DNA of 64,000 bases from the NCBI RefSeq assembly GCF_020171525.1, contig NZ_JAIVAI010000001.1:62001-126000 (forward strand), in the 5' to 3' direction. Both the position numbers and the translations under genes were made by a program. This document shows positions 1 through 64,000 of this stretch, piece by piece (position 1 is the first letter of the stretch; every line of letters starts with the position of its first letter). This DNA comes from Halobacillus yeomjeoni. GTDB lineage: Bacteria; Bacillota; Bacilli; Bacillales; Halobacillaceae. Below the pieces are notes generated by a model. The model did no database searches and was not told the DNA's origin. It was given only the letters and a program-made list of their open reading frames with translations.

Positions 1-615
1 AAAAAACATATGATTCAAATTATTCAAGCGGATGTTACTAAGAAAGAAGATTTGAAAAGGATCGTTGATGAAACGGTAAAACGGTTCGGAAGGGTGGATT
101 ACTTAGTAAATAATGCCGGTCCCTATATTTTTGAGAGGAAGAAACTGATGGATTATTCCTCAGATGAGTGGGATGCTATGGTCAAAGGAAACTTAGATGC
201 TGTTTTCTATTTATTGAAAGAAGTTGTTCCGCTCATGAGAAAACAAAAATTCGGTCGTATTATCAATTACGGATTTCAGGGGGCAGGCTCAGCCTCGGGC
301 TGGATTTACCGTTCGGCTTTTGCGGCAGCAAAAGTCGGTTTAGTTTCGTTGACGAAAACGATCGCTTTTGAAGAAGCAGAACATGGAATTACGTCCAATA
401 TGATTTGCCCGGGAAATATCACTGGAAAATGGAAAGAGTCTGATATATCGGATGCCAAAGGTATAAGGGATGAGGAGACACCGATCGGAAGACCGGGAAC
501 TGGTGAGGATATAGCAAAAACTGTGGAGTTTTTGTGTCATGAAGATTCAGATATGATCACCGGAACTGTTTATGAGGTTACAGGCGGTTTGGATGTGATC
601 CACAGATACCGTTAA
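1..615 (+). CDS. Short-chain dehydrogenase/reductase (SDR) family protein, 5' end outside window
   Basis: The reading frame is open at the first base of the window and there is no ribosome binding site before the ATG at 10, so the N-terminal Rossmann strand with its glycine-rich nucleotide motif is probably cut off. The visible 200 residues have the SDR core: NNAG about 35 residues in, the long central helices, and the C-terminal TG(T)xxxVTGG segment. The usual YxxxK catalytic motif reads FAAAK, so the catalytic tyrosine is phenylalanine, and no serine sits at the usual place 12-13 residues before it. It may therefore be a catalytically changed SDR. Position near ytkL recalls B. subtilis YtkK, but orthology is only an inference. 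Substrate unknown. Confidence 0.8.
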   Translation, partial: KKHMIQIIQADVTKKEDLKRIVDETVKRFGRVDYLVNNAGPYIFERKKLMDYSSDEWDAMVKGNLDAVFYLLKEVVPLMRKQKFGRIINYGFQGAGSASGWIYRSAFAAAKVGLVSLTKTIAFEEAEHGITSNMICPGNITGKWKESDISDAKGIRDEETPIGRPGTGEDIAKTVEFLCHEDSDMITGTVYEVTGGLDVIHRYR

Positions 616-756
616 CTGGTGTATTTCTTCGTGTGATTTGTTACAATGAAAAGGGTTTCAATAATTTTTTCTCCCCCTTAGTAATTATTCCATGTTATAG
701 TTTTAGCAGAAGTGGGAGATTTCAATAGAAAGAGTGAATTGGGAGGTTGAAAGATC

Positions 757-1875
757 ATGAAAATTGGTGTACCTAAAGAGATCAAAAATAACGAAAATCG
801 AGTAGCGATGACTCCAGCTGGTGTCATTACGCTGAAGAATGCCGGTCATGAAGTGTACGTAGAGACTGAAGCCGGTCTCGGTTCTAGTTTTACTGATGAA
901 CAGTACAAAGAAGCTGGCGCTACAATTGTCTCTACAGCTAAAGAAGCTTGGAGTCAGGAAATGGTCATGAAGGTGAAGGAGCCTCTTCAAGAAGAATATG
1001 ATTATTTTTATAACGGGCTGATTTTATTCACTTACCTTCACTTGGCACCAGAACCAGAACTGACAAAAGCTTTGGTTGAAAATAATGTAGTCGCAATCGC
1101 TTATGAGACTGTCCAAGCATCTAACGGGTCTCTTCCATTGTTGACTCCGATGAGTGAAGTGGCTGGAAGAATGGCCTCCCAAATCGGAGCACAATTCTTA
1201 GAAAAGTCTCATGGTGGAAAAGGGATTCTCCTTGGAGGTATTCCGGGCGTGCGCAGAGGCCGTGTAACCGTCATCGGTGGTGGTGTCGTCGGAACAAACG
1301 CTGCTAAAATTGCCATGGGTCTTGGAGCGGATGTAACAATCATCGATTTGAATCCAGAACGGTTACGTCAATTGGATGATATCTTTGGTTCCGATATCAA
1401 TACGTTAATGTCCAACCCATTGAATATTCATGAAGCATTATCTGAGTCAGATTTAGTTATCGGGGCGGTACTAATCCCTGGTGCAAAAGCTCCTAAATTA
1501 GTTAAGGACGAAACGGTACAGGCTATGAAAGAAGGTTCTGTAATTGTAGATGTTGCGATCGACCAGGGTGGAATTTTTGAAACGACCGACAGGATTACTA
1601 CTCATGACAACCCTACATATGAAAAACACGGGGTTTTACACTATGCAGTAGCGAACATGCCTGGTGCGGTACCTAGAACTTCAACCATCGGCTTGACTAA
1701 CGTGACGGTTCCTTATGCGTTGCAATTGGCGAATAAAGGGTACAAAAAAGCTTGTCAGGACAATGAAGCGTTGTTCAAAGGTATCAATACATTGGACGGT
1801 TACGTGACTTATAAAGCAGTAGCAGAAGCTCAAGGTCTTGAGTATGCGGATGCCAGAGACCTTATCAACAAGTAA
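757..1875 (+). CDS. ald: Alanine dehydrogenase
   Basis: NAD-dependent alanine dehydrogenase, interconverting L-alanine and pyruvate plus ammonium; in Bacillus it supports alanine use and sporulation. The 372 residues match the full family length. Substrate-binding residues known in the family are in place: Arg15, Lys74 (in MKVKEP) and His95 (in YLHLAP). The NAD-binding Rossmann motif GGGVVG follows near residue 175. The start is set by GGGAGG about 10 bases before the ATG. It is a single-gene unit, ended by a strong hairpin terminator 14 bases after the stop. No clear operator was recognised upstream. Confidence 0.97.
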
Positions 1876-1888
1876 AATGATTGAAGAA

Positions 1889-1918
1889 AACAGCAGATTC
1901 TGATCTGCTGTTTTTTTA
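1889..1918 (+). terminator. Rho-independent terminator after ald
   Basis: A 10-bp perfect stem (AACAGCAGAT and its complement) with a 4-base loop is followed by seven T residues. It isolates ald from the downstream stress cassette. Confidence 0.9.
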
Positions 1919-2000
1919 TTCAAAGGTCTGTTGTTTTTCCAATATGCCTGAGTATATCCTCCTGTATGTGATAGAATGGGAATGAATGAAATGAAAAAAA

Positions 2001-2026
2001 TGAAACCTTAATGAAATTCAACCGTA
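2001..2026 (+). promoter_or_regulatory. Predicted sigma-W (ECF) promoter of the pspA cassette
   Basis: TGAAAC at 2001-2006 and CGTA at 2023-2026 are separated by exactly 16 bp with an AT-rich spacer. This is the established consensus of the B. subtilis extracytoplasmic-function sigma factor SigW. It lies about 40 bp before the first gene. B. subtilis pspA is itself a SigW target, so the prediction agrees with the family's biology. Confidence 0.75.
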
Positions 2027-2068
2027 CATACAGGTACACAAGGTCATAACTGAAGGGGTGGTGAAAAG

Positions 2069-2581
2069 TTGGGTTTCTTTTCTAAGTTGTTTTCAAATCA
2101 AAAAAAACAAACGTCTGACGTCGAAGAACGCACTGTACTCAATATTCAAATCGGTGATATCGTCACATTTGATCTTGTGGATTACGAAGTGGTGGGGAAA
2201 ATCACTTACCGTGATGGTTCCTATGAATGGTACGCGTATCAATTGTTAGAGGGTAACCAAACGAAATGGCTGGCAGCTGAAATGGATGATGAACTGGAAT
2301 TGGGCATTTATGAAACCGTCAAATTACCGATTGATCAACCTTACCCTGAGAAAGTCGAATATGATGGGGCGGTTTATTTGAAAGACGAAGAGGGAGAAGC
2401 GAGAGTGACCGGGGAAGGTAGAAGTAAGAATATCAATGGTCGTACGACTCGTTATGCAGACTATATTTCCGAGGATGAAGAAACTTATTTAAGTGTAGAA
2501 TCCTGGGGCAGTGAAACAGAGGTCAGTGTCGGTCATGACATTGAATCATATGAGATAAAAATTATTGCAGGTTCAAAATAA
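2069..2581 (+). CDS. DUF4178 domain protein, first gene of the pspA cassette
   Basis: A 170-residue soluble protein with no membrane segment. It matches in character the DUF4178 family: small beta-rich proteins with a 'GD-V-V-Y-V-G' opening (IGDIVTFDLVDYEVVGKI) and alternating tryptophan/tyrosine-rich strands (YEWYAYQLLEG). The start is a TTG at 2069 with AGGGGTGG about 8 bases before it; there is no better ATG. DUF4178 genes are commonly found beside pspA, DUF350 and aminopropyltransferase genes, as here. The molecular function is unknown. The stop is followed immediately by the pspA ribosome binding site, so the two are surely cotranscribed. Confidence 0.75.
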   Translation: MGFFSKLFSNQKKQTSDVEERTVLNIQIGDIVTFDLVDYEVVGKITYRDGSYEWYAYQLLEGNQTKWLAAEMDDELELGIYETVKLPIDQPYPEKVEYDGAVYLKDEEGEARVTGEGRSKNINGRTTRYADYISEDEETYLSVESWGSETEVSVGHDIESYEIKIIAGSK

Positions 2582-2594
2582 GGAGGAACAATAT

Positions 2595-3263
2595 ATGTTT
2601 AAATTTTTCAAAAGAGTGAAGACAGTCGTAGGTTCAGAGCTTAATGCCATGCTTGATAAAGCAGAAGATCCAGTGAAAATGCTCGATCAATTCATGCGTG
2701 ACATGGAAAATGATATCCGCGAAGCGGAAAGTGCAGTCGCAACTCAAATCGCGAATGAAAAAATGTTGAAGCGTAAATACGATGATGCGCAAGCTCTTGC
2801 TGATAAACGAATGCAACAGGCGGAGAAAGCGATTGAAGCGAATAATGAGGACCTTGCAAGACGTGCGCTGGAAGATAAGAATAACCATCAGGAACAGGCT
2901 GCCCAATTGAAAGAATCGTGGGAGCGTGCACAAAAGGATTCTGATCAACTTCGTCAGAAACTGGATGAAATGAAAAAAGAATATCAAGAGATGAAATTGA
3001 AGAAAGACTCTTTAAAAGCAAGAGCCGAGTCAGCTAAAACACGTACGAAGATGAATCGCACCATGTCCAATATTGGTGGAGATGAATCCCGTCAAGGATT
3101 TGAACGTATGGAAGAAAAAGTTATGAAATACGAAGCAGAAGCAGAAACAAGTGAAGATATGTCTTCTGCCAGCCGTTCACTTGATGATGAGTTCGAGGAA
3201 CTTGACAAAAAAGATAGTGTAGATGATGAACTGGCCGAATTGAAGAAAAAAATGAATAAGTAA
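2595..3263 (+). CDS. pspA: PspA/IM30 family membrane-stress protein
   Basis: Phage-shock-protein-A homologue of 222 residues. The N-terminal amphipathic helix (MFKFFKRVKTVVGSEL) and the conserved ED-P-KMLDQ segment at about 20-30 are present. The rest is a long, charged coiled coil rich in K, E, Q and R, as in ESCRT-III-like PspA/Vipp1 proteins. These polymerise on damaged membranes and limit proton leakage. The ATG at 2595, preceded by AGGAGG at 2581-2586, is chosen over an in-frame upstream start. It is predicted to be driven by the SigW promoter before the preceding gene. Confidence 0.95.
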   Translation: MFKFFKRVKTVVGSELNAMLDKAEDPVKMLDQFMRDMENDIREAESAVATQIANEKMLKRKYDDAQALADKRMQQAEKAIEANNEDLARRALEDKNNHQEQAAQLKESWERAQKDSDQLRQKLDEMKKEYQEMKLKKDSLKARAESAKTRTKMNRTMSNIGGDESRQGFERMEEKVMKYEAEAETSEDMSSASRSLDDEFEELDKKDSVDDELAELKKKMNK

Positions 3264-3280
3264 ACCTGTGACGAGAGGAA

Positions 3281-3307
3281 TCGTGCCTGACCATTGGTTA
3301 GGCACGA
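3281..3307 (+). other. Intercistronic hairpin after pspA
   Basis: A 12-bp stem with one G-T pair and a 3-base loop (TCGTGCCTGACC / GGTTAGGCACGA) sits between pspA and the DUF4247 gene. No T-tract follows, so it does not look like a terminator. It may set pspA mRNA stability or limit read-through, which is inference. Confidence 0.6.
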
Positions 3308-3335
3308 CTTATTCTGTGAGAAAGGGGGATTTTTC

Positions 3336-4010
3336 TTGAGAGAATTTGGAGGTATGATTGTCGTAGGAGTCATTGCAGTCATTTTACTCTTTACTATGTT
3401 TGGAAATAATGATGATCAAATGAGAGGGATGTCAGGCTCATATACAGAAGATACATACAATGATTTACCAGATGAGCCAAGCCGTGCTGAGATTTTAAAA
3501 AACGTTAAAGAATCAAAGGCGAACTCAATCGAGCAGCTGGTCCAAAATAACTTTCCTCTGTTGGATACCATTCGTACAGATCAGGGCATTTCACGGATAT
3601 ACATGACGAGAGAGTTGACCTTGCCGGAAGTTGCAGAAAGTCTAAAAGGCGCGATCAAACCAGTAGAAGTTAGTGAACAGGTAGAAAGCAGACAAGCGCT
3701 GATTTATCCTGAACACTTTGTAATCATCCAAGAAAGCCAGGAAGAGCCAGGTCTTGTAACGATAGAACTTGCAAGTGATCAATTCGTAAAAAACAATTAC
3801 TCTCCCGGCTTTTTCGAAGGCATGCTCGCCTATTATATATTAGATGAAGTGCTGGATGTAGATGATTGGTTCAAAAAACGTAAACGGTCATGTCGGCAGA
3901 CCGGGGACTGCTACGGCGGTTATGGTATGTATGGAAGTTATAATTCAGGAGGATCCGGATCCCTGCGTGGATCATCAAACCGTGGTGGAGGTCCTGGATC
4001 AGGAAAATAA
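3336..4010 (+). CDS. DUF4247 family membrane protein
   Basis: A 224-residue protein with one N-terminal membrane anchor (MIVVGVIAVILLFTMF, about residues 7-22). A soluble alpha/beta region of about 150 residues follows, then a low-complexity glycine/serine tail. It agrees with DUF4247, seen repeatedly beside pspA and DUF350. The tail starts with two cysteines (RSCRQTGDC) and continues with GYGMYGSY and GSG repeats, suggesting an extracytoplasmic or surface-facing end. The TTG start at 3336 has AAAGGGGG 7 bases upstream; a later ATG at 3354 has almost no spacing to its own GGAGG. Function unknown. Confidence 0.7.
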   Translation: MREFGGMIVVGVIAVILLFTMFGNNDDQMRGMSGSYTEDTYNDLPDEPSRAEILKNVKESKANSIEQLVQNNFPLLDTIRTDQGISRIYMTRELTLPEVAESLKGAIKPVEVSEQVESRQALIYPEHFVIIQESQEEPGLVTIELASDQFVKNNYSPGFFEGMLAYYILDEVLDVDDWFKKRKRSCRQTGDCYGGYGMYGSYNSGGSGSLRGSSNRGGGPGSGK

Positions 4011-4028
4011 TAAAGGAGGGGACTAATA

Positions 4029-4424
4029 ATGGGTCCATTTTTAGCTACATTGGGGTATTTTGCTATAGCTATAGTAGTAGTAATCGTAGGGCTTGTAATA
4101 TTTGAGTGGATGACTCGGCAATATAAAGACTGGGAAGAAGTCAAACAAGGAAACCAAGCTGTAGCGATGTCGATTTCAGGAAAGATCATCGGTATATGTA
4201 TCGTGCTGGCATTTGCCATCTATCATTCGTTCACAGTGTGGGACACTTTAATCTGGGGAGCATATGGCGTGTTCCTTCAAATGATTGCCTACATGCTGTT
4301 TGAACTCTTTACGAGGAAGTTTTCAGTAGAAACGAAATTGAAAGAGAACAATACTGCAGTCGGTATCATTTCTGTGGGTGTTTCGATCGGTCTTGCCTTA
4401 GTCATCGGTGCTTCCATTACATAA
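4029..4424 (+). CDS. DUF350 family membrane protein (pspA cassette copy)
   Basis: A 131-residue integral membrane protein with four hydrophobic segments: about 5-25, 52-70, 72-93 and 110-130. The family signature NQAVAMSISGKIIGI follows the first segment, and the second repeat carries NNTAVGIISVGVSIGLALVIG. DUF350 proteins are two-repeat small membrane proteins of unknown function. This copy is the last gene of the SigW-type cassette (AAAGGAGG 6 bases before ATG, 18 bases after the previous stop). A second copy, yshE, lies at 62350. It closes with a strong terminator. Confidence 0.85.
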   Translation: MGPFLATLGYFAIAIVVVIVGLVIFEWMTRQYKDWEEVKQGNQAVAMSISGKIIGICIVLAFAIYHSFTVWDTLIWGAYGVFLQMIAYMLFELFTRKFSVETKLKENNTAVGIISVGVSIGLALVIGASIT

Positions 4425-4436
4425 TGGACATGAGTG

Positions 4437-4466
4437 AGCCACTATGAAATCTTCATAGTGGCTTTT
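4437..4466 (+). terminator. Rho-independent terminator after the pspA cassette
   Basis: A 12-bp perfect stem (AGCCACTATGAA and complement), 3-base loop and TTTT run. It is followed 11 bases later by the first repeat element of the window. Confidence 0.88.
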
Positions 4467-4484
4467 GTTAAAGTTTTTATAATT

Positions 4485-4758
4485 GGCTCTGTTAAAGTTT
4501 AGTGTTGATATATCCATCAAAAAAAGAGCATTACGAAATGTTTGTATGCGTGTAGGGCTCTGGGAAAAGGTTCGCTTTCCATGGGGCGGGCGCTGAGTCT
4601 CCTCAAGGAATAACGCCTTCCGGGGCCTCAACTGCCCCGCACGTCCCATAGGAGTCTCCCGATTCCCCGCAGCCTCTCCGCTCATATCGATATAAACTCT
4701 TCAACTATTATGTCCTTATTTTGAAGACTAAATATCAACAATCAACTTTAACAGAGCC
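4485..4758. mobile_element. MITE-like element, copy 1 (274 bp)
   Basis: The ends are inverted repeats of about 28 bp, about 25 of them matching, starting GGCTCTGTTAAAGTT. They are flanked by an exact 8-bp duplication TTATAATT (4477-4484 and 4759-4766). The GC-rich core has the pattern CTTTCC..GGG..GAGTCTCCTC...CGCCTTCCGGGG...GGAGTCTC shared with three other places in the window. No transposase or credible coding region is present. GGCTCT ends and 8-bp AT-rich duplications are typical of ISL3-family insertion sequences, so it is probably a non-autonomous derivative. It sits between the cassette terminator and the promoter of the next gene. Confidence 0.85.
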
Positions 4759-4797
4759 TTATAATTAGTAAGCGGGCAGTTGATGGTGAATCTATCC

Positions 4798-4827
4798 TTG
4801 AAACGGACACAATAAAGAATTTATAAA
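4798..4827 (+). promoter_or_regulatory. Predicted sigma-A promoter of the aminopropyltransferase gene
   Basis: TTGAAA (4798-4803), 18 bp, TATAAA (4822-4827), about 30 bp before the chosen start. It gives the gene its own transcription despite the terminator and MITE upstream. Confidence 0.45.
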
Positions 4828-4855
4828 GCTATTCTTGCAAAATGGAGTGAAACGC

Positions 4856-6406
4856 GTGGAAGCAGTCAACATAAAGAAAAGTCATGTCATCTACTGGGCA
4901 TCAGGTATTGTTTCCATCTGTGGCATCATTTTTGAGGTGTTATTCGGTGCACTAGGATCTTACATTTTAGGTGATGGTGTTAAACAATATACGTTGACCA
5001 TAAGTTTATTCTTAACGGGTATGGGGATAGGTGCCAGCATAAGTGAACGGGTAATGAAAAATTTGATCCTCACCTTCGTTTGGATTGAATTTATGGTCGC
5101 TTTAATCGGTGGTTTTTCCAGCTTCACTATGTTTGGTATGACCGCCTTTGCCCCCGATGGCACGGATGCCTTGTTTTTGTATCTCATCACTTTTACTATC
5201 GGAGCTCTTACAGGGCTTGAGCTTCCTATATTAATAAGGAAAGCGAATGAAATTGGTGAGAAGTTGAACCGAAGTACAGCACGAGTATTATTTTCTGATT
5301 ATGCAGGTGGATTGATCGGAGGATTGCTTTTCGCCTTTTACCTTAGGCCTCAGATGGGCATGGTGAAGAGTGCATTTTTTGTAGCGTGTATCAACCTGGC
5401 GGTGGCTGTAGCCATACTATACTATTTCCGTAATGAAATTAGAAAACTGGGAATCCATATAACTGCAGCACTTATTATCGGTGTATTGTTAGTTGCGGGG
5501 CTTTTCTTCGGGGAGGAGATGGCTTTTTCTTTTGAGCAGAAGCTATACAAAGACCCGATCATTCATATGGAGGAAAGCAAATATCAAAAAATAATTCTTA
5601 CTAAAGAGCAAGGGGACACAAGAATGTTTTTGAATGGTTCCCTTCAGTTCAGTTCGTCAGATGAATATCGTTATCATGAAACACTTGTCCATCCTGCTGT
5701 GTCGTATGTTGAGAATCCAAAGAATGTCCTTGTTCTTGGTGGAGGAGACGGCATTGCAGTGAAAGAAGTATTGAAGCACGATGAGGTGGAAAACATTACA
5801 TTGGTAGACCTGGACCCAGCGGTGACCAGGCTGGCTGAAACAAATTACCACCTTCTACAGTTAAACGAAGGTTCATTGAAAGATGAACGTGTTCAGGTAT
5901 TGAATAAAGATGCCTTTCGTTTTCTGGAAAAAACAGAAGATTTTTATAATGTCATCATTATAGATTTACCTGATCCTAATAATGAAAGTTTGAATAAATT
6001 GTACACTAGAGAGTTTTATTCATTGGTAAGAAACCACCTTCTGCCTGGGGGGGCTGCAATGGTTCAAGCAACCAGCCCTGTCTTTGCAACAGATGTGTAT
6101 TGGACGATCAGTGAGACGGTAAAGTCTGCAGGGTTACATGTTGAAAATCTTCATGTAGATGTCCCGAGCTTTGGAAATTGGGGCTTCGTAATGGCAGGGA
6201 GAGAACCTATAGATTTGACGGAAGTCAATATAGAAACAAAGACTGAATTTTTAACAGATGAGCTGCTGCAATTGATGACAGTGTTTGGAAAAGATGAAGA
6301 CAGGGAAATCGTAAACATTGAAGGCGAAGTGGTTCCATTGGAGCCTAACACCTTAATCGACCCTCATCTTATTCAAAAATATGAAAAAGCATGGCAGCAT
6401 TACTAG
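4856..6406 (+). CDS. Membrane-anchored polyamine aminopropyltransferase (spermidine synthase-like)
   Basis: A 516-residue fusion. The first about 210 residues form roughly seven hydrophobic segments; the rest is a spermidine synthase fold. The SAM-type nucleotide loop reads VLVLGGGDGIAVKEVL. The substrate gate has SSSDEYRYHETLVHP, and the catalytic aspartate region reads DLPDPNNESLNKLY. Reaction expected: aminopropyl transfer from decarboxylated SAM to a polyamine near the membrane. SpeD at 38398 would supply decarboxylated SAM. The GTG start at 4856 has GGAGTG 6 bases upstream. Such fused enzymes recur beside pspA and DUF350 genes, so it belongs to the cassette although a MITE separates it. 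Confidence 0.85.
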   Translation: MEAVNIKKSHVIYWASGIVSICGIIFEVLFGALGSYILGDGVKQYTLTISLFLTGMGIGASISERVMKNLILTFVWIEFMVALIGGFSSFTMFGMTAFAPDGTDALFLYLITFTIGALTGLELPILIRKANEIGEKLNRSTARVLFSDYAGGLIGGLLFAFYLRPQMGMVKSAFFVACINLAVAVAILYYFRNEIRKLGIHITAALIIGVLLVAGLFFGEEMAFSFEQKLYKDPIIHMEESKYQKIILTKEQGDTRMFLNGSLQFSSSDEYRYHETLVHPAVSYVENPKNVLVLGGGDGIAVKEVLKHDEVENITLVDLDPAVTRLAETNYHLLQLNEGSLKDERVQVLNKDAFRFLEKTEDFYNVIIIDLPDPNNESLNKLYTREFYSLVRNHLLPGGAAMVQATSPVFATDVYWTISETVKSAGLHVENLHVDVPSFGNWGFVMAGREPIDLTEVNIETKTEFLTDELLQLMTVFGKDEDREIVNIEGEVVPLEPNTLIDPHLIQKYEKAWQHY

Positions 6407-6437
6407 GTGAGGTCAACTAAAGAAAAGGAGTGGTAGA

Positions 6438-7118
6438 GTGAAAGTATCTTATCATGGACATTCAGTTGTGAAGGTAGAAGCGAATGGAAAGACCATCTTA
6501 ATTGATCCATTCATTTCTGAAAATGGCAATACGGACTTAAATGCAGATGAAGTGCAAGCGGATGTGATTTTATTGACTCATGGTCATAATGATCACGTCG
6601 GTGATACTTTTAAAATCGCTGAGCGCAATGATGCCCAAATCATCGCTCCTTTTGAATTGGCTACGTACTTAGGTAACAAAGGATTGAATGCACACCCGAT
6701 GCACATCGGAGGGGGACATCAGTTCGATTTTGGTCATGTCAAGTTCACACAAGCTTTCCACGGTTCAGCTTATACCGAGGAAGATGGCACGATTGTTTAT
6801 ACGGGAATGCCGGCAGGGATCCTTTTAACCATTGATGGAAAAACGATTTATCATGCCGGTGACACCGGATTGTTCTCTGACATGAAGTTGATTGGTGAGC
6901 GGAATGATATCGATCTTGCTTTCCTCCCTATTGGTGATAATTTCACGATGGGACCTGAAGATGCACTGACTGCTGCAGAGTGGATCGGTGCGAAACAGAC
7001 GGTTCCGGTTCACTACAACACCTTCGACTTAATTAGCCAGGATGGTGAAAGCTTTGCAGGAAAAGTGAATGTCGGTAAAGGTTTAGTTATGGAGCCTGGT
7101 GATTCCTTAGAGCTTTAA
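6438..7118 (+). CDS. ytkL: UPF0173 metal-dependent hydrolase
   Basis: A 226-residue metallo-beta-lactamase-fold hydrolase of the YtkL/UPF0173 type. The metal motif [12 protein letters not shown] lies near residue 45. Further ligands are probably in YHAGDTG (near 138) and VPVHYNTFD (near 190). The true substrate of this family is not established. The GTG start at 6438 follows AAAGGAG with 7-base spacing. It lies 31 bases after the aminopropyltransferase gene and could be cotranscribed with it. A very strong hairpin follows. Confidence 0.9.
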
Positions 7119-7126
7119 TATCAACT

Positions 7127-7176
7127 AAAAAACCACCCCTCATTGCCTTTGTACGCAATGAGGGGTGGTTTTTTTA
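7127..7176 (+). terminator. Rho-independent terminator after ytkL
   Basis: A 20-bp stem (AAAAAACCACCCCTCATTGC and its complement) with an 8-base loop, ending in seven T. The A-rich 5' arm means it could also work on the opposite strand. Confidence 0.95.
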
Positions 7177-7272
7177 GAAATTTATTGGAAGAAATTGCAG
7201 TGAATCTGTATCAATTGTATAATAACAATAATACGGATAGTGACTAGTACAGTCAGAAAGTTTGGTGGACAG

Positions 7273-8586
7273 ATGGCTACAAAACACGAACAAATACTCC
7301 AACATATTGAATCGCTCTCTGTCGGAAGTAAAATATCTGTGCGTCGGATAGCTAAAACCTTGAATGTCAGTGAAGGTACAGCTTATCGTGCTATAAAAGA
7401 AGCTGAAAATCAAGATTTAGTAAGTACGATGGAGCGAGTCGGAACAATTCGCATAGAAAAGAAAAAGAAGGAAAACATTGAACGCTTAACTTTTGCTGAA
7501 ATTGTCAATGTAGTGGATGGACAAGTTCTCGGAGGACGAGAAGGTCTGCATAAGACATTAGGTAAATTCGTAATCGGCGCTATGAAGCTGGAAGCGATGA
7601 TGCGGTATACAGAAGCAGGGTCATTGTTGATTGTCGGAAATCGAACGAATGCCCATGAGCTTGCCGTCCAAGAAGGAGCTGCTGTATTAATCACTGGAGG
7701 GTTCGATACCAGTGATACAGTCAAGAAACTGGCCGATGAAAAGAAACTTCCTGTTATTTCGACGAGTTACGATACTTTCACTGTAGCTACCATGATCAAC
7801 AGGGCTATTTATGATCAATTGATTAAGAAAGAGATTGTTTTAGTAGACGATATCTATACTCCTTATGAAAGGGCTAAGTTCCTACAATCAAAGGATACGG
7901 TACAAGCGTGGCATGATTATAACCAGGAAACAGAGCACAGCCGTTACCCGGTCGTCGATCAACAAAACCGCGTAGTAGGAATAGTCACTTCTAAAGATGT
8001 GATCGGAAAAGACAAAGACGTGCTTATTGACAAAGTGATGACCCGTAACCCGATGGTCGTCCATACGAAAACCTCGCTGGCGAACGCAGCGCACGTCATG
8101 GTATGGGAAGGAATAGAGCTGATGCCTGTCGTCGATCATTCCCATAAACTGAAAGGTATTATCTCAAGGCAGGATGTCCTGAAAGCGCTCCAGCAGATTC
8201 AAAGACAGCCTCAAATTGGTGAAACGATTGATGATTTGGCGACAAACCGGCTGGAGATCATTGAGACTGGAGAAGATTCTCATTTATTGAAAACTCAAGT
8301 GACACCTCAAATGACCAACCAACTTGGAACAATGTCCTATGGAGTTTTCGTATCATTGATTACAGAGTCCTCAAGCAGGTTGTTAAGGAAGTATAAAAAG
8401 GGAGATTTAGTTGTGGAAAACATCTCTGTATACTTTATTAAGCCGGTTCAGATCGAAAGTGAAATTGAAATAAAACCCCAGATCCTTGAGGTTGGCAGAA
8501 AGTTTGCCAAGGTTGATGTGGAGGTTCATCACGAAGGAGCGATCGTAGGAAAGGCTCTTTTGATGGCTCAGTTGATAGATAGGTAA
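7273..8586 (+). CDS. ytoI: YtoI-type regulator: HTH, DRTGG, two CBS domains, hot-dog domain
   Basis: A 437-residue protein. It has an N-terminal GntR-like helix-turn-helix (ISVRRIAKTLNVSEGTAYRAIKEAE, about 20-45), then a DRTGG domain to about 185. Two CBS domains follow (about 190-310, with YPVVDQQNRVVGIVT and LMPVVDHSHKLKGII). A C-terminal thioesterase-like hot-dog domain completes it. CBS domains usually bind adenine nucleotides, so an energy- or nucleotide-sensing transcription factor is likely; targets are unknown. The ATG at 7273 is preferred over the in-frame GTG at 7240 because the family begins MATKHEQIL. Neighbours match the ytkL-ytoI-ytpI order of B. subtilis. Confidence 0.9.
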   Translation: MATKHEQILQHIESLSVGSKISVRRIAKTLNVSEGTAYRAIKEAENQDLVSTMERVGTIRIEKKKKENIERLTFAEIVNVVDGQVLGGREGLHKTLGKFVIGAMKLEAMMRYTEAGSLLIVGNRTNAHELAVQEGAAVLITGGFDTSDTVKKLADEKKLPVISTSYDTFTVATMINRAIYDQLIKKEIVLVDDIYTPYERAKFLQSKDTVQAWHDYNQETEHSRYPVVDQQNRVVGIVTSKDVIGKDKDVLIDKVMTRNPMVVHTKTSLANAAHVMVWEGIELMPVVDHSHKLKGIISRQDVLKALQQIQRQPQIGETIDDLATNRLEIIETGEDSHLLKTQVTPQMTNQLGTMSYGVFVSLITESSSRLLRKYKKGDLVVENISVYFIKPVQIESEIEIKPQILEVGRKFAKVDVEVHHEGAIVGKALLMAQLIDR

Positions 8587-8590
8587 TAAA

Positions 8591-8621
8591 AAAAGTCGCT
8601 GCTTTTATGCAGCGACTTTTC
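8591..8621. terminator. Bidirectional terminator between ytoI and ytpI
   Basis: A 12-bp perfect stem (AAAAGTCGCTGC and complement) with A-run and T-run on its two sides. It serves convergent ytoI and ytpI; the ytpI stop codon lies just beyond it. Confidence 0.9.
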
Positions 8622-8622
8622 A

Positions 8623-8925
8623 TTAGGATTGTGTTTTAGATTGTAACTTCTGGTACTCTTTCCGGTAATGTTTGCTGGCCTTCCAACCTGATTGAGCTTG
8701 GAATATTCCTAAAACCAAAAACAAAAGACCGATGAATAACGAAAGTTTCGTCTGGTAAAACACATATTGATTGATGCCGAAGAAGAAAATGAAACTACCT
8801 AAGAATACCTTGGATTTGCTGTTAAGGTAATCTTGAGTCAGCGGGTCCTTCGTACGGATAATCATGACCTTATAGTAAATATAAAGGACTAGTGAAATGA
8901 CAATGAATAAAGGTAAAATAAACAA
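8623..8925 (-). CDS. ytpI: YtpI family small membrane protein
   Basis: A 100-residue membrane protein with three hydrophobic segments: about 2-20, 38-55 and 60-78. It carries the YtpI features YYKVMIIRTKDPL and FFFGINQYVFYQTKLSLFIG and ends in a charged tail. It is divergent from nrnA and convergent with ytoI, as in B. subtilis. Function unknown. Confidence 0.85.
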   Translation of the reverse strand: MFILPLFIVISLVLYIYYKVMIIRTKDPLTQDYLNSKSKVFLGSFIFFFGINQYVFYQTKLSLFIGLLFLVLGIFQAQSGWKASKHYRKEYQKLQSKTQS

Positions 8926-9049
8926 GCTAGATCGACTCCCGGAGTTGATTTTTCTCTTCTATATTGTAGCTTGTTTTATTTGAAATGGCTACCTGTAAAG
9001 TGAAATCTATGATTTAATGTAAAGACTAAGATAAAAAGGAAGGGTTCCT

Positions 9050-9997
9050 ATGAGTAGAAAAGAAATCGTGAAGCTGATTGAAGAATTCAATACGATCATT
9101 ATCCACCGTCATGTCAGGCCTGATCCGGACGCATACGGCTCCCAGGGTGGGTTAGCTGAAATCATCCGTTCCAACTTCCCAGATAAAGAGGTGTGGATGA
9201 CCGGTGAGCAGGATCCATCATTAAGTTTTCTCGCTGTGATGGATCAAGTACCTGATGAGGCTTATCAAGATGCATTGGTCATTGTTTGTGATACAGCCAA
9301 TCAGGCTAGAATAGATGACCAGAGATATTCGAATGGTCAAAAGCTTATAAAAATCGATCATCATCCAGAAGTGGATTTTTATGGGGATGTACAATGGGTA
9401 GATACGACAGCGAGTTCTACTTGCGAAATGATCTTTCATTTATTCGAAGAGTTCGAGAAAAAAGAAGCTTCATTAAGTGAAGAAGCAGCCCGCTTGATCT
9501 ATGCAGGGATTGTTGGGGACACAGGTCGCTTTTTATTTCCGAGTACAACTCAAAAAACATTGTCAATTGCAGCAAAACTGGTGAATTATGCATTTGACCG
9601 ACCTGCTTTATATAACCAGATGTATAAGACGCCGATGCATGTAGCAAAGCTGAAAGGATATATTCTCCAGAATTTTGAACTGAATGAAGAAGGCTATTCT
9701 ACGATAAAACTATCAAAAGAAGTGCTGAAGCATTATGGTGTAACGGCTTCAGAGACCAGCCAATTGGTAGGATTACTTGGAGATATTGAGGGGATTTTAT
9801 CCTGGGTGTTTTTCGTGGAAGAAGAAGAAACCATACGTGTACGTCTCCGTTCAAAAGGTCCTGTCATTAATGGCATCGCAGCGGAACATAATGGAGGCGG
9901 TCACCCTATGGCTGCCGGTGCGAAAGCCTCCACATGGGAAGAAACGGAAGAGATTGCAGCTAAGCTGAAACAGGTTTGCAAAGAATATAAAAAATAG
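9050..9997 (+). CDS. nrnA: Oligoribonuclease / pAp phosphatase NrnA
   Basis: A 315-residue DHH-DHHA1 phosphoesterase. The manganese site is visible in order: HVRPDPDAYGSQ (about 20), VCDTA (about 80), KIDHHPEVD (about 103) and GDTGRF (about 160). The C-terminal DHHA1 motif GGGHPMAAGA lies near 285. NrnA degrades 2-5 nt RNA fragments and converts 3'-phosphoadenosine 5'-phosphate to AMP, so it joins RNA turnover to sulfur assimilation. The ATG has AGGAAGG about 7 bases upstream. It stands alone between the divergent ytpI and convergent ytrI. Confidence 0.95.
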   Translation: MSRKEIVKLIEEFNTIIIHRHVRPDPDAYGSQGGLAEIIRSNFPDKEVWMTGEQDPSLSFLAVMDQVPDEAYQDALVIVCDTANQARIDDQRYSNGQKLIKIDHHPEVDFYGDVQWVDTTASSTCEMIFHLFEEFEKKEASLSEEAARLIYAGIVGDTGRFLFPSTTQKTLSIAAKLVNYAFDRPALYNQMYKTPMHVAKLKGYILQNFELNEEGYSTIKLSKEVLKHYGVTASETSQLVGLLGDIEGILSWVFFVEEEETIRVRLRSKGPVINGIAAEHNGGGHPMAAGAKASTWEETEEIAAKLKQVCKEYKK

Positions 9998-10028
9998 CAG
10001 TTACTTACTTAACTCAGTTCTACTCTTT

Positions 10029-10529
10029 TTATCGTACGATTTTAATCTCTAAATTGAAGTGGATGATTTCAGAAACGATAAGCTTTTTTACTTTTAACTG
10101 ATAAGTGAAATCATCCACTACATAATTTTTGCTTTCAATGGCCGTGATCATCAAGTCGACTTGATCTGCTACTACTCTCAAATCCTTCCCTGTTACGGAT
10201 TTGAGCTGGTCTTTGACCAAGGAAGATAATTGATGCTGAGTCAACAAGTCAACTTCGAGTTTCTTAGCATTATCAAATGCCAGAGAAATTTCCAGTACCC
10301 TGATGGATTTTACACCTTTCTCCTGACTTTTTTGGTTGAGTAACCCTTGATATTTGGCTTCCAGTTGATTCAACTCTGAAGTAAGGGCGATGTGGTCTTC
10401 TGCATATTTTTCTTGTAATTGGCCGTGAATGAATAAAAAAAACATATACCCTGCTATGATTCCCAGGAGTAACCCCGCAAAAAATTTTTTCCATTCTTTT
10501 TTTCGGAAGTCTTGGGGGATGTAAATCAT
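10029..10529 (-). CDS. ytrI: Sporulation membrane protein YtrI
   Basis: A 166-residue protein with a short cytoplasmic start, one membrane segment (about 18-36, LLLGIIAGYMFFLFIHG), a coiled-coil stretch and an extracytoplasmic domain. It matches YtrI, which in B. subtilis is made in the mother cell and needed for efficient sporulation. Its ATG overlaps the ytrH stop by 4 bases (ATGA), so the pair is translationally coupled. Confidence 0.85.
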   Translation of the reverse strand: MIYIPQDFRKKEWKKFFAGLLLGIIAGYMFFLFIHGQLQEKYAEDHIALTSELNQLEAKYQGLLNQKSQEKGVKSIRVLEISLAFDNAKKLEVDLLTQHQLSSLVKDQLKSVTGKDLRVVADQVDLMITAIESKNYVVDDFTYQLKVKKLIVSEIIHFNLEIKIVR

Positions 10530-10858
10530 GTCACTTCATCCCCAAGTAACCATTGAAACAAAAGAAAAGCGGTTTTAACTCCTCCCATAGCTGCAATAAT
10601 AATCATGACTTGTTTAAAAATATCAAAAGTCGAACCATCAAATATTCCCTTTTCAAAATTACTGATTGCATCAAATGTACCGCCGATAGCTGCGACAATT
10701 GCCCATATTCTCAGGCCCTTGGCAATTCTGTACATGGCTGTAAGAGGTGCTTCCCCTGTCATGAAACTTCCGATGCTTCCGATCAACGTCCCTCCTAAAA
10801 TCACCCCGAAAGCGATAAAGAAACACTGTAACATCGAAACGATTAAACGATCCTCCAT
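10526..10858 (-). CDS. ytrH: Sporulation membrane protein YtrH
   Basis: A 110-residue protein with about three hydrophobic segments, rich in glycine (GVILGGTLIGSIGSF, GLRIWAIVAAIGGTFDAIS). It has the form of YtrH, a sigma-E-dependent sporulation membrane protein. GAGGG lies 6 bases before the ATG on the minus strand. It is the first gene of the ytrHI pair, divergent from dnaE. No clear sigma-E promoter could be fixed by eye. Confidence 0.88.
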   Translation of the reverse strand: MEDRLIVSMLQCFFIAFGVILGGTLIGSIGSFMTGEAPLTAMYRIAKGLRIWAIVAAIGGTFDAISNFEKGIFDGSTFDIFKQVMIIIAAMGGVKTAFLLFQWLLGDEVT

Positions 10859-10997
10859 CTTGTCCCTCTTTCCGCCAAGTGATTTTGGTCCTTACGATGA
10901 AAATATTCCACAATGAGCACAATTATGCAGAAGGCAAGGCTTTAATGTGCTTATTCAAGTCGCTATAATTTAATTAACAAGAAAGTAGGTGAGAACG

Positions 10998-13900
10998 GTG
11001 TCTTTTACCCATCTAAATGTTCAGACAGGTTTCAGTTTGATGGATAGCACAGTAAAAATCGAACCATTGGTTGAGCGCGCAAAAGTTATGGGATATCGCT
11101 CATTGGCTATTACAGATAATGAAGTCATGAGCGGGGCAATAGCTTTTTATGAGGCATGTAAGAGGAATGGAATAAAGCCTCTAATCGGCATGAAAGTACA
11201 TATACAAAATGAAGGGCAGGGGACATTCCCCACCTTACTTTTCGCCAGAAATGAGACTGGATATCACAACTTATTAAAAATAAGTTCCTGGATTCAGACG
11301 AAGCAGCAGTCTATAGATTTAAGAACAATCATCAACTATCAGGAAGGGTTAACGGCTATACTCATGACCGCCCAATCTCCTTGGGCTGAGCAGATCATCA
11401 GCGGACAGACCAACGAATTGAACAGAGATCTTGAGGAATGGTTCGAAGTTTTCCCTAAATCAAGATTTTACTTAAGTATTCAAGACAGTGATCTGCGATC
11501 CGAAAGACAACTGCACAAACCTTTGAAAGCATGGGCGGAAGAAAAAGAGGTGGGAGTTGTTGCACTCGGGGACGTGAAGTACGTTGAAAGCCAGGATGCT
11601 TTGGCTTTTCACTCTCTTAAAGCAATAAAAGAAGGGCGCCGTTTAACAAGTGATACCGATTCTCTATCAACAGACCAATACTTGAAGCCACCTGGTGAGA
11701 TGGAAGCTTTCTTCAAGGATTGGTGGCCGGAAGCTATAGAAGCTACCCAGGAGATAGCGGACAGCTGTGACCTTCAACTTTCCTTGAATCAGAAATTGCT
11801 TCCGAATTATCCACTTCCAGGTGATAAAAACTCGGATGATTATTTGAGAGAGTTATGCTATGAAGCAATAAAGGAAAAGTATCCATCTCCTGACTCTGAG
11901 ATTTTCAAAAGGCTGGATTATGAACTGGATGTCATCACATCAATGAACTTCAGCGATTATTTTTTAATTGTATGGGATTTCATTTCATATGCAAGAAATA
12001 AAGGAATTCATGCCGGTCCTGGAAGAGGATCAGCAGCTGGTTCGATCGTTGCTTTTTTACTGAATATCACCCAAGTCGACCCGATTGAATATCGTCTGCT
12101 ATTCGAGCGCTTCCTCAATCCTGAGAGAGTGACGATGCCTGATATTGATATTGACTTTCCGGATCATCGAAGAGATGAAGTCATCCAATACGTAGCTGAA
12201 AAATACGGATCCCGGCATGTTGCTCAAATTTGTACCTTTGGAACTTTTGCAGCCAGAAGTGTTCTGCGGGAGTTGTTTAAAACGATGGCCATTGATGACA
12301 GCGATGCGGCATTCGTACTTAAACATATACCTAAAGGTGCGACAGACTCTTTAGTAGCTCTAGTGCAAAGATCTGAACCGCTGAAAGATTATATTCGAAA
12401 TTCAGAAACGTTAAAAGCTTTGTTTCAAGTAGCCACTAAACTGGAAGGGCTGCCAAGGCATGTTTCCACGCATGCGGCTGGTGTAATCATTTCCGAAAAT
12501 CCTCTCGTCCAGCACACAGCCCTGATGAAAGGGCAGGGGAATGTACTATTGACCCAGCTGCCTATGGGGGAACTTGAACATATAGGATTATTGAAAATCG
12601 ACTTTCTTGGATTGAGAAATCTTACTTTCCTCGAACGGATGGAACAAAAGATTCAAAAACATGAAGATAAAACATTCACTATTCAATCAATCCCCATGAA
12701 TGATTCGAAGGCTTTTCATTTACTGAAACAAGGAAAGACAAATGGGGTTTTCCAATTGGAGTCTCAAGGGATGAAAAGTGTTCTCAAACGATTGAGGCCT
12801 TCCCATTTCGAGGATGTCGTAGCTGTGAATGCTTTATATCGGCCGGGTCCGATGGAGTATATTTCAACTTATATCGACAGAAAGCACGGACGCGAGTCAA
12901 TTCACTATCCTCATCCAGATATCAAGCCGATTCTTCAACCAACATTTGGGGTATTGGTCTATCAAGAGCAAATCATGCAAGTGGCTCAAACCATCGCAGG
13001 GTATTCTTTGGGTCAGGCGGATATCTTACGAAGGGCTGTAAGCAAAAAACAAGCCCGGGTAATAGAAGAACAAAGAGAAGGATTCATCCGGGGAGCAAAT
13101 GCCCATGGGTATGCCGATGAGGTTGCCCGCGAAGTATTTCAATGGATCGTCAAATTCTCAAACTATGGATTCAACAGGAGCCATGCAGTAGCTTATAGTG
13201 TGATCTCATACCGGCTGGCCTATCTTAAGGCCCACTACCCCTCTTATTTCTTAGCGGAATTGATTAATTCCCATATAGGAGACAAGGATAAGCTTGCACA
13301 ATATATTCGTGAAGCTAAAGAACTGGGGGTAGTAGTAAAAGCTCCTTCGATCAATAGGAGTGGAATTTTTACGAGAGATGATAGAGGAGAAATTCAGATG
13401 GGGCTGCTTGCGATCAAAGGCGTAGGCTATCAAGCAGCACAAGCCATTATCGAAGAACGAGAAAAATCTCGTTTTAAGCATCTGAATGATTTTTGTCTCC
13501 GAGTCGTTTCCAAGACCGTAAGTCGTTCTGTCATAGAGTCTTTAATTCTGGCAGGTGCTTTTGATGAACTCCATTCCAATCGGGCAAGTTTGCTGGCAAG
13601 TATTGATCAAGCTTTGGAGCAGGGTGAATTGTTCAAGGAATTCCAAGACCAGCCCAACTTGTTCGGAGATGGTTTGGATATGGGGCTGACTTTGGTAGAA
13701 GTAGAACCATTCCCTATTTTGAAACAACTCTCTATGGAAAAAGAAGTGCTGGGGACATACTTATCAGAACACCCACTTCACATGCATCGGAAACAGTTGA
13801 GGTCTGCTGGAGTTTTACCACTGCAAAATCTTTTGCGTGCAACCCACAATAAAAATTTGAAAACAGCTGCAGTGGTGGAAACATTGAGGGAAATTCGTAC

Positions 13901-14363
13901 TAAACGAGGAGACCCCATGGCTTTTCTTACCATTAGCGACGAATCATCTGAAATGGAGGCGGTACTCTTTCCGGATACTTACCGTAGTGCAAGGCGGTGG
14001 ATCCAAGAGCAAATGCTGGTTTCGTTAAACGGGAAAACGGAAGAAAGAAACGGAAAAAAGCAGATGATCATCAATGAAGTTCATCCATTCAAAATGGAGG
14101 AGGACCGGCCTCAGACAAATCAGCGTGTGTTTATTAGAACAGCCAAGTCTGAAGAGGAGGCTTCTTTAGAAAAGGTGAGGGAGGTTTCTACAAATTTCCC
14201 GGGTAATACACCTATCTATATCGTCCGAGCCGAAACCAGAACCGCTTACCGGTTGGACGAAGAGTATTCAATTCATCCTTCCCGAGAGGCTCTTAACCTT
14301 TTAAGCAATTATTTCGGGAAAGATTCTGTAGCGGTCCGTTCCCATGTTAAAAGCGAAGGATGA
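10998..14363 (+). CDS. dnaE: DNA polymerase III alpha subunit, DnaE type
   Basis: Replicative polymerase of 1121 residues, which in B. subtilis extends primers on the lagging strand. The N-terminal PHP domain has a degenerate metal site: the first motif reads HLNVQTG rather than HxH. The palm carries catalytic aspartates in MPDIDIDFPDHRRDEV near 385. Helix-hairpin-helix and OB domains follow (LLAIKGVGYQAAQAII; FLTISDESSEMEAVLF). GTG at 10998 has AGGTGA 6 bases upstream and gives the usual family start MSFTHL; an upstream in-frame GTG at 10989 overlaps that ribosome binding site. It is divergent from ytrHI. Confidence 0.97.
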   Translation: MSFTHLNVQTGFSLMDSTVKIEPLVERAKVMGYRSLAITDNEVMSGAIAFYEACKRNGIKPLIGMKVHIQNEGQGTFPTLLFARNETGYHNLLKISSWIQTKQQSIDLRTIINYQEGLTAILMTAQSPWAEQIISGQTNELNRDLEEWFEVFPKSRFYLSIQDSDLRSERQLHKPLKAWAEEKEVGVVALGDVKYVESQDALAFHSLKAIKEGRRLTSDTDSLSTDQYLKPPGEMEAFFKDWWPEAIEATQEIADSCDLQLSLNQKLLPNYPLPGDKNSDDYLRELCYEAIKEKYPSPDSEIFKRLDYELDVITSMNFSDYFLIVWDFISYARNKGIHAGPGRGSAAGSIVAFLLNITQVDPIEYRLLFERFLNPERVTMPDIDIDFPDHRRDEVIQYVAEKYGSRHVAQICTFGTFAARSVLRELFKTMAIDDSDAAFVLKHIPKGATDSLVALVQRSEPLKDYIRNSETLKALFQVATKLEGLPRHVSTHAAGVIISENPLVQHTALMKGQGNVLLTQLPMGELEHIGLLKIDFLGLRNLTFLERMEQKIQKHEDKTFTIQSIPMNDSKAFHLLKQGKTNGVFQLESQGMKSVLKRLRPSHFEDVVAVNALYRPGPMEYISTYIDRKHGRESIHYPHPDIKPILQPTFGVLVYQEQIMQVAQTIAGYSLGQADILRRAVSKKQARVIEEQREGFIRGANAHGYADEVAREVFQWIVKFSNYGFNRSHAVAYSVISYRLAYLKAHYPSYFLAELINSHIGDKDKLAQYIREAKELGVVVKAPSINRSGIFTRDDRGEIQMGLLAIKGVGYQAAQAIIEEREKSRFKHLNDFCLRVVSKTVSRSVIESLILAGAFDELHSNRASLLASIDQALEQGELFKEFQDQPNLFGDGLDMGLTLVEVEPFPILKQLSMEKEVLGTYLSEHPLHMHRKQLRSAGVLPLQNLLRATHNKNLKTAAVVETLREIRTKRGDPMAFLTISDESSEMEAVLFPDTYRSARRWIQEQMLVSLNGKTEERNGKKQMIINEVHPFKMEEDRPQTNQRVFIRTAKSEEEASLEKVREVSTNFPGNTPIYIVRAETRTAYRLDEEYSIHPSREALNLLSNYFGKDSVAVRSHVKSEG

Positions 14364-14368
14364 GGCTG

Positions 14369-14377
14369 GGTCAGACC
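14369..14377. promoter_or_regulatory. Upstream GGTCAGACC half of an operator pair for the malic enzyme promoter
   Basis: GGTC-A-GACC palindrome 16 bp before the -35 box, just after the dnaE stop. It is identical at its core to the operator at 14434-14446, 67 bp away centre to centre. Confidence 0.5.
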
Positions 14378-14392
14378 GTTGTTTTGTATTTC

Positions 14393-14420
14393 TTTACACT
14401 CGTATTTCATCTGTTATAAT
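14393..14420 (+). promoter_or_regulatory. Predicted sigma-A promoter of the malic enzyme gene
   Basis: TTTACA (14393-14398), 16 bp, TATAAT (14415-14420). A start near 14427 would give a leader of about 60 bases. Confidence 0.65.
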
Positions 14421-14433
14421 TAAGTAGTTAATG

Positions 14434-14446
14434 GTGGTCAGACCAC
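14434..14446. promoter_or_regulatory. Operator-like palindrome just downstream of the malic enzyme promoter
   Basis: GTGGTC-A-GACCAC is a perfect 13-bp palindrome that begins 13 bp after the -10 box. TGGTnnnACCA is the known operator form of FadR-subfamily GntR repressors. A gene for such a regulator lies directly after the malic enzyme gene. Its position in the initially transcribed region suits repression. Confidence 0.6.
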
Positions 14447-14488
14447 TCAGAACGGCGTTAATTCTTATGTTTAAAGGAGCGTGTAGTC

Positions 14489-15727
14489 GTGTCAAATTTG
14501 AGAGATGAAGCACTGCATATACATCGCATAAATAAGGGTAAGCTAGAAACACATTCCAAAGTTCCAGTCCGTAATGCTAAAGACTTGAGTTTAGCTTATT
14601 CCCCCGGGGTAGCTGAACCCTGCAAAGAAATCTACGATCACAAAGAAACCGTATATGATTACACGATGAAAGGAAACATGGTTGCAGTCGTGAGTGACGG
14701 TTCTGCAGTATTGGGGCTTGGGAATATCGGGCCTGAAGCAGCGCTTCCAGTCATGGAAGGGAAAGCAGCATTGTTCAAGAGTTTCGCAGGTGTCGATGCA
14801 TTCCCGATCTGCCTGGCAACGAGGGATATTGACCAAATTGTTCAAACTGTAAAACTTATGGAACCGACTTTCGGTGGTGTCAATTTGGAGGATATCGCTG
14901 CTCCCAATTGCTTTATCATTGAAGACCGTTTGAAAAAAGAAACCAATATTCCGATTTTCCACGATGACCAGCATGGTACGGCTATTGTAACAGTAGCTGG
15001 CTTGATGAATGCGCTGAAGGTGACAGGGAAGTCATTCTCTGACATCAAAGTCGTAGCCAATGGTGCTGGAGCGGCTGGAATAGCAATTATCAAGCTTCTT
15101 TATCATTTCGGAGTTCGTGACATCATCATGTGTGATTCTAAAGGTGCTATCTTCGAAGGACGTGAATATGGCATGAATGATGTTAAAGATGAAGTGGCTA
15201 AAATTACGAATAAAGATCGTGTTGAAGGTAAATTGGAAGAAGTGATGGAAGGAGCCGATGTGTTCATCGGGGTTTCTGTCGGAGGTCTTCTATCTAAAGA
15301 AACGGTTTCTCGTATGAATGATGATTCTATCATTTTTGCTATGGCGAACCCTGAACCGGAAATTATGCCTGAAGATGCGAAAGAAGCAGGTGCGAGAGTC
15401 ATTGGCACCGGGCGCTCCGACTTTCCAAACCAAGTTAATAATGTACTGGCATTCCCGGGGATTTTCCGAGGTGCCCTGGACGTTCGTGCCACGCGTATTA
15501 ACGAAAAGATGAAAATAGCAGCTGCAGAAGCCATCGCAGCTTTAGTCAGTGAGGATGAGTTGAATGAAGATTACGTCATACCAGCTCCATTCGACCCACG
15601 TGTGGCTCCAGCAGTAGCTGCGAGTGTCGCTAAAGCAGCTATGGAATCTGGAGTGGCCAGACATCACGTAGATCCAGAAGAAGTGGCGGAGAAAACAAGG
15701 CAGTTGACTTTAATTGATGAACAATGA
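14489..15727 (+). CDS. ytsJ: NAD(P)-dependent malic enzyme
   Basis: A 412-residue short-form malic enzyme catalysing oxidative decarboxylation of malate to pyruvate. The N-terminal malic domain has SLAYSPGVAEPC (about 32) and the metal/active region EDIAAPNCF and FHDDQHGTA near 132-165. The nucleotide-binding domain begins at VVANGAGAAGIAI near 190. In B. subtilis YtsJ is mainly NADP-dependent and supplies NADPH. The GTG start at 14489 has AAAGGAG 9 bases upstream. It precedes accDA, so pyruvate and NADPH production are next to the first step of fatty acid synthesis. The operators and regulator around it suggest local control. Confidence 0.95.
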   Translation: MSNLRDEALHIHRINKGKLETHSKVPVRNAKDLSLAYSPGVAEPCKEIYDHKETVYDYTMKGNMVAVVSDGSAVLGLGNIGPEAALPVMEGKAALFKSFAGVDAFPICLATRDIDQIVQTVKLMEPTFGGVNLEDIAAPNCFIIEDRLKKETNIPIFHDDQHGTAIVTVAGLMNALKVTGKSFSDIKVVANGAGAAGIAIIKLLYHFGVRDIIMCDSKGAIFEGREYGMNDVKDEVAKITNKDRVEGKLEEVMEGADVFIGVSVGGLLSKETVSRMNDDSIIFAMANPEPEIMPEDAKEAGARVIGTGRSDFPNQVNNVLAFPGIFRGALDVRATRINEKMKIAAAEAIAALVSEDELNEDYVIPAPFDPRVAPAVAASVAKAAMESGVARHHVDPEEVAEKTRQLTLIDEQ

Positions 15728-15729
15728 TG

Positions 15730-15763
15730 AATAGGAGAAAAGCTCATGAGCTTTTCTCCTATT
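15730..15763. terminator. Perfect 34-bp palindrome after the malic enzyme gene
   Basis: AATAGGAGAAAAGCTC is followed by a central AT and the exact complement. It could fold as a 15-16 bp stem, but only ATTACAT follows, so the T-tract is poor. It may be a weak bidirectional terminator or a processing site. Confidence 0.5.
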
Positions 15764-15808
15764 ACATACGTTGAAAAATGTTCAACGAGCTAAAGGGGTG
15801 TTAGAACT

Positions 15809-16417
15809 ATCACTGCCCGTTCGCATCATGAAAAAGTATATGAAGGTGTGCTCTATCAGTTAAAGTCATATATAGAGAAGAATAAATTGAAAGCTGGTGA
15901 CAAACTTCCCTCAGAAAGAGAGCTCAGTGAGCAGTTGAATGTAGGAAGATCCTCGATTCGAGAAGCTCTTCGTGCACTGGAGCTGTTGGGGCTGATTGAA
16001 ACAAGAAGAGGAGAAGGCACTTTCATGAAGGCATATCGTCCATACTATATGGTCGAATTGTTATCAAATTTTCTCCTGAATGAATCGAGGACAAAATCCG
16101 AGCTTTTGACTGCTAAGCATATGCTGGAAAAAGAAGCATTGTTCCTTCTGGCAGGCACACTATCTGAAAATCAGCTTTGCAGGGTTTCTCAAATTCTGAA
16201 CATTCATGAGAAGAAGCAGAAACACCATGAAGTTTTTCATTATTTATTTGAATTATGTAACCAAAATTTATTATTATCTATGTGGCAGTTCATATCAGGA
16301 TTCGCTCACACCACCTATGAACTTGAATATGATGAACAATGGTACGAAAAGCTAGTCCATGTATTAGACGAAGGAACCTCTCTCGATGTGATGGATTTAT
16401 ATAATTCGAACACTTAG
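15809..16417 (+). CDS. GntR family (FadR subfamily) transcriptional regulator, probable AUC start
   Basis: An about 202-residue regulator. The winged helix-turn-helix is clear: AGDKLPSERELSEQLNVGRSSIREALRALELLG, then the wing IETRRGEGTF (written in two parts, about residues 27-70). The C-terminal part is helical, short and lacks a clear FCD metal triad. In frame, the first ordinary start is GTG at 15848, which has no spaced ribosome binding site and would remove the first helix (ITARSHHEKVYEG). AAAGGGGTG at 15792-15800 points instead to codon 15809, an ATC. A TAA at 15791 excludes earlier starts. It likely controls the malic enzyme gene through GGTCAGACC sites. Confidence 0.8.
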   Translation: MTARSHHEKVYEGVLYQLKSYIEKNKLKAGDKLPSERELSEQLNVGRSSIREALRALELLGLIETRRGEGTFMKAYRPYYMVELLSNFLLNESRTKSELLTAKHMLEKEALFLLAGTLSENQLCRVSQILNIHEKKQKHHEVFHYLFELCNQNLLLSMWQFISGFAHTTYELEYDEQWYEKLVHVLDEGTSLDVMDLYNSNT

Positions 16418-16507
16418 AGAAACATTCGACAATAATAGTGAGATTATGTACGTGTTTTTTTGTATATTGAAGAGTAAAAGAAGCTTTGTCCCAAAGGAGG
16501 AATCACC

Positions 16508-17368
16508 TTGCTAAGAGATTTTTTCAGCAAGAAAAAAAGGTATGCATCAATTCCTAGTCAGGAAGCGAAACAAGATGTGCCTGAAGGTCTTATGCAAAAA
16601 TGCCCTAAATGCCAGAAGATTTTTTATAGAAAAGAACTCAATCGAAACATGAGTGTCTGCCCACATTGTGATCACCATCATCGAATCACTGCATATGAAA
16701 GAATCGAATACACATTTGATGAAGGTTCCTTCACGGAATGGGACAAGCACATGATTTCAAACAACCCTCTGAACTTCCCGGAGTACGAAGGGAAGCTCGA
16801 GAAGGATCGTGTAAAATCAGACTTGAATGAAGCTGTGGTCACAGGTAAAGCTAAAATATCCGGTATGGATGTGGCTGTGGCAGTGATGGATGCACGGTTC
16901 AGAATGGGAAGCATGGGGTCAGTTGTAGGTGAAAAAATTACCAATGCTATAGAAAAAGCCAGAAAAGAAAAAGTGCCTTTCATTATCTTCACTGCATCTG
17001 GAGGAGCCAGAATGCAGGAAGGTGTACTCAGCTTAATGCAAATGGGTAAAACTTCAGTAGCGTTGCAGCGCCTTCATGCTGATGGAGGGTTGTTCATTTC
17101 CGTCATGACACACCCTACTACTGGCGGGGTATCTGCCAGCTTCGCTTCTCTTGGAGATTATAATTTTGCAGAGCCCGGGGCTTTGATCGGGTTTGCTGGT
17201 AGACGTATCATAGAACAAACCATCCGTGAAAAGCTGCCGGAAGACTTTCAGACGGCAGAATTTCTATTAGAACATGGTCAGTTGGATCGGGTTGTCCATA
17301 GACATGAGATGAAAAATACATTGGAAACAGTGTTGAGTATCCATGTGGCTGGGGGTGAAGAAGAATGA
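16508..17368 (+). CDS. accD: Acetyl-CoA carboxylase carboxyltransferase subunit beta
   Basis: A 286-residue beta subunit of the carboxyltransferase that moves carboxyl from carboxybiotin to acetyl-CoA, making malonyl-CoA for fatty acid synthesis. The N-terminal four-cysteine zinc ribbon is at Cys32, Cys35, Cys51 and Cys54. The crotonase-type core includes [12 protein letters not shown] and [14 protein letters not shown]. The TTG start at 16508 has AAAGGAGG 7 bases upstream. It overlaps accA by 4 bases (ATGA), which couples the two subunits for equal synthesis. Confidence 0.97.
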
Positions 17369-18327
17369 AACATGTCCTAGACTTTGAGAAGCCAGTCATT
17401 GAACTGCGCGAAAAAATAGCAGAGTTAAAACGATTGACTGAAAACAGTGAGATGGATCTCACTGAGGAAATCAAAACATTGGAAGAGAGATTAGAAAAGC
17501 TGGAAACCGATGTTTACGACCGTATGCAGCCTTGGGATCGTGTTCAAATGGCAAGACACCCTGAAAGGCCGACGACTCTTGATTACATCGATCATTTATT
17601 CACAGATTTCCTTGAGCTTCATGGCGACCGTCTGTATGGAGATGATGAAGCGATTGTATCAGGTATTGCTAAATTCAATGGGCGACCTGTCACAGTAATC
17701 GGGCATCAGCGAGGGAAAGATACAAAAGAAAATATCCGGAGAAACTTCGGAATGCCTCATCCAGAAGGCTATAGAAAAGCCTTGCGTCTTATGAAGCAGG
17801 CGGAAAAATTCAATAGACCGATCATCACGTTTATTGACACAAAAGGAGCTTATCCGGGGAAAGCGGCTGAGGAGAGAGGTCAAAGCGAAGCCATCGCAAG
17901 AAACTTGATGGAAATGGCAGGCTTGACTGTCCCGATCATCTGTATCGTTATAGGAGAAGGTGGAAGTGGAGGAGCATTAGGATTGGGTATCGGAGACCGC
18001 ATCTTTATGCTTGAAAATTCCACTTACTCTGTTATCTCCCCAGAAGGTGCATCTTCAATACTCTGGAAGGATGCCGCGCTGGCTCAAAAAGCAGCAGAGT
18101 CCATGAAAATTACCTCTTATGATTTAAAAGCCTTGGAAGTGATTGATGGAGTCGTGCCTGAGATAAGAGGAGGAGCTCATCGGGACGTAGCTGCTCAGTC
18201 CGGTGAAATCAGACAAGTGATTTCTAGCTCACTAGAAGAATTAGATGCTTTCGAAGAAAACGACCTCTTGGAAAAACGCTTCGAAAAGTATAAAAATATT
18301 GGCGATTATACGTATCTTGATTTATAA
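17365..18327 (+). CDS. accA: Acetyl-CoA carboxylase carboxyltransferase subunit alpha
   Basis: A 320-residue alpha subunit, the partner of AccD in an alpha2-beta2 carboxyltransferase. Family features: [20 protein letters not shown] near 110, [18 protein letters not shown] near 152 and [15 protein letters not shown] near 195. It starts inside the accD stop. The accDA pair is followed by a hairpin terminator before pfkA, so it is not obligatorily cotranscribed with glycolytic genes. Confidence 0.97.
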
Positions 18328-18369
18328 TAATAGGCGGTTTAAAAAGAATACAACTTTGAAAATTAGGTG

Positions 18370-18396
18370 AAGTCGCACATATCAGGTGCGACTTTT
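18370..18396 (+). terminator. Hairpin terminator after accA
   Basis: A 9-bp stem (AAGTCGCAC and complement), 7-base loop and four T. The T-tract is short, so it may be leaky. Confidence 0.65.
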
Positions 18397-18411
18397 CGCA
18401 TCTTGAGCGGA

Positions 18412-18425
18412 TGGTAACGTTATCA
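18412..18425. promoter_or_regulatory. Candidate CcpA cre site upstream of pfkA
   Basis: TGGTAACGTTATCA is a near-perfect palindrome matching 12 of 14 positions of the cre consensus TGWAANCGNTNWCA, about 145 bp before pfkA. It may mediate carbon-source control of pfkA-pyk. Confidence 0.4.
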
Positions 18426-18521
18426 TTTCTTGTATTTTACAATACACCTTTTATATTCCAGTTAAAGGTACAGACTAAGAATAGAAGTACTTTTCTACTG
18501 GTATGCTGAGGTTTCAAATAA

Positions 18522-19529
<1,008 letters not shown>

Positions 19530-19559
19530 AACTTAGCGTTACAAGAGGAGGAATCATCT

Positions 19560-21323
19560 ATGTTTAGAAAAACAAAAATTGTTAGTACTATTGGACCGGC
19601 ATCCGAGTCTGTTGAAAAATTGACTCAGTTAGTGGAAGCGGGTATGAATGTCGCTCGTCTGAACTTTTCACACGGGGACTTCGAGGAGCATGGAGCTCGA
19701 ATCAAAAATATCCGCAAAGCTGCAGAAGCTACCGGTAAAACTGTTGCGATCCTTTTGGATACCAAAGGACCTGAAATCCGTACAGGCACATTGAAAGAAG
19801 GAGAAGTCTATCTCGAGAAAGGCTCTACGGCGTATGTAACTATGGAAGATATCGAGGGGGATGCTGAGCGTTTTTCTGTCACTTACCCTGGATTGATCAA
19901 TGACGTTCATCCTGGTTCGAAAATCCTCCTTGATGATGGACTTGTTGAGCTGCAGGTAGAAGAAATCGATAAAGAAAACAATGAAATTAAGACGACCGTA
20001 TTGAATAACGGACCTCTTAAAAATAAAAAAGGTGTAAACGTTCCGAATGTGAGTGTCAACTTGCCGGGAATCACTGAAAAAGACGCGAAAGATATCGAAT
20101 TCGGCATTGAGCAGGGCGTTGATTTTATCGCTGCTTCATTCGTTCGTCGTGCTTCTGACGTCCTAGAGATCAAAGAGTTGTTGGAAAAGCATGATGCCCT
20201 GGATATTCAAATCATTCCTAAGATTGAAAACCAGGAAGGTGTCGACAACATTGATGAGATTCTAGAAGTCAGTGACGGACTGATGGTTGCCCGTGGTGAC
20301 TTGGGTGTTGAGATCCCTGCTGAAGATGTGCCTCTTGTACAGAAGAACTTGATTTCCAAGTGCAATAAAGCAGGCAAGCCGGTCATTACAGCTACTCAAA
20401 TGCTGGACTCCATGCAGCGCAACCCTCGCCCGACGCGTGCGGAAGCTTCTGACGTAGCCAATGCGATTTTTGATGGCACAGATGCGATCATGCTTTCTGG
20501 TGAAACTGCTGCCGGTGATTATCCGGTCGAAGCTGTTACAACGATGAACAACATTGCGCTGAAAACAGAAACAGGTTTGAATTACAAGGCGATTCTTGAT
20601 GAACGTTCCAAGCATAGTGATATGACGATTACTGATGCAATCAGCCAATCAGTCACTCATACGTCCATTAATTTGAGCGCCAATGCAATTGTTACACCTA
20701 CAGAGAGTGGACACACGGCACGCATGATTTCCAAATATCGACCGAAATCACCGATCATTGCGATCACTTCCAGTGAAAAAGTGAATCGTAAGCTATCGTT
20801 GGTATGGGGCGTATATGCATTGATGGGACCTCGTGCTTACTCTACAGATGATATGCTGGATGTAGCTGTGGAACGCAGTCTGGCATCCGGATTGGTTTCC
20901 GGTGGAGATCGTATCATCATTACTGGCGGCGTACCTGTCGGAGAATCTGGTACGACGAACTTGATGAAAGTTCACGTCATCGGTGATGTGCTGGTTAAAG
21001 GGCAAGGTGTAGGTCAAAAGAGTACCTATGGACGTGCCATTGTAGCGAAAGATGCTGAAGATGCAATTTCCCGTGTTGAAGAGGGTGACATTCTTGTTAC
21101 ACATGGTACAGATAAAGACATGATGCCTGCGATCGAAAAAGCAGCCGGTCTTGTAACCATTGAAGGCGGTCTAACTTCTCATGCAGCAGTGGTAGGCTTA
21201 AGTCTGGGTATCCCTGTCATTGTTGGAGTAGAAGGTGCGCTCGAAATCATTAAAGATGGTGCAGACATTACCATCGACAGCTCTCGTGGAGACATTTATG
21301 AAGGGCATGCGAGTGTCCTGTAA
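19560..21323 (+). CDS. pyk: Pyruvate kinase with C-terminal PEP-utiliser-like domain
   Basis: A 587-residue enzyme making pyruvate and ATP from phosphoenolpyruvate. N-terminal [13 protein letters not shown] and [10 protein letters not shown], the signature [17 protein letters not shown] near 222 and the [16 protein letters not shown] loop are intact. The last about 110 residues are the extra domain typical of Bacillus pyruvate kinase ([36 protein letters not shown]). This resembles the phosphohistidine domain of PEP synthase/PPDK. AGAGGAGG lies 8 bases before the ATG. It is the last gene of pfkA-pyk. Confidence 0.97.
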
Positions 21324-21330
21324 TTGAAAT

Positions 21331-21364
21331 AAAGGCGGAAAAGTTCAAGCTTTTCCGCCTTTTT
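21331..21364 (+). terminator. Rho-independent terminator after pyk
   Basis: A 13-bp perfect stem (AAAGGCGGAAAAG and complement), 6-base loop and T run. Confidence 0.92.
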
Positions 21365-21426
21365 GTTTAGCTCTGCTTAATTTTTATCGTTATAATGAAA
21401 GAAATGTTATGGAAAGGGACGATACT

Positions 21427-21819
21427 ATGTTTCGCTGGTTGTTACTATTTATCATCATTGTACCAGCACTTGAAATCGGACTATTGGTTATGGCCGGGAA
21501 TTGGATCGGTCCATGGTGGGTCATCCTTTTGATAATAATGACAGGGATCATTGGCGCCTGGTTAGCTAAACAGCAAGGCTTGGAAACAATCAGGAATGTA
21601 CAAGAATCCATGGCTCGAGGACAAGTCCCGCAAGATGCTTTGCTCGATGGTGCGTGTATCCTCGTAGGCGGTGCAGTATTACTTACCCCTGGCTTCATTA
21701 CAGATGCCATTGGTTTTTTACTTCTCCTTCCACCTTCCAGATCCGTTCTGAAACGCTTCATAAGAAAAGCTATTGTGAAGTTAATGGATAAAGGCACAGT
21801 AACCATCTATCGAAAATGA
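21427..21819 (+). CDS. fxsA: FxsA family membrane protein
   Basis: A 130-residue protein with about three hydrophobic segments: 1-24, 30-48 and 72-100. FxsA hallmarks are present: PALEIGLLVMAGNWIGPWW, GIIGAWLAKQQGLET and GGAVLLTPGFITDAIGFLLL. E. coli FxsA relates to F-plasmid exclusion of phage T7; the native role in Bacillus is not settled. The ATG at 21427 has AAAGGGA 7 bases upstream; the ATG at 21409 lacks one. Confidence 0.88.
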   Translation: MFRWLLLFIIIVPALEIGLLVMAGNWIGPWWVILLIIMTGIIGAWLAKQQGLETIRNVQESMARGQVPQDALLDGACILVGGAVLLTPGFITDAIGFLLLLPPSRSVLKRFIRKAIVKLMDKGTVTIYRK

Positions 21820-21822
21820 TTG

Positions 21823-21856
21823 AACCTCCACATTCAAAAGGGATGTGGAGGTTTTT
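21823..21856. terminator. Bidirectional terminator between fxsA and ytvI
   Basis: An 11-bp perfect stem (AACCTCCACAT and complement) with T run to the right and an A/T-rich left side; it serves two convergent genes. Confidence 0.85.
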
Positions 21857-22967
21857 ATTTTCCGAGAATGTAAGATCGTAATGAAGTCCATACCCCTGTG
21901 GTGTGAAGAACTTTTACAAACATGATGAATATCGGACTTAGAAAAAAACCATAGAATCCGAAGAATTGATATCCGGCAAACAAGCAAATTAAAAGAATGA
22001 TAGGTGGGACTCCGAAATGAACTGCAAGGAGCTTAGGTTCCAGCAATTGCCTGGTGACTACTACTACCATGTAAATAATCGATAAACCTATAGTCAGGTC
22101 GTATGCGCCATTGAAAAATTGATATATGATCCATGGAATAAAGATGATTCCCGTGCCGATATAAGGGATAATATCCACGATAGCTGCAAATAATGTAATG
22201 GTCCATGCATGAGGGACATCTAGTAAATGTAAACCCACTGCAATGAAGCAAGTGGATATCAATACAAGAATCGCCTGTGCTTTCAGTAAGCCTAAAAGAG
22301 TCCTTTTAAGCTGTACAGGAATATCTTTGATGGTCTGAAAACTCCAAGCGGGGGTCCACTTTTTTAACATTTTCATAATCCATTCCCAGTCTTTACAAAA
22401 GAAGAATGTAGCCAATGAACAAATAAGAAAAAAAGTGACGGAAGAGGGGAGCATAGACAATAGTGTGGTCACCCATTCAAAGAACTTGGCCAAAAGTTCG
22501 CCGCCGGCTATGCTTAACTTCTCTTTCATGACCGTGAAGGAGTCCATCAAGGAATGTTGTTGTTGGTTCGTAAGCCCGTGTAAAAATTTTTCACCTTTCA
22601 TAATCAAAGGTGTAAGCATTTCTTCACCGAGGTTCAAAACAGAGTGGTTGAATTGATCTAAATAGCTCGGTAAAAGCTTGGATAAGTAAAGGATACCCTT
22701 GAATAGTTCAGTAATAGCTAAAGTAATCAATGCAAAGGTTAATGATCCAAAGATCAACATGACTGTCAATATAGCCATAGACCTGGGCATCTTTGAAAAT
22801 TTTTCAACTATGTGAATATATGGCCGCAGGAGCCATGATATAAAGAAAGCGATAATAAAAGGATGTAAATATTTCCATGAAAGTATAATAAACGCTATAA
22901 TAAATAACCCTGACAAAACTACGATGGATAACCTGGAAATGATTGATGTAATTCGACTCTCCATCAT
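21855..22967 (-). CDS. ytvI: YtvI, AI-2E transporter family sporulation membrane protein
   Basis: A 370-residue polytopic membrane protein of the AI-2E exporter superfamily (PF01594). There are two N-terminal hydrophobic hairpins, a soluble helical middle around 90-150, and at least four further membrane segments. The family's SVTFFLICSLATFFFCKDW and IPYIGTGIIFIPWIIY segments are present. B. subtilis YtvI is linked to sporulation. On the minus strand GGAGG lies 7-8 bases before its ATG. Divergent from citZ. The transported substrate, if any, is unknown. Confidence 0.88.
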   Translation of the reverse strand: MMESRITSIISRLSIVVLSGLFIIAFIILSWKYLHPFIIAFFISWLLRPYIHIVEKFSKMPRSMAILTVMLIFGSLTFALITLAITELFKGILYLSKLLPSYLDQFNHSVLNLGEEMLTPLIMKGEKFLHGLTNQQQHSLMDSFTVMKEKLSIAGGELLAKFFEWVTTLLSMLPSSVTFFLICSLATFFFCKDWEWIMKMLKKWTPAWSFQTIKDIPVQLKRTLLGLLKAQAILVLISTCFIAVGLHLLDVPHAWTITLFAAIVDIIPYIGTGIIFIPWIIYQFFNGAYDLTIGLSIIYMVVVVTRQLLEPKLLAVHFGVPPIILLICLFAGYQFFGFYGFFLSPIFIMFVKVLHTTGVWTSLRSYILGK

Positions 22968-23071
22968 TATTCCTCCATTATTGAGAGGTGGACGACCATA
23001 ATTTTTTCATTGGGGCATTGTCGTATTTGCCGATAATATGTAATTTTCGATTGAAAATTTCGATAAAATCG

Positions 23072-23085
23072 CGGTTAATTAACCG
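23072..23085. promoter_or_regulatory. 14-bp perfect palindrome upstream of the citZ promoter
   Basis: CGGTTAATTAACCG ends 7 bp before the predicted citZ -35 box. It looks like an operator for an unidentified regulator. Confidence 0.4.
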
Positions 23086-23092
23086 GTTTCAA

Positions 23093-23121
23093 TTCACATT
23101 CTCTTCAGAATACTTTATAAT
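23093..23121 (+). promoter_or_regulatory. Predicted sigma-A promoter of citZ
   Basis: TTCACA (23093-23098), 17 bp, TATAAT (23116-23121). The implied leader is about 98 bases and contains a hairpin. Confidence 0.65.
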
Positions 23122-23161
23122 TGTCTTTGGGGTTAATTTCCTGAATCAATAAAAACGGTTA

Positions 23162-23175
23162 GTTAAGCGTTTTCT
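23162..23175. promoter_or_regulatory. Weak candidate cre site in the citZ leader
   Basis: GTTAAGCGTTTTCT has the central cre form but three mismatches at the edges. B. subtilis citZ is CcpA-repressed through a site in a comparable place, which raises its plausibility. Confidence 0.25.
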
Positions 23176-23193
23176 CACCACCAGGGTGAGAAA
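23171..23193 (+). other. Stem-loop in the citZ 5' leader
   Basis: A 9-bp perfect stem TTTCTCACC / GGTGAGAAA with loop ACCAG, about 33 bases before the citZ start and without a T-tract. In B. subtilis aconitase is reported to bind the citZ leader RNA; whether this loop plays that role is inference. Confidence 0.5.
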
Positions 23194-23225
23194 CTCACAG
23201 TACTTTTTTCAAAAGGAGAGATTGT

Positions 23226-24341
23226 ATGTCATCAACTAAAGGTCTAGAAGGAATTACAGCAACTGAATCATCCATCAGTTCAATCATTGATGATAAATTG
23301 ACTTATGTTGGATACGATATTGATGATTTAGCCAACCATTCAAGCTTTGAAGAAGTGATTTATCTTCTTTGGAATAAAAAGCTTCCGACGTTAAGTGAAT
23401 TGAATGAATTCAAGTCCGAACTTATCTCAAATATGGACGTCCCTAGTGAGGTTATCGATCATCTGAAATCATATGATCTTTCAACTGTCCATCCGATGGC
23501 AGCTTTACGTACCACAGTTTCCATGCTTGGGCTTTTTGACCCGGAAGCAGATGTGATGGAAGAGGAAGCGAATAAGCGTAAAGCACTACGTCTGCAAGCG
23601 AAGATCCCTACGGTTGTCACCGCATTTTCTCGCATTCGAAATGGAGAAGAGCCTGTATCCCCTAAGAAAGATTTGAGTTTTGCAGCCAACTTCCTATATA
23701 TGTTGAACGGAAAAGATCCGGAAGACATAGAAGTGGAAGCATTCAATAAAGCGCTTGTCCTTCACGCAGACCATGAGTTGAACGCATCTACTTTCACGTC
23801 ACGTGTATGTGTGGCTACTCTATCTGATGTTTATTCAGGTGTAACGGCTGCAATCAGTGCTTTGAAAGGTCCATTACATGGCGGAGCTAACGAACGAGTC
23901 ATGAAAATGCTGACTGAAATCGGGTCTGTTGAGAATGCAATCCCTGCAATTGAGAAAAAGCTTGAAAATAAAGAAAAAATCATGGGGATGGGCCACCGCG
24001 TATACCGCCAAGGCGACCCTCGTGCTAAACATTTAAGAGAAATGTCACGTGAATTGACTGAGCTTACAGGTCAATCCAAGTATTATGAAATGTCTATTAA
24101 AATCGAAGAATACATCAAAGAAAACAAAGGGCTCCCTGCGAACGTAGATTTCTATTCTGCATCTGTATATCACAGCCTTGGAATCGATCACGATATCTTT
24201 ACACCGATTTTTGCAGTAAGCCGTGTGTCCGGATGGTTAGCTCATATTCTTGAGCAGTATTCCAATAATCGTTTGATCCGTCCACGTGCCGAATATGTCG
24301 GTCCTAAAGGTCAGACGTACAAGCCGATAGAAGAAAGATAA
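23226..24341 (+). CDS. citZ: Citrate synthase
   Basis: A 371-residue citrate synthase condensing acetyl-CoA and oxaloacetate. Active-site segments are intact: GPLHGGANERVM near 220, MGMGHRVYRQGDPRA near 255 and NVDFYSASVYHSLGI near 305 with the catalytic aspartate. AAAGGAG lies 9 bases before the ATG. It heads citZ-icd-mdh, the tricarboxylic branch set. A weak hairpin (24344-24372) separates it from icd by about 125 bases, so partial read-through is likely. Confidence 0.97.
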   Translation: MSSTKGLEGITATESSISSIIDDKLTYVGYDIDDLANHSSFEEVIYLLWNKKLPTLSELNEFKSELISNMDVPSEVIDHLKSYDLSTVHPMAALRTTVSMLGLFDPEADVMEEEANKRKALRLQAKIPTVVTAFSRIRNGEEPVSPKKDLSFAANFLYMLNGKDPEDIEVEAFNKALVLHADHELNASTFTSRVCVATLSDVYSGVTAAISALKGPLHGGANERVMKMLTEIGSVENAIPAIEKKLENKEKIMGMGHRVYRQGDPRAKHLREMSRELTELTGQSKYYEMSIKIEEYIKENKGLPANVDFYSASVYHSLGIDHDIFTPIFAVSRVSGWLAHILEQYSNNRLIRPRAEYVGPKGQTYKPIEER

Positions 24342-24465
24342 ATGAAAAGGATGTATAAGATTCATCCTTTTCTGACGCCTTTTTATTCGTTATAGTTTAA
24401 CGTATGATAGAAGAGGATGCTTCATCCCTTAAATATGCTTTATACATTTTTTAGGAGGGTTAACT

Positions 24466-25740
24466 TTGACACAAGCACAAAAAATTTCAGTAGAACAAAA
24501 TGGAGAATTAAACGTACCTAACCGCCCTGTCATTCCTTTCATCGAAGGTGACGGCATCGGACCTGATATTTGGGCAGCTGCCAGCCGTGTGATTGAAGCT
24601 GCAGTTGACAAAGCATATAACAGCGAGAAGTCTATCGAATGGAAAGAAGTCCTTGCTGGTCAGAAAGCCTATGATAAAACTGGAGAATGGTTGCCGGAAG
24701 AAACACTAGATACCATTCGTGATTATAAAATTGCAATCAAAGGACCATTGACTACTCCAATCGGTGGTGGAATTCGTTCTTTGAACGTCGCACTTCGTCA
24801 AGAACTTGATTTGTTCACATGCCTGCGTCCAGTCCGTTATTTCGAAGGTGTACCTTCACCAGTCAAACGTCCTGAAGACACGGATATGGTCATTTTCCGT
24901 GAAAACACAGAAGATATTTACGCTGGAATTGAGTGGCAAAAAGGAACTCCGGAAGTGAAAAAAGTCATTGAGTTTCTACAAGAACAAATGGGTGTACATA
25001 ACATCCGCTTCCCTGAAACTTCTGGTATCGGAATTAAGCCGGTTTCTGAAGAAGGTACGAAGCGTCTGGTTCGTGCAGCAATCGATTATGCATTGAACGA
25101 AGGCCGCAGAAATGTAACACTTGTACACAAAGGAAATATTATGAAATTCACTGAGGGTGCTTTCAAATCATGGGGTTATGAAGTTGCTGAAGAAGAATAC
25201 GGCGACAAAGTATTCACATGGGCTGAATACGACCGCATCGTTGAAAAAGAAGGCAAAGAAGCTGCTAACAAAGCTCAAGACGCAGCGGAAGCTGAAGGTA
25301 AAATCATCGTTAAAGATGCGATTGCTGATATCTTCCTGCAGCAAATCCTGACACGTCCTAAAGAATTTGATGTAGTCGCTACAATGAATTTGAATGGTGA
25401 TTATGTTTCTGATGCCTTAGCTGCACAAGTCGGTGGTATTGGAATCGCACCTGGAGCGAATATCAACTTTGAAACTGGACATGCGATTTTCGAGGCTACT
25501 CACGGCACTGCTCCTAAATATGCAGGAATGGACAAAGTAAATCCTTCTTCTGTTATTCTTTCAGGAGTATTGATGCTTGAGCACCTTGGGTGGAGAGAAG
25601 CTGCCGAGCTTATTTCAAAATCCATGGATAAGACAATCGGAAGCAAAACGGTCACTTATGACTTTGCTCGTATGATGGAAGGCGCTACAGAAGTTAAATG
25701 TTCTGAGTTTGGTGACGCACTGATCCAGAACATGGACTAA
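24466..25740 (+). CDS. icd: NADP-dependent isocitrate dehydrogenase
   Basis: A 424-residue enzyme giving 2-oxoglutarate, NADPH and CO2. [13 protein letters not shown] opens the fold near 25. [17 protein letters not shown] near 105 contains the serine that is phosphorylated in enteric enzymes. [15 protein letters not shown] and [17 protein letters not shown] are also present. The start is TTG at 24466 with AGGAGGG 6 bases upstream; no ATG is near. It lies 21 bases before mdh. Confidence 0.97.
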
Positions 25741-25761
25741 GCGATTAGAAAGGGGATTCAC

Positions 25762-26700
25762 ATGGCAATTCGAAGAAATAAAATTTCTGTAATAGGAGCT
25801 GGCTTTACCGGTGCCACCACAGCACTGATGGCGGCTCAAAAAGAATTAGGCGATGTGGTCTTAGTGGACGTTCCTGACATGGAGGACCCAACCAAAGGTA
25901 AAGCGTTGGATATGTTGGAGGCTAGTCCCGTACAAGGCTTTGATGCTCATGTTAAAGGAACATCAAACTATGAGGATACAAAAGATTCAGACCTTGTGAT
26001 CATTACTGCGGGAATTGCTCGAAAGCCAGGAATGAGTCGGGATGATCTTGTAAATACGAATGCTAAGATCATGAAAAGCGTTACTAAAGAAATTGTCAAA
26101 TACTCTCCTGATTGCTTTATTGTGGTGTTAACTAATCCAGTCGATGCGATGACATATACAGTCTTCCAGGAAGCTGGACTGCCTAAGAACCGTGTCATTG
26201 GACAGTCAGGTGTCCTTGATACTGCCCGCTTCCGTACTTTCGTGGCGGAAGAATTGAACGTCTCAATCAAAGACGTTACCGGGTTTGTGTTAGGTGGACA
26301 CGGGGATGACATGGTACCTCTGACCCGGTATTCCTTCGCAGGAGGAATACCTCTCGAGAGGTTGATCTCTAAAGAACGTCTTGATGCCATCGTTGAACGC
26401 ACCCGTAAAGGTGGCGGAGAAATCGTCGGCCTGCTTGGGAACGGGAGTGCTTACTATGCACCTGCAGCATCTCTGGTGCAAATGGCAGAAGCAATTCTCA
26501 AAGATCAGCGTCGAATTCTTCCAGCAATTGCTTATCTGGAAGGTGAGTACGGGTACGAGGGTATTTATCTTGGTGTACCTACCATTCTAGGTGGTAACGG
26601 TATCGAAGAAGTTATCGAGCTCGAATTGACGGAAGATGAGAAGAAGCAGTTGGATCAATCTGCTGACTCTGTTAAAAACGTATTGAATGTATTACAATAA
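25762..26700 (+). CDS. mdh: Malate dehydrogenase
   Basis: A 312-residue NAD-dependent malate dehydrogenase of the LDH-like group. NAD loop GAGFTGAT is near 11-18, NPVDAMTY near 120, and the catalytic histidine is in [11 protein letters not shown] near 175. The substrate arginine of [10 protein letters not shown] is near 85. AAAGGGG precedes the ATG. It is the last gene of citZ-icd-mdh and is followed by a strong terminator. Confidence 0.97.
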
Positions 26701-26708
26701 GAAGAGAG

Positions 26709-26741
26709 AAGGATTCGAGGTCCAGCCTCGAATCCTTTTTT
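26709..26741 (+). terminator. Rho-independent terminator after mdh
   Basis: A 12-bp stem (AAGGATTCGAGG and complement), 5-base loop and six T. Confidence 0.93.
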
Positions 26742-26751
26742 ACAAAAAAAC

Positions 26752-26765
26752 AGAAAACGCTTTCA
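26752..26765. promoter_or_regulatory. Candidate CcpA cre site before the MaoC-fold gene
   Basis: AGAAAACGCTTTCA matches 13 of 14 positions of TGWAANCGNTNWCA. It lies directly between the mdh terminator and the ribosome binding site of the next gene, where bound CcpA would block transcription. Confidence 0.5.
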
Positions 26766-26778
26766 TGGAGGTGGGTTT

Positions 26779-27255
26779 ATGTTAGGGAAAAAACGTAAAC
26801 TAGGTAAGAAAATCAAAGATATTAAAGTAGGGGAGACTTTCACTACCTCTTCAAGTGTTGAAGACCGTGATCTACTTATGTACTTAGGGCTTACTGATGA
26901 TTCAAACCCTCTATATATTCAACATGATTATGCATCCCAAACTCCTTTTAAACGCCCGGTAGTCCCGACTGTAATGGTTTTTGGCATGGTTTCTTCTATC
27001 ATATCGATGCACTTGCCGGGACCAGGGAGCCACATTACCCATCAAGATTTGTCATACCCTAAACCTGTATATCACTATGCCGAAATAAGGTTCAATGTCG
27101 AAGTGGTAGATGTAGACAGGGAGGAGCACAACCTATCCATGCAGGTAGTCGGATATGACGAAGAAGGAGATGTTGTGATCCAGGGGACATTGAAAGTTCA
27201 ACCTCCTTATGAACCGAAATCTATGAATGCCAGTTCTTTGGAAAATTTTTATTGA
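26779..27255 (+). CDS. MaoC-like hot-dog fold protein (putative enoyl-CoA hydratase family)
   Basis: A 158-residue single hot-dog domain. The hydratase 2 motif is recognisable (LTDDSNPLYIQHDYA, about 34-48), followed by FKRPVVPTVMVFGMVSS, which is like the usual G-x-x-A/V-HGM helix. The motif histidine (normally DxNPxH) is tyrosine here, although Asp and Asn remain. It may be a non-catalytic or altered acyl-CoA binding protein rather than an (R)-specific hydratase. GGAGGTGGG precedes the ATG. It sits alone between mdh and phoP with a terminator on each side and a cre-like site in front. Confidence 0.75.
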   Translation: MLGKKRKLGKKIKDIKVGETFTTSSSVEDRDLLMYLGLTDDSNPLYIQHDYASQTPFKRPVVPTVMVFGMVSSIISMHLPGPGSHITHQDLSYPKPVYHYAEIRFNVEVVDVDREEHNLSMQVVGYDEEGDVVIQGTLKVQPPYEPKSMNASSLENFY

Positions 27256-27259
27256 TCAT

Positions 27260-27288
27260 AAAAAAGACCTGATAAAGGTCTTTTTTTT
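27260..27288 (+). terminator. Rho-independent terminator before phoP
   Basis: A 10-bp stem (AAAAAGACCT and complement), 5-base loop and eight T. Confidence 0.93.
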
Positions 27289-27492
27289 CGGTTCATTTTG
27301 TGGTTTCCAGCCTAATAGAACCGGCTGTTCTATACGACCTTCAAAAGAACAAATAATATCCCCATTCTACTTCCGTTTGTTTTATTTGAGGATTTCTGAC
27401 AATATTAAAGTTAAGTAAAAATTGTTAAGTTCCGTGTTCAAACTCTAATCTTCATTGTATGATGAAGATAAATTGTTGTAGAGGTGATGGCA

Positions 27493-28188
27493 TTGGCTCA
27501 GAAAATTTTAATTGTAGACGATGAAGAATCAATCGTAACATTACTAAAATATAATATTGAACAAGCAGGGTATGACACAGAGGTTGCGTACGATGGAAAA
27601 AGTGCTTTAGAAAAAGCTTCTAACACTAATTTCGACTTGATCGTCCTTGATGTCATGCTGCCTGAGATGGATGGGATGGAAGTTTGTAAATCTCTAAGGC
27701 AATTGAAAGTCGAGACTCCAATTTTAATGTTAACAGCAAAAGATGATGAATTTGATAAAGTGCTCGGCCTGGAGCTTGGGGCTGATGACTATTTGACAAA
27801 ACCATTCAGTCCAAGAGAAGTGGTTGCACGAATCAAAGCGATTTTAAGGCGTATTGTCCGGGAACCTGTTGAGAAGGATAACACTCATATACAAATTGCA
27901 GACTTGTCCATTTATCCTGAACAATATGAGGCCACAATCAAAGGAGACCCACTTACTTTTACACCTAAAGAGTTTGAATTACTCCTATACCTCGCTCAAA
28001 ACATTGGCAGAGTCATGTCACGTGACCAATTGTTAAGTGCTGTCTGGAATTATGATTTCGCTGGTGATACGCGAATTGTGGACGTACATGTAAGTCATCT
28101 GCGTGAGAAAATTGAACCTGAAACTAAAAAGCCTGTTTATATAAAGACCATCCGTGGGCTTGGTTATAAGATGGAGGAGCCGAAATAG
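27493..28188 (+). CDS. phoP: Phosphate response regulator PhoP
   Basis: An OmpR-type response regulator of 231 residues for phosphate starvation. The receiver domain has the acidic pair in ILIVDDEESIV, the phosphorylation aspartate in LIVLDVMLPEMDG near 51, and the lysine in DDYLTKPFSPRE near 102. The winged-helix DNA-binding domain follows (FTPKEFELLLYLAQN, GDTRIVDVHVSHLREKI). TTG at 27493 is chosen because GAGGTG at 27481 is then spaced 6 bases; the ATG at 27487 touches it. The sensor gene phoR begins one base after the stop. Confidence 0.95.
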   Translation: MAQKILIVDDEESIVTLLKYNIEQAGYDTEVAYDGKSALEKASNTNFDLIVLDVMLPEMDGMEVCKSLRQLKVETPILMLTAKDDEFDKVLGLELGADDYLTKPFSPREVVARIKAILRRIVREPVEKDNTHIQIADLSIYPEQYEATIKGDPLTFTPKEFELLLYLAQNIGRVMSRDQLLSAVWNYDFAGDTRIVDVHVSHLREKIEPETKKPVYIKTIRGLGYKMEEPK

Positions 28189-28189
28189 C

Positions 28190-29944
28190 ATGAGATCCAA
28201 TTCAAGACCCATGATGACTTATACAATTTTAATTATTATCGTGATGGTAGGTCTTGGGATATTATTAGCTCAACTAACCAGAAGTTACTTTATAAACATA
28301 TTCGAAGAACGCGTAGAAGTTGAAAGTCAATATTTCGCCACTTACCTAAAAGAGTATTCTGAGGACGAAGACCTCGATCGTGCTGAGTTAAGAGATCTCA
28401 GTGAGCAGTTGAAAACGGCAATGATCTTCAAGTCAGATGAAGATGGAATTATATTGGATACAGTGGATACACTCGGGGATATCAGCGAAGAAGAGAAACA
28501 TATAATTATCGATAGAATCTCGTCTGACAATGTAAGTTTGCGTGAAGGGAAACTTATCAATGATGTTTTCTATGTTCCTCTGGACTTTCAATTGCAAGGT
28601 AAAGATGGCACCTTGGTGTTCCTTGCACCTGCAAGTTCTTTGACTGATATCACTAAGAACATATGGACTTTGATAGGTCTGGTTTTACTGCTTGGATTGT
28701 TGATCATCTTCATGATTGGACATAACATTTTTTCAAAATATATACGACCGATACGAGCAGCTGCAAAAGTATCCAATGAGCTTGCTAAAGGAAATTATAA
28801 AGCACGTACCTATGAAGGGCATTTCGGAGAGGCAGGGCAGTTAAGCCGATCGATCAATATACTGGCAAGAAATTTACAAGAAATGACCAGCACTAAAGGC
28901 ATGCAGGAGAATCAACTAGAGGCGGTCATCAACAACATGGGAAATGGTCTTGTCCTGATTGATGAGCGCGGGTATATCTTATTAGTGAACAAAGCTTTTG
29001 TCGATACATTTGGCGGGGATTCCAGTGAGTATATCAGCTATCTATACCACGATGCCATCCCTCATAAAGCGATTCATGACACTGTGAAAAAAATCTACAT
29101 GTTTGAAGAGACCATCAGTGAGACGTTCCTTCTTCCTGTTCAAATCGATCGTAAACACTTAGAGGTCACCGGAGCTCCTATTTTAAGTGAAGACTATAAA
29201 TGGAAGGGAATTGTATTAGTCTTTCATGATATTACTGAATTAAAACAGTTGGAGCAAATGAGGAAAGACTTTGTGGCCAATGTGTCGCACGAATTGAAAA
29301 CACCGATTACGTCTATACGTGGATTTTCAGAAACGCTGCTTGATGGAGCGATGAAAGACGAAGCTATGCTCGAGCAGTTCTTACAAATCATTCTTAAAGA
29401 GAGTGGTCGTCTTCAGTCCTTAATTCAGGATTTATTGGAGCTCTCAAAACTTGAAAAAGAAGATTTTCATTTGAATATAGAAGAAATGGACTTTCAACGG
29501 TTATTGAACGATTTACTTCCGATTGTCAATCAACATGCAGAAAAGAAAGGTGTAACCATTCATACGGATATCAAAGGAACGACTAAAGTCGAGGGGGACA
29601 CAAGTCGTCTTAAGCAGGTCTTTATGAATCTCCTGACGAATGCGGTCAATTATACCCCTTCAGAAGGTGAGGTTTCCATAGCCTGCACTGAAACTGAAGA
29701 TCACATTGTGGTATCGGTATCTGACAATGGAGTAGGAATTCCAGAAGATGAAATCTCGCGGATATTCGAACGTTTTTATAGAGTCGATAAAGCAAGAAGC
29801 CGTAACTCCGGTGGTACTGGACTCGGGCTTGCGATCGTTAAACATATTGTAGAAGCGCATCAGGGTACCATCCATGTTGAGAGCACAGTCAATGTAGGTA
29901 CGACGTTCCAAGTATCCATCCCTAAGAAATTTACAAAAAATTAA
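28190..29944 (+). CDS. phoR: Phosphate sensor histidine kinase PhoR
   Basis: A 584-residue membrane histidine kinase paired with PhoP. Membrane segments are at about 8-28 and 155-178 with an extracytoplasmic sensor between. A HAMP stretch follows near 180-230, then a PAS domain (about 240-340). The phosphoacceptor is in VANVSHELKTPITSI near 365. ATP-binding boxes are NLLTNAVNYTP, VSDNGVGIPEDEI and GGTGLGLAIVKHI. GGAGGAG inside the end of phoP drives the ATG at 28190. A strong terminator follows. Confidence 0.95.
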   Translation: MRSNSRPMMTYTILIIIVMVGLGILLAQLTRSYFINIFEERVEVESQYFATYLKEYSEDEDLDRAELRDLSEQLKTAMIFKSDEDGIILDTVDTLGDISEEEKHIIIDRISSDNVSLREGKLINDVFYVPLDFQLQGKDGTLVFLAPASSLTDITKNIWTLIGLVLLLGLLIIFMIGHNIFSKYIRPIRAAAKVSNELAKGNYKARTYEGHFGEAGQLSRSINILARNLQEMTSTKGMQENQLEAVINNMGNGLVLIDERGYILLVNKAFVDTFGGDSSEYISYLYHDAIPHKAIHDTVKKIYMFEETISETFLLPVQIDRKHLEVTGAPILSEDYKWKGIVLVFHDITELKQLEQMRKDFVANVSHELKTPITSIRGFSETLLDGAMKDEAMLEQFLQIILKESGRLQSLIQDLLELSKLEKEDFHLNIEEMDFQRLLNDLLPIVNQHAEKKGVTIHTDIKGTTKVEGDTSRLKQVFMNLLTNAVNYTPSEGEVSIACTETEDHIVVSVSDNGVGIPEDEISRIFERFYRVDKARSRNSGGTGLGLAIVKHIVEAHQGTIHVESTVNVGTTFQVSIPKKFTKN

Positions 29945-30024
29945 TGTTGCATTAAATTTATTTTTAAACTTTTTTGGTAAGATAACCATTGAAACCCTTT
30001 CATCCAAGGTGTTTTCTCTTTTTG

Positions 30025-30058
30025 GGCAGAAGCTTCCCTCGCTTCTGCCTTTTTTTTA
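30025..30058 (+). terminator. Rho-independent terminator after phoR
   Basis: A 9-bp stem (GGCAGAAGC and complement), 7-base loop and eight T. Confidence 0.93.
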
Positions 30059-30186
30059 TGGGCAAATCAAAGCTTAAGTATGGCGAAAACTACTGATGCG
30101 TAAAGAGCTGGTGCAGGCAGGTGACATACAATACTTGGATTATCTTTCCTCTTGATGATTCCAGTGAAAGTGATGTGTAATTGAAT

Positions 30187-30212
30187 TGAAACTTTTTTAA
30201 CATAAAATCGTA
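30187..30212 (+). promoter_or_regulatory. Predicted sigma-W (ECF) promoter of hflKC
   Basis: TGAAAC (30187-30192), exactly 16 bp with a T-run behind the -35 element, and CGTA (30209-30212). It is an exact match to the SigW pattern, 36 bp before the hflK start. A sigma-A alternative overlaps it (TTGAAT, 16 bp, TAAAAT at 30181-30208). Confidence 0.7.
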
Positions 30213-30247
30213 ATGTTAATTAACTACATAGAAAAGGGGAAGCCAGT

Positions 30248-31204
30248 ATGAGTGTTAAGCAGATTTACAAATGGATTGGCTTAGGTATGACTGCTGTGTT
30301 GTTGATATTTTTATTTATAACGACATGGTATACAGTAGACGAGTCTGAACAAGCCGTAGTATTGACTTTCGGGGAAGCTGAAGATGGCATTACCGAACCA
30401 GGACTTCATTTTAAAATGCCATGGCCGATTCAGGAAGTGAAAAAGATGTCTAAAGAAACGTTCAGCCTGGACTTTGGTTTTAATGAAGGAGAAGATTCAG
30501 AAGACAAAGTGACGATGATTACCGGGGACGACAAAATTCTTCAGGCTGATTTGGTTGTACAGTGGAAAATCACTGATCCAGAAGGGTATTTATTCGCATC
30601 TGAAAATCCGGAGCAAGTACTATTCAACGCCACATCATCATCTCTTCGCGGCGTAATCGGAAGCAGTGAAATAGATGAAGCCCTGACTTCAGGAAAAGCG
30701 GAAATAGAAAATGAAGTCAGAGAGATGCTGGTGTCGTTGATCGATAGTTATGATATCGGCATTTCCATTATTGATGTGAAATTACAGGAAGTGGATTTAC
30801 CCAATAAAGCAGTTCGAAAAGCATTTACAAAAGTTACGGATGCAAGAGAGCAGAAGCAGAGTAAAGTGAATGAAGCTGAAAAATATGAGAACCAGAAACG
30901 TGAAGAAGCCCTTGGTGAGAAAGACGCCATCATCCAGCGTGCAGAAGGGGACAAAGTCGAACGTATACAGGATGCACGTGGTGCGGTATCCAGGTTCAAT
31001 GCTTTACTTGTGGAATATCAAAACAATAAAGAAATCACCAGGGAGCGTCTTGTAATGGAGACTCTTGAGGAAGTCCTTCCATCCGCAAATGTATATATTA
31101 TGAATGATGATGGAAATACACTGAAGTATCTCCCATTGAATCAAGGGAATATGCAGACATTAGCACCTGGACAAGCCAGTCAAAAGGAGGATGATGAAGA
31201 ATGA
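30248..31204 (+). CDS. hflK: HflK, SPFH/band-7 modulator of FtsH protease
   Basis: A 318-residue protein: an N-terminal membrane anchor (about 10-30), then the SPFH/band-7 domain (SEQAVVLTFGEAEDGITEPGLHFKMPW is its start, near 37), then a charged helical region near 190-270. In E. coli HflK and HflC form a large membrane cage around FtsH. Its ATG is preceded by AAAGGGGAAG. The stop overlaps hflC by ATGA. As I recall it, this pair is absent from the equivalent place in B. subtilis, so it is an insertion between phoR and polA. Confidence 0.92.
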   Translation: MSVKQIYKWIGLGMTAVLLIFLFITTWYTVDESEQAVVLTFGEAEDGITEPGLHFKMPWPIQEVKKMSKETFSLDFGFNEGEDSEDKVTMITGDDKILQADLVVQWKITDPEGYLFASENPEQVLFNATSSSLRGVIGSSEIDEALTSGKAEIENEVREMLVSLIDSYDIGISIIDVKLQEVDLPNKAVRKAFTKVTDAREQKQSKVNEAEKYENQKREEALGEKDAIIQRAEGDKVERIQDARGAVSRFNALLVEYQNNKEITRERLVMETLEEVLPSANVYIMNDDGNTLKYLPLNQGNMQTLAPGQASQKEDDEE

Positions 31205-32127
31205 GTGATGGAACCATTGAATTCAATCAAAAAAAGCCTAAAAACTTCAGGAACTATCTTAAATTAGGAATCACATCTCTCATTATCATCTCTTTGGTTT
31301 TGATAGCGTTGAGTTCAATAACTATTGTAAAGGAAGGCGAATATAAAGTGGTCCGGCAGTTCGGGGATGTCATTAAAATTCACGACGAGCCGGGATTGAA
31401 ATTTAAACTGCCACTCATTCAAGAGGTATCAACCTTATCTAAAAAGAAAATGGTCTATGATGTCGATGAAAAGGAAATTACTACTTTAGATAAAAAGCGG
31501 ATGATTATCGACAATTATGCAATCTGGAGCATTACAGACCCCGAAAAAATGATCTCCAACGCCAGGACAATGATGAACGCTGAAGCGCGGATGGGGGAGT
31601 TCATCTTTTCTATAGTTAGAACCGAATTAGGAAAAATGGATTTCTCTGAAATCATCAACGAAGAAGAAAGCTCAAGAGGAAAATTGAATGAGGAAATCAC
31701 AGCAAAAGTCAATAAGTTCCTAAAGAGAGATAATTACGGGATTGTCGTCAATGATGTACGCATCAAGCGTTCTGATTTACCAGAAGCCAACGAGGAAGCT
31801 GTCTTTACTCAAATGATCACCGATCGGGAGAAAATTGCTCAAGAATACCTGTCTCAAGGGGAAGCTGCGAAAAACAGAATCAGAGCTAAGACAGACCGGG
31901 AAGTGAAAGAAATGTTATCTACTGCACGGGCAGAAGCTGAAAAAATCCGTGCGGAGGGAGAACAGCAGGCAGCGGAAATCTACAATGAAGCTTTTTCGAA
32001 GGACGAGGAATTTTACCAATTGTACCGTACACTGGAATCCTATAAGAAGACCATCGATGGAGAGACGACGATTATACTTCCACAAGACTCACCGTATGCA
32101 AATTTACTATTAGGGTATTTTGAATAA
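31201..32127 (+). CDS. hflC: HflC, SPFH/band-7 modulator of FtsH protease
   Basis: A 308-residue partner of HflK. One membrane segment (about 20-42) is followed by the SPFH domain (KEGEYKVVRQFGDVIKI, then PLIQEV). A long helix rich in A, E, K and R follows (TDREVKEMLSTARAEAEKI), and then the C-terminal segment ILPQDSPYANLLLGYF. Its start overlaps the hflK stop by 4 bases, giving coupled synthesis of the two ring subunits. It ends 89 bases before polA. Confidence 0.92.
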   Translation: MSDGTIEFNQKKPKNFRNYLKLGITSLIIISLVLIALSSITIVKEGEYKVVRQFGDVIKIHDEPGLKFKLPLIQEVSTLSKKKMVYDVDEKEITTLDKKRMIIDNYAIWSITDPEKMISNARTMMNAEARMGEFIFSIVRTELGKMDFSEIINEEESSRGKLNEEITAKVNKFLKRDNYGIVVNDVRIKRSDLPEANEEAVFTQMITDREKIAQEYLSQGEAAKNRIRAKTDREVKEMLSTARAEAEKIRAEGEQQAAEIYNEAFSKDEEFYQLYRTLESYKKTIDGETTIILPQDSPYANLLLGYFE

Positions 32128-32216
32128 GGAGCACCAACACTGCGTCTTTTTCTTCTCTACTATAAACATGGTAGAATGAAGGAAAAGACGTTTTATATAT
32201 GTTGAGGAGTGAGCGC

Positions 32217-34859
32217 ATGGCTGAGAAAGTGGTATTGATAGATGGAAATAGTATAGCGTATCGGGCATTTTTTGCACTGCCGCTATTGAACAATGATAAA
32301 GGCGTTTATACGAACGCAGTGTATGGTTTTACAACGATGCTTCTGAAAATATTAGAGGAGGACAAACCGGATCATCTGCTGGTGGCTTTTGATGCAGGTA
32401 AAACGACTTTCAGACATAAAACGTATGCTGAATACAAAGGCGGACGACAGAAAACTCCTTCTGAGTTGTCTGAGCAATTTCCTGTTCTCAAAGAACTTTT
32501 GGATGCTTTTGATGTGAAATACTATCAATTGGAACAGTATGAAGCTGATGACATCATCGGAACGTTAGCTACCCAGGCGGGCGAGAAAGGGTTGGACGTC
32601 AAAGTGATTTCAGGGGACAAAGACCTTCTCCAACTCGTGAATGATCAGATCAAAGTATCTTTGACGAAAAAAGGGATTACGAATGTAGATACATATGATC
32701 CTGATTTCTTAAAAGAAAAAATGGGTGTACGACCAGATCAAATCATCGATTTGAAAGCTTTGATGGGAGATAGCTCGGATAATATTCCAGGTGTCCCGGG
32801 TGTCGGTGAGAAAACAGCAGTGAAGCTGCTCAGCCAATTTGATCGGTTGGAGAATGTATATGAAAACCTGGATGAAGTCAGCGGAAAAAAGCTGAAGGAA
32901 AAGCTGGAAACGCACAAAGATGATGCATTTATGAGTAAACAGCTGGTGACGATCGAGAGAGAGGCACCTATAGAAATCAAGCTGGAAGACTTGGCTTATG
33001 CAGGGTATCAGACTCCCCAGGTGAGCAAATTCTTTAAAGAACTAGGCTTTCAATCACTCCTTTCCCGCATTCAGGAAGGTGGCGTAGCAGATGAGCAGTC
33101 TGAAGAAGAGTTTCCTGAAATCGAAGTTGAGCTCGTAGAGAACGTCACTACTGATATGTTCACAGGAAAAGAAGCCGTGGTAGTAGAAATGCTTCATGAT
33201 AATTACCATCATTCTCCTGTCGAAGGAATCTCGATCATTAACGATGAGAAGAAGTATGTCTTATCTATTGATCAAGCGAAAGAATCCAAGGCATTTCATG
33301 AATGGGCGGAAGATGCTCAACAGGAAAAATGGGTATTCGATGCAAAGAGGACGCTTGTGTCATTGAAGAAGCATGGCATAAACATCAAAGGAATAACGTT
33401 CGACTTGCTGCTCGCTTCTTACTTGATTAACCCATCAGAAAATCACCACGATATTCCATCGATCAGTCACCGGATGGGGCATACGGCGGTGAAATACGAT
33501 GAAGAAGTGTATGGGAAAGGCGCAAAAATGAAGCGTCCGGACGATGACAAAGTATTTTATGAACATATCAGCCGTAAAGCTTCTATGATTCATGAATTGA
33601 AAAATAGTGTGGAAGATCAATTGAAACAAAACGAACAAGATGAACTCTACAATGAGTTGGAGATGCCTTTGGCTTTGATTCTCGGGGAAATGGAGCACGA
33701 AGGTGTGCAGGTGGACGTGGATCGCTTGAAACAAATGGGTGAAGAACTCGAAGGAAGGTTGAATGTCGTTGAACAGGAAATCTTTGACCTTGCGGGTGAG
33801 TCGTTCAACATGAATTCTCCTAAGCAGTTGGGGCCGATCTTATTTGAAAAGCTGGAACTTCCGGTAATCAAGAAAACAAAGACTGGCTACTCCACTTCAG
33901 CCGATGTGTTGGAACAACTCGAAAATGAACATGAAATCATTCCGAAGATTTTGTTGTACCGCCAATTAGGGAAGTTGAAATCCACGTATATTGAAGGTCT
34001 GCTGAAGGTAGTCCACGAAGATACGGGCAAAATTCATACTCGATTCAATCAGGCATTAACGCAGACAGGGCGTTTAAGTTCTACGGATCCTAACCTGCAA
34101 AATATCCCAATTCGATTAGAAGAAGGAAGGAAAATCAGACAGGCGTTCATTTCTTCAAAAGAGAATTGGGTGATTTTCGCGAGTGACTATTCACAAATCG
34201 AATTGAGAGTACTTGCCCATATTGCCAATGATGAAAAATTGGTAACGGCTTTTAAAGAAGGTCAGGATATTCATACTCAGACAGCGAGTGAGGTTTTTGG
34301 CGTTACTAAAGAAGAAGTGACAAGTGAAATGAGAAGACAGGCAAAAGCCGTAAACTTCGGTATCGTTTATGGCATCAGCGATTATGGTCTTTCTCAAAGC
34401 CTTGGAATCACCCGGAAAGAAGCGAAAGCATTCATTGAGAAATACTTCGAAAGTTATCCAGGAGTCAAAGAGTATATGGATGAGACCGTTCAAGAAGCTA
34501 AACGAACGGGGTATGTCACAACCTTTATGAACCGCCGTCGTTATTTGCCTGATATTAACAGTCGTAACTTCAATAAGCGTGGTTTCGCTGAGCGTACAGC
34601 CATGAACACGCCGATTCAAGGAAGTGCAGCAGATATCATAAAAAAAGCCATGATCGACCTCGACCATCGATTGAAGGAAGAAAATCTGCAGGCGACTATG
34701 CTCTTACAGGTGCACGATGAATTGATTCTCGAAGCACCAGAAGAGGAAGTAGAAAAATTAAAAGATATTGTAGCATCGGTCATGGAGGAAACCGTTTCTC
34801 TGAATGTTCCATTGAAAGTGGATTATTCATACGGACCTACATGGTATGATGCGAAGTAA
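32217..34859 (+). CDS. polA: DNA polymerase I
   Basis: An 880-residue repair polymerase. The N-terminal 5'-3' exonuclease (about 1-290) has IDGNSIAYRAFFALP, QYEADDIIGTLA and GDSSDNIPGVPGVGEKTA. The 3'-5' proofreading domain (about 310-470) lacks the DxE and other carboxylates, as in Bacillus enzymes, so it should be inactive. The polymerase motifs are intact: DYSQIELRVLAHIA (A), RRQAKAVNFGIVYGIS (B) and LLQVHDELILE (C). The ATG at 32217 with GAGGAG 7 bases upstream gives the standard length. It is followed closely by mutM. Confidence 0.97.
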   Translation: MAEKVVLIDGNSIAYRAFFALPLLNNDKGVYTNAVYGFTTMLLKILEEDKPDHLLVAFDAGKTTFRHKTYAEYKGGRQKTPSELSEQFPVLKELLDAFDVKYYQLEQYEADDIIGTLATQAGEKGLDVKVISGDKDLLQLVNDQIKVSLTKKGITNVDTYDPDFLKEKMGVRPDQIIDLKALMGDSSDNIPGVPGVGEKTAVKLLSQFDRLENVYENLDEVSGKKLKEKLETHKDDAFMSKQLVTIEREAPIEIKLEDLAYAGYQTPQVSKFFKELGFQSLLSRIQEGGVADEQSEEEFPEIEVELVENVTTDMFTGKEAVVVEMLHDNYHHSPVEGISIINDEKKYVLSIDQAKESKAFHEWAEDAQQEKWVFDAKRTLVSLKKHGINIKGITFDLLLASYLINPSENHHDIPSISHRMGHTAVKYDEEVYGKGAKMKRPDDDKVFYEHISRKASMIHELKNSVEDQLKQNEQDELYNELEMPLALILGEMEHEGVQVDVDRLKQMGEELEGRLNVVEQEIFDLAGESFNMNSPKQLGPILFEKLELPVIKKTKTGYSTSADVLEQLENEHEIIPKILLYRQLGKLKSTYIEGLLKVVHEDTGKIHTRFNQALTQTGRLSSTDPNLQNIPIRLEEGRKIRQAFISSKENWVIFASDYSQIELRVLAHIANDEKLVTAFKEGQDIHTQTASEVFGVTKEEVTSEMRRQAKAVNFGIVYGISDYGLSQSLGITRKEAKAFIEKYFESYPGVKEYMDETVQEAKRTGYVTTFMNRRRYLPDINSRNFNKRGFAERTAMNTPIQGSAADIIKKAMIDLDHRLKEENLQATMLLQVHDELILEAPEEEVEKLKDIVASVMEETVSLNVPLKVDYSYGPTWYDAK

Positions 34860-34876
34860 GTGAGGGGAATGACACC

Positions 34877-35704
34877 ATGCCGGAACTACCAGAAGTAGAA
34901 ACGGTCAGAAAAACATTACTGAATTTAGTAGTAAACAAAACGATTGAAGATGTTTCCATTCATTGGGGGAACATTATTAAAAAACCGAAAGACCCTGCAG
35001 CCTTTACCAACCTCTTACAAGGACAGACGATTCGAGATATTGACCGAAAAGGTAAGTTTATGATTTTCCATATGGATGATGTCGTTATGGTCTCTCATTT
35101 GAGGATGGAAGGGAAATTCGGGGTGTATGACAGCTCTATTGAAAAGGAGAGGCATACGCACGTCATTTTCCATTTCAAGGATGGGAGTGAACTCCGATAC
35201 AATGACGTTCGGAAATTTGGAACGATGCATGTTTTCAAAAAAGGAGAAGAATGGGCGGAAAAGCCATTGAACCAACTCGGCCCAGATCCATTCGACCCAG
35301 AATTTACGATCGATTACTTTTATGAAAAGCTGCAGCGGACAACCCGGAATATGAAGTCTGTCCTTTTAGATCAATCGGTGGTGGCAGGATTAGGAAATAT
35401 CTATGTGGATGAAGCTTTACACCGGGCAAAAGTCCATCCTGAACGAACAGGGAAGAGTCTGACGAAAGAAGAAGCGGCCCTATTAAGAGAGTCCAGTATA
35501 GAGGTAATTATGGAGGCTGTAGAACAAGGAGGAACAACAATCCGTTCTTATCTTAACAGCCAAGGGGAAATCGGAATGTTCCAACAGCAGCTGCGCGTTT
35601 ATGGAAAGCAGGATTCGCCTTGTTCAACCTGCAGTACTTCAATTATAAAAATAAAAGTCAGTGGTCGGGGGACTCACGTTTGTCCTACTTGTCAAACGAA
35701 GTAA
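34877..35704 (+). CDS. mutM: Formamidopyrimidine-DNA glycosylase
   Basis: A 275-residue base-excision enzyme that removes 8-oxoguanine and cuts at the abasic site. The protein starts MPELPEVETVRK, giving the catalytic N-terminal Pro2 and Glu3. The helix-two-turn-helix has VVAGLGNIYVDEALHRA near 170. The C-terminal zinc finger has CSTC and CPTC. GAGGGG precedes the ATG, 17 bases after polA; the polA-mutM pairing is conserved in Bacillaceae. Confidence 0.97.
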   Translation: MPELPEVETVRKTLLNLVVNKTIEDVSIHWGNIIKKPKDPAAFTNLLQGQTIRDIDRKGKFMIFHMDDVVMVSHLRMEGKFGVYDSSIEKERHTHVIFHFKDGSELRYNDVRKFGTMHVFKKGEEWAEKPLNQLGPDPFDPEFTIDYFYEKLQRTTRNMKSVLLDQSVVAGLGNIYVDEALHRAKVHPERTGKSLTKEEAALLRESSIEVIMEAVEQGGTTIRSYLNSQGEIGMFQQQLRVYGKQDSPCSTCSTSIIKIKVSGRGTHVCPTCQTK

Positions 35705-35761
35705 CACCAAAAGTTTTTGCCCATATACTATTCCACAGCTGATTAAGCAAAGGTGGATGGT

Positions 35762-36364
35762 ATGGGAATTGTCACATTTACTTTTTTATTCGTCATGGCT
35801 GTCAGTATTGATAGTTTCGGAATTGGATGTGTGCTTGGAATTAAACAGATCCGATTAGCTGTCCATGGGATCCTTTTTATTGCGTTATTGTCCGGCACAG
35901 GCTTTCTGACTTCTTCTTATATAGGCCATCTATTACTGCCTTTCGTTTCTCCAGAATATGCAGAGAGATGTGGGGCGGTAGCCTTAATCTGTATCGGGAG
36001 CTACTTTTTGTGGCAGCACTTCCGAAAAGTGGATAGCTCTCAAGCAGTAGAAGAACCCTGGCTTCAGCCGGCTCGTGTTTTGAGTGATCCAGTTGCCGCA
36101 GATGTGGATCGATCAGGGGGGATTCGAGGCAAAGAAGTATGGCTGTTAGGGACAGCTTTATCTTTAGACACGATCGGAGCTGGTATCAGTGGTGCTCTGA
36201 TTGGCGTAGCCCCCTGGACCACTGCAGCGATGATAACGATAGCTACCTTTACAATGTTGTTCTTCGGTATGAAAAGTGGTAATAAGTTAAGTCACAGGGC
36301 GGAGAGTATTTCCATATTGCCTGGAGTCTTACTAATCATCATAGGATTGATCAAGTTAACATAA
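35762..36364 (+). CDS. ytaF: YtaF, MntP-like sporulation membrane protein
   Basis: A 200-residue protein with six predicted membrane helices in two repeats. Each repeat has an acidic 'SxDS/D' type motif (VSIDSFGIGCVLGI near 14; LSLDTIGAGISGALIG near 140). This is the pattern of the MntP/YtaF putative manganese exporter family. In B. subtilis ytaF is a sporulation-associated gene. The ATG at 35762 has AAAGGTGG 5 bases upstream. It lies 12 bases before coaE. Confidence 0.85.
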   Translation: MGIVTFTFLFVMAVSIDSFGIGCVLGIKQIRLAVHGILFIALLSGTGFLTSSYIGHLLLPFVSPEYAERCGAVALICIGSYFLWQHFRKVDSSQAVEEPWLQPARVLSDPVAADVDRSGGIRGKEVWLLGTALSLDTIGAGISGALIGVAPWTTAAMITIATFTMLFFGMKSGNKLSHRAESISILPGVLLIIIGLIKLT

Positions 36365-36376
36365 AGGATGTGTAAA

Positions 36377-36979
36377 ATGACTGTCGTCGTAGGTTTGACA
36401 GGAAGTATCGCCAGTGGAAAAAGCACTGTTTCGAATATGTTCCGCAACTTAAATATCCCCGTCATCGATGCCGATCAACTTTCAAGAGAAGTCGTAGAAC
36501 CTGAACAACCCGCCTACGAAAAAATCGTCCGGCTCTTCGGTGAAGAAGTTTTGCATGACGATGGAGCGATCAACCGAAAAAAGTTAGGGAAAATCATTTT
36601 CGGAGACGAAGAAAAGCGGAAAGCGCTGAATGAAATCGTCCATCCAGAAGTAAGGAAAGAAATGGTTCACAGACGTGATTTTTATAAAACACAGCAGTAT
36701 CCTGCAGTCGTTTTGGATATTCCGCTGCTATTTGAAAGCAATCTCACCTCTTACGTTGACCGGACTCTGGTTGTCTATGTAGATGAGGAGACGCAGTTGA
36801 AACGGTTGATGGAGAGGGACCAATCGAGCCGGGAGGACGCAGAACAAAGGATAAACTCTCAAATGTCATTGAATGAAAAAGCGGAGATGGCTGATGCGGT
36901 CATTGATAATAATGGAACGGTCGATGAAAGTTTTGAACAATTAAAGAGCATACTTGCAAAGTGGAACATCGTATATTAA
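36377..36979 (+). CDS. coaE: Dephospho-CoA kinase
   Basis: A 200-residue P-loop kinase for the last step of coenzyme A synthesis. Walker A is GLTGSIASGKST near 5-16; the substrate loop has DADQLSREVV near 31 and IPLLFESNL near 112. The ATG at 36377 has AAAGGA 8 bases upstream; an ATG three codons earlier lies on the ribosome binding site. It closes the polA-mutM-ytaF-coaE run, and its stop lies inside the terminator stem. Confidence 0.96.
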   Translation: MTVVVGLTGSIASGKSTVSNMFRNLNIPVIDADQLSREVVEPEQPAYEKIVRLFGEEVLHDDGAINRKKLGKIIFGDEEKRKALNEIVHPEVRKEMVHRRDFYKTQQYPAVVLDIPLLFESNLTSYVDRTLVVYVDEETQLKRLMERDQSSREDAEQRINSQMSLNEKAEMADAVIDNNGTVDESFEQLKSILAKWNIVY

Positions 36980-37016
36980 CACGATAGGGTTTCTCAACCC
37001 AATCGTGTTTTTTTTA
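36978..37016 (+). terminator. Rho-independent terminator after coaE
   Basis: AACACGAT, a two-base mismatch and GGTT pair with their complements around a short loop, followed by eight T. It overlaps the coaE stop codon. Confidence 0.88.
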
Positions 37017-37034
37017 TGAAATATTACAAAGCCA

Positions 37035-37063
37035 CTGAAAAAGCGCTTACAATATGTTATACT
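37035..37063 (+). promoter_or_regulatory. gapB promoter overlapped by a CcpN-type operator
   Basis: CTGAAA, 17 bp, TATACT form the likely sigma-A promoter. TATGTTATACT at 37053-37063 matches the published CcpN consensus TRTGHYATAYW at all 11 positions and covers the -10 box. CcpN represses gapB on glucose in B. subtilis. Confidence 0.65.
37038..37051. promoter_or_regulatory. Possible cre site between the gapB -35 and -10 boxes
   Basis: AAAAAGCGCTTACA matches 12 of 14 cre positions. It overlaps the promoter, but CcpN alone may explain control. Confidence 0.25.
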
Positions 37064-37112
37064 GTTTTTGAAAAAACGGTTTAAAAGTATATCACATATA
37101 GGGGGATGGATC

Positions 37113-38147
37113 ATGGGGAAAACAAAGATTGCCATTAATGGTCTTGGTAGAATAGGTAGAATGGTTTTTAGAAAGGCAGCAGTAGATGAATCCTTAGAAT
37201 TAGTAGCGGTAAATGCTTGTTATCCAGCTGAGACCATTGCTCATATGTTGAAATATGATAGTGTTCATGGTCGGTTTGACGGGCAGATTGAAGCGGTTGG
37301 CAATCACCTGGAAGTTAATGGTCATAAAGTCGAACTGTGTGCAACTCGAAACCCTTCTGAACTGCCATGGGAAGAATTGGGTATAGATATCGTAATTGAA
37401 GCTACAGGGAAATTCCGTACTAAAGAAGAGGCATCCTCACACATTGAGGCGGGAGCAAAGAAAGTGATCATTACAGCCCCGGGTAAACAAGTGGATGCAA
37501 CTATTGTTATGGGTGTAAATGAAGAAACTTATGCTCCTAAGCAGCACGATGTGATCTCAAACGCTTCTTGTACGACGAATTGTCTTGCGCCTGTCGTCAA
37601 AGTTTTAGAAGACGAATTTGGTATTGAAAACGGATTGATGACGACTGTACACGCGTTCACAAATGATCAAAAGAACTTGGATAACCCTCATAAAGATCTG
37701 CGTCGGGCAAGAGGGTGTACCCAATCCATCATTCCGACTTCCACCGGTGCTGCGCGCGCCCTCGGTGAAGTCATTCCGAGTATGAAAGGAAAACTGAATG
37801 GCATGGCACTCAGGGTTCCGACCCCTAATGTGTCCCTTGTAGATTTAGTAGTAGATTTAAAGAGAGATGTCACGGCTGATGAGGTCAATCAATTATTCTC
37901 TGATGTATCCAAAAAAGGCATGAAGGGAATTCTTGAATATAACGATGAACCGTTGGTATCTATTGATTATACAACCTCCCCTTCCTCAGCGATTATTGAT
38001 GGATTATCGACACAGGTAATTGAAGACCGTAAAGTCAAAATACTAGCCTGGTACGATAATGAATGGGGATATTCCTGCCGTGTCGTGGACTTGGCAAAGT
38101 ATGTCGGAGATTTGATGAAGCAAGAAAAGACTGCGCGAGTTTCATAG
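37113..38147 (+). CDS. gapB: Glyceraldehyde-3-phosphate dehydrogenase, gluconeogenic type
   Basis: A 344-residue GapB-type enzyme. NAD(P) loop is INGLGRIGRMVFRKA near 8; the catalytic cysteine is Cys153 in SNASCTTNCLAP. The residue after the second strand, aspartate in NAD-specific glycolytic enzymes, is replaced here (VAVNACYPAET). This fits the NADP preference of gluconeogenic GapB. GGGGGATGG lies 5 bases before the ATG. Monocistronic with a CcpN-like operator in the promoter. Confidence 0.93.
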   Translation: MGKTKIAINGLGRIGRMVFRKAAVDESLELVAVNACYPAETIAHMLKYDSVHGRFDGQIEAVGNHLEVNGHKVELCATRNPSELPWEELGIDIVIEATGKFRTKEEASSHIEAGAKKVIITAPGKQVDATIVMGVNEETYAPKQHDVISNASCTTNCLAPVVKVLEDEFGIENGLMTTVHAFTNDQKNLDNPHKDLRRARGCTQSIIPTSTGAARALGEVIPSMKGKLNGMALRVPTPNVSLVDLVVDLKRDVTADEVNQLFSDVSKKGMKGILEYNDEPLVSIDYTTSPSSAIIDGLSTQVIEDRKVKILAWYDNEWGYSCRVVDLAKYVGDLMKQEKTARVS

Positions 38148-38397
38148 GTGGAAATGTTACCCATATGTATCCTATAATAGGAATCAAGTGCAAGGAATCC
38201 CTAAATTGATTGGGTGTAAAATTAACCTTGCAAAATGGGGATAAACCGTATATACTTCTTCTTGAACTTCTGAATTTGAATAGTTTTCATGTCTGCTCAA
38301 AGGGTTAGGACCTCTCAGGACTAACTTTCCCCCGTGGTAGTACATGACTGTAATTTGGAAGGCAAAGAAGTTAATGTACAAAAGGGGGATCCTAATT

Positions 38398-38775
38398 ATG
38401 GATACAATGGGAAGACACGTTATTGCTGAACTTTGGGATTGTAATGAATCGAAATTGAATGATATGTCGTTTATAGAACAGGTTTTTGTTGATGCTGCTT
38501 TGAAAGCTGGTGCGGAAGTAAGAGAGGTAGCTTTCCACAAATTCGCTCCTCACGGGGTGAGCGGTGTTGTGATCATATCTGAATCACACTTGACTATTCA
38601 CAGCTTTCCTGAGCACGGTTATGCAAGTATCGATGTATATACCTGCGGGGATCGCATCGATCCGAACGTTGCTGCAGAATACATCGTTGGAGCTCTGGAG
38701 GCCGGCCGTAATGAGACCGTAGAAGTTCCAAGAGGAATGGGCCCTGTCGAAGTGCCGAAGTCCCGTGCTCTTTAA
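38398..38775 (+). CDS. speD: S-adenosylmethionine decarboxylase proenzyme
   Basis: A 125-residue prokaryotic SpeD. It cleaves itself at Ser63 in [15 protein letters not shown] to form the pyruvoyl cofactor; His68 and Cys83 (YTCGD) complete the active site. The product, decarboxylated SAM, is the aminopropyl donor for spermidine synthesis and thus for the aminopropyltransferase at 4856. The ATG at 38398 has AAAGGGGG about 10 bases upstream. The 250 bases before it hold no gene; a long leader is possible. Confidence 0.96.
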
Positions 38776-38790
38776 TTGTATAGAACAGTC

Positions 38791-38820
38791 AGCCACATAG
38801 GTGAACTATGTGGCTTTTTT
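38791..38820 (+). terminator. Rho-independent terminator after speD
   Basis: A 10-bp stem (AGCCACATAG and complement), 5-base loop and seven T. The next about 200 bases show no gene or clear element. Confidence 0.93.
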
Positions 38821-39035
38821 GTTTTGGCTGTGCTTTAGCGAAGTGAATCTTAGTTGTCCATGGGTGGGTCTTCCTTTTAAGTTGTCCGCACCCTTTGAAT
38901 TCACATGTAAAAAAATGAACCTGCTGCTTAAACCTTTGCTGAGACCTCATCCTTGTAATATATCTTTTCTTATTTTGTTTACTCATGTTAAAATAAAGGA
39001 AGTTATATGTCGAATGTATTGAAGGGGTTAATGAA

Positions 39036-39410
39036 GTGAAGGGTTTTATTTCTCGTTATTTTAGTAATCATTCTGAAACAAATGAACACCATAAAGATGA
39101 ACAGCTTGTTACACACTATTATAAAGCTAAACATGATGACCTTTTCAGAGCGGTTGAAGAACTGTTTCCGTCCCCTTCTGAAGTGGCTGCCACTTCTAAA
39201 GAACGAGGGGAAATCACTGTAAAATATAAAGGGAAGCGCCGAGCATTTATTGTGGCTACCGTAATCATGGTCAGACCTTACCGTACAGCCGTCGATTTTT
39301 CAGTCACCACCGACTCAGGAGGCCCGGTAGATTTTGGGTTCAGCCGAAATCTAATCATCCAATTTTACAGGAAACTGGATAGTGAATTCTCAAGAATAGA
39401 TCCATCTTAA
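39036..39410 (+). CDS. Conserved hypothetical cytosolic protein
   Basis: A 124-residue soluble protein that I do not recognise by function. The first third is hydrophilic with histidines (NHSETNEHHKDEQL). The rest is alpha/beta with the strand pair GEITVKYKGKRRAFIVATV and MVRPYRTAVDFSVTT. It has no membrane segment or known catalytic motif. The GTG start has GAAGGGG about 8 bases upstream. It sits between speD and nrdR, and its stop is 37 bases before nrdR, so cotranscription is possible. Confidence 0.7.
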   Translation: MKGFISRYFSNHSETNEHHKDEQLVTHYYKAKHDDLFRAVEELFPSPSEVAATSKERGEITVKYKGKRRAFIVATVIMVRPYRTAVDFSVTTDSGGPVDFGFSRNLIIQFYRKLDSEFSRIDPS

Positions 39411-39447
39411 TTGTAAATGAAATGTCACGATGCGGAGTTGATTGATT

Positions 39448-39912
39448 TTGAAATGCCCAAACTGCCACTATAAAAGCACAAAAGTGCTGGATTCCCGTCC
39501 TATAGAAGAAGGGCAGGCAATCAGGCGCAGAAGAGAATGTGAACAATGTGGCTTCCGTTTTACTACTTTTGAAAGAATAGAAGAAGTTCCTTTGATCGTT
39601 GTAAAAAAAGAAGGCACGAGAGAAGAGTTCAGTAGGGAAAAGTTGATGCGTGGCTTAATTCGTGCGTGCGAAAAAAGGCCGGTGGCTGTTGAAGACTTAG
39701 AGGGTCTCACATTGGATATTGAGAAAGAATTGAGAAATCGCGGTGTTTCTGAAGTTTTAAGTAAAGACATAGGAGAAATGGTGATGGAACGTCTTTCTTC
39801 CATAGATGAAGTGGCTTATGTCAGATTCGCTTCAGTCTATCGTCAGTTCAAAGATATCAACGTCTTTATAGATGAACTGAAAGAATTAATTAAACACGAT
39901 GAAGACGAATGA
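39448..39912 (+). CDS. nrdR: Transcriptional repressor NrdR
   Basis: A 154-residue ribonucleotide reductase repressor. A four-cysteine zinc ribbon (Cys3, Cys6, Cys31, Cys34) binds DNA. The ATP-cone domain begins at [19 protein letters not shown] near 48 and senses ATP/dATP. The TTG at 39448 gives the family start MKCPNC; the TTG two codons earlier is also possible because GGAG lies at 39434. It precedes dnaB-dnaI, as in B. subtilis. Confidence 0.93.
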
Positions 39913-39938
39913 GCCTGACTTGGCTCATTTTCTTTTTT
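39908..39938 (+). terminator. Terminator overlapping the nrdR stop
   Basis: An 8-bp stem (AATGAGCC and complement), 6-base loop and a TTTTCTTTTTT tract. The following 39991-40117 stretch holds crossing inverted repeats (see findings) but no gene. Confidence 0.8.
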
Positions 39939-40155
39939 CTTCGGTTATGTCAGGAGTAGTGTTATTCATTGTGATATATCAATGTTTGGGAGTGGCAATG
40001 GAAGTGTGAGGCTGAGTTCATTTGTTTTACGATCGTAGAGGTCTTACCCATACACATGCTTCCTCCCCATTGCCAGCCTCTCATCATTTCTTTTAACACT
40101 ACAAATGTAGGGTGCTTTTACAAAATTTTCATTACAAGGCAAGGAGATGGACGAT

Positions 40156-41511
40156 ATGAACCAATCTATAGGTAAACTCCTTCCTGTGGACGGTTTTCGG
40201 ATAGATAAAATGGGAGATCTTACTCGTAATGCTCATCTCTCTCTCTCACATTTATATCAGCCTGTGGTGGGGCAGTTGGCAATTTCACTGTATCAATTGC
40301 TTGTATCAGAATATGAGATCAATGAAGAGGGGCAGGTAAAAACACACCACACCTTGATGTCCTTTTTATCTGTACCACTGGACAAAATATATGAAGCAAG
40401 ACAAAAGCTTGAAGCTATAGGTTTGCTTAGAACGTATTGTTACAAAGAAGAGGATCAACCTGTAGAGTACTTGTACAAGGTTTTTCCACCTTTCTCGCCT
40501 GAAGAATTTTTCATGGACAGCATGCTGGCTTTGCTGCTGCATCATGAATTAGGAGAAGACAAATACCACTTACTTAAAGATCGGTTAATTGTCGGTCGGG
40601 CTGAAGACAAAACGTATGAAGAGGTGACTGCTTCTTTTGATCAGGTATTCCATACGGCTTTAAATCATTCTTCATCATTCAATAATAAAGATGAGAAGCG
40701 GAATCCAGAGCCTTTAAAAAGTCGGGGACCTGTCATTCAAAGTGGCAGAGTGGATTTCGAATGGCTCAACCAAGCCTTGAAGCAGAAAATGTATCCGAGC
40801 GAAAAAATATTGACAGGTCAAAATAAACACTTGATATCACAGCTTGCTTCTCTTTATAACTTGACGACATTAGAGTTGGAAAAGGCTGTAACATGGGCGA
40901 TTGATGAAAATCATCATCTGATTGAACATGAATTGAAAGCTGCTTGTCATGACTTTATGCAGGAAAAACCTTCAAGCAATAACCATAAATCCTTGAATCA
41001 ACGAGAAAAAGTGAATGATGATTCAAGTTCTTCTCCACAAACGAAAGAGGATCAATTTGTATCCATGCTTGAGCAGATATCCCCTAAAGAACTGCTTGAG
41101 GATTTATCGGGTGGAAACCGTGCATCAAGTCAAGATTTAAAGATGATCCGTGATGTCATGACAGAACAAGGGTTGCAGCCAGGTGTCATGAATGTTCTGG
41201 TACACTATGTACTATTGAAAACAGATATGAAGTTGTCTAAACCTTACCTCGAAAAAATCGCAAGTCATTGGACGAGGAAGAATGTGACGACTGTGAGACA
41301 GGCCATGAACCTAGCTAAAGCAGAGCACCAAAAGTACCAACAGTGGGGCAGGCAGAAATCACAGCGTAGAGGAAAACAGGACGAAGTCATTCCATCTTGG
41401 TATAAGAATCGTAAGACTCCTGCGAATAAAGAGAAGCAATCAGGGGAAAAAGTGAATACTGATGAAATTGCAGAACGAATCAAACGCTTAACAGATAAAG
41501 GGAATTCATAA
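40156..41511 (+). CDS. dnaB: Replication initiation and membrane attachment protein DnaB
   Basis: A 451-residue Gram-positive DnaB, a helicase-loading co-factor that acts with DnaD and DnaI at oriC; it is not the helicase. The N-terminal winged helix has DRFs such as LLPVDGFRIDKMGDLTRN. The C-terminal DnaD-like DDBH2 domain is at about 300-385 (MIRDVMTEQGLQPGVMNVL, ending YLEKIASHWTRKNVTTV). A basic tail follows. The ATG at 40156 has AAGGAG 9 bases upstream; the ATG at 40147 abuts it. It is followed by dnaI after 17 bases. Confidence 0.93.
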   Translation: MNQSIGKLLPVDGFRIDKMGDLTRNAHLSLSHLYQPVVGQLAISLYQLLVSEYEINEEGQVKTHHTLMSFLSVPLDKIYEARQKLEAIGLLRTYCYKEEDQPVEYLYKVFPPFSPEEFFMDSMLALLLHHELGEDKYHLLKDRLIVGRAEDKTYEEVTASFDQVFHTALNHSSSFNNKDEKRNPEPLKSRGPVIQSGRVDFEWLNQALKQKMYPSEKILTGQNKHLISQLASLYNLTTLELEKAVTWAIDENHHLIEHELKAACHDFMQEKPSSNNHKSLNQREKVNDDSSSSPQTKEDQFVSMLEQISPKELLEDLSGGNRASSQDLKMIRDVMTEQGLQPGVMNVLVHYVLLKTDMKLSKPYLEKIASHWTRKNVTTVRQAMNLAKAEHQKYQQWGRQKSQRRGKQDEVIPSWYKNRKTPANKEKQSGEKVNTDEIAERIKRLTDKGNS

Positions 41512-41528
41512 TAAGGCGGTGTGAAAAC

Positions 41529-42461
41529 ATGGAGCCGATCCAAAAATCATTACAAAAATGGATGCGAAATAATAAACAATTTCAAGAACGTATGACACGA
41601 ATGAAGCAAGAAGTTTTAAAGTCCAAAGAGATTCAAAACTTAATGGCTGATCACCCTTCTATTACAGAAAAAGCTGTTGAGAAACAATTGATCAAGCTTT
41701 ATGAATATCAAACTCAATCAAAGAATTGTGAAAAATGTCCTTCCAGAGAAGAGTGCATCAATATTCTGCCTGGATATACTCCCCGTCTTGAAGTGGAGGG
41801 GGAAGAAATTAAGCTTGCTTACGACAAATGTCGTCGTCAAAAAAAATTGGAGCATCAAAAGAACCAAAGGTCTCTGGTCAAAAGCCTTCATATGCCTAGA
41901 GAAATACTGGAAGCCACGATAGAACGTCTTGATTATGAAGATCAGGACCGGGGAGAGGCAGTCATGAAGACGCTTCAGTATATTGAAAGTTTAGATGATG
42001 AGCTTCCAAGTAAAGGGTTGTTCTTCCATGGTCCTTTTGGTGTCGGGAAGACATATTTCCTCGGAGCGATCGCGAATGCGTTAAGCTCTAAAAACATTCC
42101 TTCCATGATCATTTACATGCCTGAGCTTGTCAGAGAAATCAAATCATCCATCAAAGATGATTCTATGAATGAAAAAGTGGAAGCTTTCAAAGAAACCCCT
42201 GTACTCATGTTGGATGATATTGGAGCGGAATCACAGTCTGCCTGGTTCAGAGATGAAATTCTCGGTTCGATTCTCCATTACCGCATGATGGAAAGGCTTC
42301 CGGTGTTCTTCACTTCAAATTACAGCCTTGATGAGTTGGAAAAAGTCTTGATGACCAGTAATCGAGGAAATGTAGAGCAAGTCAAGGCTGAGCGGATCAC
42401 TGAAAGAATACGCCAATTGAGTCAGCCGGTTGAAGTGAATGGGCAGAACCGAAGAAGATAA
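41529..42461 (+). CDS. dnaI: Primosomal helicase loader DnaI
   Basis: A 310-residue AAA+ ATPase that loads the replicative helicase. The N-terminal domain carries zinc-binding cysteines (NCEKCPSREECI near 62 and, later, KCRR). Walker A is GPFGVGKTYF near 168 and Walker B LMLDDIGAE near 230, with arginine finger residues in the C-terminal GNVEQVKAERITERIR. The ATG follows GGCGGTG closely. Translationally adjacent to dnaB. Confidence 0.95.
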   Translation: MEPIQKSLQKWMRNNKQFQERMTRMKQEVLKSKEIQNLMADHPSITEKAVEKQLIKLYEYQTQSKNCEKCPSREECINILPGYTPRLEVEGEEIKLAYDKCRRQKKLEHQKNQRSLVKSLHMPREILEATIERLDYEDQDRGEAVMKTLQYIESLDDELPSKGLFFHGPFGVGKTYFLGAIANALSSKNIPSMIIYMPELVREIKSSIKDDSMNEKVEAFKETPVLMLDDIGAESQSAWFRDEILGSILHYRMMERLPVFFTSNYSLDELEKVLMTSNRGNVEQVKAERITERIRQLSQPVEVNGQNRRR

Positions 42462-42561
42462 AATTTTTAATGTAGAGCATGTTTCCCCCTATCCACTCAT
42501 AAATATAAGATGGAAAAGATAACCTTACTTTTTGGACTACCCATGACTGGTAAGCATATAT

Positions 42562-42591
42562 AGATTCTTGTAAATCGCACAAGAATCTTTT
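42562..42591 (+). terminator. Hairpin terminator after dnaI
   Basis: A 9-bp stem (AGATTCTTG and complement), 9-base loop and four T. Confidence 0.7.
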
Positions 42592-42632
42592 GATAAATAA
42601 GGTGAGGAAAGTCGGGATGAGGGGGAGTGCTT

Positions 42633-43451
42633 GTGATTTGTATTCGATTTTCAAATCGCATAGAAGCTGAGCTCGTTTATAAACTGATCGTCACTGAAGA
42701 AAAGCTTTGGTTGTTGAAAGAGTATGAGAAAGAATTTGAAGTTCAATTATCAGTAAATGCTGAATCCCTGCCTTCTACATTTGAAATAAGAAACGCATTA
42801 TTATCGAGCATACGCATAAGAAAACTTCCTGGATGGATTGAAGGTGTCCTCAGACACCGATATTATTATGAAGATCAACACGAGATCCAAAGGGTTTTAG
42901 AAATAGCTCATGAATTCGAAGCTAAACCGCCAGCAGGGTTGAATCTGCCTTCATTGCACAAAGAGTTGGAGAAGGTGGTCAAGTATACGCTTGGCAGCTC
43001 TACTTTTATTGATTACGATGATTTTTGTGTGGCTTGTTTGGAGAAAATCCACCCGGTCCTTATTGAGTACACAGGCTATTTAATCGATGACTATAAGCAG
43101 GAAGAGGCTTATCAGATGCTTGTGGATTCTTGGAGAAGCAGAATTCACTACAGAGACACGGGCGTTAGTATTCTGCACTTATTAGATCATGGCGGATTGG
43201 AATATTACCATGATGAAGGAAATAAAATCAGAAAATCCGAAACGATGGTCTATATGAATCAATATCCAGACACTTCCATTGAAAATTTACAACTGCAATG
43301 GTCTGTCACTCCAGCACTAGTCCATGCTCCTGATCAGCTGATCATTTATTCTGATAATCCTAATCATCCTCAACTACAATTGCTGGTCAATATATTTGAA
43401 GAAAAAGCGATATGGAAGTCCAGTGAAGAATTTCCTTTCAAATTATCTTGA
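42633..43451 (+). CDS. ytxC: Sporulation protein YtxC
   Basis: A 272-residue YtxC-like protein, soluble, aspartate/glutamate-rich and helical. It has the conserved FIDYDDFCVACLEKI near 125 and the C-terminal SVTPALVHAPDQLIIYSD. B. subtilis YtxC is linked to sporulation but its activity is unknown. The GTG at 42633 has AGGGGGAG 5 bases upstream; a GTG two codons earlier lies on it. Its stop codon sits within the -35 box of the thrS promoter. Confidence 0.82.
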   Translation: MICIRFSNRIEAELVYKLIVTEEKLWLLKEYEKEFEVQLSVNAESLPSTFEIRNALLSSIRIRKLPGWIEGVLRHRYYYEDQHEIQRVLEIAHEFEAKPPAGLNLPSLHKELEKVVKYTLGSSTFIDYDDFCVACLEKIHPVLIEYTGYLIDDYKQEEAYQMLVDSWRSRIHYRDTGVSILHLLDHGGLEYYHDEGNKIRKSETMVYMNQYPDTSIENLQLQWSVTPALVHAPDQLIIYSDNPNHPQLQLLVNIFEEKAIWKSSEEFPFKLS

Positions 43452-43476
43452 TTTCAATTTCATAAACGGATATAAT
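43448..43476 (+). promoter_or_regulatory. Predicted sigma-A promoter of thrS
   Basis: TTGATT (43448-43453), 17 bp, TATAAT (43471-43476), overlapping the end of ytxC. Transcription would begin just before the T-box. Confidence 0.75.
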
Positions 43477-43483
43477 ACCTACA

Positions 43484-43750
43484 TATTACTATTAATGGCA
43501 TTGAAGAGGACAAGAACACTAAGAGGCGCATGTTTAGAGAGAGGAGTCATCGGCTGAAAGCTCCTTCATGAACGACTTAGCTGTTTACCACCTTGGAGCT
43601 CTACTTATGAACGTCATCTAGTATTAAGTAGCGTCTGATCCGCGTTATGGATGAATGAAGCCGCAAAACTTTTGCGGGAAATTTGGGTGGAACCACGAGT
43701 GATAACGCTCGTCCCTTAGCATCTATGCTGAGGGACGGGCGTTTTTATTT
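43484..43750 (+). ncRNA. T-box leader of thrS (tRNA-Thr sensing)
   Basis: A stem I with a GGAG...CTCC pairing carries a specifier read as ACC (43587-43589) just before TTGGAGCTC. The T-box core TTTGGGTGGAACCACG (from 43682) has TGGA for pairing with an NCCA end whose discriminator is U. The terminator has arms 43705-43720 and 43727-43742 plus a T run. Uncharged tRNA-Thr should favour antitermination. Confidence 0.95.
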
Positions 43751-43774
43751 ATTTTAAGAGAAGGAGTGTTAAAC

Positions 43775-45721
43775 ATGGCAAATGCAATCCAAATCAAATT
43801 CCCTGATGGCAATGTGAAAGAATTTGAACAGGGCGTAACCGGTGAAGATATTGCAAAATCGATTTCCCCAGGGTTGAAAAAGCAAGCCTTGGCCATCAAA
43901 TTGGATGGAGAGCCTTATGATTTAAGGCGGCCAATTGAAAATGATGGGGAAATTGAAATTCTCACATATAAAAACCCTGAAGGAATAGAAGTGTTACGAC
44001 ATTCTTCAGCCCACCTGATGGCTCAAGCGATCAAACGCTTGTATGGGAATGTGAAACTCGGAGTGGGACCTGTCATTGAAAATGGGTTCTACTATGATAT
44101 CGATATGGAGGAGTCTTTAACTCCTGAAGACTTGCCTAAAATCGAAAAAGAGATGCAAAAGATCGTAGATGAAAACCTTGAAGTGGAGCGTATAGAACTT
44201 TCCCGCGAAGAAGCTAAAGAAAAGTATCATGAAATCGGGGACGATCTTAAGCTTGAATTGATTGAGGATATTCCAGAAGGGGAGCAAGTCACTATTTATC
44301 AACAAGGTGAATTCTTCGACCTTTGCCGCGGTGTCCACGTTCCACAGACAAGTAAAATCAAAGTCTTTAAACTGTTGAGTATTTCAGGAGCATACTGGCG
44401 CGGTGACAGTGATAATAAAATGCTTCAGCGTATTTATGGTACAGCTTTCGAGAAAAAAGCGGACCTGGAAGAATACCTTCATCTTCTTGAAGAAGCCAAG
44501 GAAAGAGATCACCGTAAACTGGGTAAAGAACTAGAGATTTTTACTGTCAATCAAAAAGTAGGGCAGGGACTCCCGCTATGGCTGCCTAAAGGTGCTACAA
44601 TCCGTCGCACAATCGAGCGGTATATCGTGGATACAGAAGAACGTTTAGGGTATGATCACGTTTATACTCCAGTACTCGGAAGCGTAGATTTATACAAAAC
44701 AAGTGGGCACTGGGACCACTATAAGGATGACATGTTCCCTACAATGGAAATGGACAACGAAGACCTTGTCCTACGCCCTATGAACTGTCCGCACCATATG
44801 ATGGTTTATAAGAATCAGCTGCACAGTTATCGGAATCTGCCGGTTCGTATTGCCGAGCTTGGAACGATGCACCGTCACGAAATGTCCGGGGCGCTTGCCG
44901 GACTTCAACGTGTAAGGGCCATGACACTGAATGATGCCCATATCTTTGCACGCCCGGATCAACTGAAGGATGAGTTCAAGCGTGTCGTTAACCTGGTGCA
45001 TGAGGTTTATAAAGATTTCGGCCTTAATGATTATCATTTCCGTCTTTCCTATAGAGATCCTGAGGATAAAGAAAAGTACGTGGATAATGATGAAATGTGG
45101 AATAAGGCGCAGGCTATGCTGAAAGAAACAATGGAAGAAATGAATTTGGAATACGTAGAAGCTGAAGGAGAAGCCGCTTTCTACGGTCCGAAACTGGATG
45201 TTCAAGTGAAAACAGCACTAGGAAAAGAAGAAACATTATCCACTGTACAATTGGACTTCCACTTACCAGAACGATTCGACTTGACTTATGTAGGTGAAGA
45301 TGGTAATGATCACAGACCAGTAGTCATCCACCGTGGAGTGGTTTCTACAATGGAGCGTTTCGTTGCATTCTTGATCGAAGAATACAAAGGTGCTTTCCCG
45401 ACGTGGTTAGCTCCGGTCCAGGCGAAAATCATTCCTGTTTCTGCAGATGCTCACCTTGATTACGCCAAGAAATTGGAAGATGAACTTCGGTTTGCTGGAG
45501 TCCGTGTAGAACTGGACGAGAGAAATGAGAAGATAGGTTATAAGATCCGTGAAGCTCAGATGCAGAAAGTTCCATTTCAGCTTGTCGTTGGTGATAAAGA
45601 AATTGAAGACCATGCTGTCAATGTCCGCCGTTATGGGGAGCAGGATTCAGAAACGAAATCGGTTGAAAAGTTCATTGAGGAAATCCGAAATGAAATCGAC
45701 CAGAAGTTAATGAGAAAATAA
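43775..45721 (+). CDS. thrS: Threonyl-tRNA synthetase
   Basis: A 648-residue class II synthetase. Order: TGS domain (1-65), the editing domain with [16 protein letters not shown] near 75-90 and [11 protein letters not shown] near 185, the catalytic core with [13 protein letters not shown] near 335 (zinc cysteine and histidine) and [18 protein letters not shown] near 365, and the anticodon-binding domain from about 540. AGAAGGAG lies 8 bases before the ATG at 43775. Controlled by the T-box upstream. Confidence 0.97.
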
Positions 45722-45753
45722 TGGTGTAAACAAGGTCGTTTCCTTGGTTTCTA

Positions 45754-45787
45754 AAGGCTGTCGAAACTTTTTCGGCAGTCTTTTTAC
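45754..45787 (+). terminator. Rho-independent terminator after thrS
   Basis: An imperfect stem (GGCTGTCGAAA with TTTCGGCAGTC) and five T. Confidence 0.8.
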
Positions 45788-45913
45788 ATTTTGATGGACT
45801 TTTTAAATGATCAGGAGAGGCAAAGGTGTTGGGAGTCCCAGTAAAATCCTCTTGATTTTCGGTTTGAATTCCTTTATCCTTTTACAAGTAGTCATGGATA
45901 TGAGTAAAGGTTA

Positions 45914-45942
45914 TTGACAAGTATCCAAAGGCATGCTAGTAT
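45914..45942 (+). promoter_or_regulatory. Predicted strong promoter of infC-rpmI-rplT
   Basis: TTGACA (45914-45919), 17 bp, TAGTAT (45937-45942). Transcription would start near 45949, at the 5' edge of the L20 leader. Confidence 0.8.
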
Positions 45943-45948
45943 TTATTA

Positions 45949-46090
45949 GGTAACTGAATGAACGGATCTAGAGACAAGTAGAAGCACCCGCTTCTCACCT
46001 GATCGACGCACTATGCAGTTGGCAGGTCATGAATCCTTTTGAACTTTAGGATACGTGTGGGTGCATTTCTATGTACCGACACTTTTTTTA
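45949..46090 (+). ncRNA. L20 leader (autoregulatory attenuator of infC-rpmI-rplT)
   Basis: The leader contains the family hallmark AAGCACCCGCTTCTCACC followed by TGATCGACGCA and GGCAGGTCATGAATCC. It ends in a terminator hairpin (GTGTGGGTGCAT / ATGTACCGACAC) with seven T at 46083-46089. In Bacillus, ribosomal protein L20 binds this leader and promotes termination when in excess. Confidence 0.93.
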
Positions 46091-46158
46091 TGACTTCAAA
46101 AGCTTGTCGATGACAGATCGTCAAATAGTTTTCTAAAATATGACGGAGGTGGCTCGAT

Positions 46159-46677
46159 ATTAGCAAGGATAATATGAACGTTAATGAAAAAATCCGTGCC
46201 CGTGAAGTTCGTTTAATCGATGTAAATGGGGAGCAATTGGGGATTAAATCACGTAATGAAGCCCTGGATATTGCAGCGAATGCAAATCTGGATCTTGTTA
46301 TGGTAGCACCAAATGCTAAGCCTCCAGTTTGCCGTGTAATGGACTACGGAAAATACCGTTTTGAGCAGCAGAAGAAAGAAAAAGAAGCTCGTAAAAAACA
46401 AACGGTCATTAAAGTGAAGGAAATCCGCCTCAGCCCGAACATTGAAGAGCATGACTTCAACACGAAGCTCCGTAATGCTCGCAAGTTCTTGTCTAAAGGG
46501 GATAAGGTGAAAGCATCTGTCCGTTTCCGCGGCCGTGCGATCACTCACAAAGAGCTTGGACAAAATGTACTCGAGCGTGTAGCAGAAGAGTGCAAAGATA
46601 TTGCCCAAGTTGAGACCAAGCCTAAAATGGAAGGTCGTAGTATGTTCTTAATGCTTGCTCCTCTCAACGAGAAGTAA
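46159..46677 (+). CDS. infC: Translation initiation factor IF-3 with AUU start codon
   Basis: A 172-residue IF-3. GGAGGTGG at 46144-46151 is spaced 7 bases from ATT at 46159, which opens the family start [18 protein letters not shown] later ATG at 46174 has no ribosome binding site. The two domains and linker are standard ([19 protein letters not shown] near 53; [12 protein letters not shown] near 118). The rare AUU start is the known basis of IF-3 self-control, since IF-3 discriminates against non-standard starts. First gene of infC-rpmI-rplT. Confidence 0.95.
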
Positions 46678-46709
46678 GTAAGTGTATCAAGTAAAAGGAG
46701 GAAATTCAC

Positions 46710-46907
46710 ATGCCAAAAATGAAAACCCATAAAGGTTCTCAGAAACGCTTTAAAAAGACTGGAACAGGTAAGGTGAAACGCTCCCACGCGTACACAAGCC
46801 ACTTGTTCGCTAACAAATCTACTAAGCAAAAGCGTAAATTGCGTAAAGATGCTCTGGTATCTGCTGGAGACTACCGCCGCATCAAGCACATGCTTCCGAA
46901 AGACTAA
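46710..46907 (+). CDS. rpmI: 50S ribosomal protein L35
   Basis: A 65-residue, highly basic protein with the L35 pattern [20 protein letters not shown] and [16 protein letters not shown] lies 9 bases before the ATG. It is the second gene of the operon, 32 bases after infC. Confidence 0.98.
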
Positions 46908-46937
46908 TATTAGAACGAATATACAGGAGGGATTCCA

Positions 46938-47294
46938 ATGCCACGAGTAAAAGGTGGAACAGTGACACGTCAACGTCGTAACCGTGTCCTAAAACTAGCA
47001 AAAGGTTATTATGGTTCAAAACACGCGCTATTCAAGCAAGCAAAACAACAAGTAATGAAATCAGGTCAGTATGCATACCGTGACCGCCGTCAGAAAAAAC
47101 GTGACTTCCGTAAACTTTGGATTGCACGTATCAACGCTGCGGCACGTATGAACGACATTTCTTACAGCCGTCTAATGCACGGTCTTAAGCTTGCAGGTAT
47201 CGAAGTGAACCGTAAGATGCTTGCTGATCTTGCTGTTAACGACGAGCAAGGATTCGCAAGTCTTGCAGAGCAAGCAAAATCTGCACTTAAATAA
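46938..47294 (+). CDS. rplT: 50S ribosomal protein L20
   Basis: A 118-residue protein with the L20 sequence pattern ([40 protein letters not shown]). CAGGAGGG precedes the ATG. It is the repressor that acts on its own operon leader at 45949-46090, and an assembly protein of the large subunit. The operon ends at the terminator 47302-47340. Confidence 0.98.
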
Positions 47295-47301
47295 ATAGAT
47301 G

Positions 47302-47340
47302 AAAAAGTCATTTCCGATCGGTAGGAAATGACTTTTTTTT
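47302..47340 (+). terminator. Rho-independent terminator after rplT
   Basis: AAAAAGTCATTTCC pairs with GGAAATGACTTTTT around an 8-base loop, then a T run. The last two T are the start of the MITE target duplication. Confidence 0.93.
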
Positions 47341-47346
47341 ATACTT

Positions 47347-47668
47347 GGGTCTGTTATAGCTTGGTGTTGTTATTTCACATGTGAGGTCATATCAGCTCTT
47401 TCTGTCCTGGAATTTGTGTGAGGCGGCCTTTTAGAATGACTCCCTTTCCGTGGGGTACCGTGAGCCTCCTCAGGCTACGCCTTCCGGGGTCTCACGATGT
47501 ACCTTTATCCCACAGGAGTCTCGCCATTCTAAAAGGCCGCCTCTTCAAAGTAGGAGGGTCGGAAAGGCCATCCCATGCTCTGAGTGAATAACAGACTAGA
47601 CCCCTAAATTCCAGACGGGGACTATTTAGTAATCGTTTAAAATATCAACAACAGACTTTAACAGAGCC
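47347..47668. mobile_element. MITE-like element, copy 2 (322 bp)
   Basis: The left end starts GGGTCTGTTATAGC and the right end closes ACTTTAACAGAGCC. The exact 8-bp duplication is TTATACTT (47339-47346 and 47669-47676). Long inner arms pair (GAGGCGGCCTTTTAGAATG against its complement at about 47522-47545), so the whole element can fold as a hairpin. The core again has GAGCCTCCTC...CGCCTTCCGGGG...GGAGTCTCG. It has no coding capacity. It entered the T-tract of the L20 operon terminator, 14 bases before the ysdA start region. Confidence 0.88.
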
Positions 47669-47690
47669 TTATACTTATGGAGGTCGATCG

Positions 47691-47975
47691 ATGGAATTTG
47701 TACTTATCATCTTGTTGAGTTATTTTTTTGTGATCAACAGCCTTCTATATATCCTTATGTGGTCCGACAAGCGGAAGGCGAGGAAGGAATCTTGGCGGGT
47801 GAAAGAAAAGACGTTGTGGACATCAGCTGTTTTGGGCGGAGCACCAGGAGGCTGGATGGCTATGAAGGTATACAAGCATAAAACTCGTCATCGTTCCTTC
47901 CGATTCGGTTTTCCTGCATTGGCGATTGTTTATTTGGCAGGCATCGTGTATTTACTGGCGAAGTTCTACCTCTAA
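47691..47975 (+). CDS. ysdA: YsdA, DUF1294 membrane protein
   Basis: A 94-residue DUF1294 protein. One hydrophobic segment near 1-22, the conserved basic loop MWSDKRKARKESWRVKEKTL with GGAPGGWMAMKVYKHKTRH near 54, and a second segment near 75-92. Function unknown. GGAGG lies 7 bases before the ATG. The MITE duplication ends only 14 bases upstream, so any promoter must be read-through from the L20 operon or lie inside the MITE. Confidence 0.88.
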   Translation: MEFVLIILLSYFFVINSLLYILMWSDKRKARKESWRVKEKTLWTSAVLGGAPGGWMAMKVYKHKTRHRSFRFGFPALAIVYLAGIVYLLAKFYL

Positions 47976-48012
47976 TTCTTTTGTCATAAGATGTAGACAG
48001 GGGGGGAATTGG

Positions 48013-48585
48013 ATGGGCGAGACATCAATGACCATTATGTCATGGTTAGAACATCAGGAAGCCTGGGCACCGCTCTTATTCATAGCTATTCATTTATTGA
48101 GACCGTTCTTATTTTTGCCAGTCATGCTTGTCTGCATTACCGGAGGCGTTCTCTTCGGTCCTATTGCCGGGACCGCTTACTCCGTCATTGGTACGATGCT
48201 CTCCAGTTTATTGTTTTATAAAACGATACGTCTTGTGCCATCAGGATTAAAAAGGTTGAAATCCTTGAAAGAGAAGTGGATGAGAAAGAACTCACATTTG
48301 ACCGTTAAGCAGGTGGCAATTCTGCGTTTAGTGCCATTTATACATTTTCATTTGCTATCCTACTGTCTGATAGAAATAAGTTCCGATTTCAAGGATTATA
48401 CGAAGTCTTCTTTATTTGCTAACTTTCCGCTCGCTGTCGTTTACACATCTATGGGGCAGTGGATCACCTTATTATCGATTCCTTTGATGGTCTTATTCTC
48501 TATTGGGTTAGTCATTTTATGTTTCATCGTCCGTAAAAAATATGAAGTGTTCTTGTGGAGAGATTTCTTTCAAACCAGCGGTTGA
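48013..48585 (+). CDS. TVP38/TMEM64 family membrane protein
   Basis: A 190-residue polytopic membrane protein of the VTT/DedA-like group. Membrane segments are at about 18-35, 37-75, 135-160 and 163-180. The family glycine motif is VCITGGVLFGPIAGTAYSVIGTMLSS near 43-68 (two parts), and a second conserved arginine/proline stretch is LRLVPFIHFHLL near 105. The VTT family includes lipid scramblases and transport-related proteins; the role here is not known. The ATG at 48013 has a G-rich ribosome binding site about 6 bases upstream. It lies 37 bases after ysdA. Confidence 0.78.
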   Translation: MGETSMTIMSWLEHQEAWAPLLFIAIHLLRPFLFLPVMLVCITGGVLFGPIAGTAYSVIGTMLSSLLFYKTIRLVPSGLKRLKSLKEKWMRKNSHLTVKQVAILRLVPFIHFHLLSYCLIEISSDFKDYTKSSLFANFPLAVVYTSMGQWITLLSIPLMVLFSIGLVILCFIVRKKYEVFLWRDFFQTSG

Positions 48586-48713
48586 TTGGAGATCATGAAG
48601 TATCTGACGATGTTTCTAAGAATCCATTGTAAAAAGCGTTTTCGATGTCACGTTTTACGGAAGAGGAGTACTGATACGTGCCAATATTGATCTATAAAAA
48701 AACGTGTCATATA

Positions 48714-48750
48714 AAAAAGCTGCCACAATCATTGATTGTGGCAGCTTTTT
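48714..48750. terminator. Bidirectional terminator between the TVP38 gene and ysdB
   Basis: A 17-bp perfect stem (AAAAAGCTGCCACAATC and complement) with a 3-base loop. Its T-tract is again the left edge of a MITE insertion. The 48586-48713 stretch before it shows no gene. Confidence 0.93.
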
Positions 48751-48756
48751 AATCTT

Positions 48757-49119
48757 GGCTCTAATAGTGGTTGGTGTTGTTATTTCCCATTAGAGTTTGA
48801 ATCAGTTCTTTGCTTCGTGAAATTCGTGTGTGAAGGCCTTGAGAATGATTCGCTTTCCGTGGTGCACTTTACTGACGCAATCCGGTGTAAAGCGGAGTCC
48901 GTAACACCAACTTGGAATGGGAGGGAAGGGAAAGCAGGTAGACTCCTGCGGGAAAAAGGAACAAGTTGGGACCCCGGAAAACGGAGTTTGAGGAGGCTCA
49001 GCGTTCCCCGCGGAAAGTGGACTGTTGTTCCCCCACACTCTATTTAAAGTGAGGGCCGCAATACCGCCACCCCTGAAGAGTGGAATTGTAAGAAATCCAC
49101 AACAGACTTTAACAGAGCC
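48757..49119. mobile_element. MITE-like element, copy 3 (363 bp)
   Basis: The left end starts GGCTCTAATAGTGG and the right end closes GACTTTAACAGAGCC. The exact 8-bp duplication is TTAATCTT (48749-48756 and 49120-49127). The GGGACCCCGGAA...GAGGAGGCTCAGCG core is inverted relative to its ends compared with copy 2. It forms a long hairpin from arms CGCTTTCCGTGG and CCGCGGAAAG. An open frame inside it is a repeat artefact. It lies between a bidirectional terminator and ysdB, whose stop codon falls in the duplicated target. Confidence 0.88.
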
Positions 49120-49515
49120 TTAATCTTTTAAAGGTTGGATGATTAAACGGTTTACCGGGTATTTCCAATCAATGGAAGCGTATGGGTAGCGGATCAGTAT
49201 TTCTTTTTCGAGAAAATACAAATCTTCTCTTTCAATCCCTCTTAGTTTTTCCGGATTTATCGCACTTACACTGATATTGACTACTTCAAATGAGTCATCA
49301 GTCGTGCCTAAATATTTTTCACCTTCAAAATCCACGCCTTTGTAAGTAATAAAGAAGTTTTCTTTCGTATCCTCTTTATTGTCATGGAAGTAAAACTCTT
49401 TCTTTTCTCTGGCCAGTTCAAGTTTTCTGTTGGGGTTTACAATGAATTTATAAGCTGTGTAAATGATAAAAATCACAGCGGCAATCAATAATAAACGGAA
49501 AAGAATGATGATCAT
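49120..49515 (-). CDS. ysdB: YsdB family membrane-anchored protein
   Basis: A 131-residue protein with an N-terminal membrane segment (MIIILFRLLLIAAVIFIIYT) and a charged soluble domain (KKEFYFHDNKEDTKENFFITY; ends NRLIIQPLKD). The length equals B. subtilis YsdB when the ATG at 49515 is used; AGGGAGAAGG precedes it on the minus strand. In B. subtilis ysdB is listed in the SigW regulon, and an ECF-like promoter is present here. Its TAA overlaps the target duplication of MITE copy 3. Function unknown. Confidence 0.85.
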   Translation of the reverse strand: MIIILFRLLLIAAVIFIIYTAYKFIVNPNRKLELAREKKEFYFHDNKEDTKENFFITYKGVDFEGEKYLGTTDDSFEVVNISVSAINPEKLRGIEREDLYFLEKEILIRYPYASIDWKYPVNRLIIQPLKD

Positions 49516-49550
49516 AAGTACCTTCTCCCTACCTGGGTTTATAGCATAAG

Positions 49551-49577
49551 TACGAATGAAGGTGTCGTTTCGTTTCA
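49551..49577 (-). promoter_or_regulatory. Candidate ECF (sigma-W-like) promoter of ysdB
   Basis: On the minus strand TGAAAC (49577-49572) and CGTA (49554-49551) are 17 bp apart, one more than the ideal SigW spacing, about 36 bp before the ysdB ATG. Confidence 0.5.
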
Positions 49578-49624
49578 AAAAATGATACATTATTTATGAA
49601 TTTTAATTGAAGGAGCTGCGTGGT

Positions 49625-50107
49625 ATGAATTGGGAGACCCTCTATCAAATGCAAAGGAATTTGGATCAGTATATAGAAGATCAGCATCAGATTGAACAGG
49701 GGACAAAGGTCGATGAAAAGATCTTAGCGTTCTTAGTCGAAGTTGGAGAGTTGGCGAATGAAACACGCTGCTTCAAGTTTTGGAGTCTTAAAGGACCAAG
49801 TAATAAAGATGTCATTCTTGAAGAATATGTAGATGGGCTCCACTTCTTATTATCCGTAGGTCTGGATTGTGGTTTCCGCTATACAGAAACAGAGTATGGT
49901 GAGTGTGATACACAGGTAGAGGCTTTTCTGAACATTTATCGTTCTTCAGAAGCTTTCAGGGATAAAAAGACCGCTGCAAACTATCAGCAATTGTTCTCAA
50001 GCTTCCTTCAACTCGGCAGAACACTTGGATTTCATGAAGAGGAATCGTTTCATGCCTACTACGAAAAAAACCAAGTGAACTACCAAAGGCAGGATGAGGG
50101 ATATTAG
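49625..50107 (+). CDS. dUTP diphosphatase, dimeric (MazG-like) type
   Basis: A 160-residue all-helical dUTPase of the dimeric class. The metal-binding motif is LAFLVEVGELANETRCFKFW near 37-57, and the second acidic site EEYVDGLHFLLSVGLDCG near 72-90. It hydrolyses dUTP to dUMP, keeping uracil out of DNA. The ATG at 49625 has GAAGGAG about 11 bases upstream; a TTG at 49607 is in frame but unsupported. It is divergent from ysdB and precedes ysdC. Confidence 0.88.
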   Translation: MNWETLYQMQRNLDQYIEDQHQIEQGTKVDEKILAFLVEVGELANETRCFKFWSLKGPSNKDVILEEYVDGLHFLLSVGLDCGFRYTETEYGECDTQVEAFLNIYRSSEAFRDKKTAANYQQLFSSFLQLGRTLGFHEEESFHAYYEKNQVNYQRQDEGY

Positions 50108-50116
50108 ACAGAATTT

Positions 50117-50145
50117 TTGTGAAATCGCTTCAAAAGTTATATAAT
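50117..50145 (+). promoter_or_regulatory. Predicted sigma-A promoter of ysdC
   Basis: TTGTGA (50117-50122), 17 bp, TATAAT (50140-50145), 35 bp before the start. Confidence 0.6.
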
Positions 50146-50179
50146 AACACTTGGATACGAAAAGGAGGAAGTTATACAT

Positions 50180-51265
50180 ATGGCAAAAAAAGATGAGACA
50201 TTGACAATGTTGAAAGACCTTACTGATGCAAAAGGTGTTCCGGGTAATGAAAAAGAAGCTCGTGAAGTAATGAAGAAGTACATATCACCGTTTGCGGAGG
50301 AAGTGTTTACTGATAATTTAGGGAGCTTGATCGCTAAAAAGACAGGGAATAAAAAAGGCCCAAGCATCATGGTAGCCGGCCATTTGGACGAAGTCGGATT
50401 CATGGTCACTCGAATCGATGATAATGGATACCTTTATTTCCAGCCTGTAGGCGGATGGTGGAGTCAGGTTATGTTGGCTCAGCGCGTTACGATCATGACC
50501 CGTCAAGGGGATCTGACAGGAGTCATCGGGTCCAAACCTCCACACATACTACCTCCTGAACAGCGTAAAAAACCTGTTGAAATCAAGGACATGTTTATTG
50601 ATATCGGTGCTTCAAGCAGAGAAGAAGCTGAAGAATTCGGTGTGAAACCTGGTGATTCGGTCGTACCTTACTTTGAGTTCACTCAAATGAAAAATGAAAA
50701 AATGCTATTGGCTAAAGCGTGGGATAACCGCATCGGATGTGCGATCGCAATTGAAGTATTAAAGAGACTGAAAGGGGAAAAACACCCGAACGTCGTTTAT
50801 GGTGTAGGTACAGTCCAGGAAGAAGTAGGTCTTCGTGGAGCGAAAACAGCTGCCAACATGATTAATCCTGATATCGCTTTTGGTGTCGATGTAGGTATTG
50901 CAGGTGATACGCCGGGTGTATCCGATAAAGATGCTTCCAGCAAAATGGGCAAAGGTCCTCAAATCATTCTTTATGACGCTTCCATGGTTTCGCACAAAGG
51001 CTTGCGTGATTTTGTGACGGACACAGCTGATGAGAAAGAAATTCCTTACCAGTTTGACTCTCTTGCAGGTGGTGGAACAGATTCAGGATCCATCCATCTC
51101 AGTCATGATGGTGTTCCTGCACTTTCCATTACAATCGCTACCCGTTACATTCACTCTCATGCCGCGATGCTGCACCGGGATGATTTTGAAAATGCCGTAC
51201 AGTTGATCGTAGAAGTCATCAAAGGGTTGGATCACAATAAAGTTCAGGAAATTACTTTTCAATAA
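50180..51265 (+). CDS. ysdC: M42 family metallopeptidase / aminopeptidase YsdC
   Basis: A 361-residue M42 peptidase, a dinuclear metal aminopeptidase forming large oligomers. Metal residues are in [13 protein letters not shown] near 67, [14 protein letters not shown] near 180, [14 protein letters not shown] near 213, [13 protein letters not shown] near 235 and YIHSHAAM near 325. AAAGGAGG lies 9 bases before the ATG. Monocistronic with its own promoter and terminator. Confidence 0.95.
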
Positions 51266-51270
51266 TGAAT

Positions 51271-51301
51271 AAGCCACCCTATGAGGGTGGCTTTTCGTTT
51301 T
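51271..51301. terminator. Terminator between ysdC and sspI
   Basis: A 10-bp stem (AAGCCACCCT and complement), 3-base loop and T run; the genes are convergent. Confidence 0.88.
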
Positions 51302-51311
51302 ATAGAATCGA

Positions 51312-51536
51312 TTACTGTTGTGGATTTGTTTTTTGGACACATTCTTCCAGCGTTTGCAGCATTTCCTGCTTTTCTTGTTGATCTGATTCTTTCCATAATA
51401 ATTCAAAAAACACTCCGAGCCCGGGAAGCATCTTTTCTTCACCTTTTTGCAGGGCGTCATCAATCGTCGCTTGTAGTTGATCTGCATTATGTCCGCTTAC
51501 GTTTGAAAGGATTGCTTGTCTCAAGTTCAAATTCAT
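51312..51536 (-). CDS. sspI: Small acid-soluble spore protein I
   Basis: A 74-residue SspI with the family pattern [27 protein letters not shown]-like [20 protein letters not shown] and [10 protein letters not shown]. Minor SASP packed in the spore core, made in the forespore. AAGGAGGG precedes the ATG on the minus strand. A forespore (sigma-G) promoter could not be fixed by eye. Confidence 0.96.
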
Positions 51537-51587
51537 CTCTAAATTCCCTCCTTTTCTAAGTGAAAATAAAGTTTTTTCAATCTTAGT

Positions 51588-51617
51588 TTGACCGAACGGG
51601 GCTATGCTATGTATGAT
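51588..51617 (+). promoter_or_regulatory. Predicted sigma-A promoter of the rRNA methyltransferase gene
   Basis: TTGACC (51588-51593), 18 bp, TATGAT (51612-51617), about 36 bp before the start; it lies divergent to sspI. Confidence 0.6.
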
Positions 51618-51652
51618 AAGTTAGAAATTAAAGTGCTAAATGAGGGTTAATG

Positions 51653-52390
51653 ATGCTGACTTCTGTGCAAAATTATAAAGTGAAAGAATGGAAGAAATTA
51701 CACAAACGTAAATATAGAAATCGCGAAAATCGATTTCTTGTTGAAGGTTATCACTTAGTTGAAGAAGCATTGAAAAGTGATTGGAACGTTGTGGAAATGA
51801 TTTTAAGGGAAGACATTTCTTATGAGGTTCCGAATGGTGTTGAACCTTTTATGGTAAGCAGCAAAGTATTCGACACTATTGCCGAGACGGAGACACCACA
51901 GGGCATTGCGGCAGTAGTAGAGCAAAAGCAGTGGGATTTCAAACCTGCATCTTTGACATTGGTCGTGGATGCGGTCCAAGACCCGGGAAACCTCGGGACG
52001 ATGATCCGTACGGCAGATGCAGCAGGTTTTGATCAGATCATTTTTGGCTCGGGAACCGTGGATCCATACAATGATAAAGTTTTAAGATCAACACAAGGAT
52101 CCCTGTTTCATATTCCATTTCACCAGGGAGATCTTAAAGACTTCCTGCCTGTGTTGAAAGAAAATGGAGTGCAAATATGGGCGAGTACGTTAAATGAGAA
52201 AGCTGCTCCTTACAATCAATTGTCTGCCCCGAAACAAGCAGCCTTGATCGTAGGAAACGAGGGGCAGGGTGTCAATGAGGAATGGATAGCGATGGCAGAT
52301 GAGCAAGTATATATTCCGATTTACGGCCAGGCTGAATCATTGAATGTATCGATAGCAGCTGCAGTGATGATGTATCACTTGAAGAACTAG
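51653..52390 (+). CDS. ysgA: SpoU/TrmH family RNA 2'-O-methyltransferase
   Basis: A 245-residue SPOUT methyltransferase. The N-terminal substrate-binding domain starts VKEWKKLHKRKYRNRENRFLVEG (in parts, about 8-30). The catalytic trefoil-knot motifs are QDPGNLGTMIRTADAAGFD near 108, VGNEGQGVNEEW near 204 and IPIYGQAESLNVSIAAAV near 225. The target is probably 23S rRNA, but the exact nucleotide is unknown. The ATG at 51653 has GAGGG 6 bases upstream. It lies before the pheST leader, as in B. subtilis. Confidence 0.9.
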   Translation: MLTSVQNYKVKEWKKLHKRKYRNRENRFLVEGYHLVEEALKSDWNVVEMILREDISYEVPNGVEPFMVSSKVFDTIAETETPQGIAAVVEQKQWDFKPASLTLVVDAVQDPGNLGTMIRTADAAGFDQIIFGSGTVDPYNDKVLRSTQGSLFHIPFHQGDLKDFLPVLKENGVQIWASTLNEKAAPYNQLSAPKQAALIVGNEGQGVNEEWIAMADEQVYIPIYGQAESLNVSIAAAVMMYHLKN

Positions 52391-52392
52391 GG

Positions 52393-52421
52393 TTGCATTA
52401 TGGAATCACTTTCTCTATAAT
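52393..52421 (+). promoter_or_regulatory. Predicted sigma-A promoter of pheST
   Basis: TTGCAT (52393-52398), 17 bp, TATAAT (52416-52421), directly after the ysgA stop. Confidence 0.75.
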
Positions 52422-52427
52422 TTAAAA

Positions 52428-52695
52428 ATAGTTGTATAGAAGTGAATAAATAAAAAGCGAAGAAAGAGCCCAGTAGGCGGTTGTAAATCGATTCAGGGAG
52501 GAAGCATCATAGACTGTAAGTGCTTCTATCGTGGCAATTGTTGAACTTTCACTCTGGAGCTGATCATGAAAACTGATCCGGGTATGTATACCCGTTATTG
52601 AACACGAAGTGGGCACAATTCATTGTGTCAACAAGGGTGGTACCGCGATTCGACTTTACAAGTCTCGTCCCTTTCCAGGGATGAGGCTTTTTTTA
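52428..52695 (+). ncRNA. T-box leader of pheST (tRNA-Phe sensing)
   Basis: Stem I carries the specifier TTC (52548-52550) just before ACTCTGGAGC, in the same place as the Thr specifier in the thrS leader. The T-box core AAGGGTGGTACCGCG has TGGT to pair with an ACCA end, as expected for tRNA-Phe. A terminator (GTCTCGTCCCT / AGGGATGAGGC with a T run ending near 52695) follows. Confidence 0.95.
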
Positions 52696-52719
52696 TTTCC
52701 ATTTAAAGGAGGAAGCAAA

Positions 52720-53754
52720 ATGAAGGAGCGTTTGGAGCAATTAAAGCAAGAAGCGTTGGAGAAGGTCACTCAAGCTGAGAATATTCAGAGCTTGAAGGAT
52801 GTCCGCGTTGAATACTTAGGGAAAAAAGGACCGATTACGGAAGTGCTTAAAGGGATGGGTAAACTGTCCAAAGAGGAACGTCCGGTCATTGGTCAGTTGG
52901 CGAACGAGGTTCGTGAAGAAGTGGCGAATGCCATCGAAACAAAGCAATCCCGTTTGGAAGATGAAGCCCTGGAAAGACAGTTGGAAGAAGAAAGTATAGA
53001 TGTGACTCTGCCGGGACGTCCGGTCCAAGTCGGAGGACCGCACCTTCTAACGAGCATTATTGAAGAAATTGAAGATCTTTTCATCGGTATGGGGTTCGAA
53101 ATCAAGGAAGGCCCGGAAGTTGAAACGGACTACTACAATTTCGAAGCTTTGAATTTGCCGAAAGGCCACCCTGCCCGAGATATGCAGGATTCATTTTATA
53201 TTACGGAAGAGCTTTTATTAAGAACTCATACATCCCCTGTCCAGGCTAGGACGATGGGCAAGAAGAATGGAAGCGAACCAGTAAAAATGATCTGTCCTGG
53301 AAAAGTTTATCGCCGTGATACCGATGACGCTACTCACTCTCATCAATTCACCCAGATTGAAGGACTGCTTGTAGATAAAAACGTCCGTATGACTGATCTT
53401 AAAGGTGTTCTTAATACGTTCGCTAAACAAATGTTCGGAGAGGACCGTGACATTCGTCTTCGTCCGAGTTTCTTCCCGTTTACAGAGCCATCTGTAGAGA
53501 TGGACATTTCTTGTAAGGTTTGTGGGGGAGAAGGCTGTTCCGTATGTAAACGAACAGGCTGGATTGAAATATTAGGTGCAGGTATGGTTCATCCGAACGT
53601 CCTTGAGATGGCAGGCTATGATCCGAAGGAGTACACTGGTTTTGCATTCGGGATGGGACCTGAACGTATTGCCATGTTGAAATACGGCGTCGATGATATC
53701 CGTAATTTCTATACGAACGACATCCGATTCTTAGAACAATACCATAAGGCGTAA
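52720..53754 (+). CDS. pheS: Phenylalanyl-tRNA synthetase alpha subunit
   Basis: A 344-residue catalytic subunit. The N-terminal coiled coil (about 1-90) is followed by the class II core with [12 protein letters not shown] near 150, [14 protein letters not shown] near 168, [16 protein letters not shown] near 193 and [14 protein letters not shown] near 310. A CxxC...CxxC-like stretch ([17 protein letters not shown]) is near 262. AAAGGAGG lies 7 bases before the ATG at 52720. Coexpressed with pheT, 12 bases away. Confidence 0.97.
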
Positions 53755-53766
53755 GGAGGAGATCAA

Positions 53767-56190
53767 ATGCTCGTATCATTGAATTGGTTGCAAGAATATA
53801 TAGATGTGAGTGCTTACAAACCGGAAGAACTCGCAGAAATCATTACTAAAACAGGAATCGAAGTGGAAAGCGTAGAGCCTGTAGCGGAAGATGTGACAGG
53901 TGTGGTCGTAGGCTGTGTCGTATCTTGTGAACAACACCCGAATGCGGATAAGTTATCTCTTTGTCAAGTCGATGTAGGGACAGAAACCCTTCAGATCGTC
54001 TGCGGTGCACCGAATATTGCAGAGGGGCAAAAAGTCGCTGTAGCAACACCAGGAGCTGTACTTCCTGGAAACTTCAAAATCAAGAAGACGAAGCTTCGCG
54101 GAGAGGTTTCAAACGGAATGATCTGCTCCTTACAGGAGTTAGGTGTTGATGAAAAAGACGTACCTGCAGAATTTTCTGAAGGCATTTATGTATTTCCTGA
54201 AGATGCAGAAACCGGAGTCAATGCCATATCTTTATTGAATCTGGATGACATCATCATTGAGCTTGGGTTGACTCCAAACCGCTCTGACGCAATGAGCATG
54301 GCAGGTGTTGCGTATGAAGTTGCTGCTGCTATTGACGGACAGTATCAATTAGCGGACGAAAAAGTCACACCAGTTGAAGACAAGACAGAAGATCATTTGT
54401 CCGTTCAAGTGGAAGACCCGGAAGCGAACCCTTATTATGGAGCTTTCCTGATTAAGGACGTACAAGTAGGACCATCTCCTTTGTGGATGCAGAACCGTTT
54501 GACAGCTTCAGGTGTCCGCCCGATCAACAACGTCGTCGACATTACAAACTATGTCCTGCTTGAGTATGGACAGCCTTTACATGCTTTTGATTACAATCGT
54601 TTCGAGTCGAACGAAATTGTTATCCGTTTTGCAAAAGATGGGGAGATCATCAAAACATTGGATGACCAGGAGCGGAAACTTTCCTCCAACCATTTGGTTA
54701 TTACAAATGGAGAAGAGCCTCATGCCATTGCAGGCGTAATGGGCGGAGCAAAGTCTGAGGTCCAGGAAGATACAAGTGCGATCATTCTTGAGGCTGCCTA
54801 TTTTGCCCCTTCTGTAGTACGTGAGTCTTCCAAGGATCATGGCTTACGAAGTGAGTCAAGCTCCCGTTTTGAAAAAGGTGTGGATCCGAATCGAGTTGAA
54901 CGGGCGGGTAAACGTGCCTGTGAATTACTGGAGAAGTACGCCAACGGCAAAGTCCTATCCGGTGTAGCAAGTTTCGATCAGCTTGACCGCTCTGAAAAAC
55001 AAGTGACGATCCAAACTTCAAGGATCAATGATCGCTTGGGTACGGAAATTTCCAATGAGGAAATTCAAGACATTCTTCGTCGCCTGCAGTTCAGTTATGA
55101 ACAAGAGGGGGAGGAATTCAAAGTCACAATACCGACGCGTCGTGGAGATGTTGTGTTGTTTGAAGATATGCTGGAAGAGGTCGCGCGGATATACGGTTAT
55201 GATCGATTACCATTTACTTTGCCGGAAGGATCTTCTCAGGCTGGCGGACTTAGTTTATATCAACAATTGAAGCGGAAGACCAAAGCATATTTTGAAGGAG
55301 CAGGACTAAATGAAACAATTACTTACTCCTTGACGCATGAGTCTAAAGCGACCATGTTGATGAGTCCTGAAATCGAACAGGAAGCAAAAGCGCCGGTTGG
55401 GCTAGCTATGCCGATGAGTGAAGATCACAGTCACCTTCGATTAAGCATCTTACCAGAAATGTTAGAGTCCTTATCCTACAACGTAGCAAGAAAACAGCAC
55501 GATATCGCTTATTATGAATTGGGGACGGTTTTTGTAAGTGAAGAAGAACAGGTAACTGCTCAACCAAATGAAGTCCTGCGTGCAGCAGGGGCTTTAACTG
55601 GTACTTGGCATACCAACCCATGGCAGCAGGAAAAGAAAGACGTTGATTTCTTTGTTGTCAAAGGAGTAGTTGAGGGCTTGAGTGAGCACTTGAATATTCC
55701 TTTCACTTACGAAAAGGCGAAACTCTCTCATATGCACCCGGGCCGGACCGCTGTTGTGAAGGCTGGGGACGAAATCGTAGGGTTCATCGGCCAAGTCCAT
55801 CCAAAGCTTCAAAAAGAATTAGGTCTTAAAGAAACTTATGTCTTTGATTTAAACGCAGAAAAACTCTTTACTAAATATTCTAAAGAGGAAGCTTTCCAGA
55901 CCATCCCTCGCTATCCTTCTGTTTCGAGAGATATCGCGTTGGTGGTGGATCGTGAGGAAGCTGCTGGAGATATCGTATCAACAATCTCCGAAGCTGGTGC
56001 TCCACTTGTGAAGAACGTCCAAGTGTTTGATGTTTATCAGGGAGAAAATCTGCCTGAAGGGAAAAAATCACTCGCTTTCAATCTTCTTTATCTGGATCCA
56101 AACCGTACGCTGAAAGACAAAGAGGTTGAAGAAGCCCATGATAATATCTTAAGTGCAGTTCAAGAAAATCATAATGCAGAAGTCAGATAA
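53767..56190 (+). CDS. pheT: Phenylalanyl-tRNA synthetase beta subunit
   Basis: An 807-residue beta subunit. Domains: N-terminal and EMAP-like tRNA-binding domain (VVVGCVVSCEQHPNADKL near 45; LRGEVSNGMICS near 113), B3/B4 editing domain (TPNRSDAMSMAGVAYEVAA; KDHGLRSESSSRFEKGVDP near 360), B5, the inactive synthetase-like core, and the FDX-ACB anticodon domain at the end (YPSVSRDIALVVDREE near 718). It ends in a strong terminator. Confidence 0.97.
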   Translation: MLVSLNWLQEYIDVSAYKPEELAEIITKTGIEVESVEPVAEDVTGVVVGCVVSCEQHPNADKLSLCQVDVGTETLQIVCGAPNIAEGQKVAVATPGAVLPGNFKIKKTKLRGEVSNGMICSLQELGVDEKDVPAEFSEGIYVFPEDAETGVNAISLLNLDDIIIELGLTPNRSDAMSMAGVAYEVAAAIDGQYQLADEKVTPVEDKTEDHLSVQVEDPEANPYYGAFLIKDVQVGPSPLWMQNRLTASGVRPINNVVDITNYVLLEYGQPLHAFDYNRFESNEIVIRFAKDGEIIKTLDDQERKLSSNHLVITNGEEPHAIAGVMGGAKSEVQEDTSAIILEAAYFAPSVVRESSKDHGLRSESSSRFEKGVDPNRVERAGKRACELLEKYANGKVLSGVASFDQLDRSEKQVTIQTSRINDRLGTEISNEEIQDILRRLQFSYEQEGEEFKVTIPTRRGDVVLFEDMLEEVARIYGYDRLPFTLPEGSSQAGGLSLYQQLKRKTKAYFEGAGLNETITYSLTHESKATMLMSPEIEQEAKAPVGLAMPMSEDHSHLRLSILPEMLESLSYNVARKQHDIAYYELGTVFVSEEEQVTAQPNEVLRAAGALTGTWHTNPWQQEKKDVDFFVVKGVVEGLSEHLNIPFTYEKAKLSHMHPGRTAVVKAGDEIVGFIGQVHPKLQKELGLKETYVFDLNAEKLFTKYSKEEAFQTIPRYPSVSRDIALVVDREEAAGDIVSTISEAGAPLVKNVQVFDVYQGENLPEGKKSLAFNLLYLDPNRTLKDKEVEEAHDNILSAVQENHNAEVR

Positions 56191-56194
56191 TATT

Positions 56195-56229
56195 AAAAAG
56201 TGTGTTCCGATTTGGAACACACTTTTTTT
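56195..56229. terminator. Bidirectional terminator between pheT and rnhC
   Basis: A 14-bp perfect stem (AAAAAGTGTGTTCC and complement), 5-base loop, T run to the right and A run to the left. Confidence 0.93.
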
Positions 56230-56232
56230 GTA

Positions 56233-57165
56233 TTAAACCATCTTTTTCGCTTTTTGGGTGTTGGCAAAATGAACCTTAGCTATTTCTTCCAGCTTTGCTT
56301 CGCCGTAGTGCCGGATAACGCTCGCTGCCGCTTGATCCACTTTGGATGAGGCCCCTTTGGGTATCGGAAGTCCTGTGTCGAATTCCAGCTGATTCATAGC
56401 CTTTACAAAAGCGGATCGTGCAATGATTGAACCGGTGGCTACAGCAATGGAGTGACTCTCTGCCTTGGTCATGAAGTAGACGTTTTTCTGAAGCTGTAAT
56501 CCTTCACTCTTCAAGTGTTTTTTGTAAACTTCAGGCTGTGAAAATTGATCCACTAAAATACCTTCAGGTGTTTCAGGTGAAATTTTTTTCAATAGACGAT
56601 CGAGGGCTTGATGGTGGAGGATCGTTTTCATCTTTCCCTGCGACCATCCTTTTCTCTGCCATTGATTGTACTTGGTATTGTTAAGCCTGAGGAGACTGTA
56701 TGGTATTTTCATGGCGACGATTTGTTTAGCTAAATCAGTGATTTGAGCATCTGTCAGGTGTTTTGAATCTTTGACGCCTATGGATTTGAGAATAGGTATT
56801 TGTTCTTTGGTGACATAGGCAGCGGCTACTGTAATCGGACCGAAGTAGTCTCCTGTCCCGGCTTCATCCGATCCGATATGAGAACTTGTAAATAAAGTGT
56901 CCTCTGGATGGTACGCATGATTCGGAGATGAGGTTTTTCCGGTCTTTGTACCTGAAGCGGGGGCTTTCCCCCATTTGTCTGCTTCAACTTGCGGTTGGCT
57001 TCCTTGGAATAACACCTTTCCGGAGCGGTAGGCTGTAATCGTACAAGCGCTTGTTTTAGCTGCAAACATCGCATTTGCCGGAGTATTCGGTTTGAGTTGT
57101 TTTTTGTAGTACCCTTTCATTTCATTCAATTTGGAAGTGGAGAGTTTCAATACGACTTGGGGCAT
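56233..57165 (-). CDS. rnhC: Ribonuclease HIII
   Basis: A 310-residue RNase HIII, cutting RNA in RNA-DNA hybrids. The N-terminal TBP-like domain (about 1-80) has PQVVLKLSTSKLNEMKGYY. The catalytic domain has the first acidic motif IGSDEAGTGDYFGPITVAA near 92, and LVDQFSQPE, AESHSIAVATGSIIARSAF with the later carboxylates. The ATG at 57165 with GAAAGGAA upstream is preferred over an in-frame ATG 84 bases earlier. Divergent from zapA. Confidence 0.95.
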   Translation of the reverse strand: MPQVVLKLSTSKLNEMKGYYKKQLKPNTPANAMFAAKTSACTITAYRSGKVLFQGSQPQVEADKWGKAPASGTKTGKTSSPNHAYHPEDTLFTSSHIGSDEAGTGDYFGPITVAAAYVTKEQIPILKSIGVKDSKHLTDAQITDLAKQIVAMKIPYSLLRLNNTKYNQWQRKGWSQGKMKTILHHQALDRLLKKISPETPEGILVDQFSQPEVYKKHLKSEGLQLQKNVYFMTKAESHSIAVATGSIIARSAFVKAMNQLEFDTGLPIPKGASSKVDQAAASVIRHYGEAKLEEIAKVHFANTQKAKKMV

Positions 57166-57318
57166 GTGAATTTCCTTTCTTAACGAAAAATGATATCCAC
57201 AGTATAGCAAAATCACGGAATGAAGAGAACATTTGTGAAATACATCCATATTGGTTTCCTAATTCAATGCCTTCGTGTTAGTATTAAGTTTAGGATTGAG
57301 AAACTAGGGGGTATGGAC

Positions 57319-57594
57319 GTGTCGCAATCAGACCAAAAGAAAAAAAGAATTACAGTGGAGATCAATAAACGTTCTTACACTATAGTTGGTCACGAAGAGC
57401 CCCATCACATCCGTATGGTATCCAGTCTTGTGGATCAGAAGATGCGTGAAATACACGAAGCGAACCCCAGCCTGGATACGGCAAAACTCGCTGTTCTGAC
57501 CGCTGTGAATACAATGAACGAGTATATAAAACTTAAAGAAGAGTGTACGGAACTAATGAACTATATTGAAAAGAAAGAGAAAGAGGACGAGTAG
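57319..57594 (+). CDS. zapA: Cell division protein ZapA
   Basis: A 91-residue FtsZ-associated protein. The N-terminal beta strand region (KRITVEINKRSYTIVG) is followed by MVSSLVDQKMREI and LAVLTAVNTMNEYIKLKEE, which form the dimeric coiled coil. ZapA bundles FtsZ filaments. GTG at 57319 has AGGGGG 8 bases upstream, giving start MSQSDQKKKRI; the ATG at 57313 is too close. Followed by yshB after 4 bases. Confidence 0.9.
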   Translation: MSQSDQKKKRITVEINKRSYTIVGHEEPHHIRMVSSLVDQKMREIHEANPSLDTAKLAVLTAVNTMNEYIKLKEECTELMNYIEKKEKEDE

Positions 57595-57598
57595 GGTC

Positions 57599-58141
57599 AT
57601 GATTGATTTATTGCTGTTGTTTATTTTATTAGTCGGGGTTTTTGTTGGTTTAAGACGTGGATTCATATTGCAGTTATTTCATCTAATCAGCTTTATTATC
57701 GCTTTTGTTGTAGCAGTCATGTATTACGATGATCTATCACCTAAATTGACATTATGGGTTCCTTATCCAGAGTTACCTGAGGGGGCATCCTGGGCAATAT
57801 TCATAGATAGCTTGCCATTAGAGCAAGCCTTTTATAATGCAGTAGCCTTTGCTATATTATTCTTCTCGGTAAAAGTCATCCTACATATAATCGCTTCGAT
57901 GTTGGACTTCGTATCAGAACTGCCTTTATTGAACTCAGTAAATTCATTATTAGGCGGTGTACTAGGTTTTGTGGAAAACTATGTACTATTGTTTGTTTTC
58001 TTATACATAGCTGCACTTGTTCCTTTGGAAATGGTACAAAATGCTTTGGATGGATCTATTCTGGCACAGTTTATCATTGAGCACACCCCTGTGTTTTCAG
58101 AAAAGTTGAAAACCCTGTGGATTGAACATGTAGCTGGCTGA
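57599..58141 (+). CDS. yshB: CvpA family membrane protein YshB
   Basis: A 180-residue CvpA/YshB protein with four membrane segments: about 2-20, 24-46, 75-98 and 118-140. CvpA features VFVGLRRGFILQLFHLI and SVNSLLGGVLGFVENYVLL are present. CvpA relates to colicin V production in E. coli; the Bacillus role is unknown. It starts 4 bases after zapA and ends before a terminator. Confidence 0.88.
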   Translation: MIDLLLLFILLVGVFVGLRRGFILQLFHLISFIIAFVVAVMYYDDLSPKLTLWVPYPELPEGASWAIFIDSLPLEQAFYNAVAFAILFFSVKVILHIIASMLDFVSELPLLNSVNSLLGGVLGFVENYVLLFVFLYIAALVPLEMVQNALDGSILAQFIIEHTPVFSEKLKTLWIEHVAG

Positions 58142-58162
58142 CGGTTGATGTGATAATGAAGA

Positions 58163-58198
58163 AAGCCGCTATGATTTTGATCATGGCGGTTTTTTTAT
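58163..58198 (+). terminator. Rho-independent terminator after yshB
   Basis: A stem of about 13 bp with one mismatch (AAGCCGCTATGAT with the matching right arm) and seven T. Confidence 0.85.
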
Positions 58199-58231
58199 TC
58201 GGTACAACACTTGAAAGAGGAGACGATACGT

Positions 58232-59950
58232 ATGGCAATTGATAAAAAACAAGTGATCAAATTATTAGAAAAGATAGCTGTTTATTTAGAACTTAAAGGA
58301 GAAAATCCTTTTAAAATTTCTGCGTACAGAAAAGCTGCTCAAGCGTTGGAAAGAGATGATCGTTCTTTGAATGAAATCGAAGACTTCAAGAAAATGAAAG
58401 GAATAGGAAAAGGAACAGCTGCAGTAATCGATGAATACATTCAAAATGGTGAGTCAGATACCTTGAGGCAATTGCAGGCAGAAGTTCCGGAAGGGCTTGT
58501 TCCCCTGCTGAATTTACAAGGTCTCGGCGGAAAAAAACTGGCCAAACTGTATCAGCAGCTTGGGGTCATAGATGCAGAATCTCTTAAGGAAGCTTTGGAA
58601 AGTGGAAAAGTTGAACAGCTGGAGGGATTTGGAAAAAAGTCTGCAGAAAAAATGTTGAAATCTCTGGAAGAAGCCAATACAAGACCTGAGCGACTGCCGA
58701 TTGCGATGATGCTGCCATTGGCAGAAAAGATTGAGCAGTTCTTAGAAAATGCCTCGACTTTTTCCCGTTTTTCAAGAGCCGGCAGCTTAAGAAGAATGAG
58801 GGAAACGATAAAAGATCTAGACTTTATCATTGCTTCAGATCAACCATCCAAGACGAGGGATGAGCTGTTGGAATACCCTGAAATTAAAGAAGTTGTCGCT
58901 TCAGGAGAAACAAAAGTCTCCATCGTTGTCCATGAAGGCTATGATATTGGAATTGACTTCCGTATTGTAGCTCCTGAAGAGTTTGCCACTACCCTGCATC
59001 ATTTTACAGGGTCAAAAGATCATAATGTTGCTATGCGTCAGTTGGCGAAACAGCAGAATGAAAAAATCAGCGAATATGGCGTAGAAGATATAGATACTGG
59101 AGAGATTAAGACATTCGAATCAGAAGAGAGTTTTTTTGCTCATTTCGGTCTGCATTTTATTCCACCGGAAGCTAGAGAAAACAAAGGTGAAGTGGAACAA
59201 TTCAAAGAACCTGTCCGTTTATTGGAACAATCAGATATCCGGGGCGATCTTCATATGCACTCTACGTGGAGTGATGGTGCTCAGTCGATTAAGGAAATGG
59301 CTGAACAGGCAAAGGCGAAAGGCTATGAATTTATTGCCATCACTGACCACTCAAAGTATTTACGTGTAGCTAATGGTTTAAATGAAGAGCGCTTGAGAAA
59401 ACAGAGGGAAGAAATACAAGAAGTCAACAACTCTATGAAGGACTTTCATATATTCGCAGGAGTGGAAATGGACATCCTGCCAGATGGATCTCTTGATTTT
59501 GATGAAGAATTCCTGAAAGAAATGGATTTTGTAATAGCTTCCATCCATTCGAGTTTTTCACAGTCTGAAGAAAAAATCATGGAACGGATGAACGCAGCAC
59601 TTGAATCTCCTCATGTTCACATGATTGCCCACCCAACCGGGCGTCTGATCGGCAGGCGTGAAGGGTATGCAGTGAATTTAGAAGAATTGATTCAAGGAGC
59701 AAAAAGGACGGGGACCATTTTAGAACTAAATGCAAACCCGAATCGTCTGGATTTGAATTGGGAATGGCTGATGAAGGCTCAGGAAGAAGGGGTTGAAATT
59801 GCCATTAACACCGATGCGCACAGTTATCCAATGTTGGATCATATGGAGATTGGTGTTGGTACAGCTCGGAAAGGCTGGATTCAGAAAGATACAGTCATTA
59901 ACACCTGGACCAAAGAACAGCTGATGAAGAAGTTCGGAATCAAGGAGTAG
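58232..59950 (+). CDS. polX: DNA polymerase/3'-5' exonuclease PolX
   Basis: A 572-residue family X repair polymerase. N-terminal helix-hairpin-helix domains (GIGKGTAAVIDEYIQ near 57; GLGGKKLAKLYQQLG near 100) and palm with SRAGSLRRMRETIKDLDFI near 180-198, Asp pair included. The C-terminal PHP domain (about 335-570) has RGDLHMHSTWSDGAQS and AITDHS, with complete HxH metal ligands, unlike DnaE in this window. It acts in base-excision repair gap filling. ATG at 58232 has AGAGGAG upstream. It lies 21 bases before mutS2. Confidence 0.95.
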   Translation: MAIDKKQVIKLLEKIAVYLELKGENPFKISAYRKAAQALERDDRSLNEIEDFKKMKGIGKGTAAVIDEYIQNGESDTLRQLQAEVPEGLVPLLNLQGLGGKKLAKLYQQLGVIDAESLKEALESGKVEQLEGFGKKSAEKMLKSLEEANTRPERLPIAMMLPLAEKIEQFLENASTFSRFSRAGSLRRMRETIKDLDFIIASDQPSKTRDELLEYPEIKEVVASGETKVSIVVHEGYDIGIDFRIVAPEEFATTLHHFTGSKDHNVAMRQLAKQQNEKISEYGVEDIDTGEIKTFESEESFFAHFGLHFIPPEARENKGEVEQFKEPVRLLEQSDIRGDLHMHSTWSDGAQSIKEMAEQAKAKGYEFIAITDHSKYLRVANGLNEERLRKQREEIQEVNNSMKDFHIFAGVEMDILPDGSLDFDEEFLKEMDFVIASIHSSFSQSEEKIMERMNAALESPHVHMIAHPTGRLIGRREGYAVNLEELIQGAKRTGTILELNANPNRLDLNWEWLMKAQEEGVEIAINTDAHSYPMLDHMEIGVGTARKGWIQKDTVINTWTKEQLMKKFGIKE

Positions 59951-59971
59951 GAATAGAGGAGGCGGTCGAAG

Positions 59972-62323
59972 ATGAATCAGCGAATCCTTCATACATTAGA
60001 ATATAAAAAAATAATTGAGCAATTGAGTGAGCAAGCCGCTTCATCGTTAGGGAAAGAAAAAGTGCTTGCATTGAAACCTTCGTCTGATATAACTGAAGTC
60101 CGTCAATGGCAGATGGAAACAGATGAAGCCTCCCATGTTTTGCGTTTAAAAGGACATGTCCCTTTGGGGGGGATATTTGATATCAAGCCAAGCTTGAAAA
60201 GGACAACCATTGGTGGAATCCTCACAGCTTCAGAATGTCTCGAAGTAGCAAGCACCATCTACGGGGGCAGGCAGTTAAGGCGTTTCATAGAAGATATGGA
60301 AGAGCCGGAAATGCCGATATTGAGAGAAAAGGTCACAGAGGTAGAGCCCTTAAGACAATTAGAACAGAAGATTCGAAGCTGCATTGATGAACACGGAGGA
60401 ATCATGGATGGAGCTTCTGACCAATTACGCAGAATACGCTCAAAGATCCGTACGTATGAGAGCCGTGTGCGAGAAAAAATGGAAACTTACACAAAATCCA
60501 AAGCGAAGATGTTGTCTGATGCAATCGTAACGATAAGGAATGAACGTTATGTACTTCCTGTAAAGCAAGAATACCGGGGATCAATCGGTGGGATTGTTCA
60601 TGACCAATCTTCCTCAGGTGCAACGCTTTTCATTGAACCCCAATCTGTGGTTGAAGTTAATAACCAATTACAAGAAGCGAGAGTACAGGAAAAGCATGAA
60701 GTTGAAAGAATCTTGAAAGAGTTATCAGAAGCCATAGCAGAAGAAAATCAAATGTTGTATCACAATGTTACGGTATTAGGGCATATCGACTTTATGTTCG
60801 CAAGGGCAAAATTAGCTTCACAAATGAATGCTTCCATGCCGACTATGAATGATGATGGCTACATTAAAATGCAGCAGGCAAGGCATCCATTGATCGCTGA
60901 GGATGAAGTGGTTCCAAACGACATAGAAATCGGTAGAGACTTCACATCCATCGTTATTACTGGACCCAATACAGGTGGTAAGACGGTCACCCTCAAACTT
61001 GTAGGGCTTTGTACGTTAATGGCACAGTCCGGTTTACAAATACCCGCCTTGGATGGGTGTGAACTCGCGGTGTTTGATGAAGTTTATGCAGATATCGGAG
61101 ACGAACAATCGATTGAACAAAGCTTATCTACATTCTCCTCCCACATGACGAATATAGTGGATATATTGGACCGAGTGAACGACCGGTCACTCGTCTTATT
61201 TGATGAGCTGGGAGCAGGTACCGACCCTCAAGAAGGGGCGGCGCTTGCCATGTCGATTCTGGATGAAGTAGTTCAGAGAAATGCGCGCGTCATTGCTACT
61301 ACCCACTATCCAGAACTGAAAGCCTATGGTTATAATCGTGAAGGGGTAATCAACGCTTCAGTGGAATTTGATGTGCAGACACTGAAGCCTACTTATCGAT
61401 TGCTCATCGGAGTTCCAGGCAGAAGTAATGCTTTTGAAATTTCCAGAAGGTTAGGACTTGATGAGTCTATTATCACCTCGGCTAAACAACAGGTGGGTAC
61501 AGACTCCAGAAGTGTTGAAAATATGATCGCCTCCTTAGAAGAGTCCAAACGTGGGGCAGAGAAAGATTATGAGGAAGCAGAACAAATTCTTAAAGAAGCT
61601 GAAGATCTGAAAAAGCAGCTGCAAGATCACTGGTCTCAATTTGAAGAAAAAAGAGAAAAACTTTATGCCCGCGCTGAAGAAAAAGCTGAAAAGGCGATCC
61701 AAAATGCAAGGCAAGAGGCTGAAGATATCGTAAATGAAATTAGAAATATGAAATCACAGGCTGAGTTGAAGGAACATGAGTGGATCGAAGCCCGCAAAAT
61801 GTTTGATGAAGCAAAACCTCAACTGGCCAAAAAGAAAGCAAATCAAAAACAAGAACAATCTCCTAAGCAGGATACGAAAGAATTAAAAGCAGGGGACGAA
61901 GTGAAGCTGCTTACCTTGAACCAGAACGGTACAGTTGTCGAACAAACTTCTAAAAATGAATACCAGGTCCAAGTGGGCGTCATGAAAGTGAAGGCAAAAC
62001 GAAAAGAATTGGAATTCATCAAATCACCTCAACCCTACAAAGAAAAACCTATGGCGAAGGTGAAAGGGAAAGATTTCCATGTAAAAATGGAATTGGACCT
62101 CCGGGGAGAGCGCTATGAAGACGCATTGAACCGGTTGGAAAAGTATATTGATGATGCTTTATTAGCCGGATATCCAAGAGTCTCCATCATCCATGGAAAA
62201 GGTACTGGTGCTTTGAGACAAGCCGTACAAAATTACGCCAAGAATCATAGAAATATCTCCAGTCACCGTTCTGGAGGGATGAATGAAGGCGGAAGCGGCG
62301 TGACAGTTCTCGAACTTAATTAA
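59972..62323 (+). CDS. mutS2: MutS2 (MutSB) ATPase with Smr nuclease domain
   Basis: A 783-residue MutS2 without the mismatch-recognition domain. The ATPase has Walker [14 protein letters not shown] near 331, [17 protein letters not shown]-like [18 protein letters not shown] near 373 and Walker [15 protein letters not shown] near 408. A coiled coil (about 515-630) and a C-terminal Smr domain follow ([20 protein letters not shown] near 708, [11 protein letters not shown] near 745). In B. subtilis MutS2 acts on recombination and on collided ribosomes. GAGGAGGCGG lies close to the ATG. Confidence 0.95.
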
Positions 62324-62349
62324 ATGTCGATTCAAGGGAGCGGACGGAA

Positions 62350-62757
62350 ATGAATGGTTTTTGGGAATTCACATTAATCGAGACAGCAGCACGTTACAGT
62401 GTAGTCATTCTTTGCTTAATTGTCTTTATGGCAATCTTTGAAATCGTGACCTCCTACAATAATTGGAAAGAAATCAAAGGGGGAAACTTGGCAGTCGCAA
62501 TGGCTACAGGAGGAAAAATCTTTGGAATCGCGAACATCTTCCGTTATTCCATAGAACATAATGACTCTCTTCTTCAGACGATGGGATGGGGGATTTTTGG
62601 ATTTGTATTATTACTGTCAGGATACTTCATCTATGAATTCCTAACTCCTTCATTTAAGATTGATGAAGAGATTGCAGCAGACAACCGTGCTGTCGGATTC
62701 ATATCCTTAGTCATTTCTGTCGGTTTATCTTATGTCATCGGCGCGAATATCATTTGA
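62350..62757 (+). CDS. yshE: YshE, DUF350 membrane protein (second copy)
   Basis: A 135-residue DUF350 protein with four membrane segments: about 12-32, 52-68, 76-98 and 113-133. The conserved GGNLAVAMATGGKIFGIANIF and DNRAVGFISLVISVGLSYVIG match the DUF350 paralogue at 4029-4424 position by position. It lies 26 bases after mutS2 and shares its transcript. Here the neighbour is a 25-residue peptide gene rather than pspA. Function unknown. Confidence 0.9.
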   Translation: MNGFWEFTLIETAARYSVVILCLIVFMAIFEIVTSYNNWKEIKGGNLAVAMATGGKIFGIANIFRYSIEHNDSLLQTMGWGIFGFVLLLSGYFIYEFLTPSFKIDEEIAADNRAVGFISLVISVGLSYVIGANII

Positions 62758-62767
62758 GGAGATCGAT

Positions 62768-62845
62768 ATGGAAACATTAGCGAAAATATTAATGGTCGTG
62801 GCAGCATTATTCCTCATTGTCGGGGTGCTGTTCTTTATCTTATGA
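62768..62845 (+). CDS. 25-residue single-membrane-span peptide
   Basis: A short frame METLAKILMVVAALFLIVGV followed by LFFIL. It starts with ATG at 62768, and a good ribosome binding site GAGGAG (62756-62761) 6 bases upstream overlaps the end of yshE. The stop is followed at once by a strong terminator. The peptide is one hydrophobic helix with a short polar start. Close coupling to yshE suggests a small partner of the DUF350 protein. Not a family I recognise. Confidence 0.65.
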   Translation: METLAKILMVVAALFLIVGVLFFIL

Positions 62846-62893
62846 CAAAAAGCGTTCTTCACATCGAAGAACGCTTTTTGTTTTGTCTTTTTT
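62846..62893 (+). terminator. Rho-independent terminator after the mutS2-yshE-peptide run
   Basis: A 14-bp perfect stem (CAAAAAGCGTTCTT and complement), 7-base loop, then TTTTGTCTTTTTT. Confidence 0.93.
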
Positions 62894-62901
62894 GGGTTTT
62901 C

Positions 62902-63106
62902 GGTCTGATCCTTGCTTAGAGTATGGGAGGGAAGGAAAAACAGTCCGCTTGTCGCGGGGAACGCCGAGTCTCCTCGAACTTCATTCTCCGGGGTCTTCTA
63001 CGGTCCCCTGCGAAATGGAGTCATTCACGCCTCAAACAAATTCCAGGACAGGAAGAGCTGAGACGAACTTCCTTCTGAAATAACAACACCATGCAATACC
63101 AGAGCA
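62902..63106. mobile_element. MITE-like element, copy 4 (about 205 bp, decayed)
   Basis: The core has CGCGGGGAACGCCGAGTCTCCTCG, shown here as a pattern at about 62953-62976, then TCCGGGGTCTTC and a right end with AACAACACCATGCAATACCAGAGC. The complement of that end resembles the left end of copy 3. The left end is eroded (GGTCTGATCC) and no exact duplication is seen. It again sits just after a terminator T-tract. The rest of the gap up to the acyl-CoA ligase is AT-rich and holds its promoter. Confidence 0.65.
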
Positions 63107-63243
63107 TTTTGGTTAAGTGAAGAAAGTAAATGGTAAGTGACCATCATGCAACGGTGTTTTGCATCTTCGTTTAAAGTTTTTTTCTTATTTTCAGAGGATT
63201 TCCTATTAATCGGTGTAATTTTCTTAAAATTTAAAAATTATAT

Positions 63244-63272
63244 TTCAAATATGACTTGTCTCTCGTTATAAT
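63244..63272 (+). promoter_or_regulatory. Predicted sigma-A promoter of the acyl-CoA ligase gene
   Basis: TTCAAA (63244-63249), 17 bp, TATAAT (63267-63272), about 32 bp before the start. Confidence 0.65.
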
Positions 63273-63303
63273 GGAACTAAGACAAAAAGGGAGGCGTTTT
63301 GGT

Positions 63304-64000
63304 ATGACAACCTTTAACAGGCCATGGCATGAACATTATCCACCCGAGATCCCTGCAACGATGAACTATGATGAAAAACCTTTACATGAATATTTGGAGG
63401 AAAGTGCATCAGTTTATGGAGAAAAGAAAGCGCTTTATTTTTTAGGGAAGGAGTTAACTTATAAGGAGTTGTTTCACCAATCGAAAGCTCTGGCGCGTTA
63501 TTTACAGGATTTAGGTCTTGAAAAAGGGGACCGGATTTCAATTATGCTACCAAACTGCCCTCAATCCGTCATTGCTTACTACGCAATCTTGATGGCTGGT
63601 GGAATCGTAGTCCAGACTAATCCTTTGTATATGGAAAGAGAGCTGGAATATCAAATGAAGGATTCCGGGGCGAAAATGATCATATGTCTTGACCTTCTAT
63701 ATCCAAAAGCTGTGAATGTCAAACCAGAGACGTCTTTGGAGCATATTATTGTGACGGGAATTAAGGATTACCTGCCATTCCCTAAAAACAAAATTTATCC
63801 TTTCATACAAAAGCGGCAGTATCAAGTCCTGGTCAAACCAGAACAATCCTATGATACACATTTATGGACACATATCTTAGAAACTAGTGATGGTGAAGTT
63901 ACACCAGTAGAAGTGGATCCAAAAGAAGACCTGGCGCTCCTCCAATATACAGGCGGGACCACAGGTTTTCCTAAAGGAGTAATGCTCACTCATCATAACC
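63304..64000 (+). CDS. lcfA: Long-chain acyl-CoA ligase, 3' end outside window
   Basis: The first 232 residues of an AMP-forming fatty acyl-CoA synthetase. It begins MTTFNRPWHEHYPPEIP and has GDRISIMLPNCPQSVIAYYA near 80-100 and NPLYMERELEYQMKDSGAK near 117. At the very end comes the ATP-binding P-loop YTGGTTGFPKGVMLTH. AGGGAGGCG lies 7 bases before the ATG. In B. subtilis the gene after yshE is lcfA, head of the fadR-fadB-etfBA set, so the same is expected beyond the window. The frame is open at the edge. Confidence 0.93.
   Translation, partial: MTTFNRPWHEHYPPEIPATMNYDEKPLHEYLEESASVYGEKKALYFLGKELTYKELFHQSKALARYLQDLGLEKGDRISIMLPNCPQSVIAYYAILMAGGIVVQTNPLYMERELEYQMKDSGAKMIICLDLLYPKAVNVKPETSLEHIIVTGIKDYLPFPKNKIYPFIQKRQYQVLVKPEQSYDTHLWTHILETSDGEVTPVEVDPKEDLALLQYTGGTTGFPKGVMLTHHN

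Follow-up and report, generated by a model that had tools for sequence, protein, structure and literature searches.

The window analyzed here, a 64,000-nucleotide stretch of the Halobacillus yeomjeoni genome (C1:62001-126000 of a 3.27-Mb draft in 15 contigs), contains four copies of a short repeat, and a predicted terminator adjoins each of the four (Table 1). The first-pass annotation had read them as a MITE family. Copies 1 to 3 bear this out, with recognizable ends on both sides and exact 8-bp target duplications (TSDs); copy 4 fits less well, with one end only. A left end and a usable TSD were looked for in copy 4 and neither was found, so it was taken as decayed. Its remaining end, on the minus strand, scored 28.6 bits, and no other minus-strand site in the window scored above -5.9. 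The start of the TSD lies 13, 0, and 1 bases from the start of the terminator tail in copies 1, 2, and 3, respectively; in copies 2 and 3, whose duplicated targets the first-pass annotation had described as containing the last T residues of the terminator, the left TSD lies in the tail. Copy 4, with its start as first read, begins 19 bases from the tail start. The gene names DUF350 and TVP38 are those given in the first reading of the window. A minus-strand ORF (49120-49590) takes its stop codon from the first three bases of the right TSD of copy 3.

Table 1. Repeat copies, target duplications, and neighboring terminators, in window coordinates
Feature	Position	Strand	Details
Terminator stem-loop after the DUF350 gene	4437..4463	+	predicted, -16.6 kcal/mol; tail from 4464
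MITE copy 1, 274 bp	4485..4758	+	two IS1595-type ends, 44.7 and 42.2 bits
TSD of copy 1, TTATAATT	left 4477..4484; right 4759..4766		8/8 identical
Core repeat (GAGTCTCCTC region) in copy 1	4531..4667	+	
rplT terminator stem-loop	47301..47338	+	predicted; tail from 47339
MITE copy 2, 322 bp	47347..47668	+	ends 44.4 and 47.3 bits
TSD of copy 2, TTATACTT	left 47339..47346; right 47669..47676		left within terminator tail; 8/8 identical
Terminator stem-loop after the TVP38 gene	48717..48747	+	predicted in both directions
MITE copy 3, 363 bp	48757..49119	+	ends 34.3 and 36.3 bits
TSD of copy 3, TTAATCTT	left 48749..48756; right 49120..49127		left within terminator tail; 8/8 identical
Terminator stem-loop beside copy 4	62844..62882	+	predicted; tail from 62883
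Copy 4, decayed	62902..63106	-	single recognizable end at 63106; start from first reading

The order of events could be read at the site of copy 2. All 20 relatives examined have a predicted terminator at the corresponding position after rplT, and no IS1595-type end was found within 600 bases after the gene in any of them; scores there reached -4.3 at best, compared with 44.4 and 47.3 for the element in the window genome. The terminator was therefore there before the element, a conclusion that applies to copy 2 only.

A MITE family and its apparent parent

Across the genome, the end pattern GGCTCTGTTAAAGT (up to two mismatches) occurred 150 times, against 17 times for the reversed pattern, and a sequence model of the ends gave at least 150 matches, all with E < 0.001, which may undercount them. 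In 99 stretches taken from the genome, 61 elements were paired. Since the pairing rule included the likeness of the TSDs and 60 strong single ends were left unpaired, the counts below rest on the best-preserved copies. The TSDs of the paired elements were identical in 37 cases and differed at one base in 12 and at two bases in 12; the main set comprises the 49 elements whose TSDs agree at no fewer than 7 of the 8 bases, leaving out the 12 with two mismatches. All but one of the 61 measured 104 to 581 bp and could not hold a transposase gene of 1.05 kb; the remaining element measured 1079 bp and carries a transposase relic. The repeats are thus short, have inverted ends, duplicate their targets, are present in many copies, and carry no transposase gene, and they are MITEs. 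Matches to the ends at E 1e-5 were found in 4 of 10 other genomes of the genus (12 matches altogether). Of the 11 genomes examined, only that of the window shows a burst of MITEs with such ends. The core repeat is common in the genus, a copy being matched in 21 of 21 genomes; the IS1595-type end was absent at all 12 core-repeat loci tested in relatives.

The 1079-bp element (C2:10037-11115) has an exact TSD and holds the only transposase relic found in the window genome, with no intact copy found in the 15-contig draft. A search with the relic against 44 genomes of the wider family gave a match in 8, two of which (G030, G036) contained ORFs of about 350 amino acids. Both intact transposases scanned matched the IS1595 model NF033547 (E 1.1e-60 and 9.6e-63), with PF12762 also over its cut-off. 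At locus L100, which lies in another genome of the same family, a complete element (1413-3031) has an exact TSD, TTAAATAA, and the ends of the MITEs, GGCTCTGTTAAA; its transposase is identical to one from Salimicrobium flavidum. Six residues (C56, C59, C86, C89, D164, and D244) were invariant across 11 of 11 aligned transposases, which have an N-terminal four-cysteine zinc ribbon. IS1595 transposases are of the DDE type, and the conserved cysteines and acidic DD residues presumably have a catalytic role. The relic itself matched no NCBIfam model, PF12762 had no match in 21 genomes of the genus (the window genome included), and a sequence search with the transposase retrieved no solved structural relative (best E 0.61, zinc fingers). 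Judged by sequence likeness, the parent of the MITEs was apparently an IS1595-family transposon, a family that has in common with them the parent's transposase family with its four-cysteine zinc ribbon, the 8-bp TSD, and the end sequence.

Two other identities were considered and rejected. ISL3 and IS1182 had been suggested as parents by a resemblance of their ends, and neither PF01610 nor PF13751 matched at E 0.001 in the window genome (15-contig draft). A group IIC intron does not accord with the 8-bp TSDs and inverted ends, and no intron RNA reached the gathering score in the window: Rfam gave no gathering hit for the MITE (best sub-gathering matches, E 0.11 or worse), and the three gathering hits in the window plus three loci included no intron RNA.

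For comparison, 81 IS1595-type loci were assembled (the best 80 of 153, plus L100), and end pairs with 8-bp TSDs were present at 64 of them. The 17 loci without an end pair were set aside, as were L100, which duplicates L206, and L234, a near-duplicate of L209. The resulting set of 62 full-length IS1595-type elements comes from other species across Bacilli.

Target motif and terminator association

The MITE insertions in the main set had T at position -1 in 44 of 49 cases, A at +8 in 44, and A or T at TSD positions 1, 2, 7, and 8 in 48. The full-length insertions (n = 62) gave 59, 57, and 62 for the same features. The target signal common to both is the palindrome YT|WWNNNNWW|AR; the TTA...TT target that the first-pass annotation thought was shared does not hold for the family and is one case of this motif. 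Among the 49 MITE sites, 88% had motif scores above the 99th percentile. A logistic model that took in motif, T-tract, both gene flanks (3' and 5'), and gene order was fitted to intergenic sites with a motif score of at least 4 (41 of 49 MITE and 45 of 62 full-length insertions; 1674 and 1041 control positions). The motif was the strongest predictor (odds ratio per bit, 2.1 for MITEs and 1.8 for full-length elements), and the T-tract added nothing detectable once the motif was counted (odds ratios, 1.02 and 1.19, neither significant). It is the palindromic motif, and not the T-tract, that chiefly marks the target.

Terminators were predicted with our own strict predictor, which required a hairpin energy of -9 kcal/mol or lower and 5 or more T residues out of 8, and an insertion was called terminator-adjacent when its TSD started between -8 and +20 from a predicted tail start. 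Predictor and gene calls are approximate, and outside the window genome the gene calls were taken from ORF length alone. The genome-wide scoring against intergenic positions that had been proposed with the first reading was run, and it gave an excess over both random and AT-matched sites that was repeated in the full-length relatives. Terminator-adjacent insertions made up 25 of the 49 MITEs in the main set, 21 of the 37 whose TSDs are identical, 33 of the full 61, and 27 of the 62 full-length elements; a terminator adjoined 8.7% of uniform intergenic control positions and 13.7 to 16.3% of AT-matched ones. The excess over uniform positions was kept at all five settings tried, each of which paired a distance window with an energy limit. 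The complete association seen in the window (4 of 4) therefore does not extend to the genome (25 of 49): roughly half of the insertions lie at no predicted terminator, and terminators are a hotspot, not an invariable site, for these elements.

The association also exceeded what like target sequences would give. With controls matched for motif score, 25 MITEs were terminator-adjacent against 8.6 to 10.2 expected, and 27 full-length elements against 11.5 to 12.1; matching for motif and T-tract together gave expectations of 9.5 to 11.1 and 12.8. When stem-loops were called at -12 kcal/mol with no T-tract required, 26 of 49 MITEs and 30 of 62 full-length elements adjoined one (expected, 9.4 and 13.7). 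In the logistic model, the terminator had an odds ratio of 3.47 for MITEs (1.6-7.5; P = 0.002) and 2.77 for full-length elements (1.3-6.0; P = 0.01).

Target choice and survival

Our data make it probable that the repeats are non-autonomous IS1595 mini-transposons guided by the motif, whose additional preference for terminators reflects mainly target choice, with survival adding to it. A transposase would act in trans on ends starting GGCTCTGTTA, as the shared ends suggest, and would join them to the palindromic motif with an 8-bp stagger, giving the 8-bp duplication. Terminator tails, with a T run followed by A-rich DNA, often supply this motif and so are favored by sequence alone; in addition, a motif beside a terminator hairpin is occupied some three times as often as a comparable motif at other sites. 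There, an inverted repeat with an AT-rich tail could present deformable, unpaired, or transcription-strained DNA to the transposase, and harmless insertions past the transcript end might then survive more often. As for the earlier proposal that targets are chosen by terminator structure or T-tract, it is borne out in part: terminator adjacency raises the odds roughly threefold, the T-tract adds nothing detectable, and hairpin recognition and purifying selection are not fully separated in these data.

Selection alone, with the motif used anywhere and insertions surviving mainly past terminators, where they disturb no transcript, seems to us unlikely as the whole explanation, although several results are of the kind that selection would give. 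The 3' flank of genes had its own effect in the logistic model (odds ratio, 7.5 for MITEs and 2.9 for full-length elements), and between tandemly ordered genes the insertion lay past the terminator and not ahead of it in 17 of 18 MITE cases (9 of 16 for full-length elements). An unrelated AT-seeking family, ISL3, has the same association (see below). A test within single intergenic regions (23 MITEs seen against 20.6 expected in 34 regions, P 0.006; 25 full-length elements against 21.1 in 35 regions, P 0.004) says little, because the motif almost fixes the site inside one region, and only 3 and 9 regions, respectively, were informative. Against selection alone, the terminator effect stays when 3' flank and gene order are included in the model, and it persists when only gene 3' flanks are compared with motif and T-tract matched (23 of 39 against 13.3 for MITEs; 22 of 32 against 11.6 for full-length elements). 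Convergent regions were not enriched in insertions (8 of 49 insertions against 57 of 354 regions, and 10 of 55 against 36 of 181), although selection that simply favored harmless regions would predict enrichment there; divergent regions were not significantly depleted. IS256-family elements, which would be under the same selection, were terminator-adjacent in 0 of 11 paired copies (36 loci examined), a weak control in that a single genome supplied 8 of the 11, just 5 were intergenic, and the AT content of their sites was lower. Fisher tests with the 11 IS256 copies gave P 0.005 and 0.0016, and P 0.054 and 0.062 with the 5 intergenic ones only.

The motif could also simply occur in terminator tails, with no further effect of the terminator. 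This account, which we disfavor and regard as improbable, draws on the strength of the motif as a predictor and on controls weighted by motif with the real sites kept, in which 26 to 28% of MITEs and 40 to 59% of full-length elements were expected beside terminators and no terminator excess appeared for the full-length elements. With the real sites removed, 16 to 20% were expected against 44 to 51% seen, and the score-matched controls point the same way. We relied on the controls without real sites, which may lean slightly toward an excess since those sites were taken out. That four copies came to lie near terminators by accident, as a window holding just four might allow, has a practically negligible chance, given the genome-wide and cross-species counts.

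If target choice at terminators is real, a DNA transposon that prefers transcript ends could spread without breaking genes, which would explain the intergenic pile-up of these elements. The target rule, a palindromic motif plus a hairpin, is precise enough for a direct test, and target choice versus survival is a question for many insertion sequences.

Comparison with other systems

For the ISL3 family in the same order, 18 copies could be paired and 10 were terminator-adjacent, against about 1 expected in score-matched controls; 8 genomes contributed the 18 copies, a single genome as many as 7, with 22 of 40 stretches unpaired, and a relaxed pairing search added no trusted copies. These elements resemble the MITEs in their AT-rich 8-bp TSD and in their terminator adjacency; unlike IS1595, they have a PF01610 transposase and a weak target motif (3.7 bits against 7.8 to 9.5). 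The terminator habit may thus be common to unrelated AT-seeking families, which would fit convergent targeting or common selection. A more far-reaching reading, which we put forward tentatively and at somewhat less than even chances, is that IS1595-family and, independently, ISL3-family transposases actively recognize intrinsic terminators as a safe harbor; as part of the same claim, the recognized feature might be a cruciform-prone inverted repeat or paused or strained DNA at the transcript end.

Group IIC introns are RNA-based retroelements not known to have terminal inverted repeats or TSDs, whereas the MITEs would depend on a DNA transposase and have 8-bp TSDs. These introns reportedly insert after intrinsic terminators, as Robart is said to have described in 2007. 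They recognize a DNA hairpin, for example, that of a terminator, according to the portion of PMC3898094 considered here, and a terminator-type hairpin as recognition determinant would be the feature they share with the MITEs. On the safe-harbor reading, the IS1595 and ISL3 families would be the equivalent of these introns among DNA transposons.

Among the papers listed, no title or abstract opening deals with the targeting of terminators by IS1595 elements or these MITEs, a scope that leaves subscription papers and ISfinder outside. IS1595 and ISL3 are described as overrepresented between tandemly ordered genes in the part of PMC9208149 covered here; the corresponding part of a MITE review (PMC10969869) does not name IS1595, and that of PMC2267715 contains nothing on terminator targeting. 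The pneumococcal repeats SPRITE, RUP, and BOX, as outlined in the covered part of PMC3049150, are short and mobile and are enriched close to the 3' ends of genes, an enrichment strongest for SPRITE; SPRITE resembles a terminator, and the placement near 3' ends is ascribed there largely to tolerance. Going by that outline, the MITEs differ in that they sit at an existing terminator and mostly are not terminators themselves. The first reading had suggested that the elements fold and may act as spare terminators; a predicted terminator lies inside 7 of the 61 paired elements, which speaks against the second suggestion as a rule, and folding was strong in copies 1 and 2, which fold far better than their shuffles (z -7.5 and -6.0).

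The core repeat within MITE copy 1

The GAGTCTCCTC core lying inside copy 1 is a separate repeat with a very high copy number in the genus, and IS1595-type ends were absent at all 12 core loci tested in relatives (L070-L075 and L090-L095). A comparison of this core with Rfam returned zero matching families.

Coordinates of features in the window and on draft contig C2
Feature	Position	Remark
GAGTCTCCTC core repeat	window 4531-4667	within MITE copy 1
Right target duplication (TSD) of copy 3	window 49120-49127	first bases are the stop codon of ORF 49120-49590, minus strand
RNA leaders: two T-box, one L20	window 43492-43719, 45970-46094, 52451-52675	Rfam gathering scores reached
IS1595-type element, 1079 bp	L061:2038-3116 (C2:10037-11115)	exact TSD AATTTTTT

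Longer elements and the draft assembly

The 1079-bp element carries a transposase relic, with a core-like inverted repeat close to one end. Its small ORF appeared lipoprotein-like by eye, and none of the models scanned exceeded its own cut-off. Among IS1595-type loci of other species (L206-L285, the best 80 of 153), paired full-length elements measured approximately 1.5-3.6 kb, compared with approximately 1.05 kb for the transposase gene, so that many have room for passenger genes. Copy-1-type elements were located within a few hundred bases of several draft contig ends (C3, C4, C6, C7, and C8), suggesting that the assembly gaps may hide longer copies, in which the transposase could be intact.

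Insertion sites and neighboring features

Predicted terminators adjoined 10 of the 18 paired ISL3-family copies from related genera (L328-L367; eight genomes, one contributing seven copies). Because the minus-strand ORF 49120-49590 has its stop codon at the start of the right TSD of copy 3, this ORF keeps a stop at the former position after the insertion. The T-box and L20 leaders of the window are ordinary.
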